The notes under the pieces were generated by a model. It made no database searches, was not told the DNA's origin, and worked only from the letters and a program-made list of their open reading frames with translations. A stretch of 64,000 nt of DNA from Burkholderia sp. SRS-46 (GTDB lineage: Bacteria; Pseudomonadota; Gammaproteobacteria; Burkholderiales; Burkholderiaceae). Numbering within the stretch: position 1 is the stretch's first letter; each line of letters opens with the position of its first letter. Location of the stretch: NCBI RefSeq assembly GCF_004343775.1, contig NZ_PTXL01000001.1, positions 558,001 through 622,000 on the forward strand, read 5' to 3'. Below are positions 1 through 64,000 of this stretch, piece after piece. Made by a program: the position numbers and the translations under genes.

Positions 1-2
1 AC

Positions 3-134
3 ATCTACGACTTCTACAAGATTCCGGGCGAAGAGCAGAACGTCGTGTTCAACTTCTTCGTGCTCGCGCTGCTCACGTGGTCATACTTCGTGGTGTCGAT
101 CTATCACGCGTATTGCGCGCTGGAGCGTGCCTGA
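3..134 (+). CDS. Membrane protein, C-terminal end only (partial)
   Basis: The window opens inside this gene; only the last 43 codons before the TGA are visible. They contain one hydrophobic segment (about FFVLALLTWSYFVVSIY) preceded by a charged stretch with D, K, E and E, so the product probably ends with a membrane helix and a short tail ending in Leu-Glu-Arg-Ala. The family cannot be recognised from so little sequence. About 130 bases separate it from the TetR gene, so it is probably a separate unit from the operon that follows. Confidence 0.5.
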   Translation: MYDFYKIPGEEQNVVFNFFVLALLTWSYFVVSIYHAYCALERA

Positions 135-265
135 GGGGGAAGTGCTTCGTTTCGGCGGATGCCGGCGTATTGCACATGAGTAGCTTTCCTAATTGAATGA
201 ACGGAGGGCTGGACCGCGCTTCACCGCACGGATCACCTTCGTCGACGGCAGTCGAGGTTACGCCC

Positions 266-886
266 ATGACACCGACACGCATGACCCGGGAGGCGCGCCG
301 GAACCAGACGCGTGAGCGGCTGCTGAGCGCCGCACGGACGAGCTTTCTGACGAAGGGGTGTGCGGCCACGAGCGTCGAGGACATCGCGACGGCGGCCGGC
401 TACACGCGCGGCGCGTTCTACGCGAACTTCCGCAGCAAGACGGCATTGCTGCTCGAGCTGCTCGACCACGATCACGCTGAAATCGAGGCGGAACTGCAGC
501 GGATCTTCGAGGCCGGTGGCGCGCGCGAGGCGCTGGAGCGACGGGTGCTCACGTACTATCGCCAGCTCTATCGCGAGCGCGAGTCGTTCCTGATCTGGAT
601 GGAAGCGAAGCTGCAGGCGGTGCGTGATGCGCGCTTCCGCGTGCATTTCAATGCGTTCATGGGAAAGCGGCAGGCACGCATGACGGCCTGCATCCGGGCG
701 TTTGCCGAGCGCACCGGCGCGTCGCCGCCGCTGCCCGCCGACGTGCTGGCGATCGGCTTGATGGGGCTGTGCGACGGCGTGCAGCTCTGCTACGCGGCCG
801 ATCCGCAGCGCGTGACGGACGAGCTGGCCGATGCGGTGCTGGCCGGCTTTTTCGCGCGCACGATGTTCGATCGTCCGTCCGACTGA
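266..886 (+). CDS. TetR/AcrR family transcriptional regulator
   Basis: This is a DNA-binding repressor or activator of the TetR family, about 206 residues. The N-terminal helix-turn-helix is clear: TRERLLSAARTSFLTKG, then VEDIATAAGYTRGAFYANF and a following K, the family signature. The C-terminal half is the variable ligand and dimer domain. An in-frame ATG exists at 197, but the ATG at 266 has GAGGT 9 bases upstream and gives the usual TetR N-terminus, so it is preferred. The gene lies just upstream of the first copy of a control element found three times in this window, and a second TetR gene (17884) lies upstream of the third copy. Control of the downstream catabolic operons is likely but inferred from position only. 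Confidence 0.88.
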   Translation: MTPTRMTREARRNQTRERLLSAARTSFLTKGCAATSVEDIATAAGYTRGAFYANFRSKTALLLELLDHDHAEIEAELQRIFEAGGAREALERRVLTYYRQLYRERESFLIWMEAKLQAVRDARFRVHFNAFMGKRQARMTACIRAFAERTGASPPLPADVLAIGLMGLCDGVQLCYAADPQRVTDELADAVLAGFFARTMFDRPSD

Positions 887-958
887 TTGCGCGGTAACGC
901 CCTTCGATCCCGGTGAAGCGATGCGGGTTTTCCCGCGCGAGATTCGCAGCATGGACAG

Positions 959-976
959 GACAGGGAATACCCGGTC
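959..976 (+). promoter_or_regulatory. Control element copy 1, proximal hairpin/dyad
   Basis: GACAGGG-AATA-CCCGGTC is an inverted repeat with one mismatch, followed by a T-rich run (977-988). It has the shape of a Rho-independent terminator for the TetR gene. However, the same sequence recurs at 11977 and 18589, each time 20-21 bases before a second palindrome, so it may be part of a joint regulatory module. Confidence 0.6.
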
Positions 977-994
977 TTTTTCTTTTTTATATTT

Positions 995-1007
995 TTGTCA
1001 TCATGAC
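995..1007 (+). promoter_or_regulatory. Control element copy 1, GTCAT-C-ATGAC palindrome and possible -35
   Basis: GTCATCATGAC (997-1007) is a perfect 5-1-5 palindrome overlapping TTGTCA (995-1000), which could serve as a -35 box. It is identical in the copies at 12016 and 18629 and is followed in all three by CTA and a related AT-rich stretch. It lies about 85 bases before the dioxygenase start. It is probably an operator; the protein that binds it is not known. Confidence 0.55.
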
Positions 1008-1091
1008 CTAACATTAGCAACATGTTCTACTAAGGGCGTGGCCGGACGCATCGGTGGCCGGGCTGCCATTTGATTAATCAGGAGATGACCG

Positions 1092-1925
1092 ATGGATGAA
1101 GCTAAACGCAAGGCATTCGCAGAGGATGGGGCGGTTCTGATCGAAGGCCTTCTCAACGAAGAACAGCTGGCGATGTGCCGCGCGGCATACGACTGGGGTA
1201 TCGAAAACCCCGGGCCGATGGCCTCCACGCTCTTGAACGGATCCGAGTCCAGATCGCACGTCGACAACGCGAATCCGTATGCAAAGGAACGGCTCGACGA
1301 ACTGGTCAGCCAACTGCCGCTCGGCAAACTGTATGCAGAACTGTGGGGCTCCACGAACGTCTGGTATTTCGCCGAGGAACTCTTTCTCAAGCGGGGAGGC
1401 AAGGGTGCGCGCTCGCTGTGGCACCAGGACACGTCGTACCTGCCGTGGCAAGGGATGCACTTCGGCAACGCGTGGATCAGCTTCGAGGCCGTCCCGAAGC
1501 GCAACGCGCTGGAGATCATCCGGGGCTCGCATCGCGGCGTGCGCCATGACGGCACCACGTTCCAGAATGCCGAGGATCCCACCGAGCCGCTGCATGGCGG
1601 CGGCGTGTGGCCGCGGATGCCGGACATCGAAGCCGAGCGTCGCGCCGACCCGAATGCGTACGACGTCATGTCGTGGGCGACGAAGCCGGGCGACGTGTTG
1701 CTGCTGCATCCCGGCGTGCTGCATGGCGGCGGGATGGTCGATCGCGACTTCCCGGACCGCAACACGCTCGTGCTGCGCTTCTTCGGCGACGACGCGACCT
1801 TCAGCCCGCTTCCGGAGAACAGCGCGTCGGGCTTCACGCCGGCGGGCATCCTGTTCGTCGAGGAGCTGATGTCGCTGAAGGCCGGCGAGCCGTTCCGCGC
1901 CCCCTGTTTCCGTCAACTCGTCTGA
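1092..1925 (+). CDS. Phytanoyl-CoA dioxygenase (PhyH) family Fe(II)/2-oxoglutarate oxygenase
   Basis: A 277-residue non-haem iron oxygenase expected to hydroxylate an organic substrate using 2-oxoglutarate and O2. The metal triad is visible: H111 and D113 in LWHQDTSYLPW and H211 in LHPGVLHGGG, with R229 in LVLRFF as the likely 2-oxoglutarate anchor. There is no signal peptide, so it is cytoplasmic. It is the first gene of operon A; GGAG lies just before the start and the RidA-fold gene follows after 18 bases. PhyH proteins act on acyl-CoAs, amines, phosphonates and ectoine, so the substrate cannot be read from the sequence. The neighbourhood favours a lipid-like or amine substrate. Confidence 0.85.
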   Translation: MDEAKRKAFAEDGAVLIEGLLNEEQLAMCRAAYDWGIENPGPMASTLLNGSESRSHVDNANPYAKERLDELVSQLPLGKLYAELWGSTNVWYFAEELFLKRGGKGARSLWHQDTSYLPWQGMHFGNAWISFEAVPKRNALEIIRGSHRGVRHDGTTFQNAEDPTEPLHGGGVWPRMPDIEAERRADPNAYDVMSWATKPGDVLLLHPGVLHGGGMVDRDFPDRNTLVLRFFGDDATFSPLPENSASGFTPAGILFVEELMSLKAGEPFRAPCFRQLV

Positions 1926-1943
1926 ACAAGGAGAATCAACGTC

Positions 1944-2357
1944 ATGGCAACGACCCACAAGCGGCAATCGATCATTCCGGCCGCGTTCCAGCCGTGGTAC
2001 GACGCCTACCATTTCGCGCCGGCCACACGCGTCGGCGACACGATCTGGGTATCCGGCCAGGTTGGGATCGGCGCGGACATGAAGCCCGGCAACGGCGTGC
2101 AGGAGCAGGCGGCGATCGCGTTCGAATCGCTGAAGATGATCCTGGCGGAGGCGGGCGCGAGTCTTGCGGACGTCGTCGAGCTGACCACCTTCCATACGGA
2201 CCTGCAGGCTGAAACCGAGACCTTCGCGGCGGTCAAGGATACGTACTTCCCGAACCGCTACCCGTCGTGGACCGCGGTCGGCGTGTCGCAGCTCGCGCTG
2301 CCGGAGTTGTGCGTCGAGATTCGCGCGGTGGCGGTAGCGGGGTCCGGCGCGGCCTGA
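1944..2357 (+). CDS. RidA/YjgF-fold protein lacking the catalytic arginine
   Basis: A 137-residue single-domain protein of the Rid (YjgF/YER057c/UK114) superfamily. Landmarks are GDTIWVSGQVG, the helix ending in LAEAGASLADVVELTTF, and the C-terminal strand VEIRAVAV. In archetypal RidA, the imine/enamine deaminase, an Arg sits in the segment aligned with YPSWTAVGV. Here that position is occupied by Ser-Trp (W109), which places the protein in an Arg-less Rid subgroup (Rid4-7 type) whose chemistry is poorly known. It is the second gene of operon A, 18 bases after the dioxygenase. Rid proteins often accompany flavin amine oxidases, and one is encoded further down this operon. Confidence 0.85.
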   Translation: MATTHKRQSIIPAAFQPWYDAYHFAPATRVGDTIWVSGQVGIGADMKPGNGVQEQAAIAFESLKMILAEAGASLADVVELTTFHTDLQAETETFAAVKDTYFPNRYPSWTAVGVSQLALPELCVEIRAVAVAGSGAA

Positions 2358-2627
2358 TCCGGCGGCCGGCGCGGCATCGCCCGACCGATTGCGTCGGCGA
2401 TGCCGTCTCCGGCCCGTAGCGGCCGGCCGCCGACCACCCGCCCAACCCGGTGCAAGCCGACGGAGCGCCTATGGAGTGAATCAGGTCTTTCCATCAGTGC
2501 CTGATGATGCAGCCAAAAAAGATCGTAATACTGATGTGTTGATGTGAAGAATGCGGGACACCGCGACAGCTTGCTTCAGGATCGACCGGCGTGGCCGGCG
2601 AATCAATGCGGAATCGGAAGGAGAACC

Positions 2628-3995
2628 ATGATGAAGAAGCACCAGATCGGAGCCGTGTCGGCCATTGCGGCGGCTTTGTGGGTTTTGACCGGGGCGGCTG
2701 TCGCGGCAGACGACCTCACGCCGGTGGGCGCCGAGCGCGGCGCGAGCAAGGACGGCTCGGTGCCGGCGTTTGCCGGCAGGCAGTCGCCGGAGCCGGGTTG
2801 GGAGTGGGGCAAGGTGCGCGCGGATTTCTGGAAGCACAAGAACGAGAAGCCGCTTTATTCGATCGACGCGGCGAACGTCGACAAGTACGCCGACAAGCTT
2901 TCGCCGGGCCAGATCGCGCTGGTCAAGCAGAAGAAGGGCTATCGGATGGACGTGTATCCGTCGCATCGCGAATGCCAGCTGCCGGACGTCGCCGAGCAGA
3001 ACTCGAAGGCGAACCTGACGGCCGCGAAACTGGATTCGGCAGGCGAGGAACTGGCGTCCGCCGTGTTGCCGGGTGTGCCGTTTCCGCAGCCGAAAAGCGG
3101 TGCGGAAGCGATCCTGAACTACGAAATGCGCTACCGGGGCGAGGGCATCGAGTGGGCGCAGACGGTGACCGCCATTTCCCCGCGCCCGGGCGGCGGCGAA
3201 TGGATCGACGCGGTCGGCCCGCAGTCGTATTACTTCCCGTCAGGCAAGCTCGGCAAGACTTCGCCGCAGGACGTGGCCCAGTTGAGCGCCGCGGTGTACT
3301 TTCAGATGAATTCGCCCGCGGCGCTGGCCGGGCAGGCGTTCGTGCAGCGTCAGTACTTCGACAAGGACTCGGAGACGTACTACTACTTCCCGGGCCAGCG
3401 GCGCGTGCGGCGCATGCCCGCCTACACGCACGATGCGCCGCTGATCGGCTTCGAGAACCAGTACCTGATCGACGAAGCGAACATGATCAACGGATCGCTC
3501 GACCGCTTCAACTGGAAGCTCGTCGGCAAGAAGGAAATGATCGTGCCTTACAACGCGTTCGGCATGTACAAATACAAGAGCAAGCTGCGCGACGTCGCGA
3601 CGCCGGACAGCATCGCCGCCGATCATCGCCGCTACGAGACGCATCGCGTCTGGGTGGTCGAGGCGACGGTCAAGCCGAGTGCGCGCCACGTGGCGTCGAA
3701 GAAGACCTTCTATCTCGACGAGGATAGCTGGCTCGCGCTGGTCGGCGAGGATTACGACGCGCAGGGCAAGCTGTGGAAGGTGCGGGAGAGCTACCCGATT
3801 CCCGTGTGGGAACTCGGCGGCACCTGCGACAGCGAGCCGCTCGCCCAGTACGACTTGATCAATGGCCGATACGTGTTCGATGCGTCGTCGATCGGTCAGG
3901 GCAAGGACATTCGCTATTACGAGAAGGCCAGCGATCCGCGCTTCAAGCCCGACTTCTTCACGGCGGAATCGTTGCGATCGGTCAGCGAACGCTGA
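2628..3995 (+). CDS. DUF1329 family outer-membrane/periplasmic protein
   Basis: A secreted protein of about 455 residues. A signal peptide is clear (positive start MMKKH, hydrophobic core AAALWVLTGAA, cleavage near AVA-AD). The ATG at 2628 has GAAGGAG upstream; an in-frame ATG at 2544 is less likely. DUF1329 proteins resemble LolB/LolA-like lipid carriers and usually occur with a DUF1302 outer-membrane protein and an RND permease, as here. That association suggests handling of a hydrophobic substrate in the envelope. About 270 bases separate it from the Rid gene; nothing recognisable was seen there, so an internal promoter is possible. Function is inferred from the family and neighbours. Confidence 0.85.
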   Translation: MMKKHQIGAVSAIAAALWVLTGAAVAADDLTPVGAERGASKDGSVPAFAGRQSPEPGWEWGKVRADFWKHKNEKPLYSIDAANVDKYADKLSPGQIALVKQKKGYRMDVYPSHRECQLPDVAEQNSKANLTAAKLDSAGEELASAVLPGVPFPQPKSGAEAILNYEMRYRGEGIEWAQTVTAISPRPGGGEWIDAVGPQSYYFPSGKLGKTSPQDVAQLSAAVYFQMNSPAALAGQAFVQRQYFDKDSETYYYFPGQRRVRRMPAYTHDAPLIGFENQYLIDEANMINGSLDRFNWKLVGKKEMIVPYNAFGMYKYKSKLRDVATPDSIAADHRRYETHRVWVVEATVKPSARHVASKKTFYLDEDSWLALVGEDYDAQGKLWKVRESYPIPVWELGGTCDSEPLAQYDLINGRYVFDASSIGQGKDIRYYEKASDPRFKPDFFTAESLRSVSER

Positions 3996-4073
3996 AGATC
4001 GTCGAATAAATAAATACGACAGCCGACGCGCGCCGACGCGCCGTCGGCATCCAGGTTTGGGTGAGGTGGGGCG

Positions 4074-5918
4074 ATGAAAGCGAAGATGATCGTTAGGCAT
4101 ACTACGGTGTCGATTGCTGTTCTGGGTGCGGCCACGTCGAGCGCATACGGCTACGATTTCACGACCGGGAACGGCGAGATCCAGGGTTCGTGGGTCACCA
4201 ATCTGACGGCGGGCGCGGGGATCCGGACCAAGAATCCGAGCTGCTCGCTGACCGGCGACCCGAACGCCCATGGCTGCGGGGCGGCGGCCAACACCAATCA
4301 ATGGGGGTTCGCCGACAACGGCGACCTGAACTACCGCAAGGGGCAGCCGTTCAGCACGTACATCAGCGCGACCAGCGAGCTGCTGCTGAAGATGCCGAGC
4401 CAGGGGCTGAAGTTCATGGTCCGCGGCACGGGCATGTATGACTTCATGGCGAAGAACACCGATCGCACGCCGCTGTCGAGCACCGCGGCCGCGCAGGTGG
4501 TCTACAACGCGCAAGTGCTCGACCTGTGGGCGCAGAAGGATTTCACGATCGACGGGCGCAACGCGCACGTGCGGCTCGGCAACCAGGTGATCAACTGGGG
4601 CGAGAGCATGTTCGCGCAAGGCGGCATCAACTCGACCAACTCGCTCGACACGCAGAAGCTGCTGATTCCGGGCTCGCAGTTGAAGCAGGCGCTGCTGCCT
4701 GCGCCGATGCTGAGCGTCGCCGCCGATCTGTCGCATGGGTTCAGCACCGAGGCGTACTACCAGTTCCAGTGGAACGGCAACCGCTACCCGCCGGTCGGCT
4801 CGTTCTGGTCGATCTCGAACAGCTTCGGCCGGGGCGCGGAACCGTTCACGTTCAACACGAGCAACCTCAACGTGACTGGCCCGAGCGCGGGCACGATCGC
4901 GAATGCGATCGGCGGGCCGGGCTCGGCGGGCAACCAGGGCACGCTCGACGGGATCCGGAACGGGCTCGTGAACGGCACCTACGCCGGCGCGCCGTTCAAC
5001 GACATCGGCATTCCGGTCTCGACCAAATTGCCGTCGAAGTACCGGCCGCAGTTCGGCGTGAAGTTCAACTATTCGCCGCGCTCGTTCGATGCGAACTTCG
5101 CGTTCTACTACGAGAACTACACCGACAAGTCGCCGGTGCTCGGGTTGCTGGCCAACGGGACGACGCAATGGTCGTATCTCGGCAACCGGCAGCTGTTCGG
5201 CGTTAGCGCGAACTTCGGGGTCGGCCCGTGGGCGATCGGCACCGAACTGTCGTACCGGCCGCGCGACGCGGTCGCGCTGTCGAGCTGCTTCGGCGCGGGC
5301 GGCCCGCTCGACATGAACACGAACGGCGTAACGGGTGTCGACTGCCAGCAGTGGGCCGACAAGAAGAAGTTCCAGCTCGATATCAACGGGCTGCTGGCGC
5401 TGACGCGCAGCGAGTATCCGTTTCTCAAGCTGATCGGCGCCGATACCGCGAACCTGACGTGGGAGCTGACGTGGATTCATTACCCGGGTCTGAATTCCAA
5501 CGGCGTCACGCGCACGATCAATGGGCAGACAGTCACGCAGGTGCCGGCGGCCGGCTATCTGCCGTGGCTGAACAACAACTCGGGGCTCGGCTATCCGATC
5601 GTCGCGGGGCAGGGCACGGCGAGCTCGGTCGGCGCGACCGTCGACTTCAACTGGACCTATGACGGCACGCTGATTCACGGCTGGCAGGTAACGCCGGGCG
5701 TGACGTTCTCGGACGGGCTCTACGGCTACACGCCGACGCTCACCGGGAACTACATGCAGGGCGCGAAATCGCTGAACGTCTATGTGCTGTTCAACCAGAA
5801 TCCGCCGAACTGGCAGGCGGGCATCAACTTCACGGCGTTCTTCGGCGGGCACCAGACGGTCGGGCAGCCATATGCGGATCGCAATTTCGTCGGGCTGTTC
5901 GTCACCCGGAATTTCTGA
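4074..5918 (+). CDS. DUF1302 family outer-membrane protein
   Basis: A 614-residue predicted beta-barrel. It has a signal peptide (MKAKMIVRHTTVSIAVLGA, cleavage near SAYG), alternating aromatic/polar strands and a C-terminal phenylalanine (LFVTRNF), the signature for outer-membrane insertion. Family members sit beside DUF1329 and RND genes in catabolic clusters for poorly soluble compounds and are thought to form the outer-membrane part of an uptake or export route. GAGGTGGGG lies upstream of the ATG. It is followed by the RND gene after 17 bases. The substrate is unknown. Confidence 0.85.
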   Translation: MKAKMIVRHTTVSIAVLGAATSSAYGYDFTTGNGEIQGSWVTNLTAGAGIRTKNPSCSLTGDPNAHGCGAAANTNQWGFADNGDLNYRKGQPFSTYISATSELLLKMPSQGLKFMVRGTGMYDFMAKNTDRTPLSSTAAAQVVYNAQVLDLWAQKDFTIDGRNAHVRLGNQVINWGESMFAQGGINSTNSLDTQKLLIPGSQLKQALLPAPMLSVAADLSHGFSTEAYYQFQWNGNRYPPVGSFWSISNSFGRGAEPFTFNTSNLNVTGPSAGTIANAIGGPGSAGNQGTLDGIRNGLVNGTYAGAPFNDIGIPVSTKLPSKYRPQFGVKFNYSPRSFDANFAFYYENYTDKSPVLGLLANGTTQWSYLGNRQLFGVSANFGVGPWAIGTELSYRPRDAVALSSCFGAGGPLDMNTNGVTGVDCQQWADKKKFQLDINGLLALTRSEYPFLKLIGADTANLTWELTWIHYPGLNSNGVTRTINGQTVTQVPAAGYLPWLNNNSGLGYPIVAGQGTASSVGATVDFNWTYDGTLIHGWQVTPGVTFSDGLYGYTPTLTGNYMQGAKSLNVYVLFNQNPPNWQAGINFTAFFGGHQTVGQPYADRNFVGLFVTRNF

Positions 5919-5935
5919 ATCGAAGGGGTCATGTC

Positions 5936-8296
5936 GTGCTTAATCGTTTAGTCAGCCGTCTGGAAGGGCTCTTCTTCGGTCATCGACGGATCGTGCTCGC
6001 GGCGATCGGCCTGTTCACTGTCGTGATGGCCGTATTCGCCGTGCAGCTGCGCATGGATGCCGGCTTCGAGAAGCAGATGCCGATCGGCCACGAGTACATC
6101 CGCACCTTCCAGCAATACCGGAACGATCTGCTCGGTGCGAACCGGATCACCGTCGTCGTGCGTGCGAAGCAGGGTTCGATCTGGTCGCCCGAGGGTTTGA
6201 CGCGGTTGTACAAGGTGACGCAGGCGGTCACCTATCTGCCGAACGTCGACCGGATCGGGGTGCGCTCGTTATGGACACCGAACGCCTTCGTCAACGAGAT
6301 CACCGACGAAGGGTTTCGCGCCGAGCCGATCATCTCGGGCACGATCACGCCCGACCAGTTGACGCCGGCGATCGTCGCGGAGATTCGTCATGCGACGACG
6401 CAGGGCGGCTACGTCGGCACGCTCGTGTCGCACGGCGAGGACAGCGCGATGATCACGGCCGAGCTGAACGAGCGCGATCGCGCGGGCAAGGTGCTCGATT
6501 ACGTGTCGTTCAATCATCTGCTGGAAGAGAAGATCCGCAAGCCGTTCGAGGACGCCGGCTACGAGATCCAGATCATCGGCTTCGCGAAGCAGATCGGCGA
6601 CATTGCGGATGGCGCGACCGCCGTGCTCGGATTCTGTGGCGTTGCGCTGCTGCTGACCGCGCTGGCCGTCTACTGGTATTGCCATTCGCTGCGCTTCACG
6701 GTGTTGCTGATCGCCTGCTCGCTGACGTCTTTGGTCTGGCAATTCGGCACACTGAAGCTGCTCGGTTTCGGGCTCGATCCGCTTGCGGTGCTGGTGCCGT
6801 TCCTGGTGTTCGCGATCGGTGTGTCGCATGGGGTGCAGCAGGTGAACTTCATCGTGCGTGAAATCTCGCACGGTCACAGCTCGTATGACGCAGCACGTCA
6901 CAGCTTCAGCGGCTTGCTGATCCCGGGCGTGCTGGCGCTGATCACTGCGTTCGTGTCGTTCATCACGCTGCTGCTGATTCCGATCCCGATGGTGCGCGAG
7001 CTGGCGATCACGGCGTCGCTCGGTGTCGCGTACAAGATCGTGACGAACCTGATTCTGCTGCCGGTCGCCGCCTCCTGCTTCAACTTCACGAAGGCGTATG
7101 CGGACAGCTCGCTGAAGCGAGCGGAGCGGCGGTCGGCGTGGCTGCGCGGATTGGCGCGCATCGCGCAACCGAAGTATGCCGGCGCAACCGTCGCGCTGAC
7201 GCTCGCGGTGTTCGCACTCGCGGCATGGCAAAGCCGCGATCGCGTGATCGGCACGTTGCAGCCGGGCGCGCCGGAGCTGCGCGCGGACGCGCGCTTCAAC
7301 TGCGACGCGACGTCGATCGCGGGCAACTACGACATGGGCCTCGACTGGCTGACGGTCGCGATCGAGTCGAAGGGCAACGCATGCGACAACCCTGCGGTCG
7401 GCCTGTACGAAGAAGACTTCACGGCCGCGATGCGCACCGAGCCGGGCGTGGTGTCGGCGCAGTCGTATTCGTCGCTGCTGCGCGCATACAACCAGGGCTA
7501 CAACGAAGGCTATCCGAAGATGAACGTGGTGCCGATCGCTGCCGAGAACTACGGAGCGGTGTCGGTGGACGTCGGGCGCATCAAGGGCTTCATGAAGGCC
7601 GATTGCAGCATGACGGCCGTGCACCTGTTCCTCACCGATCACAAGGCGACGACGATCAACCGCATCCTCGAAGACGTGAAGCAATACCGCGCGTCGCATC
7701 CGTTCCCGGGCATCACCGTGAGACTCGCGGCGGGCAACGCGGGCGTGCTCGCGGCGACGAACGACGAGGTGGAGAAGAGCGAGCTGCCGATGATGCTGTA
7801 CGTGTACGCGGCGATCCTGGTCCTCGTGTTCCTTGCCTACCGCGACTGGCGCGCGATGCTCGCGTGCTGCGTACCGCTGTCGGTGGCGACCTTCATCGGC
7901 TACTGGTTCATGAAGGAATTGCAGATCGGCCTGACGGTGGCGACGCTGCCGGTGATGGTTCTCGCAGTGGGGATCGGCGTCGACTACGCGTTCTACATCT
8001 ACAACCGGTTGCAGGTGCACCTCGCGGGTGGCCAGACCATCGTGAAGGCGGTGCAGCACGCGATGCTCGAAGTGGGCGTGGCGACGATCTTCACGGCGAT
8101 CACGCTGGCGATCGGCGTCGCGACCTGGAGCTTCTCGGCGCTGAAGTTCCAGGCCGACATGGGCAAGCTGCTCGCGTTCATGTTCCTCGTGAACCTGTTG
8201 ATGGCGATGACGGCGCTGCCCGCGCTCGCGTCCGTTCTCGAGCGCTGGTTCCCGCGTCGCACGCCGGCGCGTGCACCGGGCCTGTTCAGTCACTGA
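5936..8296 (+). CDS. MMPL/RND family transporter permease
   Basis: A 786-residue inner-membrane permease with the duplicated RND layout: TM1 near residues 17-36, a large periplasmic loop, five more helices (about 220-390), a second loop, and a final helix set (about 620-770). The conserved GVDYAFYIYNRL segment after helix 8 is typical. It starts at a GTG preceded by GAAGGGG; a nearby ATG is out of frame. With DUF1329 and DUF1302 it likely forms a trans-envelope machine for a hydrophobic molecule. It ends in PGLFSH, and a similar tail (SVLFSH) ends the next small ORF, a sign of local duplication. Direction of transport is unknown. Confidence 0.88.
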   Translation: MLNRLVSRLEGLFFGHRRIVLAAIGLFTVVMAVFAVQLRMDAGFEKQMPIGHEYIRTFQQYRNDLLGANRITVVVRAKQGSIWSPEGLTRLYKVTQAVTYLPNVDRIGVRSLWTPNAFVNEITDEGFRAEPIISGTITPDQLTPAIVAEIRHATTQGGYVGTLVSHGEDSAMITAELNERDRAGKVLDYVSFNHLLEEKIRKPFEDAGYEIQIIGFAKQIGDIADGATAVLGFCGVALLLTALAVYWYCHSLRFTVLLIACSLTSLVWQFGTLKLLGFGLDPLAVLVPFLVFAIGVSHGVQQVNFIVREISHGHSSYDAARHSFSGLLIPGVLALITAFVSFITLLLIPIPMVRELAITASLGVAYKIVTNLILLPVAASCFNFTKAYADSSLKRAERRSAWLRGLARIAQPKYAGATVALTLAVFALAAWQSRDRVIGTLQPGAPELRADARFNCDATSIAGNYDMGLDWLTVAIESKGNACDNPAVGLYEEDFTAAMRTEPGVVSAQSYSSLLRAYNQGYNEGYPKMNVVPIAAENYGAVSVDVGRIKGFMKADCSMTAVHLFLTDHKATTINRILEDVKQYRASHPFPGITVRLAAGNAGVLAATNDEVEKSELPMMLYVYAAILVLVFLAYRDWRAMLACCVPLSVATFIGYWFMKELQIGLTVATLPVMVLAVGIGVDYAFYIYNRLQVHLAGGQTIVKAVQHAMLEVGVATIFTAITLAIGVATWSFSALKFQADMGKLLAFMFLVNLLMAMTALPALASVLERWFPRRTPARAPGLFSH

Positions 8297-8327
8297 CACC
8301 TACGAACATCCTGACGGAGATTCAGTC

Positions 8328-8612
8328 ATGGTCAAGACGCTGGTTACCGGCGGTGCACTTTGCCTCGCCGCGGCGGTCCTCGCTCGATCCCATGGCGCTG
8401 TCGCGGACTGGACCACGCCGGCTCACACGATCGCGGCCGATGCACAACGCGTCGCGGTGCGCATCGGCACCGTCGACGAACCGGGCGTCGCTCCGTCGTC
8501 GAACGACGGCAACGCCGAGCGGCAGGCGGCAGCCATGCAGGTTGCGAACAAGCCGCCGACCGTTGCACTCGGCGTAGCGCAGTCGGGCTGGTCGGTTTTG
8601 TTCAGCCACTGA
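8328..8612 (+). CDS. Small chimeric exported protein; likely tandem-duplication remnant
   Basis: A 94-residue ORF with a signal-like N-terminus. Its first half (MVKTLVTGGALCLAAA, then ADWTTPAH and RIGTVDEPGV) aligns with the start of the next gene (MIKTLVACTALCAAAT, ADWAALPAH, RIVAVGEHGV). Its last residues (VLFSH) resemble the end of the upstream permease (GLFSH). The DNA around both stop codons and both starts is also alike. This order, propeller-gene head then permease tail, is what a tandem duplication spanning the permease/propeller-gene junction leaves behind. It may be translated but probably has no function of its own. An alternative start at 8271 overlaps the permease gene. Confidence 0.5.
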   Translation: MVKTLVTGGALCLAAAVLARSHGAVADWTTPAHTIAADAQRVAVRIGTVDEPGVAPSSNDGNAERQAAAMQVANKPPTVALGVAQSGWSVLFSH

Positions 8613-8643
8613 CGTCAGCGCACACCACTACAGAGACTCAACC

Positions 8644-9609
8644 ATGATCAAGACGCTAGTTGCCTGTACCGCGCTCTGCGCCGCCGCGACGGCATTCGCG
8701 CAACCAACGGGAACCATCGCGGACTGGGCGGCGTTACCGGCGCACGCGTGGGCCGCGCCGACGCACATGATGCTGATGGATGCGACACGCGCCGGTGGGC
8801 GCATCGTCGCCGTCGGCGAGCACGGCGTCGTATTGCTGTCGGACGACGACGGAAGGACGTGGCGGCAGGCCCATCGCGTCCCGGTGTCGGCGACGTTGTC
8901 GGCGGTCACGTTCAGCGACGCGAAACACGGGTGGGCAGTCGGCCAATGGGGCGCAATTATCGCGACCAGCGACGGCGGCGAATCGTGGACGAAGCAGCAC
9001 ATCGACCTCTCGGCCGACCAGCCGTTGTTTTCGGTCCATTTCACGACCGCCCGGGACGGGATCGCAGTCGGCCTGTGGTCGCTGATGCTGCAGACGCACG
9101 ACGGCGGCAAGACGTGGGCCAAGGTGACGTTGCCGAAGCCGCCGGGCGGCGGCAAGGCGGACCGCAACCTGTACCACGTCTTCGACGATCACCACGGCGC
9201 GCTATACATCGCCGCCGAGCAGGGAACGGTGCTGAAGTCGACCGACGGCGGCACCAACTGGCGCTATCTGCAGACGGGCGGCAAGGGCTCGCTGTGGTCG
9301 GGCGTCGCGATGCCCGATGGCCGGATCGTGGTCGGCGGCCTGCTCGGCAGCCTGTTCCAGAGCAGCGACGGTGGCGCGACGTGGTCGCCACTCGACGCGC
9401 AAACAAGGAGTTCGATCACCGACCTCGTTGCGACCGGAAACGGCCTGCTCGGCGTCGGCCTCGACGGGCTCGTGCTGAAGCAGAAGGCGGGCGCCGCGTC
9501 CTTCGAGGTGGAGCAGCGCCCGGACCGCGCAACGCTGACCGCGGCGCTGTCCGACGCAAGTGGCAAGCCGATCCTGTTCTCGCAGGACGGCGTACTGGCG
9601 GGACGATGA
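8644..9609 (+). CDS. YCF48-like/BNR-repeat beta-propeller protein
   Basis: A 321-residue exported protein with signal peptide (MIKTLVACTALCAAATAFA, cleavage before QPTG). It contains repeated sialidase/BNR-type modules: SDDDGRTW, SDGGESW, HDGGKTW, STDGGTNW and SSDGGATW, spaced about 45 residues apart, consistent with a propeller fold like the photosystem II assembly factor YCF48. Such proteins regularly accompany DUF1302/DUF1329/RND sets and may be a periplasmic assembly or substrate-binding partner. Its stop overlaps a possible ATG of the next gene (ATGA at 9606), suggesting translational coupling. Confidence 0.85.
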   Translation: MIKTLVACTALCAAATAFAQPTGTIADWAALPAHAWAAPTHMMLMDATRAGGRIVAVGEHGVVLLSDDDGRTWRQAHRVPVSATLSAVTFSDAKHGWAVGQWGAIIATSDGGESWTKQHIDLSADQPLFSVHFTTARDGIAVGLWSLMLQTHDGGKTWAKVTLPKPPGGGKADRNLYHVFDDHHGALYIAAEQGTVLKSTDGGTNWRYLQTGGKGSLWSGVAMPDGRIVVGGLLGSLFQSSDGGATWSPLDAQTRSSITDLVATGNGLLGVGLDGLVLKQKAGAASFEVEQRPDRATLTAALSDASGKPILFSQDGVLAGR

Positions 9610-9674
9610 GCCTGGTCGTGCTGCCTGCATGGTTCGACAAGGCATCCGGATGGAAACGAGCGGGACGAGACTCG

Positions 9675-11177
9675 ATGAAAATCGTTGGGACAAGAAAGAT
9701 GGATCCGAAACGCAAACCCGATGCGCAGACCCGGCGCCAGCTGCTTCGCCTGGCGGCGGTGGGCGCCGTGTCGCTGGCGGCAGGCGAGGTGTCGTTGGCG
9801 GAGGGCGCCACCGCGACACCCGCGGAGCGCGACGTGCTGGACGTCGCGATCATCGGCGCGGGCCTCGCGGGGCTCACTGCCGCGCGCGACCTGAGCCGCG
9901 CAGGCTGTACGTCGTTCGTCGTGCTGGAGGCGCGCAACCGTGTCGGTGGACGCACGTACAACCACGATCTGGGGCACGGCGTCGTGTCCGAAGCGGGCGG
10001 CCAGTGGATCGGCCCCGGCCAGACGGCGATCGCCGATCTGGCCCGCGAGCTCGAGGTCGACACCTTTCCGACCTACTACGCGGGCAAGACCGTCGTACTG
10101 GCGGGCGACGCGCGGGTCGCACAGGATCTGCACGGTGGCCTCGGCGGTGACGAAAAGATCAGCGCGAAGCTCGACGAACTGGCGCGCGGCGTGCCGTCCC
10201 GTGCGCCGTGGAACGCGCAGCGCGCGGCGGAGCTCGACAGGCTGACGTACGGCGAATGGCTCGCGCAGCAGGGCGTGAAATACGAGGACGGCTATTTTCT
10301 CGCGCTGGCCGCGAAGCTGTCGCTCGGCGGTGCGCCGGCGCAGCTCGGGCTGCTGCACTACCTGTCGATGATCAACAGTGCGAACTGCAGTCACGACAAG
10401 CTCGAGTCGATCAAGGGCGGTGCGCAGGAAACGCGCTTCGTCGGCGGCTCGCAGGTGCTCTGTACCAAGATGGCGCAACAGCTCGGCGACAAGGTGCGCG
10501 AGTCCCGCCCGGTCCGCAAGATCGTCGGCTGGAATCGCGACGTCGTCGAGGTGCACACGGAGCGCGGCATCGTGCGCGCGCGCCGCGTGATCGTCGCGCT
10601 GAACCCGGCCCTGTGCAACCAGATCGTGTTCGATCCGCCGCTGCCGGAAGGGCGCACGCAACTGCAGCAGCGCTGGCCCGCGAATGCGCCGATGCGCAAG
10701 ACGGTGCATGTGTACGAGCGGCCGTTCTGGCGCGACGACGACTACTGCGGCCAGATCTTCCAGGTCGGCGGCCCGGTGTACATGGCCTACGACAACTCGC
10801 CGCCGGACGGCTCGATCGGCGTGCTGAGCGCGTTCGTCGCGCCGGGCGCGCTGCCGTCGGAGCCGAAGGCGGCGGAGCGGGTGCTGTCGGCAACCTACGC
10901 GAAGGCGTTCGGCGACAAGGCGCTGCGTCCTACGCAGTTCCACGACTTCGACTGGGGCCGCGTCGACCCGTGGACGCTGCAATGCATCCATCCGATTCCC
11001 TCCGGCTTCCTGACGAAGTGGGGCAAGTTCCTGCAGCCCGAGGTGGGGCGGCTGATCTGGTCGGGAACCGAGACGGCCGATATCTGGGCCGGCTCGATGG
11101 ACGGCGCGGTCCGTTCGGGGCACCGGGCGGCGCTGCAGGCGCTCGGCAAGCTGGCACGTCGCCGCGTGGAGGTATGA
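9675..11177 (+). CDS. Tat-exported flavin monoamine oxidase family protein
   Basis: A flavoenzyme of about 500 residues that oxidises an amine. The N-terminus carries a twin-arginine motif (TRRQLLRL) and a hydrophobic stretch, so it is probably exported folded with FAD. The FAD-binding Rossmann motif VAIIGAGLAGLTAARDL is followed by VLEARNRVGGRTY. The C-terminal FAD motif IWSGTETADIWAGSMDGA is typical of the MAO family. Starts at 9606 (ATGA overlap with the previous stop), 9675 and 9699 are all in frame. 9675 puts the Arg pair in the usual Tat position. The cytochrome c gene follows without a gap, so electrons probably pass to cytochrome c rather than O2, as described for NicA2-type nicotine oxidoreductase. 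The amine substrate is unknown. Confidence 0.87.
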   Translation: MKIVGTRKMDPKRKPDAQTRRQLLRLAAVGAVSLAAGEVSLAEGATATPAERDVLDVAIIGAGLAGLTAARDLSRAGCTSFVVLEARNRVGGRTYNHDLGHGVVSEAGGQWIGPGQTAIADLARELEVDTFPTYYAGKTVVLAGDARVAQDLHGGLGGDEKISAKLDELARGVPSRAPWNAQRAAELDRLTYGEWLAQQGVKYEDGYFLALAAKLSLGGAPAQLGLLHYLSMINSANCSHDKLESIKGGAQETRFVGGSQVLCTKMAQQLGDKVRESRPVRKIVGWNRDVVEVHTERGIVRARRVIVALNPALCNQIVFDPPLPEGRTQLQQRWPANAPMRKTVHVYERPFWRDDDYCGQIFQVGGPVYMAYDNSPPDGSIGVLSAFVAPGALPSEPKAAERVLSATYAKAFGDKALRPTQFHDFDWGRVDPWTLQCIHPIPSGFLTKWGKFLQPEVGRLIWSGTETADIWAGSMDGAVRSGHRAALQALGKLARRRVEV

Positions 11178-11858
11178 ATGAAACGGGCAATGATCATCGG
11201 CGCCGTGCTGGCGCTGGCGGGCCTCGCGGGCGCGGGCGCGCTGTACGGGCGGGACATCCTCGACGGGATGCGTTTCGAGAAGGCGATGAGCCAGATCGGC
11301 GAAGCGGAGCAGGCGAACGCCGGCCCGTGGCCGCAGGCGCAGGAGGTCTGCTTCAGTTGTCACGGCACGCGCGGCCAGTCGCTCAATTCCTGGTATCCGT
11401 CGCTGTCCGGCCAGCCTGAAGCGTATCTCGTGACGCAGTTGCGCGCGTTCGCGTCGGACCAGCGCCACAGCGCGTACATGGGGCCGCTCGCAAAGGATCT
11501 CGACGACGCGCACATCAAGGCGCTGGCCGCGTATTTCGCGCGGCAGACCCCGACTCGCAACGAGGACGTACCGCCCGATGCGACGCTCGAGAAACGCGGC
11601 CTGGCCCTGGTCGGGGCGCGAAGCTGCCAGGCGTGCCACGGCGCGACGCTGATGGGCAAGGACCAGACGCCGCGTCTGCTGGGCCAGGGCGAGGCCTATC
11701 TCGCGAACCAGCTCGCCGCGTTCAAGGCGGGCGAGCGCCGCGACCCGAGCGGCGCGATGAATGGCATCGCGGCGACGCTGTCGGACGACGACGTTCGAGC
11801 CCTGGCTCACTACCTGGCCAGTGTCTCGCCCGGGCGCGCGCAGATCGCGGCCAAGTAG
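11178..11858 (+). CDS. Di-haem cytochrome c (c4-like)
   Basis: A 226-residue exported or membrane-anchored c-type cytochrome. An N-terminal hydrophobic helix (AMIIGAVLALAGLAGAGALYG) is followed by two haem-binding motifs, CFSCH and CQACH, each in a domain of about 100 residues, as in cytochrome c4/c553 tandem forms. Each domain has a Met that could act as the sixth ligand (YMGPL and AMNGI regions). It starts one base after the amine oxidase stop and is the natural electron acceptor of that enzyme. It is the last gene of operon A; control element copy 2 follows 120 bases later. Confidence 0.9.
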   Translation: MKRAMIIGAVLALAGLAGAGALYGRDILDGMRFEKAMSQIGEAEQANAGPWPQAQEVCFSCHGTRGQSLNSWYPSLSGQPEAYLVTQLRAFASDQRHSAYMGPLAKDLDDAHIKALAAYFARQTPTRNEDVPPDATLEKRGLALVGARSCQACHGATLMGKDQTPRLLGQGEAYLANQLAAFKAGERRDPSGAMNGIAATLSDDDVRALAHYLASVSPGRAQIAAK

Positions 11859-11976
11859 TTTCAGCAGCACGGCAGCAGGCAGGACGAACCCGCGGCACGC
11901 ACGCGGGCGGCGTGGTTGGATGCAGCCGCAAGCGGGGCGAACGCAGCAAGCCGAAGGGGGTCGGAATGGTGCGCAG

Positions 11977-11994
11977 GACAGGGAATACCCTGTC
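11977..11994 (+). promoter_or_regulatory. Control element copy 2, proximal hairpin/dyad
   Basis: GACAGGG-AATA-CCCTGTC is a perfect 7-bp stem with a 4-base loop followed by TTTTTCTT. By shape it can terminate operon A. It is the best-formed of the three copies and sits 21 bases before the GTCATCATGAC palindrome. Confidence 0.62.
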
Positions 11995-12013
11995 TTTTTC
12001 TTCGTTTGTTATT

Positions 12014-12026
12014 TTGTCATCATGAC
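12014..12026 (+). promoter_or_regulatory. Control element copy 2, GTCAT-C-ATGAC palindrome and possible -35
   Basis: GTCATCATGAC (12016-12026) overlaps TTGTCA (12014-12019). Downstream, CTAACTTTGGTAGTGTGTTC strongly resembles the same region of copies 1 and 3. It is about 205 bases before the saccharopine-dehydrogenase-like gene; apart from this element nothing is recognised in the 370-base gap 11859-12230. Confidence 0.55.
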
Positions 12027-12230
12027 CTAACTTTGGTAGTGTGTTCTATAAATAAGGGCAGGCAGAAAGGGTTCGCGACCCGGGCGGTATCCGGCAGTCA
12101 CGACAGAGGAAGCAGCTTCATACCGCGGTGCGCACCGCACCGCACCGGCTCCGGCCGCCGGCGCACGCCGCGATGTCGATTCACGTCGAATCGACCCGAC
12201 TATCAACTCATCACGTTTCAGGAGACAAGC

Positions 12231-13361
12231 ATGGCCAAGCACCCCGTCGTCGTCTATGGCGCAAGCGGTTACACCGGCATGTTGATCATGGACTGGCTGA
12301 TCGACCAGAACATCCCGTTCACGGCGGTCGCGCGCAATGCGGGCCGCACGAAGGACTTGATGGCGCAGCGCGTCGTGCGCCTCGAATCGGCGGAATACGA
12401 GATCATCGAGGCGGAACACAACGTCGACGCGCTCGTCAACGCGTTCCGCGGCGCGAAGGTGGTGTGCAACACCGTCGGGCCGTTCTTCAATTTCGGCCTC
12501 GCGGCTGTCGAAGCGGCGCTCAAGGCGGGCTGCCACTACCTCGACACGACCGGCGAGCAAGGCTACATCCGCATGGCGCGCGACCAGTTCGGCGAGCTGT
12601 ATCGCCAGGCCGGGCTGCTGCTGTCGCCGTCGAACGCGTACATGTACACGTACGCCGAAATCGCCGCGGAACTGGCGCTCGAGACGCCGGGCATCGACGC
12701 GCTCGAGACCGCGACGCTCACGCGCGGCCCGCGCGGGTCGGCTGGCGTGAGTGTCGGCTCGACCGCGACGATCTTCGAAGGCTATCGTCAGGAATCCTGC
12801 TATCTGTGGGAAAAGAAGCTCACCCCGCATGCGGCGAGCGCGTCGTTCACCGTCGCGTCGCCGGACTTCATGCAGCCGGTGTTCTGCCTGCCGTGGGGCG
12901 GCACGTCGCTGCCGGTCTACTTCGAGCACGATCCGCGCGTGCGCAGCTGCATCTCGTGCGTGGGCTTCTACGACAACAACGTGATGCAGATGGTGCACCA
13001 GTTCGGCCAGAAATGGGACGCCGAATACAAGCACCTGCCGGTCGAGCAGCAGGAAGCGATCCTGAAGCAGGTGGTCGCGTCGACCACGCCGTCGATGCCG
13101 CCGCGTGAGCGCACGACGGTCCAGCGCAGCGTCGATTTCGCGATCGGCCGCGGCCAGTTGAACGCGGTGCGCGCGACGGTGCACGGCATCACGCCGTACA
13201 TCGCGACCGGCGCGATCCAGACGGCGGGCGTGATCAAGCTGCTCGACGGCGAGACCGCGAAGGTGGGCTTCGCATCCGGCTCGAAGGCGTTCGGCCATCG
13301 CTACCTGCTCGGCTTCCTCGAGCAGCGCGGGCTCGCGCGCGCGAACGTCGCGCAGCTTTGA
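12231..13361 (+). CDS. Saccharopine dehydrogenase-like NAD(P)-dependent reductase
   Basis: A 376-residue cytoplasmic protein. The N-terminus is a Rossmann nucleotide-binding domain with VVYGASGYTGMLIMDWL, as in saccharopine dehydrogenase-like and trans-acting enoyl-reductase-like proteins, followed by VVCNTVGPFFNFG and HYLDTTGEQ, both conserved in that family. The rest is less conserved. The preferred ATG has CAGGAGA upstream. It is the first gene of operon B behind control element copy 2. The family includes reductases of lipid and amino-acid intermediates; the specific reaction here is unknown. Confidence 0.8.
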   Translation: MAKHPVVVYGASGYTGMLIMDWLIDQNIPFTAVARNAGRTKDLMAQRVVRLESAEYEIIEAEHNVDALVNAFRGAKVVCNTVGPFFNFGLAAVEAALKAGCHYLDTTGEQGYIRMARDQFGELYRQAGLLLSPSNAYMYTYAEIAAELALETPGIDALETATLTRGPRGSAGVSVGSTATIFEGYRQESCYLWEKKLTPHAASASFTVASPDFMQPVFCLPWGGTSLPVYFEHDPRVRSCISCVGFYDNNVMQMVHQFGQKWDAEYKHLPVEQQEAILKQVVASTTPSMPPRERTTVQRSVDFAIGRGQLNAVRATVHGITPYIATGAIQTAGVIKLLDGETAKVGFASGSKAFGHRYLLGFLEQRGLARANVAQL

Positions 13362-13400
13362 GCGCAGCCGGGCCAGTGCAGACTCAGAGGACTACGCGAA

Positions 13401-14954
13401 ATGGCAATCATTGATTTCTTCGACCGCGGGTGGCGCATCAACCCGCACGGCATCGCCTATATCCAGGACGAACGCAGCCATTCGTTCCAGGAGATCGGCG
13501 AGCTGTCCTGCCGCATCGCCAACGGGCTGCTCGCCGAAGGCTTCGCGAAGGAAACGAAGGCGGCGGTGTGGGCGGACAACGACGTGATCGGGTGGGCTTG
13601 TGCGCTCGGGATGTGGCGCGCGGGGCTGACGTACATCCCGGTCAACGGGCGCAACACGCCGTCGGAGAACCAGTACGTGCTCGACGCGTTCGACTGCGAG
13701 GCGCTGTTCTTCTCGCAGGCGTTCGCGGCGGTGATCGATGCACTGCGCCCGAGCCTGCCGAAAGTGAAGCGCTGGGTCTGCATCGATGCGGAGCTGCCGT
13801 GGGCGCCGTCGCTCGCGACCTGGAGCGCGAGCCAGCCGGCGACGATGCCGCGCGTCGACTACGACATGGACGACGTCGTGACGCTGTCCGCGACGGGCGG
13901 CACGACCGGCGCGCCGAAGGGCGTGATGAACACGCACCGCGCGTTCCAGACGTACTTCGCGCAGTTCATGATCGCGTTCCCGTACGGCACGCAGCGCCCG
14001 GTGAATCTCGCCGCCGCGCCGATGACGCATACCGCGGGGATGCTGTCGCTGCCGTGCACCGCGCGCGGCGGCACGGTGGTCGTGCTGACGAAGCCCGATC
14101 CCGCGCTGCTGCTCGGCGCGATCATGAAGCAGCGGGTCACGGAGTTCTTCCTGCCGCCGACGGTGATCTATCGGCTGCTCGACATTCCCGGCATCGACAA
14201 GCTGGATTTCTCGTCGCTCAAGTATTTCCTGTACGGCGCGGCGCCGATGTCGGTGGAGAAGCTCAAGCGCGCGATCGAGGTGTTCGGCCCGGTGATGGCC
14301 GGCGGCTACGGGCAGACCGAAGCCGCGGCGTCGATTGCCAACATGGCGCCGGCCGAGCATTTCGTCGACGGCAGGATCGCGTCCGACGAGCGGCTGTCGT
14401 CGGTCGGCCGCCCGAACCCGCTGATCCGCGTCGAGATCATGAACGACCAGGGCGAAGCGCTGCCGCAAGGCGAGACGGGCGAGATCTGCGTGCGCGGCGA
14501 CCTGATCATGAAGGGCTACTACAACGCGCCGGACAAGACCGCCGAGACCATCGTCGACGGCTGGCTGCATACGGGCGACATCGGACATCTCGACGCCGAG
14601 GGCTACCTGCACATCACCGACCGCAAGAAGGACATGATCATCAGCGGTGGCTTCAACGTGTACCCGAGCGAAGTCGAGCAGGTGATCTGGTCGCACCCGG
14701 CGGTGCAGGACTGCGCGGTGATCGGCGTGCCCGACGACAAGTGGGGCGAAGCCGTGAAGGCGGTGGTGGAGCTCAACGCGGGCCACACCGTGAGCGCCGA
14801 CGAGCTGGTCGCGCTGTGCAAGGAGAAGCTCGGCTCGGTCAAGGCGCCGAAGAGCGTGGACTTCGTCGCCACGCTGCCGCGCAGCACGGTCGGCAAGGTG
14901 TTGAAGAAGGACCTGCGCGAGCAGTACTGGCAGGGTCGGCAACGCAAGATCTGA
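13401..14954 (+). CDS. AMP-forming acyl-CoA synthetase/ligase
   Basis: A 517-residue member of the ANL superfamily that activates a carboxylic acid with ATP to its CoA thioester. Visible motifs are the phosphate-binding loop SATGGTTGAPKGVMNTH, GGYGQTEAA, the hinge region GYLHITDRKKDMIISGGFN, and the C-terminal catalytic lysine region GKVLKKDLRE. It starts 39 bases after the reductase and is followed by the thiolase after 11 bases. It should feed substrate into the acyl-CoA dehydrogenase and thiolase steps encoded nearby. Whether the acid is aliphatic, aromatic or a side chain cannot be told. Confidence 0.9.
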   Translation: MAIIDFFDRGWRINPHGIAYIQDERSHSFQEIGELSCRIANGLLAEGFAKETKAAVWADNDVIGWACALGMWRAGLTYIPVNGRNTPSENQYVLDAFDCEALFFSQAFAAVIDALRPSLPKVKRWVCIDAELPWAPSLATWSASQPATMPRVDYDMDDVVTLSATGGTTGAPKGVMNTHRAFQTYFAQFMIAFPYGTQRPVNLAAAPMTHTAGMLSLPCTARGGTVVVLTKPDPALLLGAIMKQRVTEFFLPPTVIYRLLDIPGIDKLDFSSLKYFLYGAAPMSVEKLKRAIEVFGPVMAGGYGQTEAAASIANMAPAEHFVDGRIASDERLSSVGRPNPLIRVEIMNDQGEALPQGETGEICVRGDLIMKGYYNAPDKTAETIVDGWLHTGDIGHLDAEGYLHITDRKKDMIISGGFNVYPSEVEQVIWSHPAVQDCAVIGVPDDKWGEAVKAVVELNAGHTVSADELVALCKEKLGSVKAPKSVDFVATLPRSTVGKVLKKDLREQYWQGRQRKI

Positions 14955-14965
14955 GTCGAGGCACC

Positions 14966-16207
14966 ATGAGCCATATCTACATCGCCGGTATCGCGATGAC
15001 CGTGTTCGGTCGTCACTTCGAGCGCAGCATCGAGGATCTCGCGGGCGAGGCGCTGCAAGGCGCGCTGCGCGACGCCGGTTGCCAGGCCGACGCGATCGGC
15101 GCGGCGTTCTATTCAGGCATCACGAACGGCGCGCTGCAAGGGCAGTTGTCGATCCCGGGCCAGGTCGTGTTCAGCAAGATCGGCGTCGAAGGCGTGCCGG
15201 TCTTCAACGTCGAAAATGCGTGCGCGTCCGGCAGCACCGCGGTGCATCTGGCGGTTCAGCATCTGCGGGCCGGCGCGTGCGATGTCGCGCTCGCGCTCGG
15301 CGCGGAGAAGATGAACGTCGCCGACAAGGCGAAGTCGTTCGCGCTGTTCGAGGCGGGGTGGGACGTGTCCCGCGTCGACGAGAACTTCGCGACGCTCGCG
15401 AAGATGGGCGATGGCATCGAGCCGCCGCCCGGTTCGGAATCGGACCGGCCGTACAGCCGCTTCATGAAGATCTATGCGGCGATGTGCCGGTATCACATGC
15501 GGAACTACGGCACGACGCAGCGCCAGATCGCGGCCGTGTCGGCGAAGAATCATCAGCATTCGGTGCACAACCCGCATTCGCAGTTCCGCCAGCCGTTCAC
15601 GATCGACGAGGTGCTCGCCGCCGCGCCGATCACGTATCCGATCACGCTGCCGATGTGCGCGCCGCTGTCGGACGGCGCGGCGGCCGCGATCCTCTGTACC
15701 GAGGAAGGCCTGCGGCGCATCGGCGCCGACCGCAGCCGGTGCATCCGGGTCGCGGCGAGCGTGATTCGCAGCTTCACGCACCGGCGCATCGACGAGCCGG
15801 AGAAGGGCATCGGCCGCCTCGCGGCGCTGCAGGCATACGAGCAGGCCGGTGTGGGGCCGCAGGACATGGACGTCGCTGAAGTCCATGACGCATCCGCGAT
15901 GGGCGAAATCATCCAGACCGAAAACCTCGGCCTCGTCGCGTTCGGCGAGGGCGGCCCGGCGGCCGAGCGCGGCGACTTCACGCTCGGCGGGCGCATTCCG
16001 GTCAATCCTTCCGGCGGGCTTGAATCCAAGGGGCATCCGCTTGGCGCGACGGGGATCGGTCAGCTCTACGAACTGGTCACGCAACTGCGCGGGGAAGCCG
16101 GCGCGCGGCAGGTGCAGGGCGCGCGTCATGCGATCCAGGAGAACGGCGGCGGGCTGCAGGGCGTCGAGGAAGCGGCGCTGGCGATCCATATTCTGAGCAA
16201 GGACTGA
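14966..16207 (+). CDS. Thiolase family protein (SCP2/lipid-transfer type)
   Basis: A 413-residue thiolase. The nucleophilic cysteine is C86 in NVENACASGSTAVH and the catalytic His is H357 in GLESKGHPLGATG. The C-terminal Cys-containing loop of classical degradative thiolases is replaced by QENGGGLQG, as in SCP2-type thiolases acting on branched or side-chain acyl-CoAs. It lies 11 bases after the ligase and 11 bases before the flavin oxidase, so it is part of operon B. It probably cleaves a 3-oxoacyl-CoA formed by this cluster. A polyketide-type or aldolase-partner role is a less likely alternative. Confidence 0.87.
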   Translation: MSHIYIAGIAMTVFGRHFERSIEDLAGEALQGALRDAGCQADAIGAAFYSGITNGALQGQLSIPGQVVFSKIGVEGVPVFNVENACASGSTAVHLAVQHLRAGACDVALALGAEKMNVADKAKSFALFEAGWDVSRVDENFATLAKMGDGIEPPPGSESDRPYSRFMKIYAAMCRYHMRNYGTTQRQIAAVSAKNHQHSVHNPHSQFRQPFTIDEVLAAAPITYPITLPMCAPLSDGAAAAILCTEEGLRRIGADRSRCIRVAASVIRSFTHRRIDEPEKGIGRLAALQAYEQAGVGPQDMDVAEVHDASAMGEIIQTENLGLVAFGEGGPAAERGDFTLGGRIPVNPSGGLESKGHPLGATGIGQLYELVTQLRGEAGARQVQGARHAIQENGGGLQGVEEAALAIHILSKD

Positions 16208-16218
16208 CGGAGGCACGC

Positions 16219-17652
16219 ATGGGCAACGGGACGAAAGTCGGGCAACGCGGGCCGGCGGCGCAAGCGGGCGCGTCCGCGCCGCTTGCGCGCCGGGACGAGG
16301 CAATCCGGGTCGGCGCCGCGCTCGAGCGGTATCGGCCGCTCGGCGGCTGGCTGGAGCGGCCGGACGATCCGCGGCCGCCGCTCGAAGGCGACGTGGACGC
16401 GGACGTGATCGTCGTCGGCGCCGGCTTCGCCGGCCTGTCCACCGCGCTGGAACTGGCCGCGCGCGGCGCGAAAGTTGTGGTGATCGAGCGCGAGTTCGCC
16501 GGCTTCGGCGCGAGTGGGCGCAACGCGGGCTATCTCGCCGGCGGCCAGGGGCTCGAATACGAGCTGTTCATGAAACGCGTGGGGCATGCGCAGGCGCAGC
16601 AGATCGTCGGCTTCTACGACGAAGGCGTCGCCTATGTCGAACGAAAGCTGGCCGAACACGGGATCGACTGCGACTACAACGCATCGGGGATCATCCGCGC
16701 GGGCGTGCATCCGTCGCAGGAAAAGAAGCTGCGCGAGAGCATGCAGACCGGCATCGAACTCGGCTCCCCGGCGCACTTCCTCGACCACGCCGCGATGCGC
16801 GCGCGCGGGATTCCGCCGGCGTTCCTGTTCGGCTGCTACGTGCCGAGCGGCGGCACGCTGGACCCCGGCAAGTACGTGACGGGGTTGCGGCGCGCGGCGC
16901 TGCGCGCGGGCGTGAAGCTCTACGAGAACACGCCGCTGGAGTCGTATGAAGCGGGGCCGATCGTCAAGGCGCGCACCGCGCGGGGCAGCGCGAGCGCGCC
17001 GTTCCTGGTGCTCGCGACCAACGCCTATACGCCGCAGCTCGGCCTGCTCGGCGACAAGGTGGTGCCGCTGCGGGTGTCGGCGATCGAGACCGAGCCGCTG
17101 TCCCCCGCGCAACTGGCGTCGCTGGGCTGGCCGCGCCGCGAAGGGATCGTGACCTCGCACTTCACGATGGAAAGCCATCGCCTGACGGCCCGCAACACGC
17201 TCGTGCTGACGACCAAGCGGCTCCACTACGTCTATGGCGCGCAGACGCCGAACGTGCCGGACCACACCGCGTACCGTGAACTGGTGCGCGCGCTGCATGA
17301 CCGCTTCCCCACGTTGCGCGACGTCGCGGTCCGGTCATGCTGGAGCGGCTACATCTCGTTTGCGTTCGACGCGCTGCCGGTGGTCGGCGAGGCCGGTGAA
17401 CACCGGAACGTGCTGTACACGGCCGGTTGCTCCGGGCACGGCGTCGGTACGCAGTCGCTGATGGGGCAGTTGCTGGCGGAGCGGATTCGCGGCAACGAGC
17501 CTGCGCTGCTCGCGGCGCTGCGCCACAAGACGCCGTCGACGCCGCCTGAACCGCTGCGCTGGTGCGCGGTGAATACGGCGCTGGGCGCCGCGAACCTGCT
17601 CGACGAGCGGGTGAACCGCAAGGCGCGCGCGGCCGCGGCGCGAAGGGGGTAG
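16219..17652 (+). CDS. FAD-dependent oxidoreductase, DadA/PuuB-like
   Basis: A 477-residue flavoprotein of the D-amino-acid-oxidase superfamily. The FAD motif is VIVVGAGFAGLSTALEL, followed by EFAGFGASGRNAGYLAGGQG, which resembles gamma-glutamylputrescine oxidase. The C-terminal region SFDALPVVGE-like (here FAFDALPVVGEAG) and YTAGCSGHGVGTQSLMG complete the fold. No export signal is seen, so it is cytoplasmic. It is the last gene of operon B. With the periplasmic amine oxidase it gives the cluster two distinct amine-oxidising flavoenzymes, strengthening the idea of a nitrogen-bearing substrate. The exact substrate is unknown. Confidence 0.84.
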   Translation: MGNGTKVGQRGPAAQAGASAPLARRDEAIRVGAALERYRPLGGWLERPDDPRPPLEGDVDADVIVVGAGFAGLSTALELAARGAKVVVIEREFAGFGASGRNAGYLAGGQGLEYELFMKRVGHAQAQQIVGFYDEGVAYVERKLAEHGIDCDYNASGIIRAGVHPSQEKKLRESMQTGIELGSPAHFLDHAAMRARGIPPAFLFGCYVPSGGTLDPGKYVTGLRRAALRAGVKLYENTPLESYEAGPIVKARTARGSASAPFLVLATNAYTPQLGLLGDKVVPLRVSAIETEPLSPAQLASLGWPRREGIVTSHFTMESHRLTARNTLVLTTKRLHYVYGAQTPNVPDHTAYRELVRALHDRFPTLRDVAVRSCWSGYISFAFDALPVVGEAGEHRNVLYTAGCSGHGVGTQSLMGQLLAERIRGNEPALLAALRHKTPSTPPEPLRWCAVNTALGAANLLDERVNRKARAAAARRG

Positions 17653-17782
17653 CGGCACGCATGCCGGCGTGGATCGTCGATCACGGCACTCGAGCAGGAA
17701 CGTCCGGCGCACCGGGTCCTGCTTCGTCAATACGGAGGGAGACCGCGTACCCGGCCATGCGGGCCGGTCGTAAGCCGTTTGA

Positions 17783-17811
17783 TGGAAAACGAGACGGGCA
17801 TCGGTTATAGT
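17783..17811 (+). promoter_or_regulatory. Candidate promoter of the second TetR gene
   Basis: TGGAAA (17783-17788) and TATAGT (17806-17811) are 17 bases apart and resemble sigma-70 -35 and -10 boxes. A small hairpin, CCCCGC-GAAAT-GCGGGG (17820-17836), follows before the TetR start. No experimental support is available. Confidence 0.4.
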
Positions 17812-17883
17812 CATCTGCGCCCCGCGAAATGCGGGGGCGATCATATTGACGAGGCCGAGACGCCCATTTGACGACGGAATGCG

Positions 17884-18558
17884 ATGACAGTGCCTATTGA
17901 GCAGCGCAGCGGCAGGAAACGGCGCACATCGAGCGCAGCACCCGCAAGCAACGGTACCGACGGCCTGCGCGCCCAAGGCTTGCGCACGCGAAACACCATC
18001 GTTCAGGTGGCCGAGAAGCTCCTGCTCGACGGCGGCACGCTGGAATTCTCGCAGCGCGCGGTCGCCGTTGCCGCGGGGATCAGCGTCAGCAACCTCCAGT
18101 ACTATTTTCCGACGCGATCGGCCGTATTGCGGGCGGTCATTGCGCCGGTCATCGAATCGTATCTGAACGAGCTGAAGCAGGCGATCGACAACGACACGTC
18201 GCCCCATGCGACGCTGGATGCGCTCATGAAGCGCTCGCTTCGTGATGCGAAAGATATCAAGTACACGACGCTGTTCCGCCACTTCCTGTCGTTTGCGGCG
18301 ACCGATCTCGAGTGCGCCAAGCTGTACGAGGAATGGTACGACACGCTGTCGCGCGATCTCGCCAAGCTGATCCGCGCCGTCAATCCGGCATGCAGCGTGG
18401 CCGAAAGCCGGCAAATCGCGTCGCTGCTCATTGCGCTGGCCGACGGGCTGGCGCTGCAATACGGCACGGGGCGCGACGTGCAGCCGCCCGAGGCGCGCTA
18501 CCTGGAGACCGTTCATTACCTCGTGTACGGAAAGCCGCCGAGCGCCAAGCGCAAATAG
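17884..18558 (+). CDS. TetR family transcriptional regulator
   Basis: A 224-residue regulator. After a basic N-terminal tail, the TetR helix-turn-helix runs from RNTIVQVAEKLLLDGG through AVAVAAGISVSNLQYYFP. The remainder is the ligand-binding region. It sits between operons B and C, and control element copy 3 starts 30 bases after its stop, so it is a prime candidate to bind the palindrome shared by operons A, B and C. It has its own likely promoter upstream. The inducing ligand may be a CoA thioester, as for many TetR proteins of fatty-acid catabolism, but that is inference. Confidence 0.88.
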   Translation: MTVPIEQRSGRKRRTSSAAPASNGTDGLRAQGLRTRNTIVQVAEKLLLDGGTLEFSQRAVAVAAGISVSNLQYYFPTRSAVLRAVIAPVIESYLNELKQAIDNDTSPHATLDALMKRSLRDAKDIKYTTLFRHFLSFAATDLECAKLYEEWYDTLSRDLAKLIRAVNPACSVAESRQIASLLIALADGLALQYGTGRDVQPPEARYLETVHYLVYGKPPSAKRK

Positions 18559-18588
18559 CGATCGATCGCGTTGGCGGAATCCGGAAGA

Positions 18589-18607
18589 GACAGGGGAATA
18601 CCCTGTC
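18589..18607 (+). promoter_or_regulatory. Control element copy 3, proximal hairpin/dyad
   Basis: GACAGGG-GAATA-CCCTGTC has a perfect 7-bp stem and 5-base loop followed by eight T residues, so it likely ends transcription of the TetR gene. It lies 21 bases before the palindrome at 18629, the same spacing as in copy 2. Confidence 0.62.
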
Positions 18608-18626
18608 TTTTTTTTCATTCCGGTGT

Positions 18627-18639
18627 TTGTCATCATGAC
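18627..18639 (+). promoter_or_regulatory. Control element copy 3, GTCAT-C-ATGAC palindrome and possible -35
   Basis: GTCATCATGAC (18629-18639) overlaps TTGTCA (18627-18632) and is followed by CTATGTTTGGTAGTAAATAC, matching copies 1 and 2. It is about 90 bases before the first acyl-CoA dehydrogenase of operon C. Confidence 0.55.
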
Positions 18640-18727
18640 CTATGTTTGGTAGTAAATACTAGTAAATGGATGGCCGGGTGCATCCGCAATCCGGTCGGCA
18701 TGCTTCCAGGAAAGGAGGAGAACCGAA

Positions 18728-20017
18728 ATGATTCGTCTGCATAAGTCCGCGGCATTGCCGCTGGTCGGGTTGACCGGTTTCGAGACGCCATTGACCGAAG
18801 AGGAGACCGCGATCCAGGGCGCCGTGCATCGCTTCGCGCGCGACGTGCTGCGGCCGGTCGGCAAGGAGCTGGACCGGATGTCGCCCGAGGAGGTGATCGC
18901 GCCCGGGTCGCCGTACTGGGCCGCGATGATGGAGAGTGCGAAGCTCGGGCTCGATCCGCAGTTGATCGCGCAGTTCCCGCCCGAGGTGGCGGTGCGCATC
19001 GAATCGCTGATCGGCGAGGAACTCGGCTGGGGCGATTCGGGCCTCGCCGTGTCGATCGGCGCCGCGACCATGCCGCTGATGATGGCGCAGTCGATCGGCA
19101 ACCCGGAGCTGATCGAGATGTGCGCCGGCAAGGTGGGCTGCTGGATGAACACGCAGCCCGATCGCGGGTCGGACGCCGCGATCCTGTATCGCCAGGAACT
19201 CGGCGCGAACGGCAAGCAGCCGGTGGGCAACGTCACCGCGAAAGTCGGCGCCGACGAGATCGTGATCAACGGCCAGAGCTCGGCGTGGGTGTCGAACGGC
19301 TCGGTCGCGCAGGTCGCGCTCGCCTACATGGCGGCGGACTACGGCGACGGCTTCTACGGCGGCGGCGAACAGGGCGCGTTTACCAACGGCATCGGCGTGA
19401 TCATTCCGCTCGACCTGCCGGGCGTCTCGCGCGGCAAGCCGCTCGACAAGATCGGCCAGCGCGCGCTGCCGCAGGGCGAGATCTACTTCGACAACGTGAA
19501 GGTGCCGAAGCGTTTCGCGATCGCGCTGAAGGACGACTACCTCGGCAACCTGGCGTCGACCTGGTCGTTCGCCGGCACGCATATGTGCCAGGTATTCGTC
19601 GGCGCGGCGCGCGCCGCGTTCGAGCTCGCGCTCGGGTATTGCCACGAGCGCAAGCAGGGCGGCGCGCTGCTGATCGACCACCAGATGACGCAACTGCGCG
19701 TGGGCGAGATGCTGCGCCGGCTCGAGATGGCGCGCGCGATCGCCCGCCGCAGCCTCGCGTACTCGCGGATGTCGCCGCAGAGCCACCCGTATGCGACCGC
19801 GCAGGCGAAGGTCAGCGTGACGGAAGAGGCGATGAAGGTCACGCACGAGGCGTTCCAGCTGTTCGGCGGCAACGGCACCACGCGCGAATTCCCGATCGAG
19901 AAGCTGTTCCGCGACGTGCGTTCGGCGTTGATCGAGGACGGCGAGAACTACGTGCTCACGTCGCGCCTCGGCGTGCTGGCAGGGAAGCTCTATCAGGAAG
20001 GCTGGGCGCGGGGCTGA
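18728..20017 (+). CDS. Acyl-CoA dehydrogenase (first of two)
   Basis: A 429-residue flavoprotein that desaturates an acyl-CoA, passing electrons to ETF encoded immediately downstream. The family signature is clear near the C-terminus: AFQLFGGNGTTREFPIEKLFRD. The middle domain has the expected NTQPDRGSDAA and WVSNGSVAQVALAY strands. GGAGGAG precedes the ATG. It leads operon C behind control element copy 3. Length and layout fit a medium-chain or branched acyl-CoA dehydrogenase. Substrate preference cannot be read from the sequence. Confidence 0.9.
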   Translation: MIRLHKSAALPLVGLTGFETPLTEEETAIQGAVHRFARDVLRPVGKELDRMSPEEVIAPGSPYWAAMMESAKLGLDPQLIAQFPPEVAVRIESLIGEELGWGDSGLAVSIGAATMPLMMAQSIGNPELIEMCAGKVGCWMNTQPDRGSDAAILYRQELGANGKQPVGNVTAKVGADEIVINGQSSAWVSNGSVAQVALAYMAADYGDGFYGGGEQGAFTNGIGVIIPLDLPGVSRGKPLDKIGQRALPQGEIYFDNVKVPKRFAIALKDDYLGNLASTWSFAGTHMCQVFVGAARAAFELALGYCHERKQGGALLIDHQMTQLRVGEMLRRLEMARAIARRSLAYSRMSPQSHPYATAQAKVSVTEEAMKVTHEAFQLFGGNGTTREFPIEKLFRDVRSALIEDGENYVLTSRLGVLAGKLYQEGWARG

Positions 20018-20136
20018 CGGCGCGCGGCGGCGGCAAGGCGCACCGGCCCGACGTGAAGCCGGTGCGCCTGCCCGTCGTCGGCCCGGGTTGATGGATGCGA
20101 TGGCTGAGCGTCGCGGGAATCGAATCAGGAGAAGCA

Positions 20137-20886
20137 ATGAAAGTGCTGGTAGCGGTGAAGCGCGTCGCGGATGCGAATGTGAAGGTGCGCGTGAAGGCCG
20201 ATGGATCGGGCGTCGATCTGGCGAACATCAAGATGAGCGTCAATCCGTTCGATGAAATCGCCGTTGAAGAAGCCGTGCGCCTGAGGGAAGCGGGCGTGGC
20301 GACCGAAGTGGTGGCGGTGTCGGTGGGCGTCGCGCAAGCGCAGGAAACGCTGCGTACGGCGCTGGCGATCGGTGCGGATCGCGCGATCCTCGTCGAGTCG
20401 AACGACGGCGTCGAGCCGCTCGGCGTCGCGAAGATCCTGAAGGCGCTGGTCGACAAGGAGCAGCCGCAGTTGGTGATCCTCGGCAAGCAGGCGATCGACG
20501 ACGATTCGAACCAGACCGGCCAGATGCTGGCTGCGCTGGCCGGCCTGCCGCAGGCGACGTTCGCGTCGAAGGTGACGGTGGCCGACGGCAAGGCGACGGT
20601 CGCACGCGAGGTCGACGGCGGCGCGGAAACGCTGTCGCTGACGCTGCCGGCGGTGATCACCACCGACCTGCGCCTGAACGAGCCGCGCTACGTGACGCTG
20701 CCGAACATCATGAAGGCGAAGAAGAAGCCGCTGGAAACCGTGAAGCCGGAAGACCTGGGCGTGGACGTCGCGCCGCGCCTGAAGACGCTGAAGGTGGCGG
20801 AGCCGCCGAAGCGCGCGGCCGGCGTGAAGGTGCCGGACGTGAAGACGCTGGTCGAGAAGCTGAAGACCGAAGCCAAGGTGCTGTAA
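20137..20886 (+). CDS. etfB: Electron transfer flavoprotein subunit beta
   Basis: A 249-residue ETF beta subunit, exactly the usual family length. It begins [19 protein letters not shown] and contains the beta-subunit signature [20 protein letters not shown] and the C-terminal [17 protein letters not shown] carries electrons from acyl-CoA dehydrogenases to the membrane quinone pool through ETF-QO. The ATG has AGGAGAAGC upstream. It is followed by etfA after 15 bases. This is probably a cluster-dedicated ETF copy; whether the genome has another set cannot be seen. Confidence 0.96.
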
Positions 20887-20901
20887 GGGGAGCGGAAAGA
20901 C

Positions 20902-21834
20902 ATGACGATTCTGGTGATTGCAGAACACGACAACGCGTCGATCAAGGCGGCAACGCTGAACACCGTGGCAGCGGCTGCGAAGATCGGTGGCGACATCCAT
21001 GTGCTGGTTGCAGGCCACAACGCGCAGGGCGCGGCCGATGCGGCAGCGAAGATCGCGGGCGTTGCGAAGGTGTTGCTGGCCGACGCGCCGCAACTGGCCG
21101 CCGGCCTGGCGGAAAACGTCGAAGCGACGGCGCTGAACATCGCGAAGGATTACTCGCACATCCTCGCGCCGGCGACGGCCTACGGCAAGAACATCGCGCC
21201 GCGCATCGCTGCGAAGCTGGACGTCGCGCAGATCTCGGACATCACGGCGGTCGATTCGGCCGACACGTTCGAGCGCCCGATCTACGCGGGCAACGCGATT
21301 GCCACGGTGCAATCGAGCGACCCGATCAAGGTGATCACGGTGCGTGCAACGGGCTTCGACCCGGTGGCAGCGGAAGGCGGCAGCGCAGCGGTCGAGAAGA
21401 TCGACGCAGCGGCGGATGCGGGCAAGTCGCAATTCGTGAGCCGCGAAGTGACGAAGCTGGACCGTCCGGAACTCACCAGCGCGAGCATCATCGTGTCGGG
21501 TGGCCGGGGCCTGGGCAGCGGCGAGAACTACACGAAGGTGCTGGAGCCGCTGGCGGACAAGCTGCAAGCGGCACTCGGCGCATCGCGCGCGGCGGTGGAC
21601 GCGGGCTACGTGCCGAACGACTATCAAGTCGGCCAGACCGGCAAGATCGTCGCGCCGCAGCTGTACATCGCGGTGGGCATCTCGGGTGCGATCCAGCACC
21701 TGGCCGGCATGAAGGATTCGAAGGTGATCGTCGCGATCAACAAGGATCCGGAAGCGCCGATCTTCAGCGTGGCCGACTACGGCCTCGTCGGCGACCTGTT
21801 CACGCTCGTGCCGGAACTGGCCGCGGCACTCTGA
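20902..21834 (+). CDS. etfA: Electron transfer flavoprotein subunit alpha
   Basis: A 310-residue ETF alpha subunit that binds FAD and the dehydrogenase partner. Visible landmarks are [18 protein letters not shown] at the N-terminus, [15 protein letters not shown], the FAD-binding [20 protein letters not shown], and [20 protein letters not shown]. It is 15 bases after etfB and closes the ETF pair. A strong GC-rich hairpin follows its stop, so part of the transcription may end here. Confidence 0.96.
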
Positions 21835-21854
21835 CCGCAACCCCCCGGCATCAC

Positions 21855-21876
21855 GCGGCCCGGCGCACCGGGCCGC
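21855..21876 (+). terminator. GC-rich hairpin after etfA
   Basis: GCGGCCCGG-CGCA-CCGGGCCGC forms a perfect 9-bp stem 20 bases after the etfA stop. No T run follows, so it could be a weak or Rho-assisted terminator or an mRNA-stabilising hairpin. The AT-rich stretch just after it (about 21890-21940) may hold a promoter for the next genes. Confidence 0.5.
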
Positions 21877-21984
21877 CCTGACGAATCGGAATTCACAAAG
21901 TAAATACCAGTCGATTCATCAAATAAATTTCAAAAATGGCATCGCGCTCGCTATGCTGGATCCATCTGATTTCGCGAGCATGCG

Positions 21985-22659
21985 ATGGCTGAACTCTATC
22001 TGGTACGGCACGGGCAGGCGTCGTTCGGCACCGACGACTACGATCGGCTCTCGGAACGCGGCGAGCAGCAGAGCGTCTGGCTCGGCGAATACTTCGCGCG
22101 GCAGGGCATCGCATTCGACCGCGTGACGTGCGGCACGCAGCACCGGCATGCGCAGACGGTCGACGCGATCCTGCGCGGCATGGGCCGGGACGACGTGCGC
22201 TACGACCGCCACCCGGGCCTGAACGAATACGACTTCCACGGGCTCTTTGCCGCCGCCGCCGATGCGTTTCCGGACATCGCGCGGCTCGCGGCCGGCACGA
22301 TGAAGGAGCACTTCCGCGCGCTCCGGCAGGTGCTGCAGCTCTGGTCGGAGGACCGGCTGGGCGGCGCGGTGCCCGAGACCTGGGCGCAGTTCCAGCAGCG
22401 CGTCGCCGACGCGCGCGCCGCGCTCCGGCAGGGCGGCGCGCAGCGCGTGCTGGTGGTGAGCTCGGGCGGCCCGATTGCCGTCACCACGCAGCAGGTGCTG
22501 GCGGCGCCAGCGTCGAGCGCGATCGCGCTGAACCTGCAGATCCGCAACAGCAGCATTTCGCAGTATTTCTTCAACGCCGATGCGTTCCACCTGGCGTCGT
22601 TCAATGGCATCCCGCATCTCGAGGATCCGGAGCGGCACGCATACCGAACCTACGGCTGA
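21985..22659 (+). CDS. Histidine phosphatase superfamily protein
   Basis: A 224-residue phosphatase or phosphomutase-like protein. The catalytic motif is LVRHG at residues 7-10, with H9 as the phospho-acceptor; a second conserved region is VVSSGGPIAV near residue 160. Members remove phosphate from sugars, lipids or CoA-linked intermediates. It lies 19 bases before a kinase of the ACAD10/11 type, so the two may act on the same phosphorylated intermediate, the phosphatase perhaps preventing build-up of dead-end phospho-compounds. That coupling is inference. Confidence 0.85.
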   Translation: MAELYLVRHGQASFGTDDYDRLSERGEQQSVWLGEYFARQGIAFDRVTCGTQHRHAQTVDAILRGMGRDDVRYDRHPGLNEYDFHGLFAAAADAFPDIARLAAGTMKEHFRALRQVLQLWSEDRLGGAVPETWAQFQQRVADARAALRQGGAQRVLVVSSGGPIAVTTQQVLAAPASSAIALNLQIRNSSISQYFFNADAFHLASFNGIPHLEDPERHAYRTYG

Positions 22660-22678
22660 CCCACGACCGATCGCGACG

Positions 22679-23710
22679 ATGACGAACACCACCCAGCAAC
22701 TCGATATCGCCAGGCTGACCCGCTATCTGGAAGACCACGTGCCCGGTTTCGAAGGGCCGGTCGACGCGGAAAAATTCGCCGGCGGCCAGTCGAATCCGAC
22801 CTTCCTGCTGCATGCGCGCAGCGGCCGCTACGTGCTGCGCCGGCAGCCGCCGGGCGAACTGCTGAAGTCCGCGCACGCGGTGGACCGCGAGTTCCGGGTG
22901 CTGACCGCGCTGTCGGGCAGCGCGGTGCCGGTCGCCCACCCGTATCACCTGTGCGAAGACCGCGACGTGATCGGCAGCATGTTCTACGTGATGAGCTTCG
23001 AGGACGGCCGCATCTTCTGGAATCCCGCGCTACCGGAACTGCCGAAGGCGGATCGCGCGACCTGCCACGATGCGGTGCTGCAGACGATGGCCGCGCTGCA
23101 CGACGTCGACGTCGACGCGGTGGGCCTCGGCGATTTCGGCCGGCCCGGCAACTATTTCGAGCGGCAGATCGGCGTGTGGACGAAGCAGTACCGCGCGGCC
23201 GAAACCGAGCGGCTGGAGGCGATGGAAACGCTGATCGACTGGCTGCCGAAAGCGTGCCCGCCCGATACGGGCCGGCCCTCGCTCGTGCACGGCGACTTTC
23301 GGCTCGACAACCTGATGTTCGAGCATGACAGCTTTCGCGTGAAGGCCGTGCTCGACTGGGAACTGTCGACGCTCGGCAACCCGCTCGCCGATCTCGCGTA
23401 TTTCTGCATGTGCCTGCGGCTGCCGTCCGACGGCCACGTGCCGGGGCTCGCGGGCCAGGATCGCGCGGCGCTCGGCGTGCCGGACGAAGCGCAGATCGTC
23501 GCGCGCTATTGCGAACTGCGCGGGATCGAACCGATCCGCGACTGGCATTTCTATCTCGCGTTCAGCTTCTTCCGGCTTGCCGCGATCGCGCAGGGCGTGA
23601 AGGCGCGCGCGCTGCAGGGCAACGCATCGAACACGGCGGCGCTGCGCGTCGGCAACATGGCGGGCCCGCTCGCCCAAGAGGCCGTGCGCGTGATCGACGC
23701 GCACCGCTGA
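22679..23710 (+). CDS. Phosphotransferase (APH fold), ACAD10/11 kinase-domain-like
   Basis: A 343-residue small-molecule kinase of the aminoglycoside-phosphotransferase fold. The segments FAGGQSNPTFLL and LRRQPPGELLKSAHAVDREF closely follow the pattern of the kinase domain of ACAD10/ACAD11. The Brenner motif HGDFRLDN (about residues 204-211) and the metal-binding LDWELSTLGNPLADLAY are intact. ACAD10/11 kinases and bacterial LvaA phosphorylate 4-hydroxyacyl-CoAs so that an acyl-CoA dehydrogenase can eliminate phosphate. Here SDR and ACAD genes follow directly, so the same route is likely. It is not expected to be an antibiotic-resistance gene. Confidence 0.87.
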   Translation: MTNTTQQLDIARLTRYLEDHVPGFEGPVDAEKFAGGQSNPTFLLHARSGRYVLRRQPPGELLKSAHAVDREFRVLTALSGSAVPVAHPYHLCEDRDVIGSMFYVMSFEDGRIFWNPALPELPKADRATCHDAVLQTMAALHDVDVDAVGLGDFGRPGNYFERQIGVWTKQYRAAETERLEAMETLIDWLPKACPPDTGRPSLVHGDFRLDNLMFEHDSFRVKAVLDWELSTLGNPLADLAYFCMCLRLPSDGHVPGLAGQDRAALGVPDEAQIVARYCELRGIEPIRDWHFYLAFSFFRLAAIAQGVKARALQGNASNTAALRVGNMAGPLAQEAVRVIDAHR

Positions 23711-23757
23711 AGCGGCGCGGCAGCCCACGCCGACAACATTCATTGGAGGAGCAAAGC

Positions 23758-24522
23758 ATGGCAACGAATCTGTTTGACCTGACGGGGAAGATTGCACTCG
23801 TGACCGGCGCGAGCCGTGGCATCGGCGAGGAAATCGCGAAGCTGCTGGCGGAGCAGGGCGCGCACGTGATCGTGTCGAGCCGCAAGATCGGCGACTGCCA
23901 GGCGGTGGCCGACGAGATCGTCGCGGCGGGCGGCAAGGCCGAGGCGCTGGCCTGCCACGTCGGGCGCATGGAGGACATCGCGGCCGCGTTCGAGCACATC
24001 CGCGGCAAGCACGGGCGCCTCGACATCCTCGTCAACAACGCGGCCGCGAACCCGTATTTCGGCCATATCCTCGATACCGATCTGCAGGCGTACGACAAGA
24101 CGGTCGAAGTGAACATCCGCGGCTACTTCTTCATGTCGGTCGAGGCCGGCAAGCTGATGAAGGCGCACGGCGGCGGTGCGATCGTCAACACGGCGTCGGT
24201 GAATGCGCTGCAGCCGGGCGACCGGCAGGGCATCTACTCGATCACGAAGGCCGCGGTCGTCAACATGACGCGCGCGTTCGCGAAGGAGTGCGGGCCGTTC
24301 GGCATTCGCGTGAACGCGCTGCTGCCGGGCCTCACGAAGACCAAGTTCGCGGGCGCGCTGTTCGAGGACGAGGAGATCTACGCAAGCTGGAAGGCGAAGA
24401 TCCCGCTGCGCCGTCACGCGGAGCCGCGCGAAATGGCCGGCACGGTGCTCTATCTCGTGTCGGACGCGTCGAGCTACACCAACGGCGAATGCATCGTCGT
24501 CGACGGCGGCCTGACGATCTGA
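23758..24522 (+). CDS. Short-chain dehydrogenase/reductase (SDR)
   Basis: A 254-residue classical SDR oxidoreductase. The cofactor motif is TGASRGIG (residues 16-23), NNAAAN follows at about 93-98, and the catalytic residues are S147, Y160 and K164 (YSITK). The C-terminal [15 protein letters not shown] is typical. GGAGGAG precedes the ATG. It is between the ACAD10/11-like kinase and the second acyl-CoA dehydrogenase; by analogy with LvaD or 3-hydroxyacyl-CoA dehydrogenases it could interconvert an oxo- and hydroxyacyl-CoA in this pathway. Confidence 0.9.
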
Positions 24523-24578
24523 TTCGACACGCGGCAGCCCGATCAACCGCTGTTGCATCCCATTCTAGGAAGAGTCAT

Positions 24579-25841
24579 ATGAACTTCGAATACTCGCCCA
24601 ACGTCAAGGACATGCAGGCACGCCTGCTGGCGTTCTTCGATCGCCACATCTACCCGAACGAGCGTCGCTTCGAGGAGGAGGTGGAAGCGAATCGCCGCGC
24701 GGGCAACGCATGGGTGCCGACCAGGGTGATCGAGGAACTGAAGCCGCTGGCGCGCGAAGCGGGCCTGTGGAACCTGTTCCTGCCGCGCTCGCCGCGTGCG
24801 CCGGAAGGCCTGTCGAATCTGGAATACGCGCCGCTCTGCGAGATCATGGGCCGCGTGTCCTGGGCCGCGGAAGTGTTCAACTGCTCCGCGCCGGATACCG
24901 GCAACATGGAGACGCTCGAGCGCTATGCGTCCGAGGCGCTGAAGGATCGCTGGCTCGAGCCGCTGCTGCGCGGCGAGATTCGTTCGGCGTTCCTGATGAC
25001 CGAGCCGGCCGTGGCGTCGTCGGATGCGACCAACATCGAATGCCGCATCGAGCGCCAGGGCGACGAGTACGTGATCAACGGCCGCAAGTGGTGGTCGTCG
25101 GGCGCCGGCGACCCGCGCTGCGCGGTGTACATCGTGATGGGCAAGACCGACCCGGATGCGGGCCGCCACGAGCAGCAGTCGATGATCGTGGTGCCGGCCG
25201 ACACGCCGGGCATCACCGTGCTGCGCCACCTGCCGGTGTTCGGTTACGACGACGCGCCGCACGGCCACATGGAAGTCGAGCTGAAGGACGTGCGCGTGCC
25301 GGCGTCGAACATCCTGCTCGGCGAGGGGCGCGGCTTCGAGATCGCGCAGGGCCGTCTCGGGCCGGGTCGCATCCATCACTGCATGCGCAGCATCGGCATC
25401 GCCGAGCGCGCGCTGGAACTGATGTGCCAGCGCCTGACCTCGCGTGTCGCGTTCGGCAAGCCGCTCGCGCAGCACAGCGTGTGGCACGAGCGCATCGCCG
25501 AAGCGCGCTGCATGATCGAGCAGGCGCGCCTGCTGACGCTGAAGGCCGCGTACATGATGGACACCGTCGGCAACAAGGTCGCGAAGGCCGAGATTGCGAT
25601 GATCAAGGTGGTCGCGCCGAACATCGCGTGCCAGATCATCGACTGGGCGATCCAGGCGCACGGCGGCGCCGGCGTGTCGAACGACTTCCCGCTGGCGGCG
25701 GCGTATGCGCACCAGCGCACGCTGCGCTTCGCCGACGGTCCGGACGAAGTGCACCGCGCGTCGCTGGCCAAGCTCGAGCTCGCGAAGCACCTGCATCGGC
25801 TCGCCGACGTGGCCGAAACGCCGGTCACGCGCGGCGCGTAA
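24579..25841 (+). CDS. Acyl-CoA dehydrogenase, ACAD10/11-like (second)
   Basis: A 420-residue acyl-CoA dehydrogenase. The C-terminal signature [20 protein letters not shown] and [20 protein letters not shown] match the dehydrogenase half of ACAD10/11 and bacterial relatives rather than the classical short-chain forms. Near the N-terminus, [14 protein letters not shown] is also typical. AGGAAGAG lies before the ATG. With the kinase at 22679 it forms a split version of the eukaryotic ACAD10/11 fusion, so it may act on a 4-phospho-acyl-CoA. It is the last structural gene of operon C. Confidence 0.9.
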
Positions 25842-25952
25842 CGCCGGCGGCGCGCCAGCGCGATGACGCGGAGCGACGACGCGAGCACCGCCTCCGCCCG
25901 CCATGGACATGCGGGCGGCGCGCGCCTTAAGATGCCGGCAAGGAGGCCGGCA

Positions 25953-26852
25953 ATGCGCTTATCGAAGATTGATCTGAATCTGTTCGTCGTATTCGAGGCG
26001 ATCTACAACAAGCGCAACCTGACGCGCGCGGCGGAACTGCTGAGCATCACGCAGCCGGCCGTCAGCAACGCGCTCGCGCGGCTGCGCAAGACGCTGAACG
26101 ATCCGCTGTTCGTGAGCACGCCGGCGGGGATGGTGCCGACGCCGATGGCGGAGAACATCGTCGGCCGGGTGCGCGAGGCGTTGCAATTGCTCGACGCCAG
26201 CGCGCACGAAGGGGACGTGTTCGATCCGGCGTCGTCCGAGCGCGTGTTCCGGCTGAGCATGAGCGACCTGACCGAGGCGCTGCTGATGCCGGCGCTCGGC
26301 GAACTGTTGCAGCAGCATGCGCCGCACATGCAGGTGCGCAGCTACTACATGGACCGCCGCGAGCTGCCGACCGCGCTGGCGAACGGCTCCGTCGACATCG
26401 CGATCGATTCGGCGCTGATCGGCGATCCGAACCTGCACCAGGCGCTGCTCGTGCGCGACCGCTACGCCTGCATGATCCGTCGCGATCATCCGTTCCAGGG
26501 CGACGTGCTGACGCTCGACGACTATCTTGCGATGGGGCATATCCACGTGTCGAGCCGCCGCAAGGGCAGCGGCCACGTCGATGCGGAGCTGGCGCGCCTC
26601 GGGCAGCGCCGGAACATCCAGATGCGGGTCCAGCACTACATGGTCGCGCCGCTGATCGCGATGCGCGGCGATCTCGCGCTGACCGCGCCGGTCAGGCTGC
26701 TGCGCAGCTACCCGGCGCGCGTGCTCGAACTGCCGTTCGAATTGCCGGATCTCGAATACTGCTGCTACTGGCATCGCAGCGCCGATCGCGACCAGGCCAA
26801 CCAGTGGTTGCGCGAGCAACTGATGCAACTGATGCGCGACCTGGTCGCCTGA
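25953..26852 (+). CDS. LysR family transcriptional regulator
   Basis: A 299-residue regulator. The N-terminal winged helix runs MRLSKIDLNLFVVFEAIY then LTRAAELLSITQPAVSNALARL, the standard LysR form close to the NodD/LinR-like branch. The effector domain follows. AGGAGG lies 6 bases before the ATG at 25953, which decides the start over the in-frame ATGs at 25863 and 25932. It lies at the end of operon C in the same direction, so it may be co-transcribed and control the cluster. No obvious LysR box was identified. Confidence 0.9.
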   Translation: MRLSKIDLNLFVVFEAIYNKRNLTRAAELLSITQPAVSNALARLRKTLNDPLFVSTPAGMVPTPMAENIVGRVREALQLLDASAHEGDVFDPASSERVFRLSMSDLTEALLMPALGELLQQHAPHMQVRSYYMDRRELPTALANGSVDIAIDSALIGDPNLHQALLVRDRYACMIRRDHPFQGDVLTLDDYLAMGHIHVSSRRKGSGHVDAELARLGQRRNIQMRVQHYMVAPLIAMRGDLALTAPVRLLRSYPARVLELPFELPDLEYCCYWHRSADRDQANQWLREQLMQLMRDLVA

Positions 26853-26876
26853 ATCGCCGGTGCGGTTGCGCGAGCG

Positions 26877-27518
26877 TCACGGTCGCAGTCGCAACGTCAC
26901 GTCGGCATTGGGCGTCGCGCCGACCTTCTCGAGCGCGGCGACCGCCGCATCGTTTCCTTGCAGGATCGCGTTCTGCAGCGCGGTGCGGCCGAGCGCATCG
27001 ACGTGATCGGGGTTCGCGCCGTGCGCGACGAGCACCGGCAGCATGTCGAGCCGGCCGAACAGCGCCGCGAACGCCAAGGCCGTCTGGCCCGCATGGTTGG
27101 TCTGGTCGATCGGGCAGTGCGTATCGAGCAGCCGCTTCGCGATCGCGTTTTCTCCCTTGAACAACGCACCCATCAACGCGGTGTTGCCGTGCCGGTCGCC
27201 GACGCACGGGTCGGCGCCTGCGCGCAGCAGGGTGTCGAGCGCCTGCGGCTGGTCGCGGTAGGCGGTGAGGATGATCGCGGTGTAGCCCTCGGGCGTTTTC
27301 GCATCGAGCGGATAATGCGCGTCGGCGAGCGCCTGCAGGATGTCGATGCGGCCCAGGCGCGCGGCGGCGAACCATGCGTCGTCGTAGCGGCGCAGGTCGG
27401 TTTGTACGATGTCGCGGGGGACGGCCGCGGGCGGCGCGGTGTGCGCGCATGCGGCCAGCAACGCCGCGCACGCGAGCGCAAGCGCGCGGAAGAGGGGGGT
27501 TCGGATTCGATCGTTCAT
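26877..27518 (-). CDS. ankB: Ankyrin-repeat lipoprotein, AnkB-like
   Basis: An exported ankyrin-repeat protein. With the start at 27518 it has 213 residues, a signal peptide and a lipobox (LLAAC), so it is probably a lipoprotein facing the periplasm. Four to five ankyrin units are visible, with PEGYTAIILTAYRDQPQALDTLL, DRHGNTALMGALFKGENAIA, NHAGQTALAFAALFGRLDML and DALGRTALQNAILQGND at about 33-residue spacing. It lies downstream of a periplasmic-type catalase, the same order as katB-ankB in Pseudomonas, where AnkB supports catalase activity. Longer starts up to 27596 are in frame; none has a clear ribosome-binding site. Confidence 0.82.
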   Translation of the reverse strand: MNDRIRTPLFRALALACAALLAACAHTAPPAAVPRDIVQTDLRRYDDAWFAAARLGRIDILQALADAHYPLDAKTPEGYTAIILTAYRDQPQALDTLLRAGADPCVGDRHGNTALMGALFKGENAIAKRLLDTHCPIDQTNHAGQTALAFAALFGRLDMLPVLVAHGANPDHVDALGRTALQNAILQGNDAAVAALEKVGATPNADVTLRLRP

Positions 27519-27569
27519 CAGCGCTGCGCGCCGCGCGTTGCCGCGCGGCGCGTTCATACGGGGTGGCAT

Positions 27570-27594
27570 GCGAAGGCCGCATCGCGGCCTTCGC
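27570..27594 (-). promoter_or_regulatory. Hairpin between katB and ankB
   Basis: GCGAAGGCCGC-ATC-GCGGCCTTCGC is a perfect 11-bp stem with a 3-base loop, 13 bases after the catalase stop on the minus strand and before ankB. There is no T run. It may stabilise the catalase mRNA or partly terminate transcription so that less AnkB than catalase is made. Confidence 0.55.
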
Positions 27595-27607
27595 AAGGTC
27601 GTGCCGA

Positions 27608-29143
27608 TCAGTTCTCGACGAGCTTGTCGGCGAGCGATTTCACACGGGCGAGGTCGGCGTGCGTCGCGCGCGCGAGGCGCGTGCCGTAGTCCGCGTCGGC
27701 CTTGTAGAAGTACGACAGCATCGCGTACTTGTTCGCGTCGTTCTTCACCTGGTTCAGGTCGCCCGACAGCGCGCCCAGCAGGTCCTGCCGCTCCTGCGCG
27801 GACAGCGTGCGGTAATACTCGCCCGCCTGCCGGAAGTTCAGCGTCTTGCGGATCGCGGCCTGTTGCGTCGTGCCCGACAGCGGCGTCTCGACGGACTTGT
27901 AGCGCGGGTTCTGCGCGAGTTCGCTCAGCGTCGACGGCTCGTAGTTCACTTCACCCTTGCGATCGCCGAAGTTCATCGCGCCGTCCTGGTTGTTGTTCGT
28001 GACGGGCACGCGCGGACGGTTGATCGGCAGCTGGTTGAAGTTCGCGCCGAGGCGATACATCTGCGTATCGGCATACGAGAACACCCGGCCCTGCAGCATC
28101 CGGTCTTCCGACGGCTCGATGCCGGGCACCATGCGCGACGGCGCGAACGCGGATTCCTCGGTCGATTCGAAGTAGTTGTCCGGCACGCGGTTCAGCGTCA
28201 TCGTGCCGACCTTGCGCTCGGGCACGCCGGTCCACACCTTCGTGTCGTCGAGCGGGTTGAAGTCGAACGTGTCGAGATCCGACGGCTTCAGCACCTGGAT
28301 GTAAAGATCCCACTTCGGTGCGTTGCCGGCCTTCAGCGCGCCGTACAGGTCGTTCGTCATCATGTTCCAGTCCGCGCCGATCGAGCCCGGAATGTCCTTC
28401 GGGCGGAGCCCCTGCATGCCTTGCTGGCTCTTCCAGTGGAACTTCACGTACGTGAACTTGCCGTCGGCGTTGACGAACTTGAACGCGTGCACGCCGAAGC
28501 CGTCCATGTGCCGGTACGAATCGGGCATGCCTTCGGTCGTATACAGCCGGGTCAGCATGCTGGTCGCTTCGGGCGCATGCGCGAAGAAGTCGAACGCGAG
28601 GTTCGGATCCTGCACGCCGGTCACCGCGCTCGGCTTGTTCGCGTGGACGAAGTCGGGGAACTTGATCGCGTCGCGAATGAAGAAGATCGGCAGGTTGATG
28701 CCGACCAGATCCCAGTTGCCCTGCTCGGTATAGAACTTCACCGCGAAGCCGCGCGGGTCGCGCGCCTGCTCGGGCGAGCCGCGATAGCCCATCACGGTCG
28801 AGAAGCGCACGAACACGGGCGTCTTCGTGCCGGGCGTGAAGACCTTGGCCGTCGTCAGGTCGCTGAGGTCGGCGCTCGGCACGAATTCGCCGAATGCGCC
28901 GGTGCCGCGTGCGTGCACGACGCGCTCGGGGATGCGTTCGCGATCGAAGCGCTGGAGTTTTTCGATGAGGTGGGAGTCCTGCAGCAGCACGGGACCGTTC
29001 GGTCCGGCCGTCTGCGAATTCTGGTTGTCGCCGACGGGCGAGCCGTTGTCGCGCGTGAGTTCGGCGGCGTACGGCGAAGCGCTCAGCGCGACGCAGGCCG
29101 CGGCGATCACGCTGTGCAGAAGTCGATTCGCGGAGTGTGACAT
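27608..29143 (-). CDS. katB: Clade-3-type catalase with signal peptide (KatB-like)
   Basis: A haem catalase of 511 residues that dismutates hydrogen peroxide. The start at 29143 gives a signal peptide (MSHSANRLLHSVIAAACVAL, cleavage near YAA-EL), so the enzyme is periplasmic; a longer in-frame start at 29191 is less likely. The distal active-site motif is ERVVHARGTGAFGEF, followed by RFSTVMGYRGSPEQ and FYTEQGNWDLVG. The proximal Tyr ligand lies in RVFSYADTQMYRLG. The ankyrin partner gene is downstream. OxyR control is common for this pair but no binding site was identified here. Confidence 0.95.
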   Translation of the reverse strand: MSHSANRLLHSVIAAACVALSASPYAAELTRDNGSPVGDNQNSQTAGPNGPVLLQDSHLIEKLQRFDRERIPERVVHARGTGAFGEFVPSADLSDLTTAKVFTPGTKTPVFVRFSTVMGYRGSPEQARDPRGFAVKFYTEQGNWDLVGINLPIFFIRDAIKFPDFVHANKPSAVTGVQDPNLAFDFFAHAPEATSMLTRLYTTEGMPDSYRHMDGFGVHAFKFVNADGKFTYVKFHWKSQQGMQGLRPKDIPGSIGADWNMMTNDLYGALKAGNAPKWDLYIQVLKPSDLDTFDFNPLDDTKVWTGVPERKVGTMTLNRVPDNYFESTEESAFAPSRMVPGIEPSEDRMLQGRVFSYADTQMYRLGANFNQLPINRPRVPVTNNNQDGAMNFGDRKGEVNYEPSTLSELAQNPRYKSVETPLSGTTQQAAIRKTLNFRQAGEYYRTLSAQERQDLLGALSGDLNQVKNDANKYAMLSYFYKADADYGTRLARATHADLARVKSLADKLVEN

Positions 29144-29453
29144 GTCGTTGATGTTCCTTGACTGAGGTGGGTTGCGAAGCAACGCCGCCAATGTAAAGGG
29201 ATCGTCAGATGATTCGCCAATTGAATCTCGTTAAGGGCGCGATAGGCAGCGGCGCGTCATTGCGCATCCGGCAAAGGACTTCTGTCGAAGTCGCAATTGA
29301 TCAGAACGGCGTCGCATGCGCATTGCAGCCGCGCCGGCGCGCGGCCGATAGCTACGTGACCGGCGTGTCGCGGCACGGCCGGCTGCGAGTTTGTTCCGAT
29401 CCCTCTGGAAGGGCTGCGCGCGCCGACTCACCGCGCGGGCCCGCTTGGCGACC

Positions 29454-31010
29454 ATGATCAGAAACGTCACGATACGCGGCGGGCTCGCCGCCACCATCGC
29501 CGGATGCACGCTGCTGCTGATGCTGGTCATCGCGGCGGCCGTGTTTGCGCTCGTGAAGAGCAACGGCGCGCTCGACGCGATGTACAGCGACGACACCGCA
29601 TCCGTCGTACACCTGAAGACGAGTTCCGAGCGCCTGCTGATGTTCCGTGTCGGCATGAGCGACGTGGAGCAGCTGATCAGCGCGGGCAAGCCGGCCACGG
29701 CGGAGATCAAGCGGCTGCATGCGCTGCTCGATGCGAGCAGCCGCGAACTGGCGGCCTACCGTTCGCTGCATGCGGCCGACGCGGCGGAACAGGCGCTGCG
29801 CGACGCGCTGCTCGGCAAGCGCGACCGGCTGCTGTCACAGGCGTTCGCGAAAGGCCTCAAGCAGCTCGACGAAGAGAACTTCGTCGACTTCCTGAGCACG
29901 CAGCGCGAGATGCCGGCCGCGTGGTTCGACGAATACCAGCGCGCGCTGACCGCGCTCGAGGATTTCCAGGTGCAGCGCCAGCGCGCGCGTTTCGACCAGG
30001 CCGCCGGTCGCTTTCACATGACGCTGTGGGGCTTCGGCGGCGCCGGGCTGATCGCGCTGATCGCGGGCGTGTTCGCGCAGCGCGCGCTGACGCGCGCGAT
30101 CGTGACGCCGATCGACGCGGCCGTCGATTCGTTCGCGCGGATCGCGGCCGGCGATCTCACGGGCACGGTCGAGTCGGGGCGCGGCAACGAGATGGATCGC
30201 CTGCTGAACGCGCTGAACGGAATGCGCGACGGGCTCGTCGCGGTGGTGCGCCAGGTGCGGCACGGCACCGACGCGATCATGCTCGACGCCCGCGCGATCG
30301 CGGGCGGCAACCGCGACCTGTCGATGCGCGCCGGCCAGCAGGCCGCATCGCTGCAGCAGGCGGCCGCGAGCATGGAGCAGCTCACGGCGACGGTGCGCCA
30401 GAACGCGGACAACGCGCAGGACGCGAGCGCGCTCGCGACGCGCGCGTCCGACATCGCGTCGCGCGGCGGCGAGGTGGTGCGCGAGGTCGTGCGCACGATG
30501 GACGCGATCTCGGACAGCTCGACGCGCATCGTCGGCATTGTCGGCGTGATCGAGAGCATCGCGTTCCAGACCAACATCCTCGCGTTGAACGCGGCCGTGG
30601 AAGCGGCCCGCGCGGGCGAGCAGGGGCGCGGCTTCGCGGTCGTCGCGAGCGAGGTGCGGCATCTCGCGCAGCGCTCGGCCGCCGCGGCGAAGGAAATCCA
30701 GGAACTGATCGCCGCGTCGAGCCGCAACGTGCGCGACGGCAGCGCGCTGGTGTCGCGCGCGGGCACGACGATGGACGAGATCCTGAAGGCGGTGGGCAGC
30801 GTGAACGCGATCATGGCCGACATCAGCCTCGCGTCGCGCGAGCAGACCGCCGGCATCGAGCTCGTGAACGCGTCCGTCACGCAGATGGAGGCGGCGACCC
30901 AGCACAATACGGCGCTCGTCGAAACGGCGTCCACGGCGGCCGCGTCGCTCGAAGCGCAGAGCGAGAACCTGGTCGCGGCCGTGTCGCTGTTCCGCGTCGA
31001 CGCAGCGTGA
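29454..31010 (+). CDS. Methyl-accepting chemotaxis protein (Tar-like)
   Basis: A chemoreceptor of 518 residues. TM1 lies near residues 8-32 ([22 protein letters not shown]), then a four-helix Tar-type ligand domain of about 155 residues, TM2 near 190-210, a HAMP segment ([17 protein letters not shown]) and the cytoplasmic signalling hairpin with [33 protein letters not shown] and flanking Glu/Gln methylation sites. The start at 29454 is preferred over 29391 because it places TM1 at the N-terminus. There are no other chemotaxis genes nearby. The ligand is unknown. Confidence 0.93.
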
Positions 31011-31063
31011 GCGCATCGCGCCGGGTCATCGGCAGGTGAAGCGAACCGCGCGCGGCAGCCGCG

Positions 31064-31837
31064 TTACCGCTGCCCGAAGTACGCGCTCGGCGGCACGCCG
31101 AGCGCCTTGCGGAACATTGCGGCGAACGCGCTCGGGCTGTCGTAGCCGTGTTCGAGCGCCAGCGCGAGTATCGGTGTGCCGGCCGCGAGGCGCGGCAGGC
31201 TGAGGAGCAGCCGCGCGTGCCGGCACCATGCGCCGTGCGTCATGCCGGTCTCGCGCTTGAACAGCCGGGCAAACGTGCGCGCGTTCATCGGCACGGTGTC
31301 GGCCCAGTCCTGCAGCACGACCGACGACGCGGGGTCATGGATCAGCCGCGTGCACAGCGCGGCGAGCGCGGGGTGGCGCGGCATCGGCACGTGCAGCGAC
31401 AGCGGCGGCGCAAGCTCGATCTCGTCGAGGATCAGCGCGAGCACGCGCCCCGCGCGGCAGCCGGGATCGTAGCCGGCGGGCAGCGTGCAGGCCGTGACGA
31501 TCAGCTCGCGCAGCAGCACGCTCACCGCGATCACGCGGCATTCGCGCGGCAGGCCCGGGCGCACCGCGTGCGCGACGAACACCGTGCGCATCTGCACGTC
31601 GCCCGCCATCCGGATCTCGTGGCGCACGCCGGCGGGCACCCACACCGCACGCCCGGTCGGCACGACCCAGCTGCCGACGTCGGCGTGCACGGTCATCACG
31701 CCCGAGATCGCATGAATCAGCTGGCCGTGGCGGTGTACGTGCAGCGGAAAGCCGCTGCCGGACGGCGAATCCGACGCGACCACCGCGACCTGCCGGTCGG
31801 GCGCGAGCCGCTCGAACGCTTCGAAGAATGCTTCCAC
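31064..31837 (-). CDS. AraC family transcriptional regulator with cupin sensor domain
   Basis: A regulator of about 257 residues. The N-terminal half is a cupin-type sensor (FPLHVHRHGQLIHAISGVM, WVVPTGRAVWVPAGVRHEIRM); the C-terminal half holds two helix-turn-helix units (MNARTFARLFKRETGM and LALALEHGYDSPSAFAAMFRKALGVPP). The GTG at 31837 has AAAAGG just upstream; an ATG at 31903 is also in frame. It is divergent from the NodT-HlyD-DHA2 efflux operon with a short intergenic region, so it very likely controls that pump. Confidence 0.9.
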   Translation of the reverse strand: MEAFFEAFERLAPDRQVAVVASDSPSGSGFPLHVHRHGQLIHAISGVMTVHADVGSWVVPTGRAVWVPAGVRHEIRMAGDVQMRTVFVAHAVRPGLPRECRVIAVSVLLRELIVTACTLPAGYDPGCRAGRVLALILDEIELAPPLSLHVPMPRHPALAALCTRLIHDPASSVVLQDWADTVPMNARTFARLFKRETGMTHGAWCRHARLLLSLPRLAAGTPILALALEHGYDSPSAFAAMFRKALGVPPSAYFGQR

Positions 31838-31935
31838 GTGTCCTTTTCTCGACGATGAATGCGCATGGCGCGCGCGATCAACAGAATGGCTCGAACTTAC
31901 CATGAGCCCACTGTTCGTTCGATGGCACCTGACCG

Positions 31936-33396
31936 ATGTTCGTCCTTTCGCATTCGCCGCGCGCCTTGTGTCGCGCCCGCCCATGGTGGTTCGCCGGCTT
32001 CGCCGTGGCCGCGCTCGCCGGCTGCACGCTCGGCGAGCCGTACCGTCCTCCTTCGCCCGACGTCGCGGGCGCGGCACCGTTCGACGCGGCCGGCGACGCG
32101 CCCGTCGTCGCCGGCGGCGAGCTGCCCGCGCGCTGGTGGCGGCTGTACGACGACCCGCTGCTCGACACGCTCGTCGAGGACGCGCTCGCGCAGAACCGCG
32201 ACCTCGCGGTGGCCGCCGCGCGCGTCGCGCGGGCCCGCGCGGGGCTCGACGAAGCCGACGCCGCGCGCCTGCCGCAGACGTCCGCGGCGTTCGGCGTCGA
32301 CTACGGCCAGCACACGCCCGACCAGATCGTCGCCGCCGCGAAAGGCAGCGACCCGCGCACGCGGGTGGGGTTCGCGCCGTCGTTCGCGATGTCGTGGGAG
32401 GTCGACCTGTGGGGCAGGGTCCGCCATCTCGTCGCCGCCGCGCACGCCGATGCCGACGCGGTGGCGGCCGCGTCCGACGCGATGCGGGTCGTGGTCGTCG
32501 CGGAAACGGCGAGCGCGTATGCGCAGGTGTGCGCGTATGGCGCGCGCATCGAAGTCGCCGAGCGCTCGGTGGGCGTCGCGGACCGCATCGCGACGTTGAC
32601 CGAGCGGCAGCAGGCGCACGGGCTCGTGTCGGCGCTCGAGGTGTCGCGCGCCCGCGCGTTCGCCGACGACATTCGCGCGGAGGTGCCCGCGCTGCGCGGC
32701 GACCGGCGCGCGGCGCTCGACGAGCTGGCGGTGCTGACGGGCCGCGCGCCGGGCACGCTGCCGGCGGCCGTCGCGCAGTGCCGCACGCCGCCCGTGCTCG
32801 CGCGGCCGTTCCCGGTCGGCGACGGCGCGGCGCTGCTGCGGCGCCGGCCCGACCTGCGCGAAAGCGAGCGGCGGCTCGCGGCCGCGAACGCGCGCGTCGG
32901 CGTCGCGACAGCCGAGCTGTATCCGTCGATCGTGCTCGGCGGCTCGGTGAACTGGCTGTCGACGTCGGGCGATCCGGCGTCGCTCGGCGACAAGTACGCG
33001 ATCGCGTGGAGCGTCGGGCCGCTCGTCAGCTGGCGCGTGCCGAACCTCGCCGCGAGCCGCGCCCGGCTCGCCGGCGCGCGGGCCGACGATGCGCTCTCGC
33101 GCGCCGCGTTCGACGCGCAGGTGCTGCGTGCGCTCAAGGAAACCGAACAGGCGCTCGCGCGCTACGGCGCCGCGTGGCACCGGCGCGACGCGCTCGCGAC
33201 GGCGCGCGCCGGGCATGCCCGCGCGTTCCGGCTGGCCGAGGCGAACTACCGCGCCGGCACCACCGACTTCCTCGGCGTGCTCGATGCCGAGCGCAGCCTC
33301 GTGTCGGTCGACGCGGCGCTCGCGGCGTCGGCGCAGCAGGTGGCGCTCGACCAGGTCGCCGTGTTCAAGGCGCTCGGCGGCGGCTGGCAGCCGTGA
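31936..33396 (+). CDS. NodT family outer-membrane efflux lipoprotein
   Basis: A 486-residue TolC-like outer-membrane channel subunit of the RND/MFS efflux type. The signal peptide ends in a lipobox (ALAGC), so the mature protein is lipid-anchored. Two internal repeats of alpha-helical hairpin, as in OprM, are indicated by PARWWRLYDDPLLDTLVEDAL and the later RRRPDLRESERRLAAANARVGVA and TTDFLGVLDAERSL. It heads a three-gene pump operon with HlyD- and EmrB-type partners, controlled probably by the divergent AraC gene. Substrates are unknown. Confidence 0.92.
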   Translation: MFVLSHSPRALCRARPWWFAGFAVAALAGCTLGEPYRPPSPDVAGAAPFDAAGDAPVVAGGELPARWWRLYDDPLLDTLVEDALAQNRDLAVAAARVARARAGLDEADAARLPQTSAAFGVDYGQHTPDQIVAAAKGSDPRTRVGFAPSFAMSWEVDLWGRVRHLVAAAHADADAVAAASDAMRVVVVAETASAYAQVCAYGARIEVAERSVGVADRIATLTERQQAHGLVSALEVSRARAFADDIRAEVPALRGDRRAALDELAVLTGRAPGTLPAAVAQCRTPPVLARPFPVGDGAALLRRRPDLRESERRLAAANARVGVATAELYPSIVLGGSVNWLSTSGDPASLGDKYAIAWSVGPLVSWRVPNLAASRARLAGARADDALSRAAFDAQVLRALKETEQALARYGAAWHRRDALATARAGHARAFRLAEANYRAGTTDFLGVLDAERSLVSVDAALAASAQQVALDQVAVFKALGGGWQP

Positions 33397-33442
33397 TGCG
33401 CCGCGCGGTCCCGATTCCCGTATTTCATTTTCCGGATCCATC

Positions 33443-34561
33443 ATGAGTACCACTGTCGTACCCGAGAACAAGGCCCGGCTGTCGAAGCGCCACTGGATGG
33501 CGGCCGGCGCCACGCTGACGATCGTCGCGCTCGCCGTTGCCGGCGCGCGCTGGTGGACGGTCGGCCGCTACATCGAGCACACCGACGATGCGTACGTGCG
33601 CGCCGATATCGTGACGGTGAGCGCGCGCGTGCCCGGCGCCGTTGCGTCGGTCGCGGTGGCCGACAACCAGCCGGTGCGGCGCGGCGAGCCGCTCGCGACG
33701 CTCGACGATCGCGACTATCGCGCGAAGGTCGACGAGGCCCAGGCCGCGGTGGCGTCGTCGGCGGCGCTGCTGCACGCACAGGAGGCGGCCGCCGAGACGC
33801 TCGACGCGCAGATCGGCCGGCAGCGCAGCGTGATCGCGCAGGCGCGGGCCGAGGCGGTGGCCGCGCAGGCCGAGGCGGCGCGGCGCGATGCGGACCTCGC
33901 GCGCTACCGCGAACTGCGGGCCGAAGAAGCCGCGAGCGGCCAGCGCTGGGAGCAGGCGCGCGCCGATGCGATCAAGGCGCGCGCGGACCTCGCGCGCACG
34001 CGTGCCGCGATCGACGCGCAGGCCGGCGAGGACACGGTGCTGCACAAGCGTCGCGCGCAGGCCGGCGCGGCGATCGACGCGGCGCGCGCGCAGCTCGCGA
34101 CCGGCGAGGCGAAGCTGGCACTCGCGCGGCTCGATCTCGAGCACACGGTGATCCGCGCGCCGTACGACGGCACCGTCGGCCAGCGCGCGGTGCGGCCCGG
34201 CCAGTACGTCGAGACGGGCATGCCGCTGCTGGCGGTCGTGCCGCTGCGCGACGTGTACGTGGTGGCGAACTTCAAGGAAACCCAGCTGCACGGCATGCGG
34301 ATCGGCCAGCCGGTCGAGCTCGACGTCGACGCGTACGCGGGGCGCACGCTGCGCGGCAGCGTGCAGTCGCTCGCGCCGGGCTCGGGTGCGGAATTTGCGC
34401 TGCTGCCGCCCGACAACGCCACCGGCAACTTCACGAAGATCGTGCAGCGCGTGCCGGTGCGGATCCGCGTCGATGCCCCGCCGCGCGACGTCGTGCTGCG
34501 GCCCGGCATGTCGGTGATCGCCAGCGTCGATACGCGCGGCGCCGACGGGGCGCGCCGATGA
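33443..34561 (+). CDS. HlyD/EmrA family periplasmic adaptor
   Basis: A 372-residue membrane-fusion protein. It has one N-terminal membrane helix (about residues 19-41), then a beta-barrel/lipoyl domain starting at YIEHTDDAYVRADIVTVSAR, a long coiled-coil hairpin rich in Ala, Glu and Arg (about 100-210), and the second lipoyl half IRAPYDGTVGQRAVRPGQYV. This links the inner-membrane DHA2 transporter with the NodT channel. Its stop overlaps the start of the next gene by four bases (ATGA), indicating coupled translation. Confidence 0.93.
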   Translation: MSTTVVPENKARLSKRHWMAAGATLTIVALAVAGARWWTVGRYIEHTDDAYVRADIVTVSARVPGAVASVAVADNQPVRRGEPLATLDDRDYRAKVDEAQAAVASSAALLHAQEAAAETLDAQIGRQRSVIAQARAEAVAAQAEAARRDADLARYRELRAEEAASGQRWEQARADAIKARADLARTRAAIDAQAGEDTVLHKRRAQAGAAIDAARAQLATGEAKLALARLDLEHTVIRAPYDGTVGQRAVRPGQYVETGMPLLAVVPLRDVYVVANFKETQLHGMRIGQPVELDVDAYAGRTLRGSVQSLAPGSGAEFALLPPDNATGNFTKIVQRVPVRIRVDAPPRDVVLRPGMSVIASVDTRGADGARR

Positions 34562-36159
34562 GCGCGCCGGCGGCGCACGCCGCGTCCGACACGGTGTCGC
34601 TGCGCGCGTGGGTCGCGGTGCTCGGCGGCGTGTTCGGCTGCTTCATGGCCGGCATGAACGTGCACGTGACCAACGCGTCGCTGCCCGACATCCGCGGCTC
34701 GCTCGGCGCGAGCTTCGAGGAAGGCTCGTGGATCACCACCGCGTACCTGGTGGCCGAGATCGTCGTGATCCCGCTGACCGCGTGGCTCACGCGGGTGTTC
34801 TCGACGCGCCGCGTGCTGCTCGTCGGCACGTCGGGATTCCTCGCCTTCTCGCTCGCCTGCTCGCTCGCGCCGACGATCTCGACGATGATCGTCGCGCGCG
34901 CGCTGCAGGGCGCGTTCGGCGGCGTGCTGATCCCGCTGTCGTTCCAGCTGATCGTCACCGAGCTGCCGCCGTCGAAGCATCCGCTCGGGATGGCGCTGTT
35001 CGCGGTCGCGAACAACGTCGCGCAGGCGGCGGGGCCGTCGCTCGGCGGCTGGCTGACCGACACGTACTCGTGGCGCTGGATCTTCTACCTGCAGATTCCG
35101 CCGGGCATCGCGCTGATCGCCGCGATCGGCTGGGCGATCGCGCCGGCGCCTGCGCACCTGTCGAAGCTGCGCGACGCGGACTGGTTCGGGATACTGACGA
35201 TGGCGATCGGCCTGAGCGCGCTGCAGATCGTGCTCGAGGAGGGCGGGCGCAAGGACTGGTTCGCGTCGGAGCTGATCGTGCAGCTGTCGATCGTCGCGGC
35301 GCTCGGGCTCGTCGCGTTCGTCGCGATCGAGCTGACGCGCGGCGAACCGTTCATCAACCTGCGGCTGCTCGGCCGCTACAACTTCGGTGTCGCGAGCCTG
35401 ATGCAGTTCCTGTTCGGCGCGGTGGTGTTCGGCGTCGTGTTCCTCGTGCCGAACTACTTCGCGGAGCTGCATGGCTACAGCGCGCGCGACATCGGCCTCG
35501 CGATGATTCCGTACGGGCTCGTGCAGTTCGCGATGTCGTTCCTGACGCCGCCGCTGATGCGCCGCATCGGGCCGCGCGCCGCGATCGTCGCCGGGTTCGC
35601 GCTCGTCGCGGCCGGCTGCCTGATGAACATCCACCTGAACGCGAATGCCGGATCGAACGTGATCGTGCCGTCGCTCGTCGTGCGCGGGATCGGCCAGTCG
35701 CTCGTCGTGATCGCACTGTCGGTGATGGCGGTCGACGGCATCGAGAAGGCGCAGCTCGGCTCCGCGTCGGGCGTGTTCAACATGGTCCGCAACGTCGGCG
35801 GCGCGATCGGCATCGCGCTTGCGAGCCAGCTCGTCGTCGAGCGCAACAAGCTGCACGCGATGCGGATCGGCGAAGCGGTCACGCAGTATTCGGCCGCCTT
35901 CCAGGAGCGCATGGCGCTGCTCGCGCGGCTGCTGTCCGGCCACCATCTCGAGCGACCCGACGCGCTGCCGGGCGGCGCGTTCGGCGGCGTGCACGAGCTC
36001 GCGCTCGCGGTCGTGAACCAGCGCGTGATGCGCGAGGCGCTGCTGATGGCGTACAGCGACACGTTCCTGATCGCCGGCGCCGCGATGCTCGCGTGCACGG
36101 CGGCCGCGTTCCTGCTGCGCGGCAAGCGGCCGGCCGCGCAGCCGGCGCGCGAGCGGTAG
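34558..36159 (+). CDS. DHA2 family MFS drug exporter (EmrB-like)
   Basis: A 533-residue, about 14-helix transporter using the proton gradient to export small molecules. DHA2 signatures are MNVHVTNASLPDIRGSLG in helix 1, the motif A region WLTRVFSTRRVLL, and motif C ALFAVANNVAQAAGPSLGGW. It completes the tripartite pump with the HlyD and NodT partners. Likely substrates are drugs, aromatic acids or fusaric-acid-like compounds, but none can be assigned from sequence. Confidence 0.93.
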   Translation: MSAPAAHAASDTVSLRAWVAVLGGVFGCFMAGMNVHVTNASLPDIRGSLGASFEEGSWITTAYLVAEIVVIPLTAWLTRVFSTRRVLLVGTSGFLAFSLACSLAPTISTMIVARALQGAFGGVLIPLSFQLIVTELPPSKHPLGMALFAVANNVAQAAGPSLGGWLTDTYSWRWIFYLQIPPGIALIAAIGWAIAPAPAHLSKLRDADWFGILTMAIGLSALQIVLEEGGRKDWFASELIVQLSIVAALGLVAFVAIELTRGEPFINLRLLGRYNFGVASLMQFLFGAVVFGVVFLVPNYFAELHGYSARDIGLAMIPYGLVQFAMSFLTPPLMRRIGPRAAIVAGFALVAAGCLMNIHLNANAGSNVIVPSLVVRGIGQSLVVIALSVMAVDGIEKAQLGSASGVFNMVRNVGGAIGIALASQLVVERNKLHAMRIGEAVTQYSAAFQERMALLARLLSGHHLERPDALPGGAFGGVHELALAVVNQRVMREALLMAYSDTFLIAGAAMLACTAAAFLLRGKRPAAQPARER

Positions 36160-36186
36160 CGGCGGGGCGGTGCGCGTTCGGTGCGC

Positions 36187-36915
36187 TCAGTGCGCGGATT
36201 CAGGCGACACCACTTCCCACATGCCGAACAGCGTCAGGCCGGCCGCCATGGCGAGCATCGCGGACGCGCGGTTGTCGACCTGGCAGCGGTACTGCGGCTC
36301 GTAGTCCTGCGCATACGCGTGGCGGCCGATCGCGCGCACCACGCCGCGCGCATGGCCCTTGCCGCGAAACGCCGGCAGCGTGAGCACGCCGAGGTCCATC
36401 AGGCGCGTGTCGTCCCACGCGTACATGCTGGCGGCCGTGACGAGGCGGCCGCCGTCGAACGCGCCGAAGGCGGCATCGTGATCGAGCGCGACGTAGGCGG
36501 CGTCGAGATCCGGCTCCGACGCGGCGGCTTCGAATGCCGCGAACGCCGCCGCGTCGACCTCGGTCAGCCGGCGCACGGCGGGATCGTCGCCGTCGCGCAG
36601 CAGCGCGTCCTTGCCGGACGCCGAAAAGTAGAACAGATGGTCCGCGCCGTTCAGCGTGACGTCGGCTTCCCGCAGCCGCCGGCGAAACTCCGGCTCCGAC
36701 AGGCGCTGCACGTGGCGCAGGCCGAGGCGCGCGGCGAGGGCCGGCGTGACGACCGCCTCGCAGCGCCGGTCGGCGCGCTGCAGCACCATGACGCGGGCGT
36801 CCTCGTCGAGGTCCGGATTGACCGTGACCGTGAAGCGGCTGTCTTGATGGAGGATGTCGCCGTGCGAAAACGACGCATGCCAGTAATCGGCGATCGTGCG
36901 TGAGAAACGGGTCAT
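36187..36915 (-). CDS. GNAT family N-acetyltransferase (two-part)
   Basis: A 242-residue protein whose C-terminal half has GNAT acetyl-CoA-binding features: MDLGVLTLPAFRGKGHARGVVRAIG (pyrophosphate loop RGKGHA) and a final strand pair ending in GLTLFGMWEVV. The N-terminal half is not typical and includes DILHQDSRFTVTVNPDLD, similar in style to small acetyltransferases with an accessory domain. It is convergent with the efflux operon and lies just after a LysR gene on the same strand. The substrate is unknown. Confidence 0.75.
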   Translation of the reverse strand: MTRFSRTIADYWHASFSHGDILHQDSRFTVTVNPDLDEDARVMVLQRADRRCEAVVTPALAARLGLRHVQRLSEPEFRRRLREADVTLNGADHLFYFSASGKDALLRDGDDPAVRRLTEVDAAAFAAFEAAASEPDLDAAYVALDHDAAFGAFDGGRLVTAASMYAWDDTRLMDLGVLTLPAFRGKGHARGVVRAIGRHAYAQDYEPQYRCQVDNRASAMLAMAAGLTLFGMWEVVSPESAH

Positions 36916-36949
36916 GCTGATGGGCTCGACGTGGTCCGTGGAGCCACCA

Positions 36950-37882
36950 TCATAAGATTTGCCGCGAAAGCTTGCTGACAGGTTCCGGCGCGTCGAATTG
37001 TTCGACCAGCGCGCGCCGGAACACGTCCAGCACCTCGTCGTCGTCCGCGTTCTTCGACGTCGCGAGCTGGAATTCGAGCGCGTGCCCGAGCCGGTTCGCG
37101 AGGAGCCGGCGCATCTTCCCGGCCGACACCCATGGCGCCGCGACATGGTCCGGCAGGAAGCCGAGGTGCGCGCCCGACAGGATGAAGATCACGTCGGCGT
37201 CGACGTTCTCGGAGAACGCGGTCGGCTGCCGGCTGCGCAGCCGCGATCCGGACGCGGCGGTCTTGTACAGGCCCGCGACGGCGTTCGACCGCGCGACGTC
37301 GGCGGCGGTGACGGCCTGCTTCGCGAACAGCGGATGCGCGGCGCCGCAGTAGAGCCCCTGCTGCTCGACGAACAGCGGCGTGTAGTTCAAGCCGGCCTGG
37401 CGCCCCGAGAAGTAGCCGATCGCGAGCTGGATCCCGCCGTTGAGCAGCCTGCGCTCGAGTTCGTCGGGCGGCACCGCGAGGATCTCGATCAGCACGTCGG
37501 GCGCGCGCGTGCGGAAGCGTCCGACGGCCCGCGCGATCGACTCGGCGACGTCCGGGGCCAGCAGCTCGGACATGCCGATGCGCAGCTCGCCGAGCAGCGT
37601 GCCGTGCACCTCCTGCGTGTCGCGCGTGAACGCGTCGAGCGCCTGCAGCAGCCGGCGCGTGGATTGCAGCACGCGCTCGCCCTTGGGCGTCAGCCGGAAC
37701 CCGCGCTTGCCGCGTTCGCACAGCCGGAACCCGACGCGGGTCTCGAGCTTGGCCATCTGCGTGCTGATGGTGGACTGCGCCATCCCGAGCCGGCCTTGCG
37801 CCGCGCTGAACCCGCCGCTCTCGACGATCGTCACGAACAGCCGGAGCAACTGCAGGTCCATGTCCCTCAATTTGGTGAGCAT
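36950..37882 (-). CDS. LysR family transcriptional regulator
   Basis: A 310-residue LysR protein. The helix-turn-helix is MDLQLLRLFVTIVESGGF followed by AAQGRLGMAQSTISTQMAKLE; the effector domain includes LRIGMSELLAPDVAES. The start may be 37882 or the ATG at 37861. It is divergent from the agmatinase-like gene with about 130 bases between, which is the usual layout for a LysR activator of that gene. No clear T-N11-A site could be singled out. Confidence 0.9.
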   Translation of the reverse strand: MLTKLRDMDLQLLRLFVTIVESGGFSAAQGRLGMAQSTISTQMAKLETRVGFRLCERGKRGFRLTPKGERVLQSTRRLLQALDAFTRDTQEVHGTLLGELRIGMSELLAPDVAESIARAVGRFRTRAPDVLIEILAVPPDELERRLLNGGIQLAIGYFSGRQAGLNYTPLFVEQQGLYCGAAHPLFAKQAVTAADVARSNAVAGLYKTAASGSRLRSRQPTAFSENVDADVIFILSGAHLGFLPDHVAAPWVSAGKMRRLLANRLGHALEFQLATSKNADDDEVLDVFRRALVEQFDAPEPVSKLSRQIL

Positions 37883-38010
37883 GGCGATACATCGCGTCTG
37901 GTTGAAGTCAGCTTATGTTAGTTCATGTTTATCGTTGCATGACGGCGTTGCAGAATCCGGACTTGGGTCGCGCGTGCGACCGTCGTCCCCTGATGAAAGG
38001 AACCCGCTCG

Positions 38011-38961
38011 ATGAGCCAGAACGACCTTGCCTTCACCCGTTCGAGCCTGTACGGCACCCAGGCCGAGTCCGCCTTTGCCGGCGCGACCAGCTTCATGCGC
38101 CGGCGCTTCAGCCGCGATCTCGGCGGCGTCGACCTGGCCGTCACCGGCGTGCCGTTCGACTCGGCCGTCACGCACCGGCCCGGCACGCGCTTCGGGCCGC
38201 GCGGGCTGCGCGTCGCGTCGACGGGCATCGCGTGGGAGCGGCCGTGGCCGTGGGAGTTCGATCCGTTCGACGTGCTGGCGACGGTCGACTACGGCGATTG
38301 CCTGTTCGACGCGGGGCAGCCCGAAACGGTGCCGGCGGCGATCGAGCAGCATGCGGACGAGATCCTGAAGCACGGCTGCGGGATGCTGACGCTCGGCGGC
38401 GACCACTTCATCACCTATCCGCTGCTGAAGGCGCATGCGAAGATCCATGGCCCGCTGTCGCTCGTGCATTTCGACGCGCATACCGACACCTGGCCCGATG
38501 ACGACGAGAAGCGGATCGATCACGGCACGATGTTCTTCCACGCGGCCAACGAGGGCCTGGTGGTGCCCGGGCGGTCCGTCCAGGTCGGCATCCGCACGAC
38601 CAACGACGCGCCGATGGGGTTCGACATCGTCGATGCGCGGCAGGTGCATCGCGCGACGCCCGACGCGATCGCCGCGCGCATCCGCGAACGGGTTGGCGAC
38701 CATCCGGTGTACCTGACGTTCGACATCGACTGCCTCGATCCGGCGTTCGCGCCGGGCACCGGCACGCCGGTGGCGGGCGGGCTGTCGAGCCACCAGGCGC
38801 TCGAGATCCTGCGCGGGCTGAGGGGCATCAACCTGATCGGCATGGACGTGGTCGAGGTGTCGCCGCCGTACGACCACGCGGAAATCACGTCGCTCGCGGG
38901 CGCGACGATCGCGATGGAACTGGTGTGCCTCTATGCGTGGCGGCATCGGTGCATGCGGTAA
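38011..38961 (+). CDS. speB: Agmatinase (ureohydrolase family)
   Basis: A 316-residue manganese ureohydrolase that splits agmatine (or a related guanidino compound) into putrescine and urea. All metal-binding motifs are present: GGDHFITYP, SLVHFDAHTDTW and LTFDIDCLDPAFAPGTGTP. The ATG at 38011 has AAAGGAA upstream and gives the usual start; ATGs at 37915 and 37993 are in frame. It is next to a divergent LysR regulator. The DIDCLDPAFAPGTGTP segment fits agmatinase best; guanidinobutyrase is a possible alternative. Confidence 0.85.
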   Translation: MSQNDLAFTRSSLYGTQAESAFAGATSFMRRRFSRDLGGVDLAVTGVPFDSAVTHRPGTRFGPRGLRVASTGIAWERPWPWEFDPFDVLATVDYGDCLFDAGQPETVPAAIEQHADEILKHGCGMLTLGGDHFITYPLLKAHAKIHGPLSLVHFDAHTDTWPDDDEKRIDHGTMFFHAANEGLVVPGRSVQVGIRTTNDAPMGFDIVDARQVHRATPDAIAARIRERVGDHPVYLTFDIDCLDPAFAPGTGTPVAGGLSSHQALEILRGLRGINLIGMDVVEVSPPYDHAEITSLAGATIAMELVCLYAWRHRCMR

Positions 38962-39019
38962 CAATAGGGCGGCGGCGCGCATTCGGCGCGCGCGGCCGCC
39001 GAACCATCAGGACGAGGAT

Positions 39020-39475
39020 ATGAACGACAGAACCTATCGCAAGGCCCGGCCGGACGATGCGGCCCGGTGCATCGAGATTCGCGGCCGCACGCGCGAGAAC
39101 GCGTTTTCCGAAGCCGAGCTGCGGGCGCTGGGCATCACCGTCGACACCTGGCGCGACGGGATCGCGAACGGCGCGTTTCCCGGCCACGTGTGCTGCGCGG
39201 GCGACGCGATGATCGGCTATTGCTTCGGCGATCGCGACAGCGGCGAGATCGTCGTGCTCGCGCTGCTGCCCGAGTACGAGGGCGAGGGCATCGGCAAGGC
39301 GTTGCTGCGGCGCGTCGTCGACGACTTCCGGGCACGCGGCTTCGCGGCGCTCTTTCTCGGCTGCTCGGACGATCCGGCGGTGCGCTCCCACGGCTTCTAC
39401 CGCCATCTGGGCTGGACGCCGACCGGCGAGCGCGACGCCGCCGGCGACGAGATCCTCGTGCTTCGGCTCGATTGA
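39020..39475 (+). CDS. GNAT family N-acetyltransferase
   Basis: A 151-residue acetyltransferase with the standard GNAT fold: an N-terminal KARPDDAARCIEIR helix, the acetyl-CoA loop LLPEYEGEGIGKALLRRVVD, and the C-terminal GFYRHLGWTPTGER. GAGGAT lies before the ATG. Its last codons lie within a 19-base sequence repeated exactly at 56665, marking it as the left border of the inserted segment. The substrate is unknown. Confidence 0.85.
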   Translation: MNDRTYRKARPDDAARCIEIRGRTRENAFSEAELRALGITVDTWRDGIANGAFPGHVCCAGDAMIGYCFGDRDSGEIVVLALLPEYEGEGIGKALLRRVVDDFRARGFAALFLGCSDDPAVRSHGFYRHLGWTPTGERDAAGDEILVLRLD

Positions 39476-39484
39476 GCGGGGCGG
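39466..39484 (+). repeat. Left 19-bp direct repeat of the island
   Basis: GCTCGATTGAGCGGGGCGG spans the stop codon of the GNAT gene and is identical to 56665-56683. The position at a gene 3' end is typical of an integration site. No integrase gene was found in the segment between the repeats. Confidence 0.7.
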
Positions 39485-39513
39485 CTGCCGTGTGCACCCA
39501 TATGAACGCCGCC
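39481..39513 (+). repeat. SRAP-gene leader remnant, copy 1
   Basis: This stretch holds GCCGTGTGCACCC followed by ATATGAACGCCGCC. It matches the copy at 40535-40567 and the start of the SRAP gene at 56783-56800 (GTGTGCACC). The rest of the 240-base gap to 39719 holds nothing recognised. Confidence 0.6.
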
Positions 39514-39718
39514 AAAAGGCAAGCGCATCGATAGGTGATCCGAAGTAAACGTTAAGAAAGGTGGGCGACGCCCCGTGGCGGACAACGCGTGGCTATACTC
39601 CGGCACCGGTGTGGCGCAAGCGGATTCGGAACAGCGTTTGCGTAGCGGGTTTTCCGCGTTGCGGTCGTGTAACGCTGATGGATCCATGGATATGGACGAA
39701 CGTGAAGGAAATTCTGGA

Positions 39719-40315
39719 ATGCGATTGTCTGAAAGGACGCACGTCAGGATGTCGGCAATGATTCGTGTCGCTGCGTTTGGCATCGCGGCGTTTGTTGCGA
39801 GTTCAAGTGTCGCTTGGGCTTCCAGTGTGATATCCAAAAACGAGGCCGGGCGTGTGGTCAAGAAATTCTGCGGTGACATCATTACCGCAAAATCCATGAC
39901 GGACCCGGCGAATCCTGCCAATCAAGTGAGCCCGGATAGGCAGCCCGCGGTATATCGGCAGATCGTTACCTCGGAATTGGCGGATCTATTCGGTCGCGCA
40001 GTCGCTCGGAGTCTGGCCGTGCAAGCCGCAACCGGAAATAAGCCCGTAATGGGGGATAGTCCGTGGACAAGCGTGGCTGATGGTGTGTCCGACTGTCTGG
40101 CGGGATCGATTTCCGGGACGCGCCATCGTCCTCAAGTTGCAATTCGTTATGTATTGACCGATGACGTCAGGACGATCGTCACGGACACGCTCGTATTGAA
40201 GAAAGAAGCCGGCGAGTGGAAGATCGACGATATCCGTTACGGGAGCAGCACGGATCGACTGCGCTCCGTCCTCGCGCGGGCAATCTCGGAAGGAATGCCG
40301 GCGTCGCGGCAGTGA
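39719..40315 (+). CDS. Secreted protein of unknown function (DUF3828-like?)
   Basis: A 198-residue protein with a signal peptide within its first 35 residues (RVAAFGIAAFVASSSVAWA). The mature part has one conserved-looking region, NEAGRVVKKFCGDIIT, and ends in a motif VLKKEAGEWKIDDIRYG, the style of DUF3828-type periplasmic proteins. The start at 39719 has AAGGAA 9 bases upstream; 39749 and 39758 are alternatives. Base composition is lower in GC than the neighbours. It lies between two SRAP-leader repeats (39481 and 40457-40567), so it appears to have arrived with or within the island edge. No function is claimed. Confidence 0.55.
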   Translation: MRLSERTHVRMSAMIRVAAFGIAAFVASSSVAWASSVISKNEAGRVVKKFCGDIITAKSMTDPANPANQVSPDRQPAVYRQIVTSELADLFGRAVARSLAVQAATGNKPVMGDSPWTSVADGVSDCLAGSISGTRHRPQVAIRYVLTDDVRTIVTDTLVLKKEAGEWKIDDIRYGSSTDRLRSVLARAISEGMPASRQ

Positions 40316-40456
40316 AAAGAGCGATTGATGGGCGTTGCACGACAAGCGTCGCGCGCGCTCCACGCCTCGGTTCTTTTACCCGGCAAGCCACGAATACGGT
40401 TGATCCGCATCGTCCGAAACTTGACGAGCTGCTGACGCGAGCGATGGAGCGCGAGC

Positions 40457-40567
40457 GCTTCGTCCTACGAAACATCCTCCCCTCCATCACGCGCGCCATG
40501 CCCTGCGATGGAGATTGCCTCCTTGCGAAAGGCGGCCGCCGTGTGCACCTCTATATGAACGCCGCGG
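40457..40567 (+). repeat. SRAP-gene leader remnant, copy 2
   Basis: About 93 bases (40457-40549) line up with the 92 bases before and including the start of the real SRAP gene (56709-56800) at roughly four of five positions. Shared blocks include ACGAAACATCC, ATGCCCT-CGATGGAGA and GCGAAAGGCGGCC. The reading frame from GTG stops after five codons (V-C-T-S-I), so this is a vestigial gene start. Nothing else was recognised in the 400-base gap 40316-40720. Confidence 0.65.
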
Positions 40568-40679
40568 ATTTCCAAGGGGTTCATGCAGGTAGCCCCTGTG
40601 CTCAACGGCGGACGAGTTTGAAAATGTTGAACGCGACGGCAAGCAAGCTGTCATAGGTGCGAACGGTCGCCGCTTGCGC

Positions 40680-40698
40680 GAAAAATTGGAAATTTTTC
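40680..40698 (+). promoter_or_regulatory. AT-rich inverted repeat before the small secreted ORF
   Basis: GAAAAATT-GGA-AATTTTTC is a perfect 8-bp inverted repeat 22 bases before the start at 40721. It may be an operator or just a promoter-associated AT-rich sequence. Confidence 0.35.
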
Positions 40699-40720
40699 AT
40701 TAACGGAAGGAACTGGTGAA

Positions 40721-41041
40721 GTGAAGATTTTGTGTGGCTCGCTGATCTTGTTGGTGATTACGACATGTGCCAATGCGGAGATGCAACCTGAAGGGATTCG
40801 TACGACTGACGGGCTGAAGATCGATGCTTTATCGGGGAATCTGACTGACCCTGACAGGCATCCATTGAGTGACTCACATACGGAGGCGTCGCGGAAGAAG
40901 CACGTCGTTACCGAGGACCGCTCCGCGCAAGAATCTATTGCAAGATCGGAGCGGGAGAGGGCGCCTCGATCAGCGGAGAGTTGGTCAGAGGGAATTAAAG
41001 CGATGCAGCAGTATCGGTTCTTTCGACCAGGCAATCAGTAG
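40721..41041 (+). CDS. Small secreted protein of unknown function
   Basis: A 106-residue ORF starting at GTG with GGAAGGAA upstream. The N-terminus is a good signal peptide (MKILCGSLILLVITTCANA, cleavage before EMQ). The rest is hydrophilic and rich in Arg, Glu and Ser, with no recognised domain. GC is low compared with the surrounding replicon. It lies in the left part of the island between the SRAP-leader remnant and IS fragments. It may be real, but small size and lack of known relatives keep confidence low. Confidence 0.45.
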   Translation: MKILCGSLILLVITTCANAEMQPEGIRTTDGLKIDALSGNLTDPDRHPLSDSHTEASRKKHVVTEDRSAQESIARSERERAPRSAESWSEGIKAMQQYRFFRPGNQ

Positions 41042-41412
41042 AATGTTTAAATGTGATTCTAATGGATCTGCAATTACATCAAGATTCACCGGCGAATCCT
41101 GGGACATTGATGGGTCGACCACTCATCCTTGATGTGTCTCTATAGTAGACTCCGTGTGGATAGTCTTCGTTTGACGTTCGATAACAGTAAGGAAGGATCG
41201 CACACGTCTATTCGGCCTTGTTGCGCACATGCCTGTCGCGGGCCATGATGAAAACCGCCGACTCGCCCTTTGTCGAACTATCGCGCTCGAAGCGCCAGTG
41301 CACATTCAGGTTTAGCGAGTCACGGTCCAACCTGTCTTGTTATCTCCGTTGAGGTGCCACGCAATCGGACTACGTCTCCAGTTTGTCGTTAAGCATGTCG
41401 TGGTCGCCGGTC
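41042..41412. other. Unassigned island sequence
   Basis: No gene, IS terminus or RNA element could be recognised in this 370-base stretch. Short ORFs on both strands lack ribosome-binding sites and family features. It lies between a small secreted ORF and an IS110 remnant. Confidence 0.4.
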
Positions 41413-41649
41413 TCATACCGGCTTGGTGCAAACGAAATTCGGTTGATACGGTTTGCCATGCGCGAGTACGGCCCAGATGGTTCGCGCAATCTTGTTTGCC
41501 ATCGCGACGATGGCGACGTTCAACGGTCGTCGTTTGGCGATTTGTTTGGTCCATGCGGAGCGCGCCTTTGAGTGGCTATAGATTGCCCAAGCACAATGGA
41601 CGAGCAGTGCTCGTAAGTAGACATCGCCTCGTTGATATGACTCCCGGTG
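41413..41649 (-). pseudogene. IS110-family transposase, C-terminal fragment
   Basis: On the minus strand the frame reads RGDVYLRALLVHCAWAIYS, then WTKQIAKRRPLNVAIVAMANK, IARTIWAVLAHGKPYQ and a stop. This is the conserved C-terminal region of IS110/IS1111 transposases. An in-frame stop and loss of similarity at about 41650 show that the rest of the gene is missing. It differs from the intact IS110 gene next door, so it is from another element. Confidence 0.75.
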
Positions 41650-41919
41650 TCAATCGGAATCGGTTTTCAAGATCTACTCCATGGGTAGAGCAAATTTCCT
41701 GAGGGCGGCGTAGCAGTAAATCTCGACGGTGGATCAAGCTGATATTCGCGGGTTGGTTACCGCATTACAGAGGTCCGTCTCATGAGCCTGCCGCTTCCTT
41801 ACTACGCAAGTCGACTGATGTCGTTGCCAAACGCGGTCGCGGGTTACTCGAATACCGGGCTGCGCCGCCTTCAGGAAACTTCCGATGCTGGTTGGCTTTT
41901 CGTCAACTACGTCCTCCGT

Positions 41920-43050
41920 TTATGCGGCTTGTTCGCTGTACGGTGCGGCCAGAGTCATTCCCAGTCGACCGACGTCCCAGATGAAGGCAGCCAGTTCGCG
42001 CGCGACAGCGATGATGGCGACATGTGCGGTCTTCCCTCTGGCGACGAGCTTACGATATCGCCTGCACAGCCTCAGCTGCGCGTCCCAGGCACGATCGATT
42101 ATCGGTTTGGGTAGACCTTCATGCCGGCGCTGGATATCGATGCTCACGCGTGCCGGATGTCGATAGCTCCAGGCGGATTCAACCAGCAGCTTACGTGCAT
42201 AGCTGTTGCCGGTCTTGGTAATGCTACCTAGGCGTCGTTTCCCACCCGAGGAATGCTCCGAAGGCGTCACGCCAATCCATGCCATCAGTTGCCGTGGATG
42301 TTCGAAACGCGTGAGGTCACCCAGTTCGGACACCAAGCCGATTGCCGACGTGAAGTTGATGCCGCGCATCGCTTGCAAAGCAAGTACGACTGGATAGAAC
42401 CGCCAATTGGTGACGGCTTCACGCAAAGCCAGTTCTAGCCGCTCGCATTGCGCGAGCCGATCCTCAATCGAGCGCCGATGTTCGTTGAACGCCAGTTGCT
42501 GCCAGGCGCTGTCAAACGAGAACGTACTTAACCAGCGCCTGTGTGTCGGCCCCCAGTTGGGACGGCCGAGATAGTGGACGCCGTGGGCCAGCAGAAAGGA
42601 TTTGAGCCTGCAGCGTGCTGCCTTCAGGTCTTCTCTGGCAGCCGACCAGGCGCGGGCCAGGTCGCGGAACGCTTCATCTTCAACCGTCGGCACATGCACG
42701 GCTGAGAGGTCGCCGGCGCGCAGCGAGCGCACCAGCTTGATCGCGTCACGGCGGTCCGTCTTGACGCGATCACCTGGCTTGCGCGGAATAAGCGACGGAG
42801 CGCACACCATACAGTCAAAGCCTTTATCGACCAGCCGCCGGTACAGTCCGTATCCGCACGGGCCCGCTTCGTAGACGAAACAGATCTGCCTCGCCTTTGG
42901 TTGCAGTTTCTTGCACAGCCGATCAACGTCAATTTGCATGGTGCCGATCTTGCCGAACAGTTCCACTTCGCCCATCTCGATCGCGTACGCAACCGTGATC
43001 GAATCTTTGTGAACGTCCAGTCCCACGTACAACGTGCTATCGTTTTCCAC
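41920..43050 (-). CDS. IS110-family transposase, intact
   Basis: A full-length 376-residue DEDD transposase. The RuvC-like catalytic residues are visible: D12 in VGLDVHKD, E61 in VYEAGPCGYGL, and D99/D102 in KTDRRDA. The C-terminal transposase-20 domain contains MRGINFTSAIGLVSELGDL, FEHPRQLMAWIGVTPSEHSSGGK and the conserved Ser region. Members of this family use a structured non-coding RNA from the element's own untranslated end to choose targets. It may still be active. Confidence 0.93.
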   Translation of the reverse strand: MENDSTLYVGLDVHKDSITVAYAIEMGEVELFGKIGTMQIDVDRLCKKLQPKARQICFVYEAGPCGYGLYRRLVDKGFDCMVCAPSLIPRKPGDRVKTDRRDAIKLVRSLRAGDLSAVHVPTVEDEAFRDLARAWSAAREDLKAARCRLKSFLLAHGVHYLGRPNWGPTHRRWLSTFSFDSAWQQLAFNEHRRSIEDRLAQCERLELALREAVTNWRFYPVVLALQAMRGINFTSAIGLVSELGDLTRFEHPRQLMAWIGVTPSEHSSGGKRRLGSITKTGNSYARKLLVESAWSYRHPARVSIDIQRRHEGLPKPIIDRAWDAQLRLCRRYRKLVARGKTAHVAIIAVARELAAFIWDVGRLGMTLAAPYSEQAA

Positions 43051-43190
43051 GCTGGTCTCCGTGTCGGAAATCGCCGGGTGCGGCCTGTCCGCACCGTGCG
43101 GCTCTGGCAGACATGCTAACCCGCGTTTGATGCCGCGCGGCAGGCCAGCCTCTACCTCACGGAAGTCATACTGACTTGCTGATGCCCATC
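43051..43190 (-). other. Non-coding 5' flank of the IS110 element; candidate bridge RNA region
   Basis: The region upstream of the IS110 gene on the minus strand contains stable dyads, for example GTGCGG-CCTGT-CCGCAC (about 43079-43095) and CCGCGCGG (about 43133-43140). IS110-group elements encode a bridge (seek) RNA in this position, so it is a candidate. The exact element ends were not resolved. Confidence 0.35.
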
Positions 43191-43224
43191 AACGTGATCT
43201 TTCCGCCCGTGACCCTGCCCATAA

Positions 43225-43500
43225 TGCTCGATCAAGAGTCAGTGTACGCCGGCTGATTACCGACGAATCCTGCGGCGGGAACACGAAACAGTACTCGAGG
43301 CGATGCAGGAAAGGATGGATCACAAACTGGACGCCATGACGATACGACGGCGTACCGTCGAACACGTGTTTGGCACACTCAAGCACTGGATGGGTTCGAT
43401 CCACTGCCAGACTCGCGGGCTCGGCAACGTTGCGGCGGAAATGAGCTTGCACGTGCTGGCATACAACTTCAAGCGTGTCGTCAGGATTCCGGGATTCTGA
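43225..43500 (+). pseudogene. IS1182/IS5-type transposase, C-terminal fragment
   Basis: The open frame reads DYRRILRREHETVLEAMQ, RRRTVEHVFGTLKHWMGS and EMSLHVLAYNFKRVVRI. This is the C-terminal end of DDE transposases of the IS1182/IS5 type, including the Glu of the catalytic triad in VEH and the Y-x-F-K-R-V tail. The N-terminal three quarters are missing, and an in-frame stop lies just upstream at about 43222. Confidence 0.72.
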
Positions 43501-43622
43501 TTTTCAATCGACTTCAAGCGGAATTATTCGGCCTAAATGGCAGCTTACAAACACGAAGGCTCACGATCCATTTCGTTTGACACCGGAAGTCACCGTTTCA
43601 ATCTGAGGGCCGTCGTCATCTT

Positions 43623-43885
43623 TCAAGGCGAATGTGGGGTCGGCTCCATTGGCTGGACCACCGAACCCAGCAGCCCTTCGGCCTGGCGCCAACGCATGTG
43701 CAACGCACTGCCCAGCATCAGGGCCGTCTTGATCGCCAGAGCCGGATAGCACGGCTGGCCGCCCGGCGTGGTACGCCGAGGTGCCTGCCACTGCGCGAGC
43801 GCCTCCGGCGTGATCCGCAGCGTCAGACCTCCCGGCTGCGTAGGCTCGCGCCGTACTTGGGCCAGTTCGTCATGCGATGCACCAT
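43623..43885 (-). pseudogene. IS5-family transposase, frameshifted N-terminal fragment
   Basis: On the minus strand MTNWPKYGASLRSR continues, after a frame change, as LTLRITPEALAQWQAP, GGQPCYPALAIKTALML and RQAEGLLGSVVQPM. This matches the N-terminal region of IS5-family transposases. It is frameshifted near 43830 and cut off at the C-terminal side. Confidence 0.65.
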
Positions 43886-43898
43886 CTTCGGGATGTGA

Positions 43899-44309
43899 TG
43901 CCGACGATCGGCGTTGTGCCGATGCTGCATGCGTCAGCTTCAGAAAAGTCGGGCCATCACTTTATTACCCAAACCTTTCTTTGACCTATCCATACACCAG
44001 CCTTGACTGGCTGAGCAGCCCCTAGGGTATTGGAGCATTGACGGTGCCATCCGAGGTGTCTAATCTGCGTTTAAGTCAATCGACCGACTTATAAATTTCG
44101 TGCGACGCACAAGCGAAGCACGATTGCAGTTTCTTCTGGCACGCAAGGACGGATGTGGCAAGCGACAACGGCTGCTGACTGAAGTCCATATTGAGCGCCT
44201 GACAAAATCCAATCGATAGCAAGCCGAAGGCCGACCGAGGCACGGCCGCATCGATAGCTGGGTACAGCGTGGTTATTGGTTATTTTGTGACAGCGGGAGC
44301 AGAGACATC
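43899..44309. other. Intergenic region before the aminotransferase gene
   Basis: No gene was recognised. The region contains a candidate promoter and palindrome (listed separately at 44038-44091); the rest shows nothing assignable. Confidence 0.4.
44038..44091 (+). promoter_or_regulatory. Candidate promoter and palindromic operator of the aminotransferase gene
   Basis: TTGACG (44038-44043) and TAATCT (44061-44066) are 17 bases apart. Just downstream, TAAGTC-AATCGACC-GACTTA (44072-44091) is a 20-bp dyad with TCGA at its centre, a size and placement typical of TetR-family operators. The TetR gene at 46228 is the obvious candidate regulator. This rests on sequence inspection only. Confidence 0.42.
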
Positions 44310-45710
44310 ATGGATATGCGCGGAAACAGTGATACTTTAAGGATGCAAGGTCTGGATCATGCCCATCATTTGCACCCCTTCGCCGACTATCGTCTGAAGG
44401 GTGACCCGCCCGTGCGGGTAATTGCTAGAGGGGAGGGTGCCTACGTATGGGATTCAAACGGCAATCGCTTCCTCGACGGTATGGCTGGCCTGTGGTGTGT
44501 CAATGTTGGCTATGGGCGCAAGAGCATTGCCGATACGGTGCATGCGCAGATGCTGCAGTTGCCTTACTACAATACATTTTTCGAGACCACCCACGCGCCA
44601 GCATTGGAACTTGCGCAAAAGTTGGTTCAAATTTCGCAGCCGCAGTTCAAACACGTGTTCTTTGCCGGATCCGGGTCAGAAGGCAACGACACAATTGTCC
44701 GTCTGGTTCGTCATTATTGGGACAAGAAGGGCCGTTCCGACCGTAAAGTGATCATCAGTCGGGTCAATGCTTATCATGGCAGCACAATGGCGGGCGCTTC
44801 CCTGGGCGGTTGGCCCAGCATGCACAAGCAGGGCGGTTTGCCGATTCCGGACATCGCGCATATCGGCCAGCCTTGCTATCTGGAAGGTGGCAAGGGCAAG
44901 ACTCGGGAAGAATTCGGACTGGAAGCGGCGTCTTGGCTGGAACAAAAGATTCTCGAAGTGGGCGCGGAGCGTGTCGCAGCGTTTATCGGTGAGCCCGTGC
45001 AAGGTGCCGGAGGCGTTATTATTCCGCCGTCGACCTACTGGCCGGAAATCCAGCGCATCTGCCAAAAGTACGACATTCTGCTGGTGGCCGACGAGGTGAT
45101 CTGCGCCTTCGGACGGCTCGGTCATTGGTTCGGTTCCGACTACTTCGGTATCTCCCCGGACCTGATTACCTTTGCGAAGGGCGTGACCTCGGGTTACGTG
45201 CCGCTCGGCGGCGTACTGGTCAGTGATCGTGTTTTCAGTGCACTGGTTGAAGCGGGCGGCGAATTCAATCACGGCTTTACTTACTCCGGCCATCCCGTGG
45301 GTTGCGCCGCTGCGTTGGAAAACCTCCGAATTCTGGAAGAAGAACAGATTATTGATCGCATACGCACCGACACGGGCCCTTACCTGAAGAGTAAGTTCGA
45401 GGCGTTGAAATCGCATCCACTGGTCGGGAATGCGGAGACCATCGGCTTTCTGGGCAATTTGACCCTGGTGAAGCATAAGGGCCCGACGATGCATGACCAT
45501 GAGCTGTTTGATTGCTCGAAAAATGTGGGAAAAATTTGCCGTGCTCATATGTTAGATAGCGGGGTAATCGTGCGTGCGATACCGGGCGATCGACTTGTAA
45601 TATCTCCCCCTCTCACTTTGACCTGCGCGGAAATAGATGAAATGGTGAGTCTCATCGAAGCAGGCCTGGATCAAACGCTTGTCGATCTGAGGCGGCGAGA
45701 ATGGGTATAA
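44310..45710 (+). CDS. Class-III aminotransferase, SpuC (putrescine:pyruvate)-like
   Basis: A 466-residue PLP-dependent omega-aminotransferase. The catalytic lysine is K290 in ITFAKGVTSGYVPLGG, with D261 in LLVADEVICAFGR contacting the PLP nitrogen. The N-terminal part HLHPFADYRLKGDPPVRVI and DGMAGLWCVNVGYGR strongly resembles SpuC of Pseudomonas and other polyamine or beta-alanine aminotransferases. It would convert a terminal amine to an aldehyde, which a PuuC-like aldehyde dehydrogenase encoded in the same island could oxidise. Substrate assignment is by resemblance only. Confidence 0.85.
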   Translation: MDMRGNSDTLRMQGLDHAHHLHPFADYRLKGDPPVRVIARGEGAYVWDSNGNRFLDGMAGLWCVNVGYGRKSIADTVHAQMLQLPYYNTFFETTHAPALELAQKLVQISQPQFKHVFFAGSGSEGNDTIVRLVRHYWDKKGRSDRKVIISRVNAYHGSTMAGASLGGWPSMHKQGGLPIPDIAHIGQPCYLEGGKGKTREEFGLEAASWLEQKILEVGAERVAAFIGEPVQGAGGVIIPPSTYWPEIQRICQKYDILLVADEVICAFGRLGHWFGSDYFGISPDLITFAKGVTSGYVPLGGVLVSDRVFSALVEAGGEFNHGFTYSGHPVGCAAALENLRILEEEQIIDRIRTDTGPYLKSKFEALKSHPLVGNAETIGFLGNLTLVKHKGPTMHDHELFDCSKNVGKICRAHMLDSGVIVRAIPGDRLVISPPLTLTCAEIDEMVSLIEAGLDQTLVDLRRREWV

Positions 45711-46227
45711 GCTGACTCAACGGTCATGGCCTGTCGGGGTATCGGGGAGGCGTGCGAATCAAGAGGCTCCAGGAAGCAGCGTGATAACTCAGGCGGATTC
45801 CTGGAGTACTTTAACTGCTTCGTCGCATGGCGCAGTTTTCTCGAAATGCTTTCCCCGCGATCTTTGATTGCAGCCGTACTTCGTCGGGGCTTCCAGTAAT
45901 TTGGATGAGTTGACAACCCAACTGGAAGTGCTCTTGTGGAAAGCGGTCGATCGATTGCGATGATATGCGTGTCAGCAGGTGATATGGGGCCGGGATTGAG
46001 CGATGACAGGCCGTGACGGGGGCGATCCTGGCATGCAATGCGGATGCGCAGGACGCCGAGATCGCCGTTCGGATGGGAGTGGTTAGCTGAGCGATGCCGC
46101 GCCTTCGCCGTCAACCCTCGCGAGCTGGCTCGCGGAGAGAGGGCGATCTCGATCGGAACCTTGACCGTCCCTTTCATGTTATCTTCGCGCCACATTCTGA
46201 CCAGGCGGTCGTTGCGACGGAGCAGTT
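45711..46227. other. Unassigned stretch between aminotransferase and TetR genes
   Basis: About 500 bases without a recognisable gene, RNA or IS terminus. ORFs here lack ribosome-binding sites and family features and overlap each other. Confidence 0.4.
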
Positions 46228-46845
46228 ATGGCGAGCATTCAAGGTATAGCAAAGCGAGAGCAACTCAAGGCGAAGATTATTCAAGGTGCGATAGACGCCT
46301 TGGCAGAATCGGGCCCGGTAGCAGTAACGACCAGAAAGATCGCGGCGAAAGCCGGTGTGAATCTCGCTACCCTGCACTACTACTTTGAGAGTAAGGATAC
46401 CCTATTGATTGGCGCGCTTGAGGCAATCGTCGCGCAAATGAGTCAGGCGTTCAAAATGGGTCTGACCGAGCAGCTGGATTTTGCGGGATGCATTGAGAGT
46501 GTCATTCGGAATTCGTGGAATTTGATCAAGGAGACGCGCAATATTCAAATTCTGCAATATGAACTGACTCTGTATACCTTGCGAAATGAGGAGGCCAAGT
46601 CACTCGCGAAGCTACAGTATGACTCATACTGCAAGCTATATGAGGATTCGTTCCGGCAGTGTCTGCGCGATGTGAAAGTCGCTCTGACAATCGATCTTGC
46701 TGAGTTGGCGCGCTTTGTAGTCGCTGGTATGGACGGTTTGATTCTTCAATATCTGTCCGATCCGGACGACGAGCGTGCAAATCGAGGACTTCAAAATTTG
46801 ATCACGGCAACTCTCGCACTGATTGCTGCGCGGGTTCAAACTTGA
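46228..46845 (+). CDS. TetR family transcriptional regulator (low GC)
   Basis: A 205-residue regulator. The helix-turn-helix runs QLKAKIIQGAIDALAESG to VTTRKIAAKAGVNLATLHYYFESK. The ligand domain is less conserved. Codon choice is clearly more AT-rich than in the surrounding replicon, supporting recent transfer. It lies downstream of the aminotransferase gene and may act on the 20-bp dyad upstream of that gene. Its own promoter was not identified. Confidence 0.88.
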   Translation: MASIQGIAKREQLKAKIIQGAIDALAESGPVAVTTRKIAAKAGVNLATLHYYFESKDTLLIGALEAIVAQMSQAFKMGLTEQLDFAGCIESVIRNSWNLIKETRNIQILQYELTLYTLRNEEAKSLAKLQYDSYCKLYEDSFRQCLRDVKVALTIDLAELARFVVAGMDGLILQYLSDPDDERANRGLQNLITATLALIAARVQT

Positions 46846-47396
46846 CGTGCAACACCTGCCGGGAGGCAATCTGCCGCAATGAGAATCTGTCAAGGGGATG
46901 AACCAAGATAGGCCGTCTTGAGGCAGCCCTTCGTCAGGTCGGCATGGTGATGGCCACCGCGCGCCGTCACCAGCGCGAGATGGTTTTCCAGCAAGATTGC
47001 AGGTGCTTACGACCGGGGATTTGCCACACGAAGTGGGCCGTCTCTGTAGTGTAGGTTGCGCTGGACACGCTGTTAGACGCCGCAGCATGTGCGTGCGACC
47101 CACGTCCTCGCGCGTGATGACGATCCAACGGCTGTCAGAGGCCGTCTGCGTCCCACGCTGATCGCGATGACGTTGATCTGTATGGCGCCGAGGCGGATAG
47201 CGCTCCTTCACCATAAAAAATAGGCATCCTAAAAATCGGAATGCTTATGCGGAGAATTTAAGCAGATCTTGGCCCCCTGGCGACCCTACGACGCGGACGG
47301 CTTCGCCAAGGCAAAACGCTGTCGTCCATTCACGACACGGCGCTCGCACGACAGCGATGAGCTGGCGTACCGAACTGAACCGGAGGAACACACCCT
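46846..47396. other. Unassigned stretch before the M20 amidohydrolase gene
   Basis: About 550 bases. Weak short ORFs occur on both strands, the longest on the minus strand (up to 47214), but none has family features. It may be decayed IS or gene sequence. No terminator or RNA element was recognised. Confidence 0.4.
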
Positions 47397-48662
47397 ATGA
47401 ACACTTCGACCCAAGCCACCCACCTGCCTCCCATTTCCATCAACGGCGAGCGGCTATGGCGGTCGCTCATGGAACTGGCGCGCATCGGCGTCACGCCAAA
47501 GGGCGGCAACTGCCGTTTGGCCCTGACCGCGCTAGATGGCCAGGGGAGGGACCTCGTCGTCGGCTGGATGAAGGACGCGGGCCTGGACATCCACGTCGAC
47601 CAGGTCGGCAATATCTTTGGTCGGCGCCCCGGCCGTGATGCCGCGCGCGCAGCCGTCATCACCGGCAGCCATATCGATACGCAGGCTACCGGCGGCAAGT
47701 TCGACGGCTGCTACGGCGTCATGGCAGGTCTCGAAGTGATGCGCACGCTCAACGAACATGACGTGCAGACCGAGGCGCCGCTGGAGCTGGCAATATGGAC
47801 CAACGAGGAAGGCGCGCGCTTCCTGCCGGTGATGATGGGCTCGGGCGTCTTTACTGGGCGCTTCACGCTGGAAGCCGCGCTGGATGCGCGTGACACCGCC
47901 GGCCTGACCGTGCGTGACGAACTCAAGGCGATCGGCTACGCCGGCGCCGAGCCGGTGGGCGGTCGGGCGGTCGACGCCTACTTTGAAGCGCACATCGAGC
48001 AGGGGCCGGTGCTGGAATTCGAGAACCGGGTGGTGGGCGCCGTGACCGGCTCGCTCGGTGTCCGCTGGTATGACGTGACGGTGACGGGCATGGAAATGCA
48101 CGCTGGCCCGACGCCGATGCCGGTGCGTAAGGACGCGCTGCAGGCTGCCTCCGAGCTGGTGCTGAGCGTGATCGGGATCGCGAACGCGAATCAGCCGCAC
48201 GGCCGCGGCACGGTGGGGGTCCTCAACGTGCATTCTGCGTCGCGCAACGTGGTGCCGGGCCGAGTCGATTTCACCGTGGATTTGCGCCATATCGACGCGT
48301 CAACGCTGGACGCAATGGATTGCCGCATGCGCGAGGCCTGCGAGGACGTTGCGGCACGTTTGGGCGTGCAGGTAGAACTGCGACTCGCTCAGTACAACAA
48401 GCCTACGCCCTTCGATCCGGCGCTGGTCGAGATGATCCGCCAAGGCGCCGCGCGGCGCGAGCTGCCAGTCATGGATATCGTGACTGGCGCAGGCCACGAC
48501 GCGGTGCACATGGCGATGGCCTACCCGAGCGCGATGGTATTCGTTCCTTGCAAGGACGGCGTCAGCCACAACGAGACGGAAGACGCTCAACCCGAGCATC
48601 TTGAGGCCGGCTGCAACGTGCTGCTCGATGCGATGCTCGCGCGCGCAGGCGCGGCGCGCTGA
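47397..48662 (+). CDS. M20-family Zn amidohydrolase (N-carbamoyl-amino-acid/allantoate type)
   Basis: A 421-residue metallohydrolase that removes a carbamoyl or ureido group from an amino-acid-like substrate. Metal-site motifs are GSHIDTQATGGKFDGCYG, TNEEGARFLPVMMGS and FEAHIEQGPVLE. A second copy with the same motifs begins at 62934, so the island brings a paralogue of a core gene. It is 30 bases upstream of the aldehyde dehydrogenase gene. Members act as beta-ureidopropionase, N-carbamoyl-L-amino-acid hydrolase or allantoate amidohydrolase; which one is not decidable here. Confidence 0.87.
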   Translation: MNTSTQATHLPPISINGERLWRSLMELARIGVTPKGGNCRLALTALDGQGRDLVVGWMKDAGLDIHVDQVGNIFGRRPGRDAARAAVITGSHIDTQATGGKFDGCYGVMAGLEVMRTLNEHDVQTEAPLELAIWTNEEGARFLPVMMGSGVFTGRFTLEAALDARDTAGLTVRDELKAIGYAGAEPVGGRAVDAYFEAHIEQGPVLEFENRVVGAVTGSLGVRWYDVTVTGMEMHAGPTPMPVRKDALQAASELVLSVIGIANANQPHGRGTVGVLNVHSASRNVVPGRVDFTVDLRHIDASTLDAMDCRMREACEDVAARLGVQVELRLAQYNKPTPFDPALVEMIRQGAARRELPVMDIVTGAGHDAVHMAMAYPSAMVFVPCKDGVSHNETEDAQPEHLEAGCNVLLDAMLARAGAAR

Positions 48663-48692
48663 TCCCCGTCACTGACATAACCCCACACCAAC

Positions 48693-50192
48693 ATGCCCCT
48701 GCACAACCTTGACTACTGGCGCACCCGTGCCGCCGCGCTGCGCTTCGACGGCCTCGCCTTCATTGACGGGCGCTATGCCGCAGCGGCCGATGGCGCCACT
48801 TTTCCGAGCATCAGCCCCATCGACGGCCGCAAGCTGGCTGATGTCGCCGCCTGCGGCGTGGCCGACGTCGACCGCGCGGTGGCCGCTGCACGCCGCGCCT
48901 TCGACAGTGGTGTCTGGTCCCGCCTGACGCCGCGTGAACGCAAGCAGCGTCTGCTGCGACTAGCCGTGTTGATCGAGCAGCACGCCGAGGAACTCGCGCT
49001 CATTGAGGCCCTGGACATGGGCAAGCCGGTGCGCGATGCCCTGCTGTTCGATGTGCCAGAAACCGCGCGCTGCTATGCGTGGTACGGCGAGGCGCTGGAC
49101 AAGCACTACGACGAGATCGCGCCCACCGGCGAAGGCGTGCTCGCGACGGTTACGCGCGAGCCGCTGGGCGTGGTGGCGGCCGTCGTTCCCTGGAATTTCC
49201 CGCTGATGATGGCTGCGTGGAAAGTCGCGCCGGCGCTCGCGGTGGGTAACAGCGTGGTGCTCAAGCCGGCCGAACAGTCTTCGCTCAGCGCGTTGCGACT
49301 CGCCGCGCTGGTGCACGAGGCTGGCATCCCACCCGGGGTGTTCAATGTGGTGCCTGGCCTCGGTGCGGTTACCGGCCAAGCGCTCGGCCTGCACCCAGAG
49401 GTGGACTGCATCGCCTTCACTGGCTCCACTGCGACCGGCAAGCGCTTCATGCGCTATTCGGCAGACTCCAACCTCAAGCGCGTCTGGCTCGAATGCGGCG
49501 GCAAGTCGCCGCACATCGTGTTCGACGACTGTCCCGACCTGGACCGGGCCGCGCTCGTCGCCGCCCAGGCGATCTTCGTCAACCAGGGCGAAGTCTGCAT
49601 CGCCGGCTCGCGCCTGTATTTGCAAGAGGGCATCTATGACGCCTTCATGGACAAGCTCGTTGTCCACGCGCGCGCGATGGCGCCCGGCGATCCGCTCGAC
49701 CCCGATGCACCGATCGGCGCTATCGTCGACGAGCGCCAGATGGAGTCGGTACTCCAGCGCATCGACGCGGGGCTGCGGGAGGGCGCCACACTACGCACCG
49801 GCGGCCGGCGCGTGCGCGGCGAGACCGGCGGGTACTACATCGAGCCCACAGTGTTTGACTGCCCTTCGCAGGACCTGTCCATTGTGCGCGAAGAGGTCTT
49901 CGGGCCGGTCCTCGCAGTCCAGCGCTTTTCCAACGAGGATGAAGCGATCAGGCTCGCCAACGACTCGATCTATGGGCTCGGCGCGGGACTGTGGACGCGT
50001 AGCGTAGGGCGCGCGCACCGCCTCGCGGGCAGGCTGCGCGCAGGGCTAGTCTGGGTGAACTGCTATGCGGACGGTGACATCACCGTGCCCTTCGGCGGCG
50101 TCAAGCAGTCGGGCTTCGGTCGCGACAAGTCACTGCATGCGCTCGACAAGTACAGCGATCTGAAGACGACCTGGATCGACCTGCGTGACTGA
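48693..50192 (+). CDS. Aldehyde dehydrogenase, PuuC-like
   Basis: A 499-residue NAD(P)-dependent aldehyde dehydrogenase. The catalytic Cys is C302 in NQGEVCIAGSRL and the general base is E267 in LECGGKSP. VPWNFPLMMAAWKVAPALA and VKQSGFGRDKS are standard. The N-terminal DYWRTRAAAL pattern resembles gamma-glutamyl-gamma-aminobutyraldehyde dehydrogenase (PuuC). It could take the aldehyde made by the aminotransferase at 44310. It is probably in an operon with the M20 amidohydrolase. Confidence 0.88.
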   Translation: MPLHNLDYWRTRAAALRFDGLAFIDGRYAAAADGATFPSISPIDGRKLADVAACGVADVDRAVAAARRAFDSGVWSRLTPRERKQRLLRLAVLIEQHAEELALIEALDMGKPVRDALLFDVPETARCYAWYGEALDKHYDEIAPTGEGVLATVTREPLGVVAAVVPWNFPLMMAAWKVAPALAVGNSVVLKPAEQSSLSALRLAALVHEAGIPPGVFNVVPGLGAVTGQALGLHPEVDCIAFTGSTATGKRFMRYSADSNLKRVWLECGGKSPHIVFDDCPDLDRAALVAAQAIFVNQGEVCIAGSRLYLQEGIYDAFMDKLVVHARAMAPGDPLDPDAPIGAIVDERQMESVLQRIDAGLREGATLRTGGRRVRGETGGYYIEPTVFDCPSQDLSIVREEVFGPVLAVQRFSNEDEAIRLANDSIYGLGAGLWTRSVGRAHRLAGRLRAGLVWVNCYADGDITVPFGGVKQSGFGRDKSLHALDKYSDLKTTWIDLRD

Positions 50193-50460
50193 GATGCTCG
50201 TCGCAAGCATGCGCCGCACCGCAACCAGGTTCGCCTTGCTCCGTCGTGACTGGATCGTGATCAAGCTCCCGGTGCGAATGAATTTGCGCCGTTGTCGACC
50301 CTATGAAGGTTGTCACGACTTCGCCAACACGCCGTGGACGGGGCCTGGCGGCGCTGGAGCGAAGCTGCTCCGCGCCGGCGGTGGTCCATTGCGGCCGATC
50401 CGGCCTTTGTCATCCGGAGCCGTGCAGTGGGCCTTGATGGGCACTGGGCCCGTTGCGGTG

Positions 50461-50655
50461 CGGCGCTGCATTCGACGGCGATACATTCTGGCGGGTCGTG
50501 AAATCGACAAGACCGTACCGACCGGACTCGACGTGCACTGCATCGTCGACAACTACGGCAGTCACAAGCATCCGAAGGTCAAGGCGTGGCTTGCGCCAAG
50601 CCCTCGCCGGCACGTGCATTTCATTCCCGCCTACAGTTCATGGCTTAACCACGTC
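50461..50655 (+). pseudogene. IS630-family transposase fragment
   Basis: The plus-strand frame reads REIDKTVPTGLDVHCIVDNY, then GSHKHPKVKAWLAPSPRRHV and HFIPAYSSWLNHV. This is the central and C-terminal DDE region of IS630/Tc1-type transposases (D of VDNYG and the SSWLN motif). Both ends are missing. The preceding 270 bases (50193-50460) may be decayed sequence of the same element but show no clear match. Confidence 0.72.
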
Positions 50656-51626
50656 ACCATATCGGGCCGATGGAACCTGTGCACGATGCCCGCTTGCGGC
50701 GTCGCGACGATTTCATTGAGGAGTTCGACGGCGGCCAGTCCGAACCGCCTCGGCTCGAGGTCCATCGCCAGAATCTGCGCGCTGCCCAGTTCGCCGACCG
50801 GATCACCGGCCAGCGAAGCGAGATGAAAGCCCGGCTCGTCCCGATTCGCGATTCGTTGCCCCATTTGCTGCAGCATCGGGAGCGCGCGTGCGGCGACGCC
50901 TTGCGGACCGACCACCAGTGAATCGACGTGGTTTTCCTGTACCAAATGCGCGATGGCCTGAAACAGGTCGTTGTCGTCGTGATCCGTCGCCAGCGTCGCC
51001 GTATGCGGCGCAATGCCTTGGCGAGCGCACCAGGCCTCGAACGCACGATGCGCGTCCATTGCCCAGCCGGGCCCGTGGATCAGGTTCATCCCGATGAATC
51101 CGGGACGTCTTGCCTCGCCGGCGCGAAGTTTGTCGAGCACGCAACCGACGATTTCCCGATAGTCGATTTCGATGATCGCGATCGGAAGGTCGGGGCTGAG
51201 CGAGCGGGAACTGCGTCCGGCGAAGACGATCGGCAGCGATGCATCCAGCATGCGCTGGACGACCGGGTCGTCATCCATCGCGTCGATGACCACCGCACCG
51301 TCGACGTGAAATTGCTTGGCCTCGCTAGCGTGCAGCGTCAGGTCGCTTCCCGCGGCCGCCGTGCCGGCCACCGCGCCGAATGCGAAATGCATGTAGAACG
51401 ACAGCGCGCGCGCATAGGCCGGAATGTACAGGCCCAACGCGCCCATGTTGCGGCGGCGCAGCGAGCGGGCAGCCTTGTTTGACACATAGCCCATCGACTG
51501 AGCCGCGTCGGTCACGCGTTTGCGCGTCTCTTCCGACACGCGACCGGAACCGATCAGCGCGTCCGACACGGTCGTTTTCGACAAACCGAGCGCGCGTGCC
51601 AGGTCGAGGATGGTGGTTGCTGACAT
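50631..51626 (-). CDS. LacI family transcriptional regulator
   Basis: A 331-residue repressor. The N-terminal helix-turn-helix TTILDLARALGLSKTTVSDALIG and hinge VSNKAARSLRRR are typical LacI. The periplasmic-binding-protein-like core follows (VDGAVVIDAMDDD, HVDSLVVGPQGVAA). It is divergent from the small membrane protein/symporter/amidase operon, with a perfect palindrome between them, so it very likely represses that operon. The last residues overlap IS630-derived sequence on the other strand, so the C-terminus may be slightly altered. Confidence 0.9.
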   Translation of the reverse strand: MSATTILDLARALGLSKTTVSDALIGSGRVSEETRKRVTDAAQSMGYVSNKAARSLRRRNMGALGLYIPAYARALSFYMHFAFGAVAGTAAAGSDLTLHASEAKQFHVDGAVVIDAMDDDPVVQRMLDASLPIVFAGRSSRSLSPDLPIAIIEIDYREIVGCVLDKLRAGEARRPGFIGMNLIHGPGWAMDAHRAFEAWCARQGIAPHTATLATDHDDNDLFQAIAHLVQENHVDSLVVGPQGVAARALPMLQQMGQRIANRDEPGFHLASLAGDPVGELGSAQILAMDLEPRRFGLAAVELLNEIVATPQAGIVHRFHRPDMVTWLSHEL

Positions 51627-51670
51627 GGAAAACCCTATCTGAATTTCAAGGGAAAACGACGCCCGACAGC

Positions 51671-51699
51671 TTGACATGCAATATCGGCGATCGCATGCT
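51671..51699 (+). promoter_or_regulatory. Candidate promoter of the symporter operon
   Basis: A consensus -35 TTGACA (51671-51676) and a weak -10 CATGCT (51694-51699) with 17-base spacing lie upstream of the small membrane protein gene and directly before the palindromic operator. Confidence 0.5.
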
Positions 51700-51705
51700 T
51701 CTCAC

Positions 51706-51727
51706 CATGCCGGAACGTTCCGGCATG
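51706..51727 (+). promoter_or_regulatory. LacI-type operator, perfect 22-bp palindrome
   Basis: The sequence is CATGCCGGAAC followed by its exact reverse complement. It lies 7 bases after the -10 of the candidate promoter, between the divergent LacI gene and the operon at 51782. The position at the transcription start fits repression by the adjacent LacI protein. Confidence 0.7.
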
Positions 51728-51781
51728 CATGCAGCAGAAATTTTACCCTGAAGTTCTCACTTAAAAGACCTCGGAGTCCCC

Positions 51782-52006
51782 ATGAATCCATCCGCGCAGC
51801 GCTCGCCCGACAAGTGGCCGAGATCGCTCACTGCCATTCTTTTGGGTATTGATTTCATCCTGAGCTTGACGCCGCAACTGCATTGGGCAGCTGGCAACGG
51901 CACGCCGTCGGCCTCGATCGGTTACTTCCTCGGCACGTGCGTCTTCATTACGTTGACCCTGGGCGTGATGGTGGCCGTCGATCCGGACAAGGGAGACGGC
52001 AAATGA
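51782..52006 (+). CDS. Small two-helix membrane protein, symporter companion
   Basis: A 74-residue protein with two predicted membrane segments (about residues 17-35 and 48-66). Its stop overlaps the symporter start (ATGA at 52003), so the two are translationally coupled. Small membrane proteins of this kind precede some sodium:solute symporter genes and may aid assembly or transport. No named family could be assigned with confidence. Confidence 0.75.
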   Translation: MNPSAQRSPDKWPRSLTAILLGIDFILSLTPQLHWAAGNGTPSASIGYFLGTCVFITLTLGVMVAVDPDKGDGK

Positions 52007-53535
52007 ATGCGCTGATCGGTTGTGGCGGCGTCGCCGTCTTCTTTCTGGTCGTGATCGGCATCCTCGAATTGACGAAGAAACGGAGTTCGAGCTTCAGTGA
52101 ATACGCGACGGCCGGGCGATCGTTTGGGCCGTGGTTCAGCGCGATGGCATTCCTGAACACGTGGTTGCCGGGAACCATGTTCATTTCGTTCGCGGGGTTC
52201 GCCGCGGCGGCGGGTGTGATCAGCTTCTATTCGGTGATCTATGCGCTGCTCGCCGTTGTGCTGATGTTCTTTCTGGCTCGGCCGGTCTACGAATGGGGCA
52301 AGCGGCACGATCTTCGTACCCAGGCGGATCTGCTCGGGCTGCGTTACAACTCGCGCGCAGTCCGCGTCATCGCGGCGCTCATTGGGATCGGCGCGTCGTT
52401 TCCGTGGGTCATTCTCGGGATGCAGTCGCTTGCGCTGGTCTTCAAATACCTGTCGTTTGGTCAACTCAGCGGAACCACCGCAGTGCTGGTCGGTATCGTC
52501 GTGATCGGACTGCGTCAGATCTGGACGGCCCGCTTCGGGATGCGAGGCGTGATCATCAGCGACATGGTGCAGGGTATCGTCGCCTACGTGGTTGGCACCG
52601 TCATTATTCTCGGGCTTCTCACGTGGCTGTTCACCAACGGCCATGGCTTCGACAAGCTGCCGGCCAGCCGCTATTCGCTGCCCGGTCCCGGCAGCGCACT
52701 GGGCCCGCTTTATGTGATGTCGCTCACGCTGACCGGCGTGCTGGGCGGCTGGTGCTGGCCGGACATCTTCGTTCGCCTCTTCACGTCGAACGGAACTGCG
52801 ACGATCAAGCGTTCGGCCGTGATGGCGGCCCCGGTGCTGTTGATCTTCAATTTCGCGCTGATGCTGCTGGGGGTCGTCGCGGCATCCGTGCCGGGTGTTG
52901 ACAAGGCGCCGGACAATGTCTGGTTCATCACCGCGGGTATCGGTGGTGTCGGGCTGCTGACGCTCGCGGGCATCTGCGTGGTCGCGGCGACGATGGGCAA
53001 CATCGGCGCGAACCTGCAGGCACTCGGTACGCAGACCGTAAACGACATCGTCGGCGCGGCGATGGACGTGCGGGTCAGCGATGCACGCATCGGGCGTATC
53101 GCGGTGGCCGTGTTGACGATATTGGCGATGGTCGGCGCGTTCGCAACGATCGGTGTCACATCCGGTCTGATCACTTTGGCCTTCATCTCATATCAGGCGA
53201 TTTCCCAGCTCGCTCCAACGCTGCTGCTCGGCATCTTCTGGAAACGCGGCACCGCAGCGGCGGCCGTTGCCGGGATGGTGAGTGGTATCGCGAGCGCCAC
53301 GGTCCTGCAGGTGCTCTATCCGATCTCGATTCCGTGGTTCGGCGGAGCGACTGCCGGCGTGGTCGGACTACTGATCAATACGGCCGCATATATCGTCGTG
53401 ACGTACGCGTCGCCGATGAAAGCCGCCGAGCGACAGCGCGTGGAACGGCTATTCAGCCGCCAGGCCGCGCAGGAAGCAGGGGATTTCGTCGGTCAGCCGA
53501 ACGAGATCGTCGCAACGGTGTCACGTAGTCATTAA
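52003..53535 (+). CDS. Sodium:solute symporter family transporter
   Basis: A 510-residue transporter of the SSS family with about 13 membrane helices. Landmarks include FSEYATAGRSFGPWFSAMAF, TWLPGTMFISFAG and GVLGGWCWPDIFVRLFT. It overlaps the small membrane protein gene by 4 bases and precedes an AguB-like amidase, so its substrate may be a carbamoyl or polyamine compound; that is inference from context. Confidence 0.9.
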   Translation: MNALIGCGGVAVFFLVVIGILELTKKRSSSFSEYATAGRSFGPWFSAMAFLNTWLPGTMFISFAGFAAAAGVISFYSVIYALLAVVLMFFLARPVYEWGKRHDLRTQADLLGLRYNSRAVRVIAALIGIGASFPWVILGMQSLALVFKYLSFGQLSGTTAVLVGIVVIGLRQIWTARFGMRGVIISDMVQGIVAYVVGTVIILGLLTWLFTNGHGFDKLPASRYSLPGPGSALGPLYVMSLTLTGVLGGWCWPDIFVRLFTSNGTATIKRSAVMAAPVLLIFNFALMLLGVVAASVPGVDKAPDNVWFITAGIGGVGLLTLAGICVVAATMGNIGANLQALGTQTVNDIVGAAMDVRVSDARIGRIAVAVLTILAMVGAFATIGVTSGLITLAFISYQAISQLAPTLLLGIFWKRGTAAAAVAGMVSGIASATVLQVLYPISIPWFGGATAGVVGLLINTAAYIVVTYASPMKAAERQRVERLFSRQAAQEAGDFVGQPNEIVATVSRSH

Positions 53536-53557
53536 CTGAAAAGAAAAGGAAAGACTC

Positions 53558-54475
53558 ATGGAACGCTCCCTTTCAACCAGCCACCGAAAAGTCTCCGTCG
53601 CGGCTACCCAGTTCGCATGCACCTGGGACTTGGAAAGGAATCTCGAGGCGGCCGAACGCGTCGTGCGCGCGGCCGCAGAATCCGGTGCGCAAATCATCGT
53701 GCTGCAGGAGTTATTCGAAACGCCATATTTTTGTCAAACAATTAATCAGGACTACTTTTCGCTTGCGGTGACAACAGAAGAGAACCCGGCAATCGCGCTG
53801 TGCCGCAAGCTGGCGGAGGAGCTCGATGTCGTGATTCCGGTCAGCTACTTCGAACGCTGTCACCAGAAGTATTTCAACAGCATGACGATCATCGATGCCG
53901 GCGGCGAGCTGCTCGGCACGTACCGGAAAACGCACATTCCCGATGGGCCGGGTTACTACGAGAAGTTCTATTTCAACCCTGGCGACACCGGCTTCAGGGC
54001 TTGGGCGACCCGCTATGCGACGGTGGGTGTCGGCATTTGCTGGGATCAGTGGTTTCCCGAGTCCGCGCGGTCGATGGCGCTGCAAGGTGCGGAGATCCTG
54101 CTGTTTCCGACCGCAATCGGCTCGAGTCCGATCGATTCGGCGGCCTCTTCCGATATCGAGTCGGGCGATTTGCAGAACACCGAATTGCGGCATCGCCACT
54201 GGCGAAACGTGCAGTGCGGGCATGCAGCGGCCAACATGATGCCGCTGGTGGCGTCGAACCGAATCGGTGTCGAACGGCGGGGTACGAGCCGCATCGAGTT
54301 CTTCGGGCAGTCCTTCATCGCCAATCAGCGTGGTGAAGTCGTGCAGGAGTTGAGCGCCGATCGCGAAGGTTTCGCGGTGCAGGAATTCGATTTGGAAGCG
54401 CAGCGGATGCAGCGGGCGTCGTGGGGGTTGTTTCGGGATCGTCGGCCGGGGAAATACGACGAGCTGAATGCCTGA
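53558..54475 (+). CDS. aguB: Carbon-nitrogen hydrolase, N-carbamoylputrescine amidase-like
   Basis: A 305-residue nitrilase-superfamily amidase. The catalytic triad is E51 (VLQELFETPYFCQ), K124 (YRKTHIPDGPGY) and C161 (GICWDQWFPE). The segments FETPYFCQ, HIPDGPGYYEKFYFNPGDTG and GICWDQWFPE match N-carbamoylputrescine amidase, the enzyme that makes putrescine, CO2 and ammonia. No agmatine deiminase (AguA) gene is visible in the window. It follows the symporter by 22 bases and is in the LacI-controlled operon. Confidence 0.85.
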   Translation: MERSLSTSHRKVSVAATQFACTWDLERNLEAAERVVRAAAESGAQIIVLQELFETPYFCQTINQDYFSLAVTTEENPAIALCRKLAEELDVVIPVSYFERCHQKYFNSMTIIDAGGELLGTYRKTHIPDGPGYYEKFYFNPGDTGFRAWATRYATVGVGICWDQWFPESARSMALQGAEILLFPTAIGSSPIDSAASSDIESGDLQNTELRHRHWRNVQCGHAAANMMPLVASNRIGVERRGTSRIEFFGQSFIANQRGEVVQELSADREGFAVQEFDLEAQRMQRASWGLFRDRRPGKYDELNA

Positions 54476-54844
54476 CGAAACGGATCGTGTCATGGTTTCG
54501 GCTCAGGAGCATCTGAGTCGAGCATATGGTGCGATAGGTCCGATGTGTTGAGAAGTTTTTCTTGCCTTCAATAGGCAAGATGGTACTGCTCGGCCCGGTG
54601 GTCGAGCAGCCGCTCTGATAGGGACTCAGTCAAACAAATTATGTAGTCATACTAAATGATTGTGGGAAGTGGCGATTCATCTGGAGATCGATCGTCGTCG
54701 GCATCTGGTATCACATGCCTCACTGGCATGACCGGAATCCGAGCTTAATGAATTGGCCGTTGGAAAGCACCCCGGCGACTGCTTGATTGCACGAAAAATC
54801 GGAGCAGAGCGTGCGGCGTCTCGGGATACAACCTGGAGAAGTTC
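54476..54844. other. Intergenic region before the island porin
   Basis: No gene was recognised. It contains an 8-bp inverted repeat, TCTTGCCT-TCAAT-AGGCAAGA (54560-54580), preceded rather than followed by T residues, so it is not a standard terminator for the + strand. Confidence 0.4.
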
Positions 54845-55888
54845 ATGTTTTACATCAAACAAACAGCAAGGCTGATGGCGGCTGCCTGCGTGTTCCTGAC
54901 GCCGCTTGCGTCGTTCGCGCAGAGTAGCGTGACGCTGTACGGCTCTCTGGATGCCGGGATTCAATATCGGTCCAAAGCCGACGGAAAGCGCTCGGCGGTC
55001 AATCTCCAGAACTACGGCAACTTGCCGACATTGTTCGGGTTGACCGGCAAGGAAGACCTCGGAGGCGGGCTGGCGGCGATCTTCAAATTGGAGCAGTCGT
55101 TCAACATCAACGACGGCACGTCGACCGTTCCGGGTTACGCGTTCTTCCGAAACGCATACGTCGGCTTGAGTGGTTCGTTCGGTACTGTCACTGCAGGCCG
55201 GCAAACAACCGTCCTGTTCGACGACACATTGGAATTCGACCCGTTCTACTATGCCGCTTACAGCGGTCAGTCCCAACTGATACCGATCACCGACAACTAC
55301 GTGAGTTCGTCGATCAAGTATCAGTCGCCGTTGTTGGCGGGCGTGACGATGAAGGCGTTGGTGGCGACCGGTGGCGTAGCCGGCAATTTCCGCTCCGGGC
55401 GCGTGCTTGAACTCGGCGCGCTGTACCGCGGGACCGCGCTGAGTGCCAGCGCAGTCCTGCGCCAGACGAACGGTTCCGCAGCTGTCGGCACGCCGGATAC
55501 GTCTGCGCTCAAGCGGACGATAGGCGTGCTCGATGCGGCCTATCACATGGGTCCGGCGACCATCCTCGCGGGCGTCGAGAGACAGACCGGCGACCTTGCG
55601 CCGTCGAAGACAGTCGTGTGGGGCGGCGGACGCTTTCAGGCGTCGCCTGCTATTGCGCTCGGACTGGGCGTCTATCAGACGCTATCGAGCGATCCGTCAA
55701 CTGGCCACCCGACGCTTTTCGTCGCGGGCGCGACCTATAGCCTGTCGAAGAGAACGAGCACCTATCTGAACGTAGGGTATTCGAAGAATTCGAGGCACAG
55801 CTCGCAAACCGTCTACGAATACGATTCCACTCCGCTGGACGGCGCGAATCAAGTCGGTGTGATGCTTGGGATGAGCCATAGCTTCTGA
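54845..55888 (+). CDS. Gram-negative porin
   Basis: A 347-residue outer-membrane porin of the beta-proteobacterial type. The signal peptide (ARLMAAACVFLTPLASFA, cleavage before QSS) is followed by SVTLYGSLDAGIQY, the usual porin N-terminus, and NAYVGLSGSFGTVTAGRQ; it ends with MLGMSHSF and a C-terminal Phe. It is a trimeric diffusion channel, possibly serving uptake of the island's substrate. GC is somewhat lower than in the core porin at 59299. Confidence 0.93.
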   Translation: MFYIKQTARLMAAACVFLTPLASFAQSSVTLYGSLDAGIQYRSKADGKRSAVNLQNYGNLPTLFGLTGKEDLGGGLAAIFKLEQSFNINDGTSTVPGYAFFRNAYVGLSGSFGTVTAGRQTTVLFDDTLEFDPFYYAAYSGQSQLIPITDNYVSSSIKYQSPLLAGVTMKALVATGGVAGNFRSGRVLELGALYRGTALSASAVLRQTNGSAAVGTPDTSALKRTIGVLDAAYHMGPATILAGVERQTGDLAPSKTVVWGGGRFQASPAIALGLGVYQTLSSDPSTGHPTLFVAGATYSLSKRTSTYLNVGYSKNSRHSSQTVYEYDSTPLDGANQVGVMLGMSHSF

Positions 55889-56107
55889 CCGCGTTGCCTC
55901 AATCGCGGGTCGTCGACACACCGACGGCGATCCGGCGATTGATCGACCGAGGTTCGTCGGAGGGCGGTGCGCTTGCTCCGACGGATATCGGGAATGGTTG
56001 ATTCCAAGGGGGGCCAAGCTGAGCGCGAATTTCTATCATCAGCCTGACAGTTTGGCGCAGCCCCTTGAATCTCAGGTGGCGTTGACCCCGTAGCGCCGGA
56101 CACGGCC

Positions 56108-56547
56108 TCACAATACGGTTGATGAGTCCACGGTGCGTCGAAACTCGCGTGGTGAGCGATATTTCAGCGCGTTATTCGGATGCTTCTCGTTGTCATGCTC
56201 GAACGCAATGGCGAGATTCAGCACGGTTGTCGCCGCATCCGGTTTCGGCATGAAGGTCACGGATTCACGCTTCATCATCTTCACGAAGCTCTCAGCCATA
56301 CTGTTGCTCTGCAGACTGCATACCGGCGTCGTCAACGGCTTCAGGCCGATTTCGGTTGCGAAGCGGCGCGTTTCGTCGACCGTATAACCGAAGCCGTTGT
56401 CGCTCAGCCACTCGATTTCCGAGGGTGCTTTCAGCGTGTTGTCGAAGCGGTTTTCGACGGCCGCCAGCATCACATCACGCACCACGTCGCCGCTATAGCC
56501 GGCCGTCGTCGCGACCCAACTCATCGCTTCTGACAGCGCTCGCTTGC
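56108..56547 (-). pseudogene. IS3-family transposase (OrfB), 5'-truncated
   Basis: On the minus strand the frame reads SWVATTAGYSGDVVRDVML, EIEWLSDNGFGYTVDETRR, SLQSNSMAESFVKMMKRES and ALKYRSPREFRR. This is the C-terminal half of the IS3 integrase domain with its second Asp and Glu. The N-terminal half is missing; the reading frame continues to 56569 through unrelated sequence. The flanks (55889-56107 and 56548-56664) show nothing else recognisable. Confidence 0.8.
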
Positions 56548-56664
56548 AAAGCCGAGGCGGACCATACATTTTTTGCTCGCCCGTACCCGTACATCAAACG
56601 CAACGCCTACCAGATCACCCATTTTCAACGCGGACGCGCGCAAGGCGATACCGGAAGACGCGGC

Positions 56665-56683
56665 GCTCGATTGAGCGGGGCGG
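56665..56683 (+). repeat. Right 19-bp direct repeat of the island
   Basis: GCTCGATTGAGCGGGGCGG, identical to 39466-39484 at the GNAT 3' end. The sequence to its right leads into the SRAP gene leader, so in an uninterrupted chromosome the GNAT and SRAP genes would be neighbours. Confidence 0.7.
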
Positions 56684-56791
56684 GCGGGATCGACGTCTCG
56701 ATCCGGTCGCTGCGTCACACGAAACATCCCGCTCCGCCACGAACACGATGCCCTACGATGGAGAGATTCCTCCTTACGAAAGGCGGCCACC

Positions 56792-57454
56792 GTGTGCACC
56801 AACTATCGCGCGCCGGACGAAGATCCGGGCATCAGCGAGCTGAAGCTCGGGATCGGCGATCTGTTCCGCCGCGATCCGTGGGCGCCGGACGTGTATCCGG
56901 ACTACGCGGCGCCGATCGCCTGCGCGGACGGCGACGGCCTCGCGGTCGTGACGGCGGTGTTCGGCTTCTGGCCGAAGTTCATGCAGCCGGAGCGTATCGA
57001 CGACGACGGCCGGAAAAAGAAGAAGCTCGACACGATGAACGCGCGCGCCGAGACGGTCGGCAGCTCGCGCCTGTACGGCAAGGCCTGGCGCGACGGCCAG
57101 CGCTGCCTGATTCCGGCGCGCTGGATCTGCGAGCCGTGCTACGAGACGGGCCACAACGTGTGGCACCGGATCGGCCTCGCCGACTGGCGCGCGTACTGCG
57201 TGGCCGGCATCTGGCGGCGCTATGAAGGCGACGACGGCCGGCAGCTGGTCGGCATGGCGATGCTCACGGTCAACGCGGACGCGCACCCGGTGTTCGCGCG
57301 GATGCACCGGCCCGGCGACGAGAAGCGGGGCGTCGTGATCGTGCGCCGCGACGACTACGACGAATGGCTGCACACGCCGGACGTCGAGGCCGCGCGCCTG
57401 ATACTGCAATTGCTGCCGGCCGGCGAGATGGCCGCCGAACCGAACCCGAAATGA
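56792..57454 (+). CDS. yedK: SOS-response-associated peptidase family (SRAP/YedK/HMCES)
   Basis: A 220-residue SRAP protein that forms a covalent link with abasic sites in single-stranded DNA. Translation starts at GTG so that the active-site Cys is residue 2 (M-C-T-N-Y-R), which is required for function. Other family features are MNARAETVGSS, CLIPARWICEPCYE and VNADAHPVFARMHRPGDEKR with the conserved His. Its leader region (56709-56800) is partly duplicated at the left end of the island. No LexA box was noticed. Confidence 0.92.
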   Translation: MCTNYRAPDEDPGISELKLGIGDLFRRDPWAPDVYPDYAAPIACADGDGLAVVTAVFGFWPKFMQPERIDDDGRKKKKLDTMNARAETVGSSRLYGKAWRDGQRCLIPARWICEPCYETGHNVWHRIGLADWRAYCVAGIWRRYEGDDGRQLVGMAMLTVNADAHPVFARMHRPGDEKRGVVIVRRDDYDEWLHTPDVEAARLILQLLPAGEMAAEPNPK

Positions 57455-57721
57455 CCGGGGCGCGCCCGCCGCATCGTACAAGACTGAAATTGCGCCAGAG
57501 CCGGGTAATCACCGATTCCGTCAAAGTTGTATATACAAGATTATCCGCAGGCAATGTCGGCGCGTGCCGTGCCGACTGCGCGCCAGCGTGCAGATCGTGC
57601 GTGCCTGGCGCATGCCGGCGATCCACGGCGCTCCACCCAGACGAGTCACACCATGCGGCTCGCAACGCTTCCCTGCATCGATGGATGCGTCGCGCATCCT
57701 GAGTCAATTGGAGAACCTTCC

Positions 57722-59155
57722 GTGTCAACGAATTCCAGTGGAAATGCCGGCAGCGGGCTGATCGAAGTCCGCTCGATCGATTTCATTCCCGACGCCGAGC
57801 GTCATGGGGGCCTGTTCAGCCAGTTCACGCTGTGGCTGTCGGCCAACCTGCAGATCACGGCGATCGTGACGGGCGCGCTCGCGGTCGTGCTCGGCGGCGA
57901 CGTGTTCTGGTCGCTGATCGCGCTGCTGATCGGCCAGCTGATCGGCGGCGCGGTGATGGCGCTGCACGGCGCGCAGGGCCCGCAGCTCGGCCTGCCGCAG
58001 ATGATCTCGAGCCGCGTGCAGTTCGGCGTGTACGGCGCGATGATTCCGATCGTGCTCGTGTGCCTGATGTACATCGGCTTCTCCGCGAGCGGCTCGGTGC
58101 TGGCGGGGCAGGCGGTCGCGCAGCTGCTGCGCGTCGACGACGCCACCGGCATCCTGCTGTTCGCGGCCGTGATCGTCGTGCTGACCGTGTTCGGCTATCG
58201 CGCGATCCATGCGGTGGGGCGCGTGGCGAGCGTGATCGGCATCGCCGCGTTCGTCTACATGTTCGCGCAGCTGTTCGCGAACCACGACGTCGGCGCGCTG
58301 CTCGCGAACCGGCATTTCTCGCTCGCGAGCTTCCTGCTGTCGATGTCGCTGTCGGCGTCGTGGCAGATCGCGTTCGGGCCGTACGTCGCCGACTATTCGC
58401 GCTATCTGCCGCGCACGACGTCGTCGGTCGGCACCTTCGTCGCGGTGGGCCTCGGCTCGGTGATCGGCGCGCAGGCCGCGATGGTGTTCGGCGTGTTCGC
58501 GGCCGCGCTGGCCGGCAGCCAGTTCGCGCATCACGAGGTGGCCTACATCGTCGGGCTCGGCTCGACGGGCGCCGTCGCCGCGCTGCTGTATTTCAGCATC
58601 GCGTTCGGCAAGGTGACGGTCACGGCGCTCAACGCATACGGCAGCTTCATGTCGATGGCGACCATCGTCAGCGGCTTCCGCGGCAAGGGCGCCGTGTCGT
58701 CGCGCAGCCGCCTCGTCTACATCTTCGGGATGATCTGCATCTCGACGATGGTCGCGCTCGCCGGCCGGCACTCGTTCCTGAAGGAATTCACCGCGTTCAT
58801 CCTGTTCCTGCTCGCGTTCTTCACGCCGTGGAGCGCGATCAACCTCGTCGACTACTACTGCTTCACGAAGTCGCGCTACGACGTGCCCGCGCTGTCCGAT
58901 CCCGACGGCCGCTACGGGCGCTGGAACGTGATGGCGATCACGATTTACGTCGTCGGCATCCTCGTGCAGTTGCCGTTCATGTCGACGCACATTTACACCG
59001 GGCCGCTGGTCGACGCGCTGGGCGGCACCGACATCTCGTGGATCCTCGGCCTCGTCGTGCCCGCCGTGCTGTACTACGTCGGCGCGCGCACGTCGCGCCG
59101 CGAGATTCCCGAACGGCTGATCCTCCCGTTCGAGCGCGGCGAGATCCGCAACTGA
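57722..59155 (+). CDS. NCS1-family permease (purine-cytosine/hydantoin type)
   Basis: A 477-residue transporter with about 12 helices. The NCS1 features are FTLWLSANLQITAIVTGAL, GAQGPQLGLPQMISSR, and FGPYVADYSRYLP. The GTG at 57722 with GGAG 9 bases upstream is preferred to the in-frame ATG at 57527, which would add a long polar tail. Nearby M20 amidohydrolase and MHS-transporter genes suggest a pyrimidine, hydantoin or allantoin-type substrate. No gene is seen in the 270 bases before it. Confidence 0.88.
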   Translation: MSTNSSGNAGSGLIEVRSIDFIPDAERHGGLFSQFTLWLSANLQITAIVTGALAVVLGGDVFWSLIALLIGQLIGGAVMALHGAQGPQLGLPQMISSRVQFGVYGAMIPIVLVCLMYIGFSASGSVLAGQAVAQLLRVDDATGILLFAAVIVVLTVFGYRAIHAVGRVASVIGIAAFVYMFAQLFANHDVGALLANRHFSLASFLLSMSLSASWQIAFGPYVADYSRYLPRTTSSVGTFVAVGLGSVIGAQAAMVFGVFAAALAGSQFAHHEVAYIVGLGSTGAVAALLYFSIAFGKVTVTALNAYGSFMSMATIVSGFRGKGAVSSRSRLVYIFGMICISTMVALAGRHSFLKEFTAFILFLLAFFTPWSAINLVDYYCFTKSRYDVPALSDPDGRYGRWNVMAITIYVVGILVQLPFMSTHIYTGPLVDALGGTDISWILGLVVPAVLYYVGARTSRREIPERLILPFERGEIRN

Positions 59156-59161
59156 CCGACC

Positions 59162-59180
59162 CGCGCCGGCTTCCGGCGCG
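59162..59180 (+). terminator. GC-rich hairpin after the NCS1 permease gene
   Basis: CGCGCCGG-CTT-CCGGCGCG is an 8-bp stem with a 3-base loop just after the stop. There is no T run, so it is at best a Rho-assisted terminator. Confidence 0.4.
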
Positions 59181-59298
59181 CGCCTTCCGCTCCGGCCGCA
59201 CCGCGCAACGGTGCGCATCGCTCCGGCCGGAGCCTTCCCGATGATTGATCGCAGGACGGCACGCTGAATGCGCGCCGCGTCCTCGCACGTTCCTTTGA

Positions 59299-60378
59299 AT
59301 GAATAGCATGACTAACTTAAAGAATCAGCGCGGCGTTTCCCTTCGCGTGGCGGTCGCACGCGCCGGCCTTCACGCGCTGTGCGCGGCCGCGTCGCTCGCG
59401 GGCGCCACGGCGGCGCAGGCCCAGGACGGCGTCACGCTGTACGGCGTGATCGACGAGTTCGCGCAGTACGTGAACACCGGCAACGGCTACACGGCGGCGC
59501 TCGGCTCGGGCGGCCAGTGGGGGAGCCGGTTCGGCTTGAAGGGGGCCGAGGATATCGGCGGCGGGCAGAAGATCGAGTTCGCGCTGGAGAACGGCTTCAA
59601 TCCGAACGACGGCTCGCTGGCGAGTTCGGGCAGCATGTTCAACCGGCAGGCGTGGGTCGGCATCGCGGGGCAGTGGGGCAAGGTGCGCGCCGGCCGGCAG
59701 AACTCGCCGCTGTTCCTCGACCAGGGCGGGCAGGATGCGTTCGGCGGCGTCACGCAGGCGTCCGGCATGGATAACCTGACCGTGTTCGCGTTTCGCACCA
59801 GCAATACGCTGTCGTACCAGAGCCCGGAGATCGCCGGGTTCCAGGCGGGCGTCTACGTCGGTTTCGGCGATGCGGGCGGCGCGCGCTCGGCGGGCTCGAG
59901 CCAGCAGTTCGACGTGACCTACACGCACGGGCCGTTCGCCGCGTTCGTCGCCGGCCAGTGGCTGAAGAACGCGGCCGCGACCACCACCGATCGCACCCTG
60001 ATGGCCGGCGCGTCGTACGAGATCGGCAAGGCGACCGTGTACGGCGGCTTCTCCGCGGTGAAGTGGGACGATCTCGGCATCGATTCGCGCGTCTACGGGC
60101 TGTCGGTCAAGTACGCGTTGAACCCGTCGAACTTCCTGGCGCTCGGCTACGCGTATGCGCACGACCAGACGTCGCAGGGCAACCACGCGGACCAGGTCGG
60201 CCTGATGTACGAATACGACCTGTCGAAGCGCACCAGCTTCTACGGTGCGCTGTCGTACCTGCGCAACCGCAACCAGGCGGGCTACACGCTGGCCGGCGCG
60301 GCGAACCCGGGCCAGCCGCTCGCGTATCCGGGCGCGAATGCGCGCGGCGTGCAGCTCGGCATCGTGCATCGCTTCTGA
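59299..60378 (+). CDS. Gram-negative porin
   Basis: A 359-residue general porin. The signal peptide ends near AAQA-QDG, then GVTLYGVIDEFAQYVN is the usual porin N-terminus; NRQAWVGIAGQWGKVRAGRQ is conserved and the protein ends in LGIVHRF with C-terminal Phe. The start may be 59299 or the ATG at 59308. It lies between the NCS1 permease and the LysR/MHS pair and may be the outer-membrane entry route for the same nitrogen compounds. Confidence 0.94.
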   Translation: MNSMTNLKNQRGVSLRVAVARAGLHALCAAASLAGATAAQAQDGVTLYGVIDEFAQYVNTGNGYTAALGSGGQWGSRFGLKGAEDIGGGQKIEFALENGFNPNDGSLASSGSMFNRQAWVGIAGQWGKVRAGRQNSPLFLDQGGQDAFGGVTQASGMDNLTVFAFRTSNTLSYQSPEIAGFQAGVYVGFGDAGGARSAGSSQQFDVTYTHGPFAAFVAGQWLKNAAATTTDRTLMAGASYEIGKATVYGGFSAVKWDDLGIDSRVYGLSVKYALNPSNFLALGYAYAHDQTSQGNHADQVGLMYEYDLSKRTSFYGALSYLRNRNQAGYTLAGAANPGQPLAYPGANARGVQLGIVHRF

Positions 60379-60396
60379 CGTCGCCGAAGCGGCGGA

Positions 60397-60419
60397 GCGC
60401 CGGGCGCTGCGCCCGGCGC
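60397..60419. terminator. Bidirectional hairpin between porin and LysR genes
   Basis: GCGCCGGGCG-CTG-CGCCCGGCGC is a perfect 10-bp stem located between the convergent porin and LysR stop codons, a typical place for a shared terminator. Confidence 0.6.
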
Positions 60420-60430
60420 GCTCGAACGGC

Positions 60431-61387
60431 TTACTTCCCGAGCCGTTCCGCGAGCGAATAGCGCCGCATGCAGCGCTCCATCGCGTCGAGAAACGCATGC
60501 TCCGCCGCATTCATCTTGCGGTCGCGGTGCCACAGCAGGAACACGTCGACATCGACGAGCCCGTCGTCCGGCGGCAGGCGCCACAGCCGCTGCTGCGCGA
60601 GGTCGTCGCGCACGATGTGCTCGGGCAGGCAGCCGATCCCGAAGCCGGCGAAGATCAGCCGCCGCATTTCGTCGAGGCTCGGCGACGACGCGACGATCCG
60701 CCCGGTGAAGCCTTTCTGGTCGCGAAACACGGTCAGCGGCGACAGGCTGTCGCCGATCTGGTCGCTCGTGAACGACACGAAGTTCTCCGCGAGCAGGTCG
60801 TCCATCCGCAGCTGCGTCTGCCCGAACAGCCGGTGATGGCGGCCGCAGTAGATCGCATAGCGCTGGCGCAGGAAGCAGCGCATCTCCAGCTTGTCGTGCG
60901 GCGTGCGGCACAGGCCGAGGCCGGCCGTCGCGGTCTTCTGCAGCAGCGACGACAGGATGTCGGACGAGCGCATCACCTCGATCTGCAGGTCGATGCGCGG
61001 ATACGCGCGGTGGAAATCGGCGAGGAATTCGTCGTAGACCGGCGACTCGATGCGGCTCACCGTCAGCAGGCGGATCGAGCCGGTGAGGTCGGCCGAACGG
61101 TCGTCCAGCTCGGTTTCGAGGCGCGAGATGCCGCCGTAGATGTCGCTCGCGATCCGGTAGACGGCTTCGCCCGCCGGGGTCGGCGCGAAGTGCGGGCCGC
61201 GGCGCTCGATCAGCCGGCGCTCGAGCGCATCCTCGAGCCGCCGCAGCGCCTGGCTGACCGCCGGCTGCGTCACGTGCAGGCGCGCGGCCGCGCGGCTCAC
61301 GCTGCGCTCCTGCATGATCACGAGGTAGGTGCGCAGCAGGTTCCAGTCGAGACGATCGTTCAGGAACGGGGTGAGGTCGGCGCGCAT
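60431..61387 (-). CDS. LysR family transcriptional regulator
   Basis: A 318-residue LysR regulator. The DNA-binding region is LDWNLLRTYLVIMQERSV followed by AAARLHVTQPAVSQALRRLE; the effector domain follows. The ATG at 61387 has GGAGACCC just upstream and gives the standard start; the longer frame to 61573 is not needed. It is divergent from the MHS-family transporter gene, with a long inverted repeat between them, and likely controls that transporter and the amidohydrolase. Confidence 0.92.
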   Translation of the reverse strand: MRADLTPFLNDRLDWNLLRTYLVIMQERSVSRAAARLHVTQPAVSQALRRLEDALERRLIERRGPHFAPTPAGEAVYRIASDIYGGISRLETELDDRSADLTGSIRLLTVSRIESPVYDEFLADFHRAYPRIDLQIEVMRSSDILSSLLQKTATAGLGLCRTPHDKLEMRCFLRQRYAIYCGRHHRLFGQTQLRMDDLLAENFVSFTSDQIGDSLSPLTVFRDQKGFTGRIVASSPSLDEMRRLIFAGFGIGCLPEHIVRDDLAQQRLWRLPPDDGLVDVDVFLLWHRDRKMNAAEHAFLDAMERCMRRYSLAERLGK

Positions 61388-61417
61388 CGGGTCTCCGGGC
61401 AGGGCGGCGGTCGAAAC

Positions 61418-61463
61418 ATTAGTTGAATTTATACGCCGAATAATAACTTGAAATTTGACTAAT
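61418..61463. promoter_or_regulatory. Inverted repeat between LysR and MHS transporter genes
   Basis: ATTAGTTGAATTT (61418-61430) and AAATTTGACTAAT (61451-61463) form a 13-bp inverted repeat with two mismatches and a 20-base AT-rich spacer. Size and location fit a LysR recognition and activation site. Confidence 0.55.
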
Positions 61464-61591
61464 GATGGGCGGTCGCCGATAAAGGAGGGGCGCCGCATCG
61501 TGCGGCGCGAGGCCGCGCGAGACGGCCGATCGTCACGACATTGCACGCTGGCGCCGGGCCGTGGGCGCCGCACCGTGCCTCAGGAGACAGC

Positions 61592-62902
61592 ATGACCCAA
61601 TCCCTTCCCGCCGCCCGCCAGCCGGGCCGCGCCGCGACGGCCGCGTTCATCGGCACGATGATCGAGTGGTACGACTTCTACATCTACGCGACCGCCGCCG
61701 CGCTCGTGTTCGGCGAGCTTTACTTTCCGTCGCACGACCGCTTCGTCAGCACGATGGCGTCGTTCGCGACCTTCGCGGTCGGCTTCTTCGCGCGGCCGCT
61801 CGGCGGTGTCATCTTCGGCCACCTCGGCGACCGCATCGGCCGCAAGAAGGCGCTGATGACGACGCTGATGATGATGGGCGCCGCGACCGTCTGCGTCGGG
61901 CTGCTGCCCGATTACGCGCAGGTCGGCGTGCTCGCGCCGGTGCTGCTCGTGCTGCTGCGCATCGTGCAGGGGATCGCGGTCGGCGGCGAGTGGGGCGGCG
62001 CGGTGCTGATGGCGGGCGAGCATGCGCCGCAGGGCCGCCGCACGTTCTTCGCGTCGTTCGCGCAGCTCGGCAGCCCGGCCGGGCTGATCCTGTCGCTGGT
62101 CGCGTTCCGCGCGGGCACGTCGATGGACAAGGCCGACTTTCTCGCGTGGGGCTGGCGCCTGCCGTTCCTCGCGAGTTCGGTGCTGCTGGTGGTCGGCATC
62201 CTGATCCGGCTCGGCGTAAACGAGTCGCCGGAATTCGCGCGCGTGAAGGCGGCGAACCGCACCGTGAAGCTGCCGGTGGCCGAGGTGCTCCGCGCGTCGT
62301 GGCGGCTCGTGCTGCTGTGCATCGGCGCGAACACGATCGGGATCGCGGGCGTCTATTTCACCAACACCTTCATGATCGCGTACACGACGCAGTACGTCGG
62401 CGTGTCGCGCACGCTGATCCTCGACAGCCTGTTCGCGGTCGCGATCATCCAGTTCGTCGCGCAGCCGATCGCCGCGTGGCTCGCGGAACGGATCGGCGGC
62501 GCGCGCTTCCTGAAGATCGCGGCGCTGCTCGCGATGCTGTCGCCGTATCCGATGTTCGTGCTCGTGCAGGGCGGCACCGGCGGGTCGCTCGTGATCGGCA
62601 TCGCGCTTGCGGTGGTGTGCATGGCGGGCTTCTATTCGGTGATCGCGGGCTTCGTCAGCGACGTGTTCCCCGCGCACGTGCGCTATTCGGCGATCTCGCT
62701 CGCGTATCAGGTGTGCGGCGCAATCGCGGGCGGCCTGACGCCGCTCGCGGGCACCTGGCTCGCGCATCGCTTCGCGGGCCAGTGGTGGCCGCTCGCGGTG
62801 TTCTACACGGGCCTCGCGGGCATCTCGCTCGTCTGCATCGTCGCGCTCGACGCACGGCGCGCCACGCGCGGCGCGGCCGCCGAAGCGCTCGGCTCGCATT
62901 GA
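61592..62902 (+). CDS. MFS transporter, metabolite:H+ symporter (MHS) family
   Basis: A 436-residue 12-helix importer. MHS features are FIGTMIEWYDFYIYATAAAL in helix 1, FGHLGDRIGRKKALMTTLMMMG in the helix 2-3 loop, and IAVGGEWGGAVLMAGEH. The ATG at 61592 has CAGGAGA upstream. Relatives import shikimate, proline/betaine, citrate or dicarboxylates. The downstream amidohydrolase gene, 31 bases away, suggests a ureido or carbamoyl-amino acid as substrate. Confidence 0.93.
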   Translation: MTQSLPAARQPGRAATAAFIGTMIEWYDFYIYATAAALVFGELYFPSHDRFVSTMASFATFAVGFFARPLGGVIFGHLGDRIGRKKALMTTLMMMGAATVCVGLLPDYAQVGVLAPVLLVLLRIVQGIAVGGEWGGAVLMAGEHAPQGRRTFFASFAQLGSPAGLILSLVAFRAGTSMDKADFLAWGWRLPFLASSVLLVVGILIRLGVNESPEFARVKAANRTVKLPVAEVLRASWRLVLLCIGANTIGIAGVYFTNTFMIAYTTQYVGVSRTLILDSLFAVAIIQFVAQPIAAWLAERIGGARFLKIAALLAMLSPYPMFVLVQGGTGGSLVIGIALAVVCMAGFYSVIAGFVSDVFPAHVRYSAISLAYQVCGAIAGGLTPLAGTWLAHRFAGQWWPLAVFYTGLAGISLVCIVALDARRATRGAAAEALGSH

Positions 62903-62933
62903 CGTCCATCGAACGAACTTATCCGGAGTACCG

Positions 62934-64000
62934 ATGAAAGACCTGTTGGAAATCGACGGCGCGCGTCTGTGGCAAAGCCTCGCGGACATGGCCCGGATCG
63001 GCGCGACGCCGCGCGGCGGCGTGCGCCGCCTCGCGCTCACCGACGACGACCGGCGCGGGCGCGACCGGTTCGCGCAGGCGTGCCGCGACGCGGGCATGAC
63101 GGTGAGCGTCGACGAGATCGGCAACCTGTTCGCGCGGCGCGACGGCGCGGATGCGCACGCGGCGCCGGTGCTGATCGGCAGCCATCTCGACACGCAGCCG
63201 GAGGGCGGCCGTTTCGACGGCGTGTATGGCGTGCTTGCCGCGCTCGAGCTCGTGCGCACGCTGAACGACGCGGGCATCGCGACGGTGAAGCCGATCGAGA
63301 TCGTGTCGTGGACCAACGAGGAAGGCGCGCGTTTCGCGCCGGCGATGCTCGGCTCCGCCGTGTTCACCGGCGCGCTGCCGCTCGCGGATGCGCTCGCGAG
63401 GCAGGACGCCGACGGCGTGACGCTCGGCGACGCGCTGGCCGCGTGCGGCTATCGCGGCGCGCGCGGCACCGGCGGCAGGGGCGGCGCCGTCGACGCGTAT
63501 TTCGAGGCGCATATCGAACAGGGGCCGGTGCTCGAGGCGCACGGCACGACGATCGGTGTCGTCACCGGCGGGCAGGCGATCCGCTGGCTCGACGTGACGG
63601 TCGCGGGCGTGGCCGCGCATGCGGGCACGACGCCGATGCCGTACCGCAAGGATGCGTTGTTCGCGAGCGCGCAGATCGCGCTCGAACTCGAACGCGTCGC
63701 GGCGGGCTACGCGCCGCGCGGGCTCGCGACGATCGGGCAGCTCGGCATCCGCAATGCGTCGCGCAACACGATCGCCGGCGACCTGACCTTCACGGTCGAC
63801 CTGCGGCATCACGACGACGCCGAGGTCGATGCGATGGAACGCGACCTGCGCGACGCGTGTGCGCGCGTGGCCGGCGCGCGCGGCGTGCGGGTCGCGGTCG
63901 ACACCTGCTGGCACAGCCCGGCGACGCCGTTCGATGCCGATTGCGTCGCGCACGTCGCGCAGGCGGCCGCGGCGTTCGGCTATACGAACGAACGGATCGT
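62934..64000 (+). CDS. M20-family Zn amidohydrolase (N-carbamoyl-amino-acid/allantoate type), 3' end outside window
   Basis: The first 355 residues of a metallo-amidohydrolase. Zinc-site motifs are GSHLDTQPEGGRFDGVYG, TNEEGARFAPAMLGS and FEAHIEQGPVLEA. CGGAG lies before the ATG. It is co-directional with the MHS transporter and probably co-transcribed. It is a paralogue of the island gene at 47397, sharing motif order throughout. The gene runs off the window before its stop. Confidence 0.9.
   Translation, partial: MKDLLEIDGARLWQSLADMARIGATPRGGVRRLALTDDDRRGRDRFAQACRDAGMTVSVDEIGNLFARRDGADAHAAPVLIGSHLDTQPEGGRFDGVYGVLAALELVRTLNDAGIATVKPIEIVSWTNEEGARFAPAMLGSAVFTGALPLADALARQDADGVTLGDALAACGYRGARGTGGRGGAVDAYFEAHIEQGPVLEAHGTTIGVVTGGQAIRWLDVTVAGVAAHAGTTPMPYRKDALFASAQIALELERVAAGYAPRGLATIGQLGIRNASRNTIAGDLTFTVDLRHHDDAEVDAMERDLRDACARVAGARGVRVAVDTCWHSPATPFDADCVAHVAQAAAAFGYTNERI

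Follow-up and report, generated by a model that had tools for sequence, protein, structure and literature searches.

The window, by which we mean the whole 64,000-nucleotide stretch analysed here, carries a catabolic gene cluster that is presumably arranged in three operons, all on the forward strand. The first (1092–11858) encodes PhyH, RidA, DUF1329 and DUF1302 proteins, an RND transporter, a YCF48/PSII_BNR protein (8644–9609), a flavin amine oxidase and a cytochrome c; the second (12231–17652) encodes a DUF5938/saccharopine-dehydrogenase-like protein, an acyl-CoA ligase, a thiolase (14966–16207) and a DAO-type oxidase; the third begins with an acyl-CoA dehydrogenase (ACAD), ETF beta and ETF alpha (18728–21834), which are followed by histidine phosphatase, APH and SDR genes. 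Two TetR-family regulator genes lie on the same strand, one at 197–886 (which we refer to as TetRA) and one directly after the second operon at 17884–18558 (TetRB). Direct reading of the sequence confirmed that a GACAGGG-type hairpin, a T-rich run and GTCATCATGAC stand together in three copies, at 959, 11977 and 18589, and that, as the initial annotation had it, each copy lies ahead of the gene that opens a presumed operon (PhyH at 1092, the DUF5938/saccharopine-dehydrogenase-like gene at 12231 and ACAD at 18728), with one TetR gene before copy 1 and another before copy 3.

The hairpin reads GACAGGGAATACCCGGTC in copy 1 (959–976; arms GACAGGG and CCCGGTC, one mismatch, loop AATA), GACAGGGAATACCCTGTC in copy 2 (11977–11994; arms GACAGGG and CCCTGTC, loop AATA) and GACAGGGGAATACCCTGTC in copy 3 (18589–18607; the arms of copy 2, loop GAATA). 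Taken with their T-rich runs, the hairpins extend over 959–990, 11977–12002 and 18589–18615, with folds of −9.0, −13.7 and −16.7 kcal/mol (z −2.26, −3.74 and −4.83). GTCATCATGAC, a perfect palindrome with a central C, lies 20, 21 and 21 bases past the hairpin (997–1007, 12016–12026 and 18629–18639) and is followed by CTAACATTAGCAA, CTAACTTTGGTAG and CTATGTTTGGTAG, respectively. It forms part of a 17-bp unit, TTTGTCATCATGACCTA, present in all three copies (994–1010, 12013–12029 and 18626–18642), which in copy 1 also includes the putative −35 TTGTCA (995–1000), and a related second unit comes next: ATTAGCAACATGTTCTA in copy 1 (1013–1029, 11/17 identical to the first unit, over the putative −10 and start), TTTGGTAGTGTGTTCTA in copy 2 (12032–12048, 10/17) and TTTGGTAGTAAATACTA in copy 3 (18645–18661, 9/17). 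Exact matches to GTCATCATGACCTA number three in the whole genome, all inside the window, and one mismatch adds a single place on contig C23, away from this gene set; the same string read backwards, as a control, has no match in the genome. GTCATCATGAC alone, with up to two mismatches, is not uncommon in the window (25 matches vs. 16.5, sd 4.7, in shuffles). Outside the window, 2.8 kb upstream of it (C11:555199), is a fourth copy that has decayed: its hairpin is perfect but its second CTA is changed to CAA, and it precedes a second amine oxidase-cytochrome c pair. A copy without the hairpin occurs in a second cluster of the genome (C16:102386). A model of the operator, run over the 8.6 Mb genome, returned five matches, each lying either at this gene set or at the second copy of it.

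The conserved element consists of two direct repeats of 17 bp each, set at a pitch of 19 bp, TTTGTCATnATGACCTA / TTTGGTATnnTGTTCTA, and is not the palindrome GTCATCATGAC which the initial annotation had proposed as the recognition unit. The other operator sets had been chosen by a regular expression or matrix that already favours ACCTA...TTnG...CTA, and the repeat test was therefore redone on 38 Burkholderiaceae sequences selected solely by their hairpin (10 non-Burkholderiaceae loci excluded), with the same result. In these 38 sequences the 19-bp direct repeat scored 4.64 vs. 2.00 (sd 0.39) for shuffled columns, with none of 1000 shuffles as high, and the two other sets gave the same outcome; the inverted-repeat score was matched by 117 of 1000 column shuffles, about 12%, and similarly by 120 of 1000 in the set of 45 operators, whilst in another set it stood at 1.64 vs. 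1.38 (sd 0.28). TetR operators are usually palindromic; here only the first of the two units forms a palindrome, which is clear in many Burkholderia copies, has a central base that is free to vary between copies and has lost its arms in the Paraburkholderia ACAD copies. The units are asymmetric, with T invariant or almost so at positions 2 and 16 (as counted on 41 of the 45 operators, the four with a shifted register being excluded), and show two conserved boxes spaced by about 10 bp. A TetR-linked operator built of direct repeats is unusual. The two repeats span the best-fitting sigma-70 promoter: with generic −35 and −10 hexamer weights, the register with −35 TTGTCA, a 17-base spacer and −10 TATnnT had a mean score of 5.14 vs. 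2.94 for the next, in agreement with the earlier proposal of a promoter overlapping TTGTCA. Placing the promoter farther downstream (−35 at or near GACCTA, −10 CTAnnA) gave a lower score.

TetRB has TetR_N (25.9 bits, cutoff 24) and TetR_C_6 (31.9 bits, cutoff 27) domains, as expected of a TetR-family protein, and its distribution suggests that it is the likely regulator of the copies. It is the sole regulator among the ORF families common to at least 7 of 13 cluster regions and is present in all 13; the 10 unlabelled shared families scanned gave no Pfam match (the thiolase family was scanned apart). The operator model, in which the hairpin is not included, matches 28 of 299 Burkholderiaceae genomes, and these are identical to the 28 of 299 with a TetRB orthologue. 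The operator lies 66–131 bases downstream of 14 of 16 TetRB genes, and mean identity to the majority is 0.895 in TetRB residues 36–85 vs. 0.678 beyond. RutR is among the nearest PDB sequences to TetRB, the recognition stretch of TetRB resembles RutR, and the TGACC/GGTCA core of the operator presumably resembles the RutR site. Co-occurrence with the operator is also expected of any core cluster gene, which counts against the attribution to TetRB. Directly upstream of TetRB's own gene there is no operator in the window. TetRA is unlikely as a common regulator: 6 of the 28 genomes with the motif lack it, and 100 of the 271 without the motif have it. The LysR gene at 25863–26852 has counterparts in only 5 of the 13 cluster regions.

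From the sequence we infer, with reasonable confidence, that each copy is an operon-boundary module of some 70 bases, in which a terminator is followed by a promoter under two direct repeats, and that TetRB would bind there and repress the PhyH, DUF5938 and ACAD operons of one catabolic pathway. The hairpin and T run, whose structure and position are seen directly, would act as an intrinsic terminator closing the preceding operon, and a sigma-70-type promoter, placed by best fit, would start 17–18 bases past the stem. Conservation indicates that the direct repeats cover this putative promoter from the −35 to the start, where TetRB may bind both units, probably as a pair of adjacent dimers. TetRB probably acts as a repressor, and repression would last until the pathway substrate or a CoA intermediate releases it. 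The series of terminator, promoter and operon on one strand would divide one catabolic pathway into transcription units that are separate yet regulated together; the substrate of the pathway is probably a hydrophobic amine, because amine oxidase and AmeABCD-like transport genes are both present.

The direct repeats could instead be the site of an activator encoded elsewhere, of the AraC/XylS-like kind with two direct repeats near the −35, with TetRB in some other role. Direct repeats are typical of AraC/XylS sites, and asymmetric units with two boxes about 10 bp apart at a weak promoter would suit such a protein; a simple promoter scanner called no promoter at the three loci, and an activator role is therefore possible. 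There is an AraC-type gene in the window (31064–32077, HTH_18) and another annotated near the Caballeronia NK8 cluster. However, no AraC family common to at least 7 of the 13 cluster regions was found, close relatives of the NK8 protein occur in just two of the 13 (Caballeronia and Pandoraea), the pitch is 19 rather than the 21 of AraC/XylS sites, and the units extend beyond the putative −10, which suits a repressor. A regular-expression screen of the regions for AraC flagged none, but it also missed the window's own AraC gene and carries little weight. We consider an activator unlikely, and TetRB as repressor remains our preferred reading.

The hairpin and T run look like an intrinsic terminator that is separable from the operator. 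A stable G+C-rich hairpin followed by a T run is found at all three copies, 72, 118 and 30 bases past the upstream gene's stop, though a consensus terminator scanner made no call at copies 1 and 3 despite their folds and T runs. The structure is kept through paired changes: 7 stem changes were paired on both sides vs. 2.5 (sd 1.3) in shuffles, of which 9 in 5000 were as high, in 24 chosen hairpins uncorrected for kinship. The register for counting pairs was set by hand, and the 24 exclude copies without a hairpin as well as two from Caballeronia whose hairpin has lost a base. By eye, about 10 of the 44 operators lack the hairpin; the program gave 13 of 44, but four of these do carry one, with mismatches or an extended loop, and it also assigned a spurious hairpin at P. 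fungorum 16386. Absence tracks orientation no more than weakly: the hairpin is missing from 5 of the 11 sites whose neighbour is divergent and from 5 of the 31 whose neighbour runs on the same strand, and six sites of the divergent kind retain it. For C. lacunae 16268 and 22978 and for P. fungorum 33652, orientation was assigned by inspection in place of the program label. The hairpin, loop included, is conserved beyond the apparent need of a pure terminator, which counts against a terminator-only view.

These hairpin-less operators and paired stem changes go against the earlier claim that hairpin and palindrome work together. A composite signal, with the palindrome as operator of one TetR protein, draws on the near-constant distance between the hairpin's GGG and ACCTA (43–45 bases in 65 copies), on the palindrome being clear, its central base free, in many Burkholderia copies, and on its rank as top inverted repeat in two of three sets, yet the ease with which column shuffles reach its score, the loss of its arms in Paraburkholderia and the operators that do without a hairpin make this quite improbable. 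A similarly low probability attaches to the hairpin DNA being a second protein-binding site, an inverted repeat of 18–19 bp that TetRB or some other regulator would recognise: GGGAATACCC with its T run is almost invariant across six genera, in part owing to the choice of copies by that sequence, but the loop varies in length (AATA, GAATA, GTCATAG), so that half-sites would shift, and the paired changes and missing hairpins speak against it as well. A dispersed, REP-like repeat lying here by chance, as the near-identical copies within one cluster might suggest, can be dismissed almost entirely, given the five matches in 8.6 Mb and the placement of all 38 family loci at this gene set rather than in many copies at unrelated loci.

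As first proposed, the element identifies a genuine regulon. A scan with the hairpin pattern alone returned 48 loci; the 38 in Burkholderiaceae all had the operator and a cluster gene downstream, whilst the 10 outside the family had neither, and the wide scatter over unrelated loci that would have spoken against a regulon was not seen. The operator was found in 7 of 25 sampled Burkholderiaceae genera. Both the strict composite pattern (16 of 299 family genomes) and exact GTCATCATGACCTA (5 of 101 relatives) find fewer genomes than the operator model, and a DUF5938 search of 300 genomes of the order returned the own genome only. One TetR-type protein most likely switches the operons together in some Burkholderiaceae.

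The hairpin shares with intrinsic (rho-independent) terminators a G+C-rich stem, a 4–5 base loop, a T run and a position past the upstream gene's stop, but differs in being almost identical in most copies from several genera and in its near-fixed distance to the next promoter. Like TetR-family repressors of catabolic operons, TetRB combines TetR_N with a BetI-type TetR_C_6 domain, and is linked to and co-occurs with its putative operator; unlike theirs, this operator is a direct repeat of 19-bp pitch that several operons within a cluster share. Multiple protein units on a single operator are documented for EthR, an octamer (in work cited by PMC5895659), and long or non-palindromic operators for GdmRIII and AtrA (PMC5500506), whereas two 17-bp direct repeats across the core promoter, at several operons, are absent from those parts of the descriptions that we draw on. 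Operon 1 resembles AmeABCD, which in Castellaniella defragrans serves the efflux of apolar monoterpenes (PMC6394551), in its DUF1302, DUF1329, YCF48-like periplasmic protein and RND transporter genes, but joins them to amine oxidase, RidA and PhyH genes. We found no description of the gene set in the PMC literature; of the motif-string matches in PMC papers, two were to a gyrB primer (PMC8076470) and a phaC1 primer (PMC4636370).

Some clusters carry a second direct-repeat element, of 22-bp pitch with a TAGGTC core, which a divergent tandem-TetR gene adjoins in four of six places; its product, TetRC, has two TetR domains in one chain. It is possible, and we suggest it only tentatively, that a TetR lineage reads head-to-tail operators with a shared TAGGTC/GACCTA core, with TetRB recognising a pair of 17-bp units at 19-bp pitch and TetRC, its fused relative, three or four at 22-bp pitch, so that the tandem TetRC would be a natural single-chain form adapted to direct repeats and two layers would control one amine-catabolic cluster. 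If so, the rule that TetR dimers need palindromes would be broken. The catabolic cluster, scattered as it is over 7 of the 25 sampled genera, gains an exactly defined operator that can be searched for, together with a specific candidate regulator, and regulon membership can therefore be read from sequence. If the link between TetR and the direct repeats is true, it would extend the known operator geometries by one that searches for palindromic TetR sites overlook, and the neighbouring tandem-TetR gene would offer a test of the way in which such repeats are recognised.

The element on which the initial annotation had based its regulon, a T-rich-tailed hairpin followed by an operator over a putative promoter, was read directly from the sequence at all three loci, at 959 upstream of PhyH (1092; copy 1), at 11977 upstream of a DUF5938/saccharopine-dehydrogenase-like gene (12231; copy 2) and at 18589 upstream of an acyl-CoA dehydrogenase (ACAD) gene (18728; copy 3). 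GTCATCATGACCTA occurs exactly three times in the 8.6-Mb genome, all inside the window, and at one mismatch in one further place (contig C23), and the read-backwards control over the same genome gave no matches. An operator model returned five places in the genome: the three window copies; C11:555199, which lies 2.8 kb ahead of the window, upstream of a second amine oxidase-cytochrome c pair, and has a perfect hairpin and a decayed second repeat; and C16:102386, upstream of the DUF5938 gene belonging to a second cluster, where the hairpin is missing and a same-strand gene precedes. This second cluster (C16:85.8–112 kb; L100, L101) is a paralogous copy of much of the first, with a DUF5938 gene 85% identical, its own TetRB 55–56% identical, and a module between its TetRB and ETF beta genes that has decayed.

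A scan of genome contigs with the hairpin part alone (GGGNATACCCTGTCTTTTT) found 48 loci, of which 38 were in Burkholderiaceae (by record title Burkholderia, Paraburkholderia, Caballeronia, Cupriavidus, Pandoraea and Ralstonia), with several loci per genome in places. All 38 possessed the operator (lowest score 43.8) and, downstream, a homologue of a cluster gene (19 ACAD, 12 amine oxidase, 5 PhyH, 1 ETF beta, 1 DUF5938), whilst the ten loci outside the family had neither operator nor cluster gene (highest operator score −2.1). This implies that hairpin sequence and promoter part usually go together in Burkholderiaceae and that the element marks a single gene set.

Within the operator, a position-by-position count over 65 copies (picked with a regular expression requiring part of these conserved bases) showed that invariant or near-invariant bases recur at a distance of 19, the pairs being T −11/+8, A −6/+13, T −2/+17 and CTA +2..+4/+21..+23, with numbering relative to the A of ACCTA. 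When weighted columns were scored, the top direct repeat was 17 bp with a pitch of 19. It scored 4.66 in 62 sequences (shuffled columns 1.87, sd 0.41, maximum 3.61 in 2000), 4.05 in 45 sequences including hairpin-less ones (shuffled 1.51, sd 0.34, maximum 3.03 in 1000), and 4.64 in 38 sequences picked by hairpin only (shuffled 2.00, sd 0.39, maximum 3.70 in 1000). The palindrome originally proposed as operator was the top inverted repeat in two of the three sets, with the best centre half a base off in the 45-sequence set, and fails by the same measure, its score being reached by 117 of 1000 column shuffles in the 38-sequence set and 120 of 1000 in the 45-sequence set. From these alignments the predicted operator is a direct repeat, its two units lying at 994–1010/1013–1029 in copy 1 (11 of 17 bases identical), 12013–12029/12032–12048 in copy 2 (10 of 17) and 18626–18642/18645–18661 in copy 3 (9 of 17). 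The CTAACTTTGGTAG-like stretch noted after each palindrome consists of the end of unit 1 and the start of unit 2. As unit 1 is additionally palindromic in many Burkholderia copies, a dimer may sit best there.

Trying all −35 positions with spacers of 15–19, the best mean fit over 45 copies was a −35 of TTGTCA (−11 to −6), a spacer of 17 and a −10 at +12 to +17, averaging 5.14 against 2.94 for the next register, which agrees with the putative promoter first placed over TTGTCA; this register was best in 18 of the 45 copies. A stricter consensus scanner called no promoter at the three window loci. In the TTGTCA register unit 1 lies over the −35 and unit 2 over the −10 and start of the putative promoter, a placement that would suit a repressor.

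The proposed cognate regulator is TetRB, a TetR-family gene at 17884–18558. R1, an operator model of 40 positions built from sequence only with the hairpin excluded, matched 28 of 299 genomes drawn evenly from Burkholderiaceae (E ≤ 0.001), TetRB also matched 28 (E ≤ 1e-35), and the two sets are identical, the remaining 271 genomes having neither at these thresholds. TetRA, the TetR-family gene before copy 1 (197–886), matched 122 of the 299, being absent from 6 of the 28 motif genomes and present in 100 of the 271 others. Among 13 cluster regions TetRB was found in 13, TetRA in 5 and a LysR gene in 5; most regions were fetched around TetRB hits, so its presence in all 13 partly reflects how they were selected, which does not apply to the 299-genome result. 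When all open-reading frames were clustered, TetRB was the sole regulator among families common to at least seven of the 13 regions; the ten unlabelled common families that were scanned had no hit in Pfam and resemble antisense frames. The operator lies 66–131 bases downstream of 14 of 16 TetRB genes; none was found after the TetRB gene of P. oxyphila C298, and only a decayed remnant follows the C16 copy. Across 16 TetRB relatives, identity to the majority averages 0.895 for residues 36–85, against 0.678 beyond, a pattern that TetR proteins often show and that counts as weak evidence. Its recognition stretch AGISVSNLQYYFPTR resembles AGVSKTNLLYYFPSK of RutR. Co-occurrence by itself does not distinguish TetRB from the other core genes of the cluster, nor from an unlinked regulator. 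We regard the regulon element as genuine and a TetR protein as the probable regulator, with a direct-repeat operator in place of the palindromic one.

TetRA weakly resembles efflux repressors, with NCBIfam scores below cutoffs. Downstream of the cluster are a LysR-like gene (25863–26852, by motif), kept alongside in 5 of 13 regions, and an AraC-type gene (31064–32077, HTH_18).

A regular-expression search of the fetched loci detected a second element of 3–4 direct repeats at a pitch of ~22 bp starting TAGGTC, the reverse complement of GACCTA in unit 1, at six places: C16 (L101:5195–5290, ~110.2–110.3 kb), Caballeronia (L026:830 and L133:36115), Paraburkholderia LEh10 (L047:5950), P. oxyphila (L084:15991) and C. 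lacunae (L088:14225). The repeat approximates TAGGTCRnnnnnnCGTAnTnT and is preceded by CAGTGTTTTCCCT in most of these. Some clusters encode a tandem TetR protein of 472–487 aa, which TetR_N matches twice and which also has a TetR_C_6 domain (L133:34447–35865, L101:5548–7011, also L081, L047 and L088), its halves 32% identical to each other and each ~25% identical to TetRB. The gene is divergent and adjoins the second element in four of six cases (Caballeronia L026/L081 and L133, LEh10 and C16), lies 12 kb away in C. lacunae, and was not found within the fetched stretch of P. oxyphila.

The hairpins of copies 1, 2 and 3 fold at −9.0 (z −2.26), −13.7 (z −3.74) and −16.7 kcal/mol (z −4.83), 72, 118 and 30 bases past the stop of a same-strand gene. 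Across 24 distinct hairpins, uncorrected for kinship, standard pairs fill 144 of 167 cells, a count that 30 of 5000 shuffles attain (shuffled 138.0, sd 2.0), and 7 cells show both-side changes, which 9 of 5000 shuffles attain (shuffled 2.5, sd 1.3). In the 13 cluster regions, scanning with a promoter-only matrix yielded 44 operators scoring 25 or higher, the hairpin-less C16 copy being extra to these; a reversed-sequence control over the 23 scanned sources (520,755 bases) gave a single site above 25, the next scoring 20.0. The hairpin was absent at 10 of the 44 by eye and 13 by program, so hairpin and operator are separable, which does not support the joint action of hairpin and palindrome first suggested. 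Where the neighbouring gene is divergent, the hairpin was absent at 5 of 11 operators (C. lacunae 16047 and 22978, P. fungorum 33854, C. neocaledonicus 5495, KK10 5280) and kept at the other six, two of them imperfect. Where the neighbour lies on the same strand, it was absent at 5 of 31 (three of them between RidA and DUF1329, one only partly, and two before the second amine oxidase), and at neither of the 2 operators for which no upstream gene is known, a weak tie to gene orientation. A terminator is the simplest and most likely reading, which accounts only partly for the high sequence identity of the hairpins; possible sources are duplication of the module, the use of this sequence to pick copies, or some additional function.

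Just before the cluster, outside the window, lie genes for an RND permease of the AcrB type and for a response regulator with two domains (L102:2476–9066; neighbours named by eye). Cupriavidus sp. KK10 carries DAO, RidA and PhyH homologues, 55–66% identical (L006:34477–38672), on the same plasmid ~9 kb beyond its first cluster.

Operon 1 includes DUF1302, DUF1329, YCF48-like and RND genes, all four component types of AmeABCD of Castellaniella (PMC6394551), and transport is suspected for related P. putida DUF1302/DUF1329 proteins (PMC10866462). The nearest PDB entries to the amine oxidase are monoamine, putrescine and cyclohexylamine oxidases, and together with RidA, acyl-CoA ligase, thiolase, ACAD, ETF and the transport genes this suggests that the cluster serves the oxidative breakdown of some hydrophobic amine.
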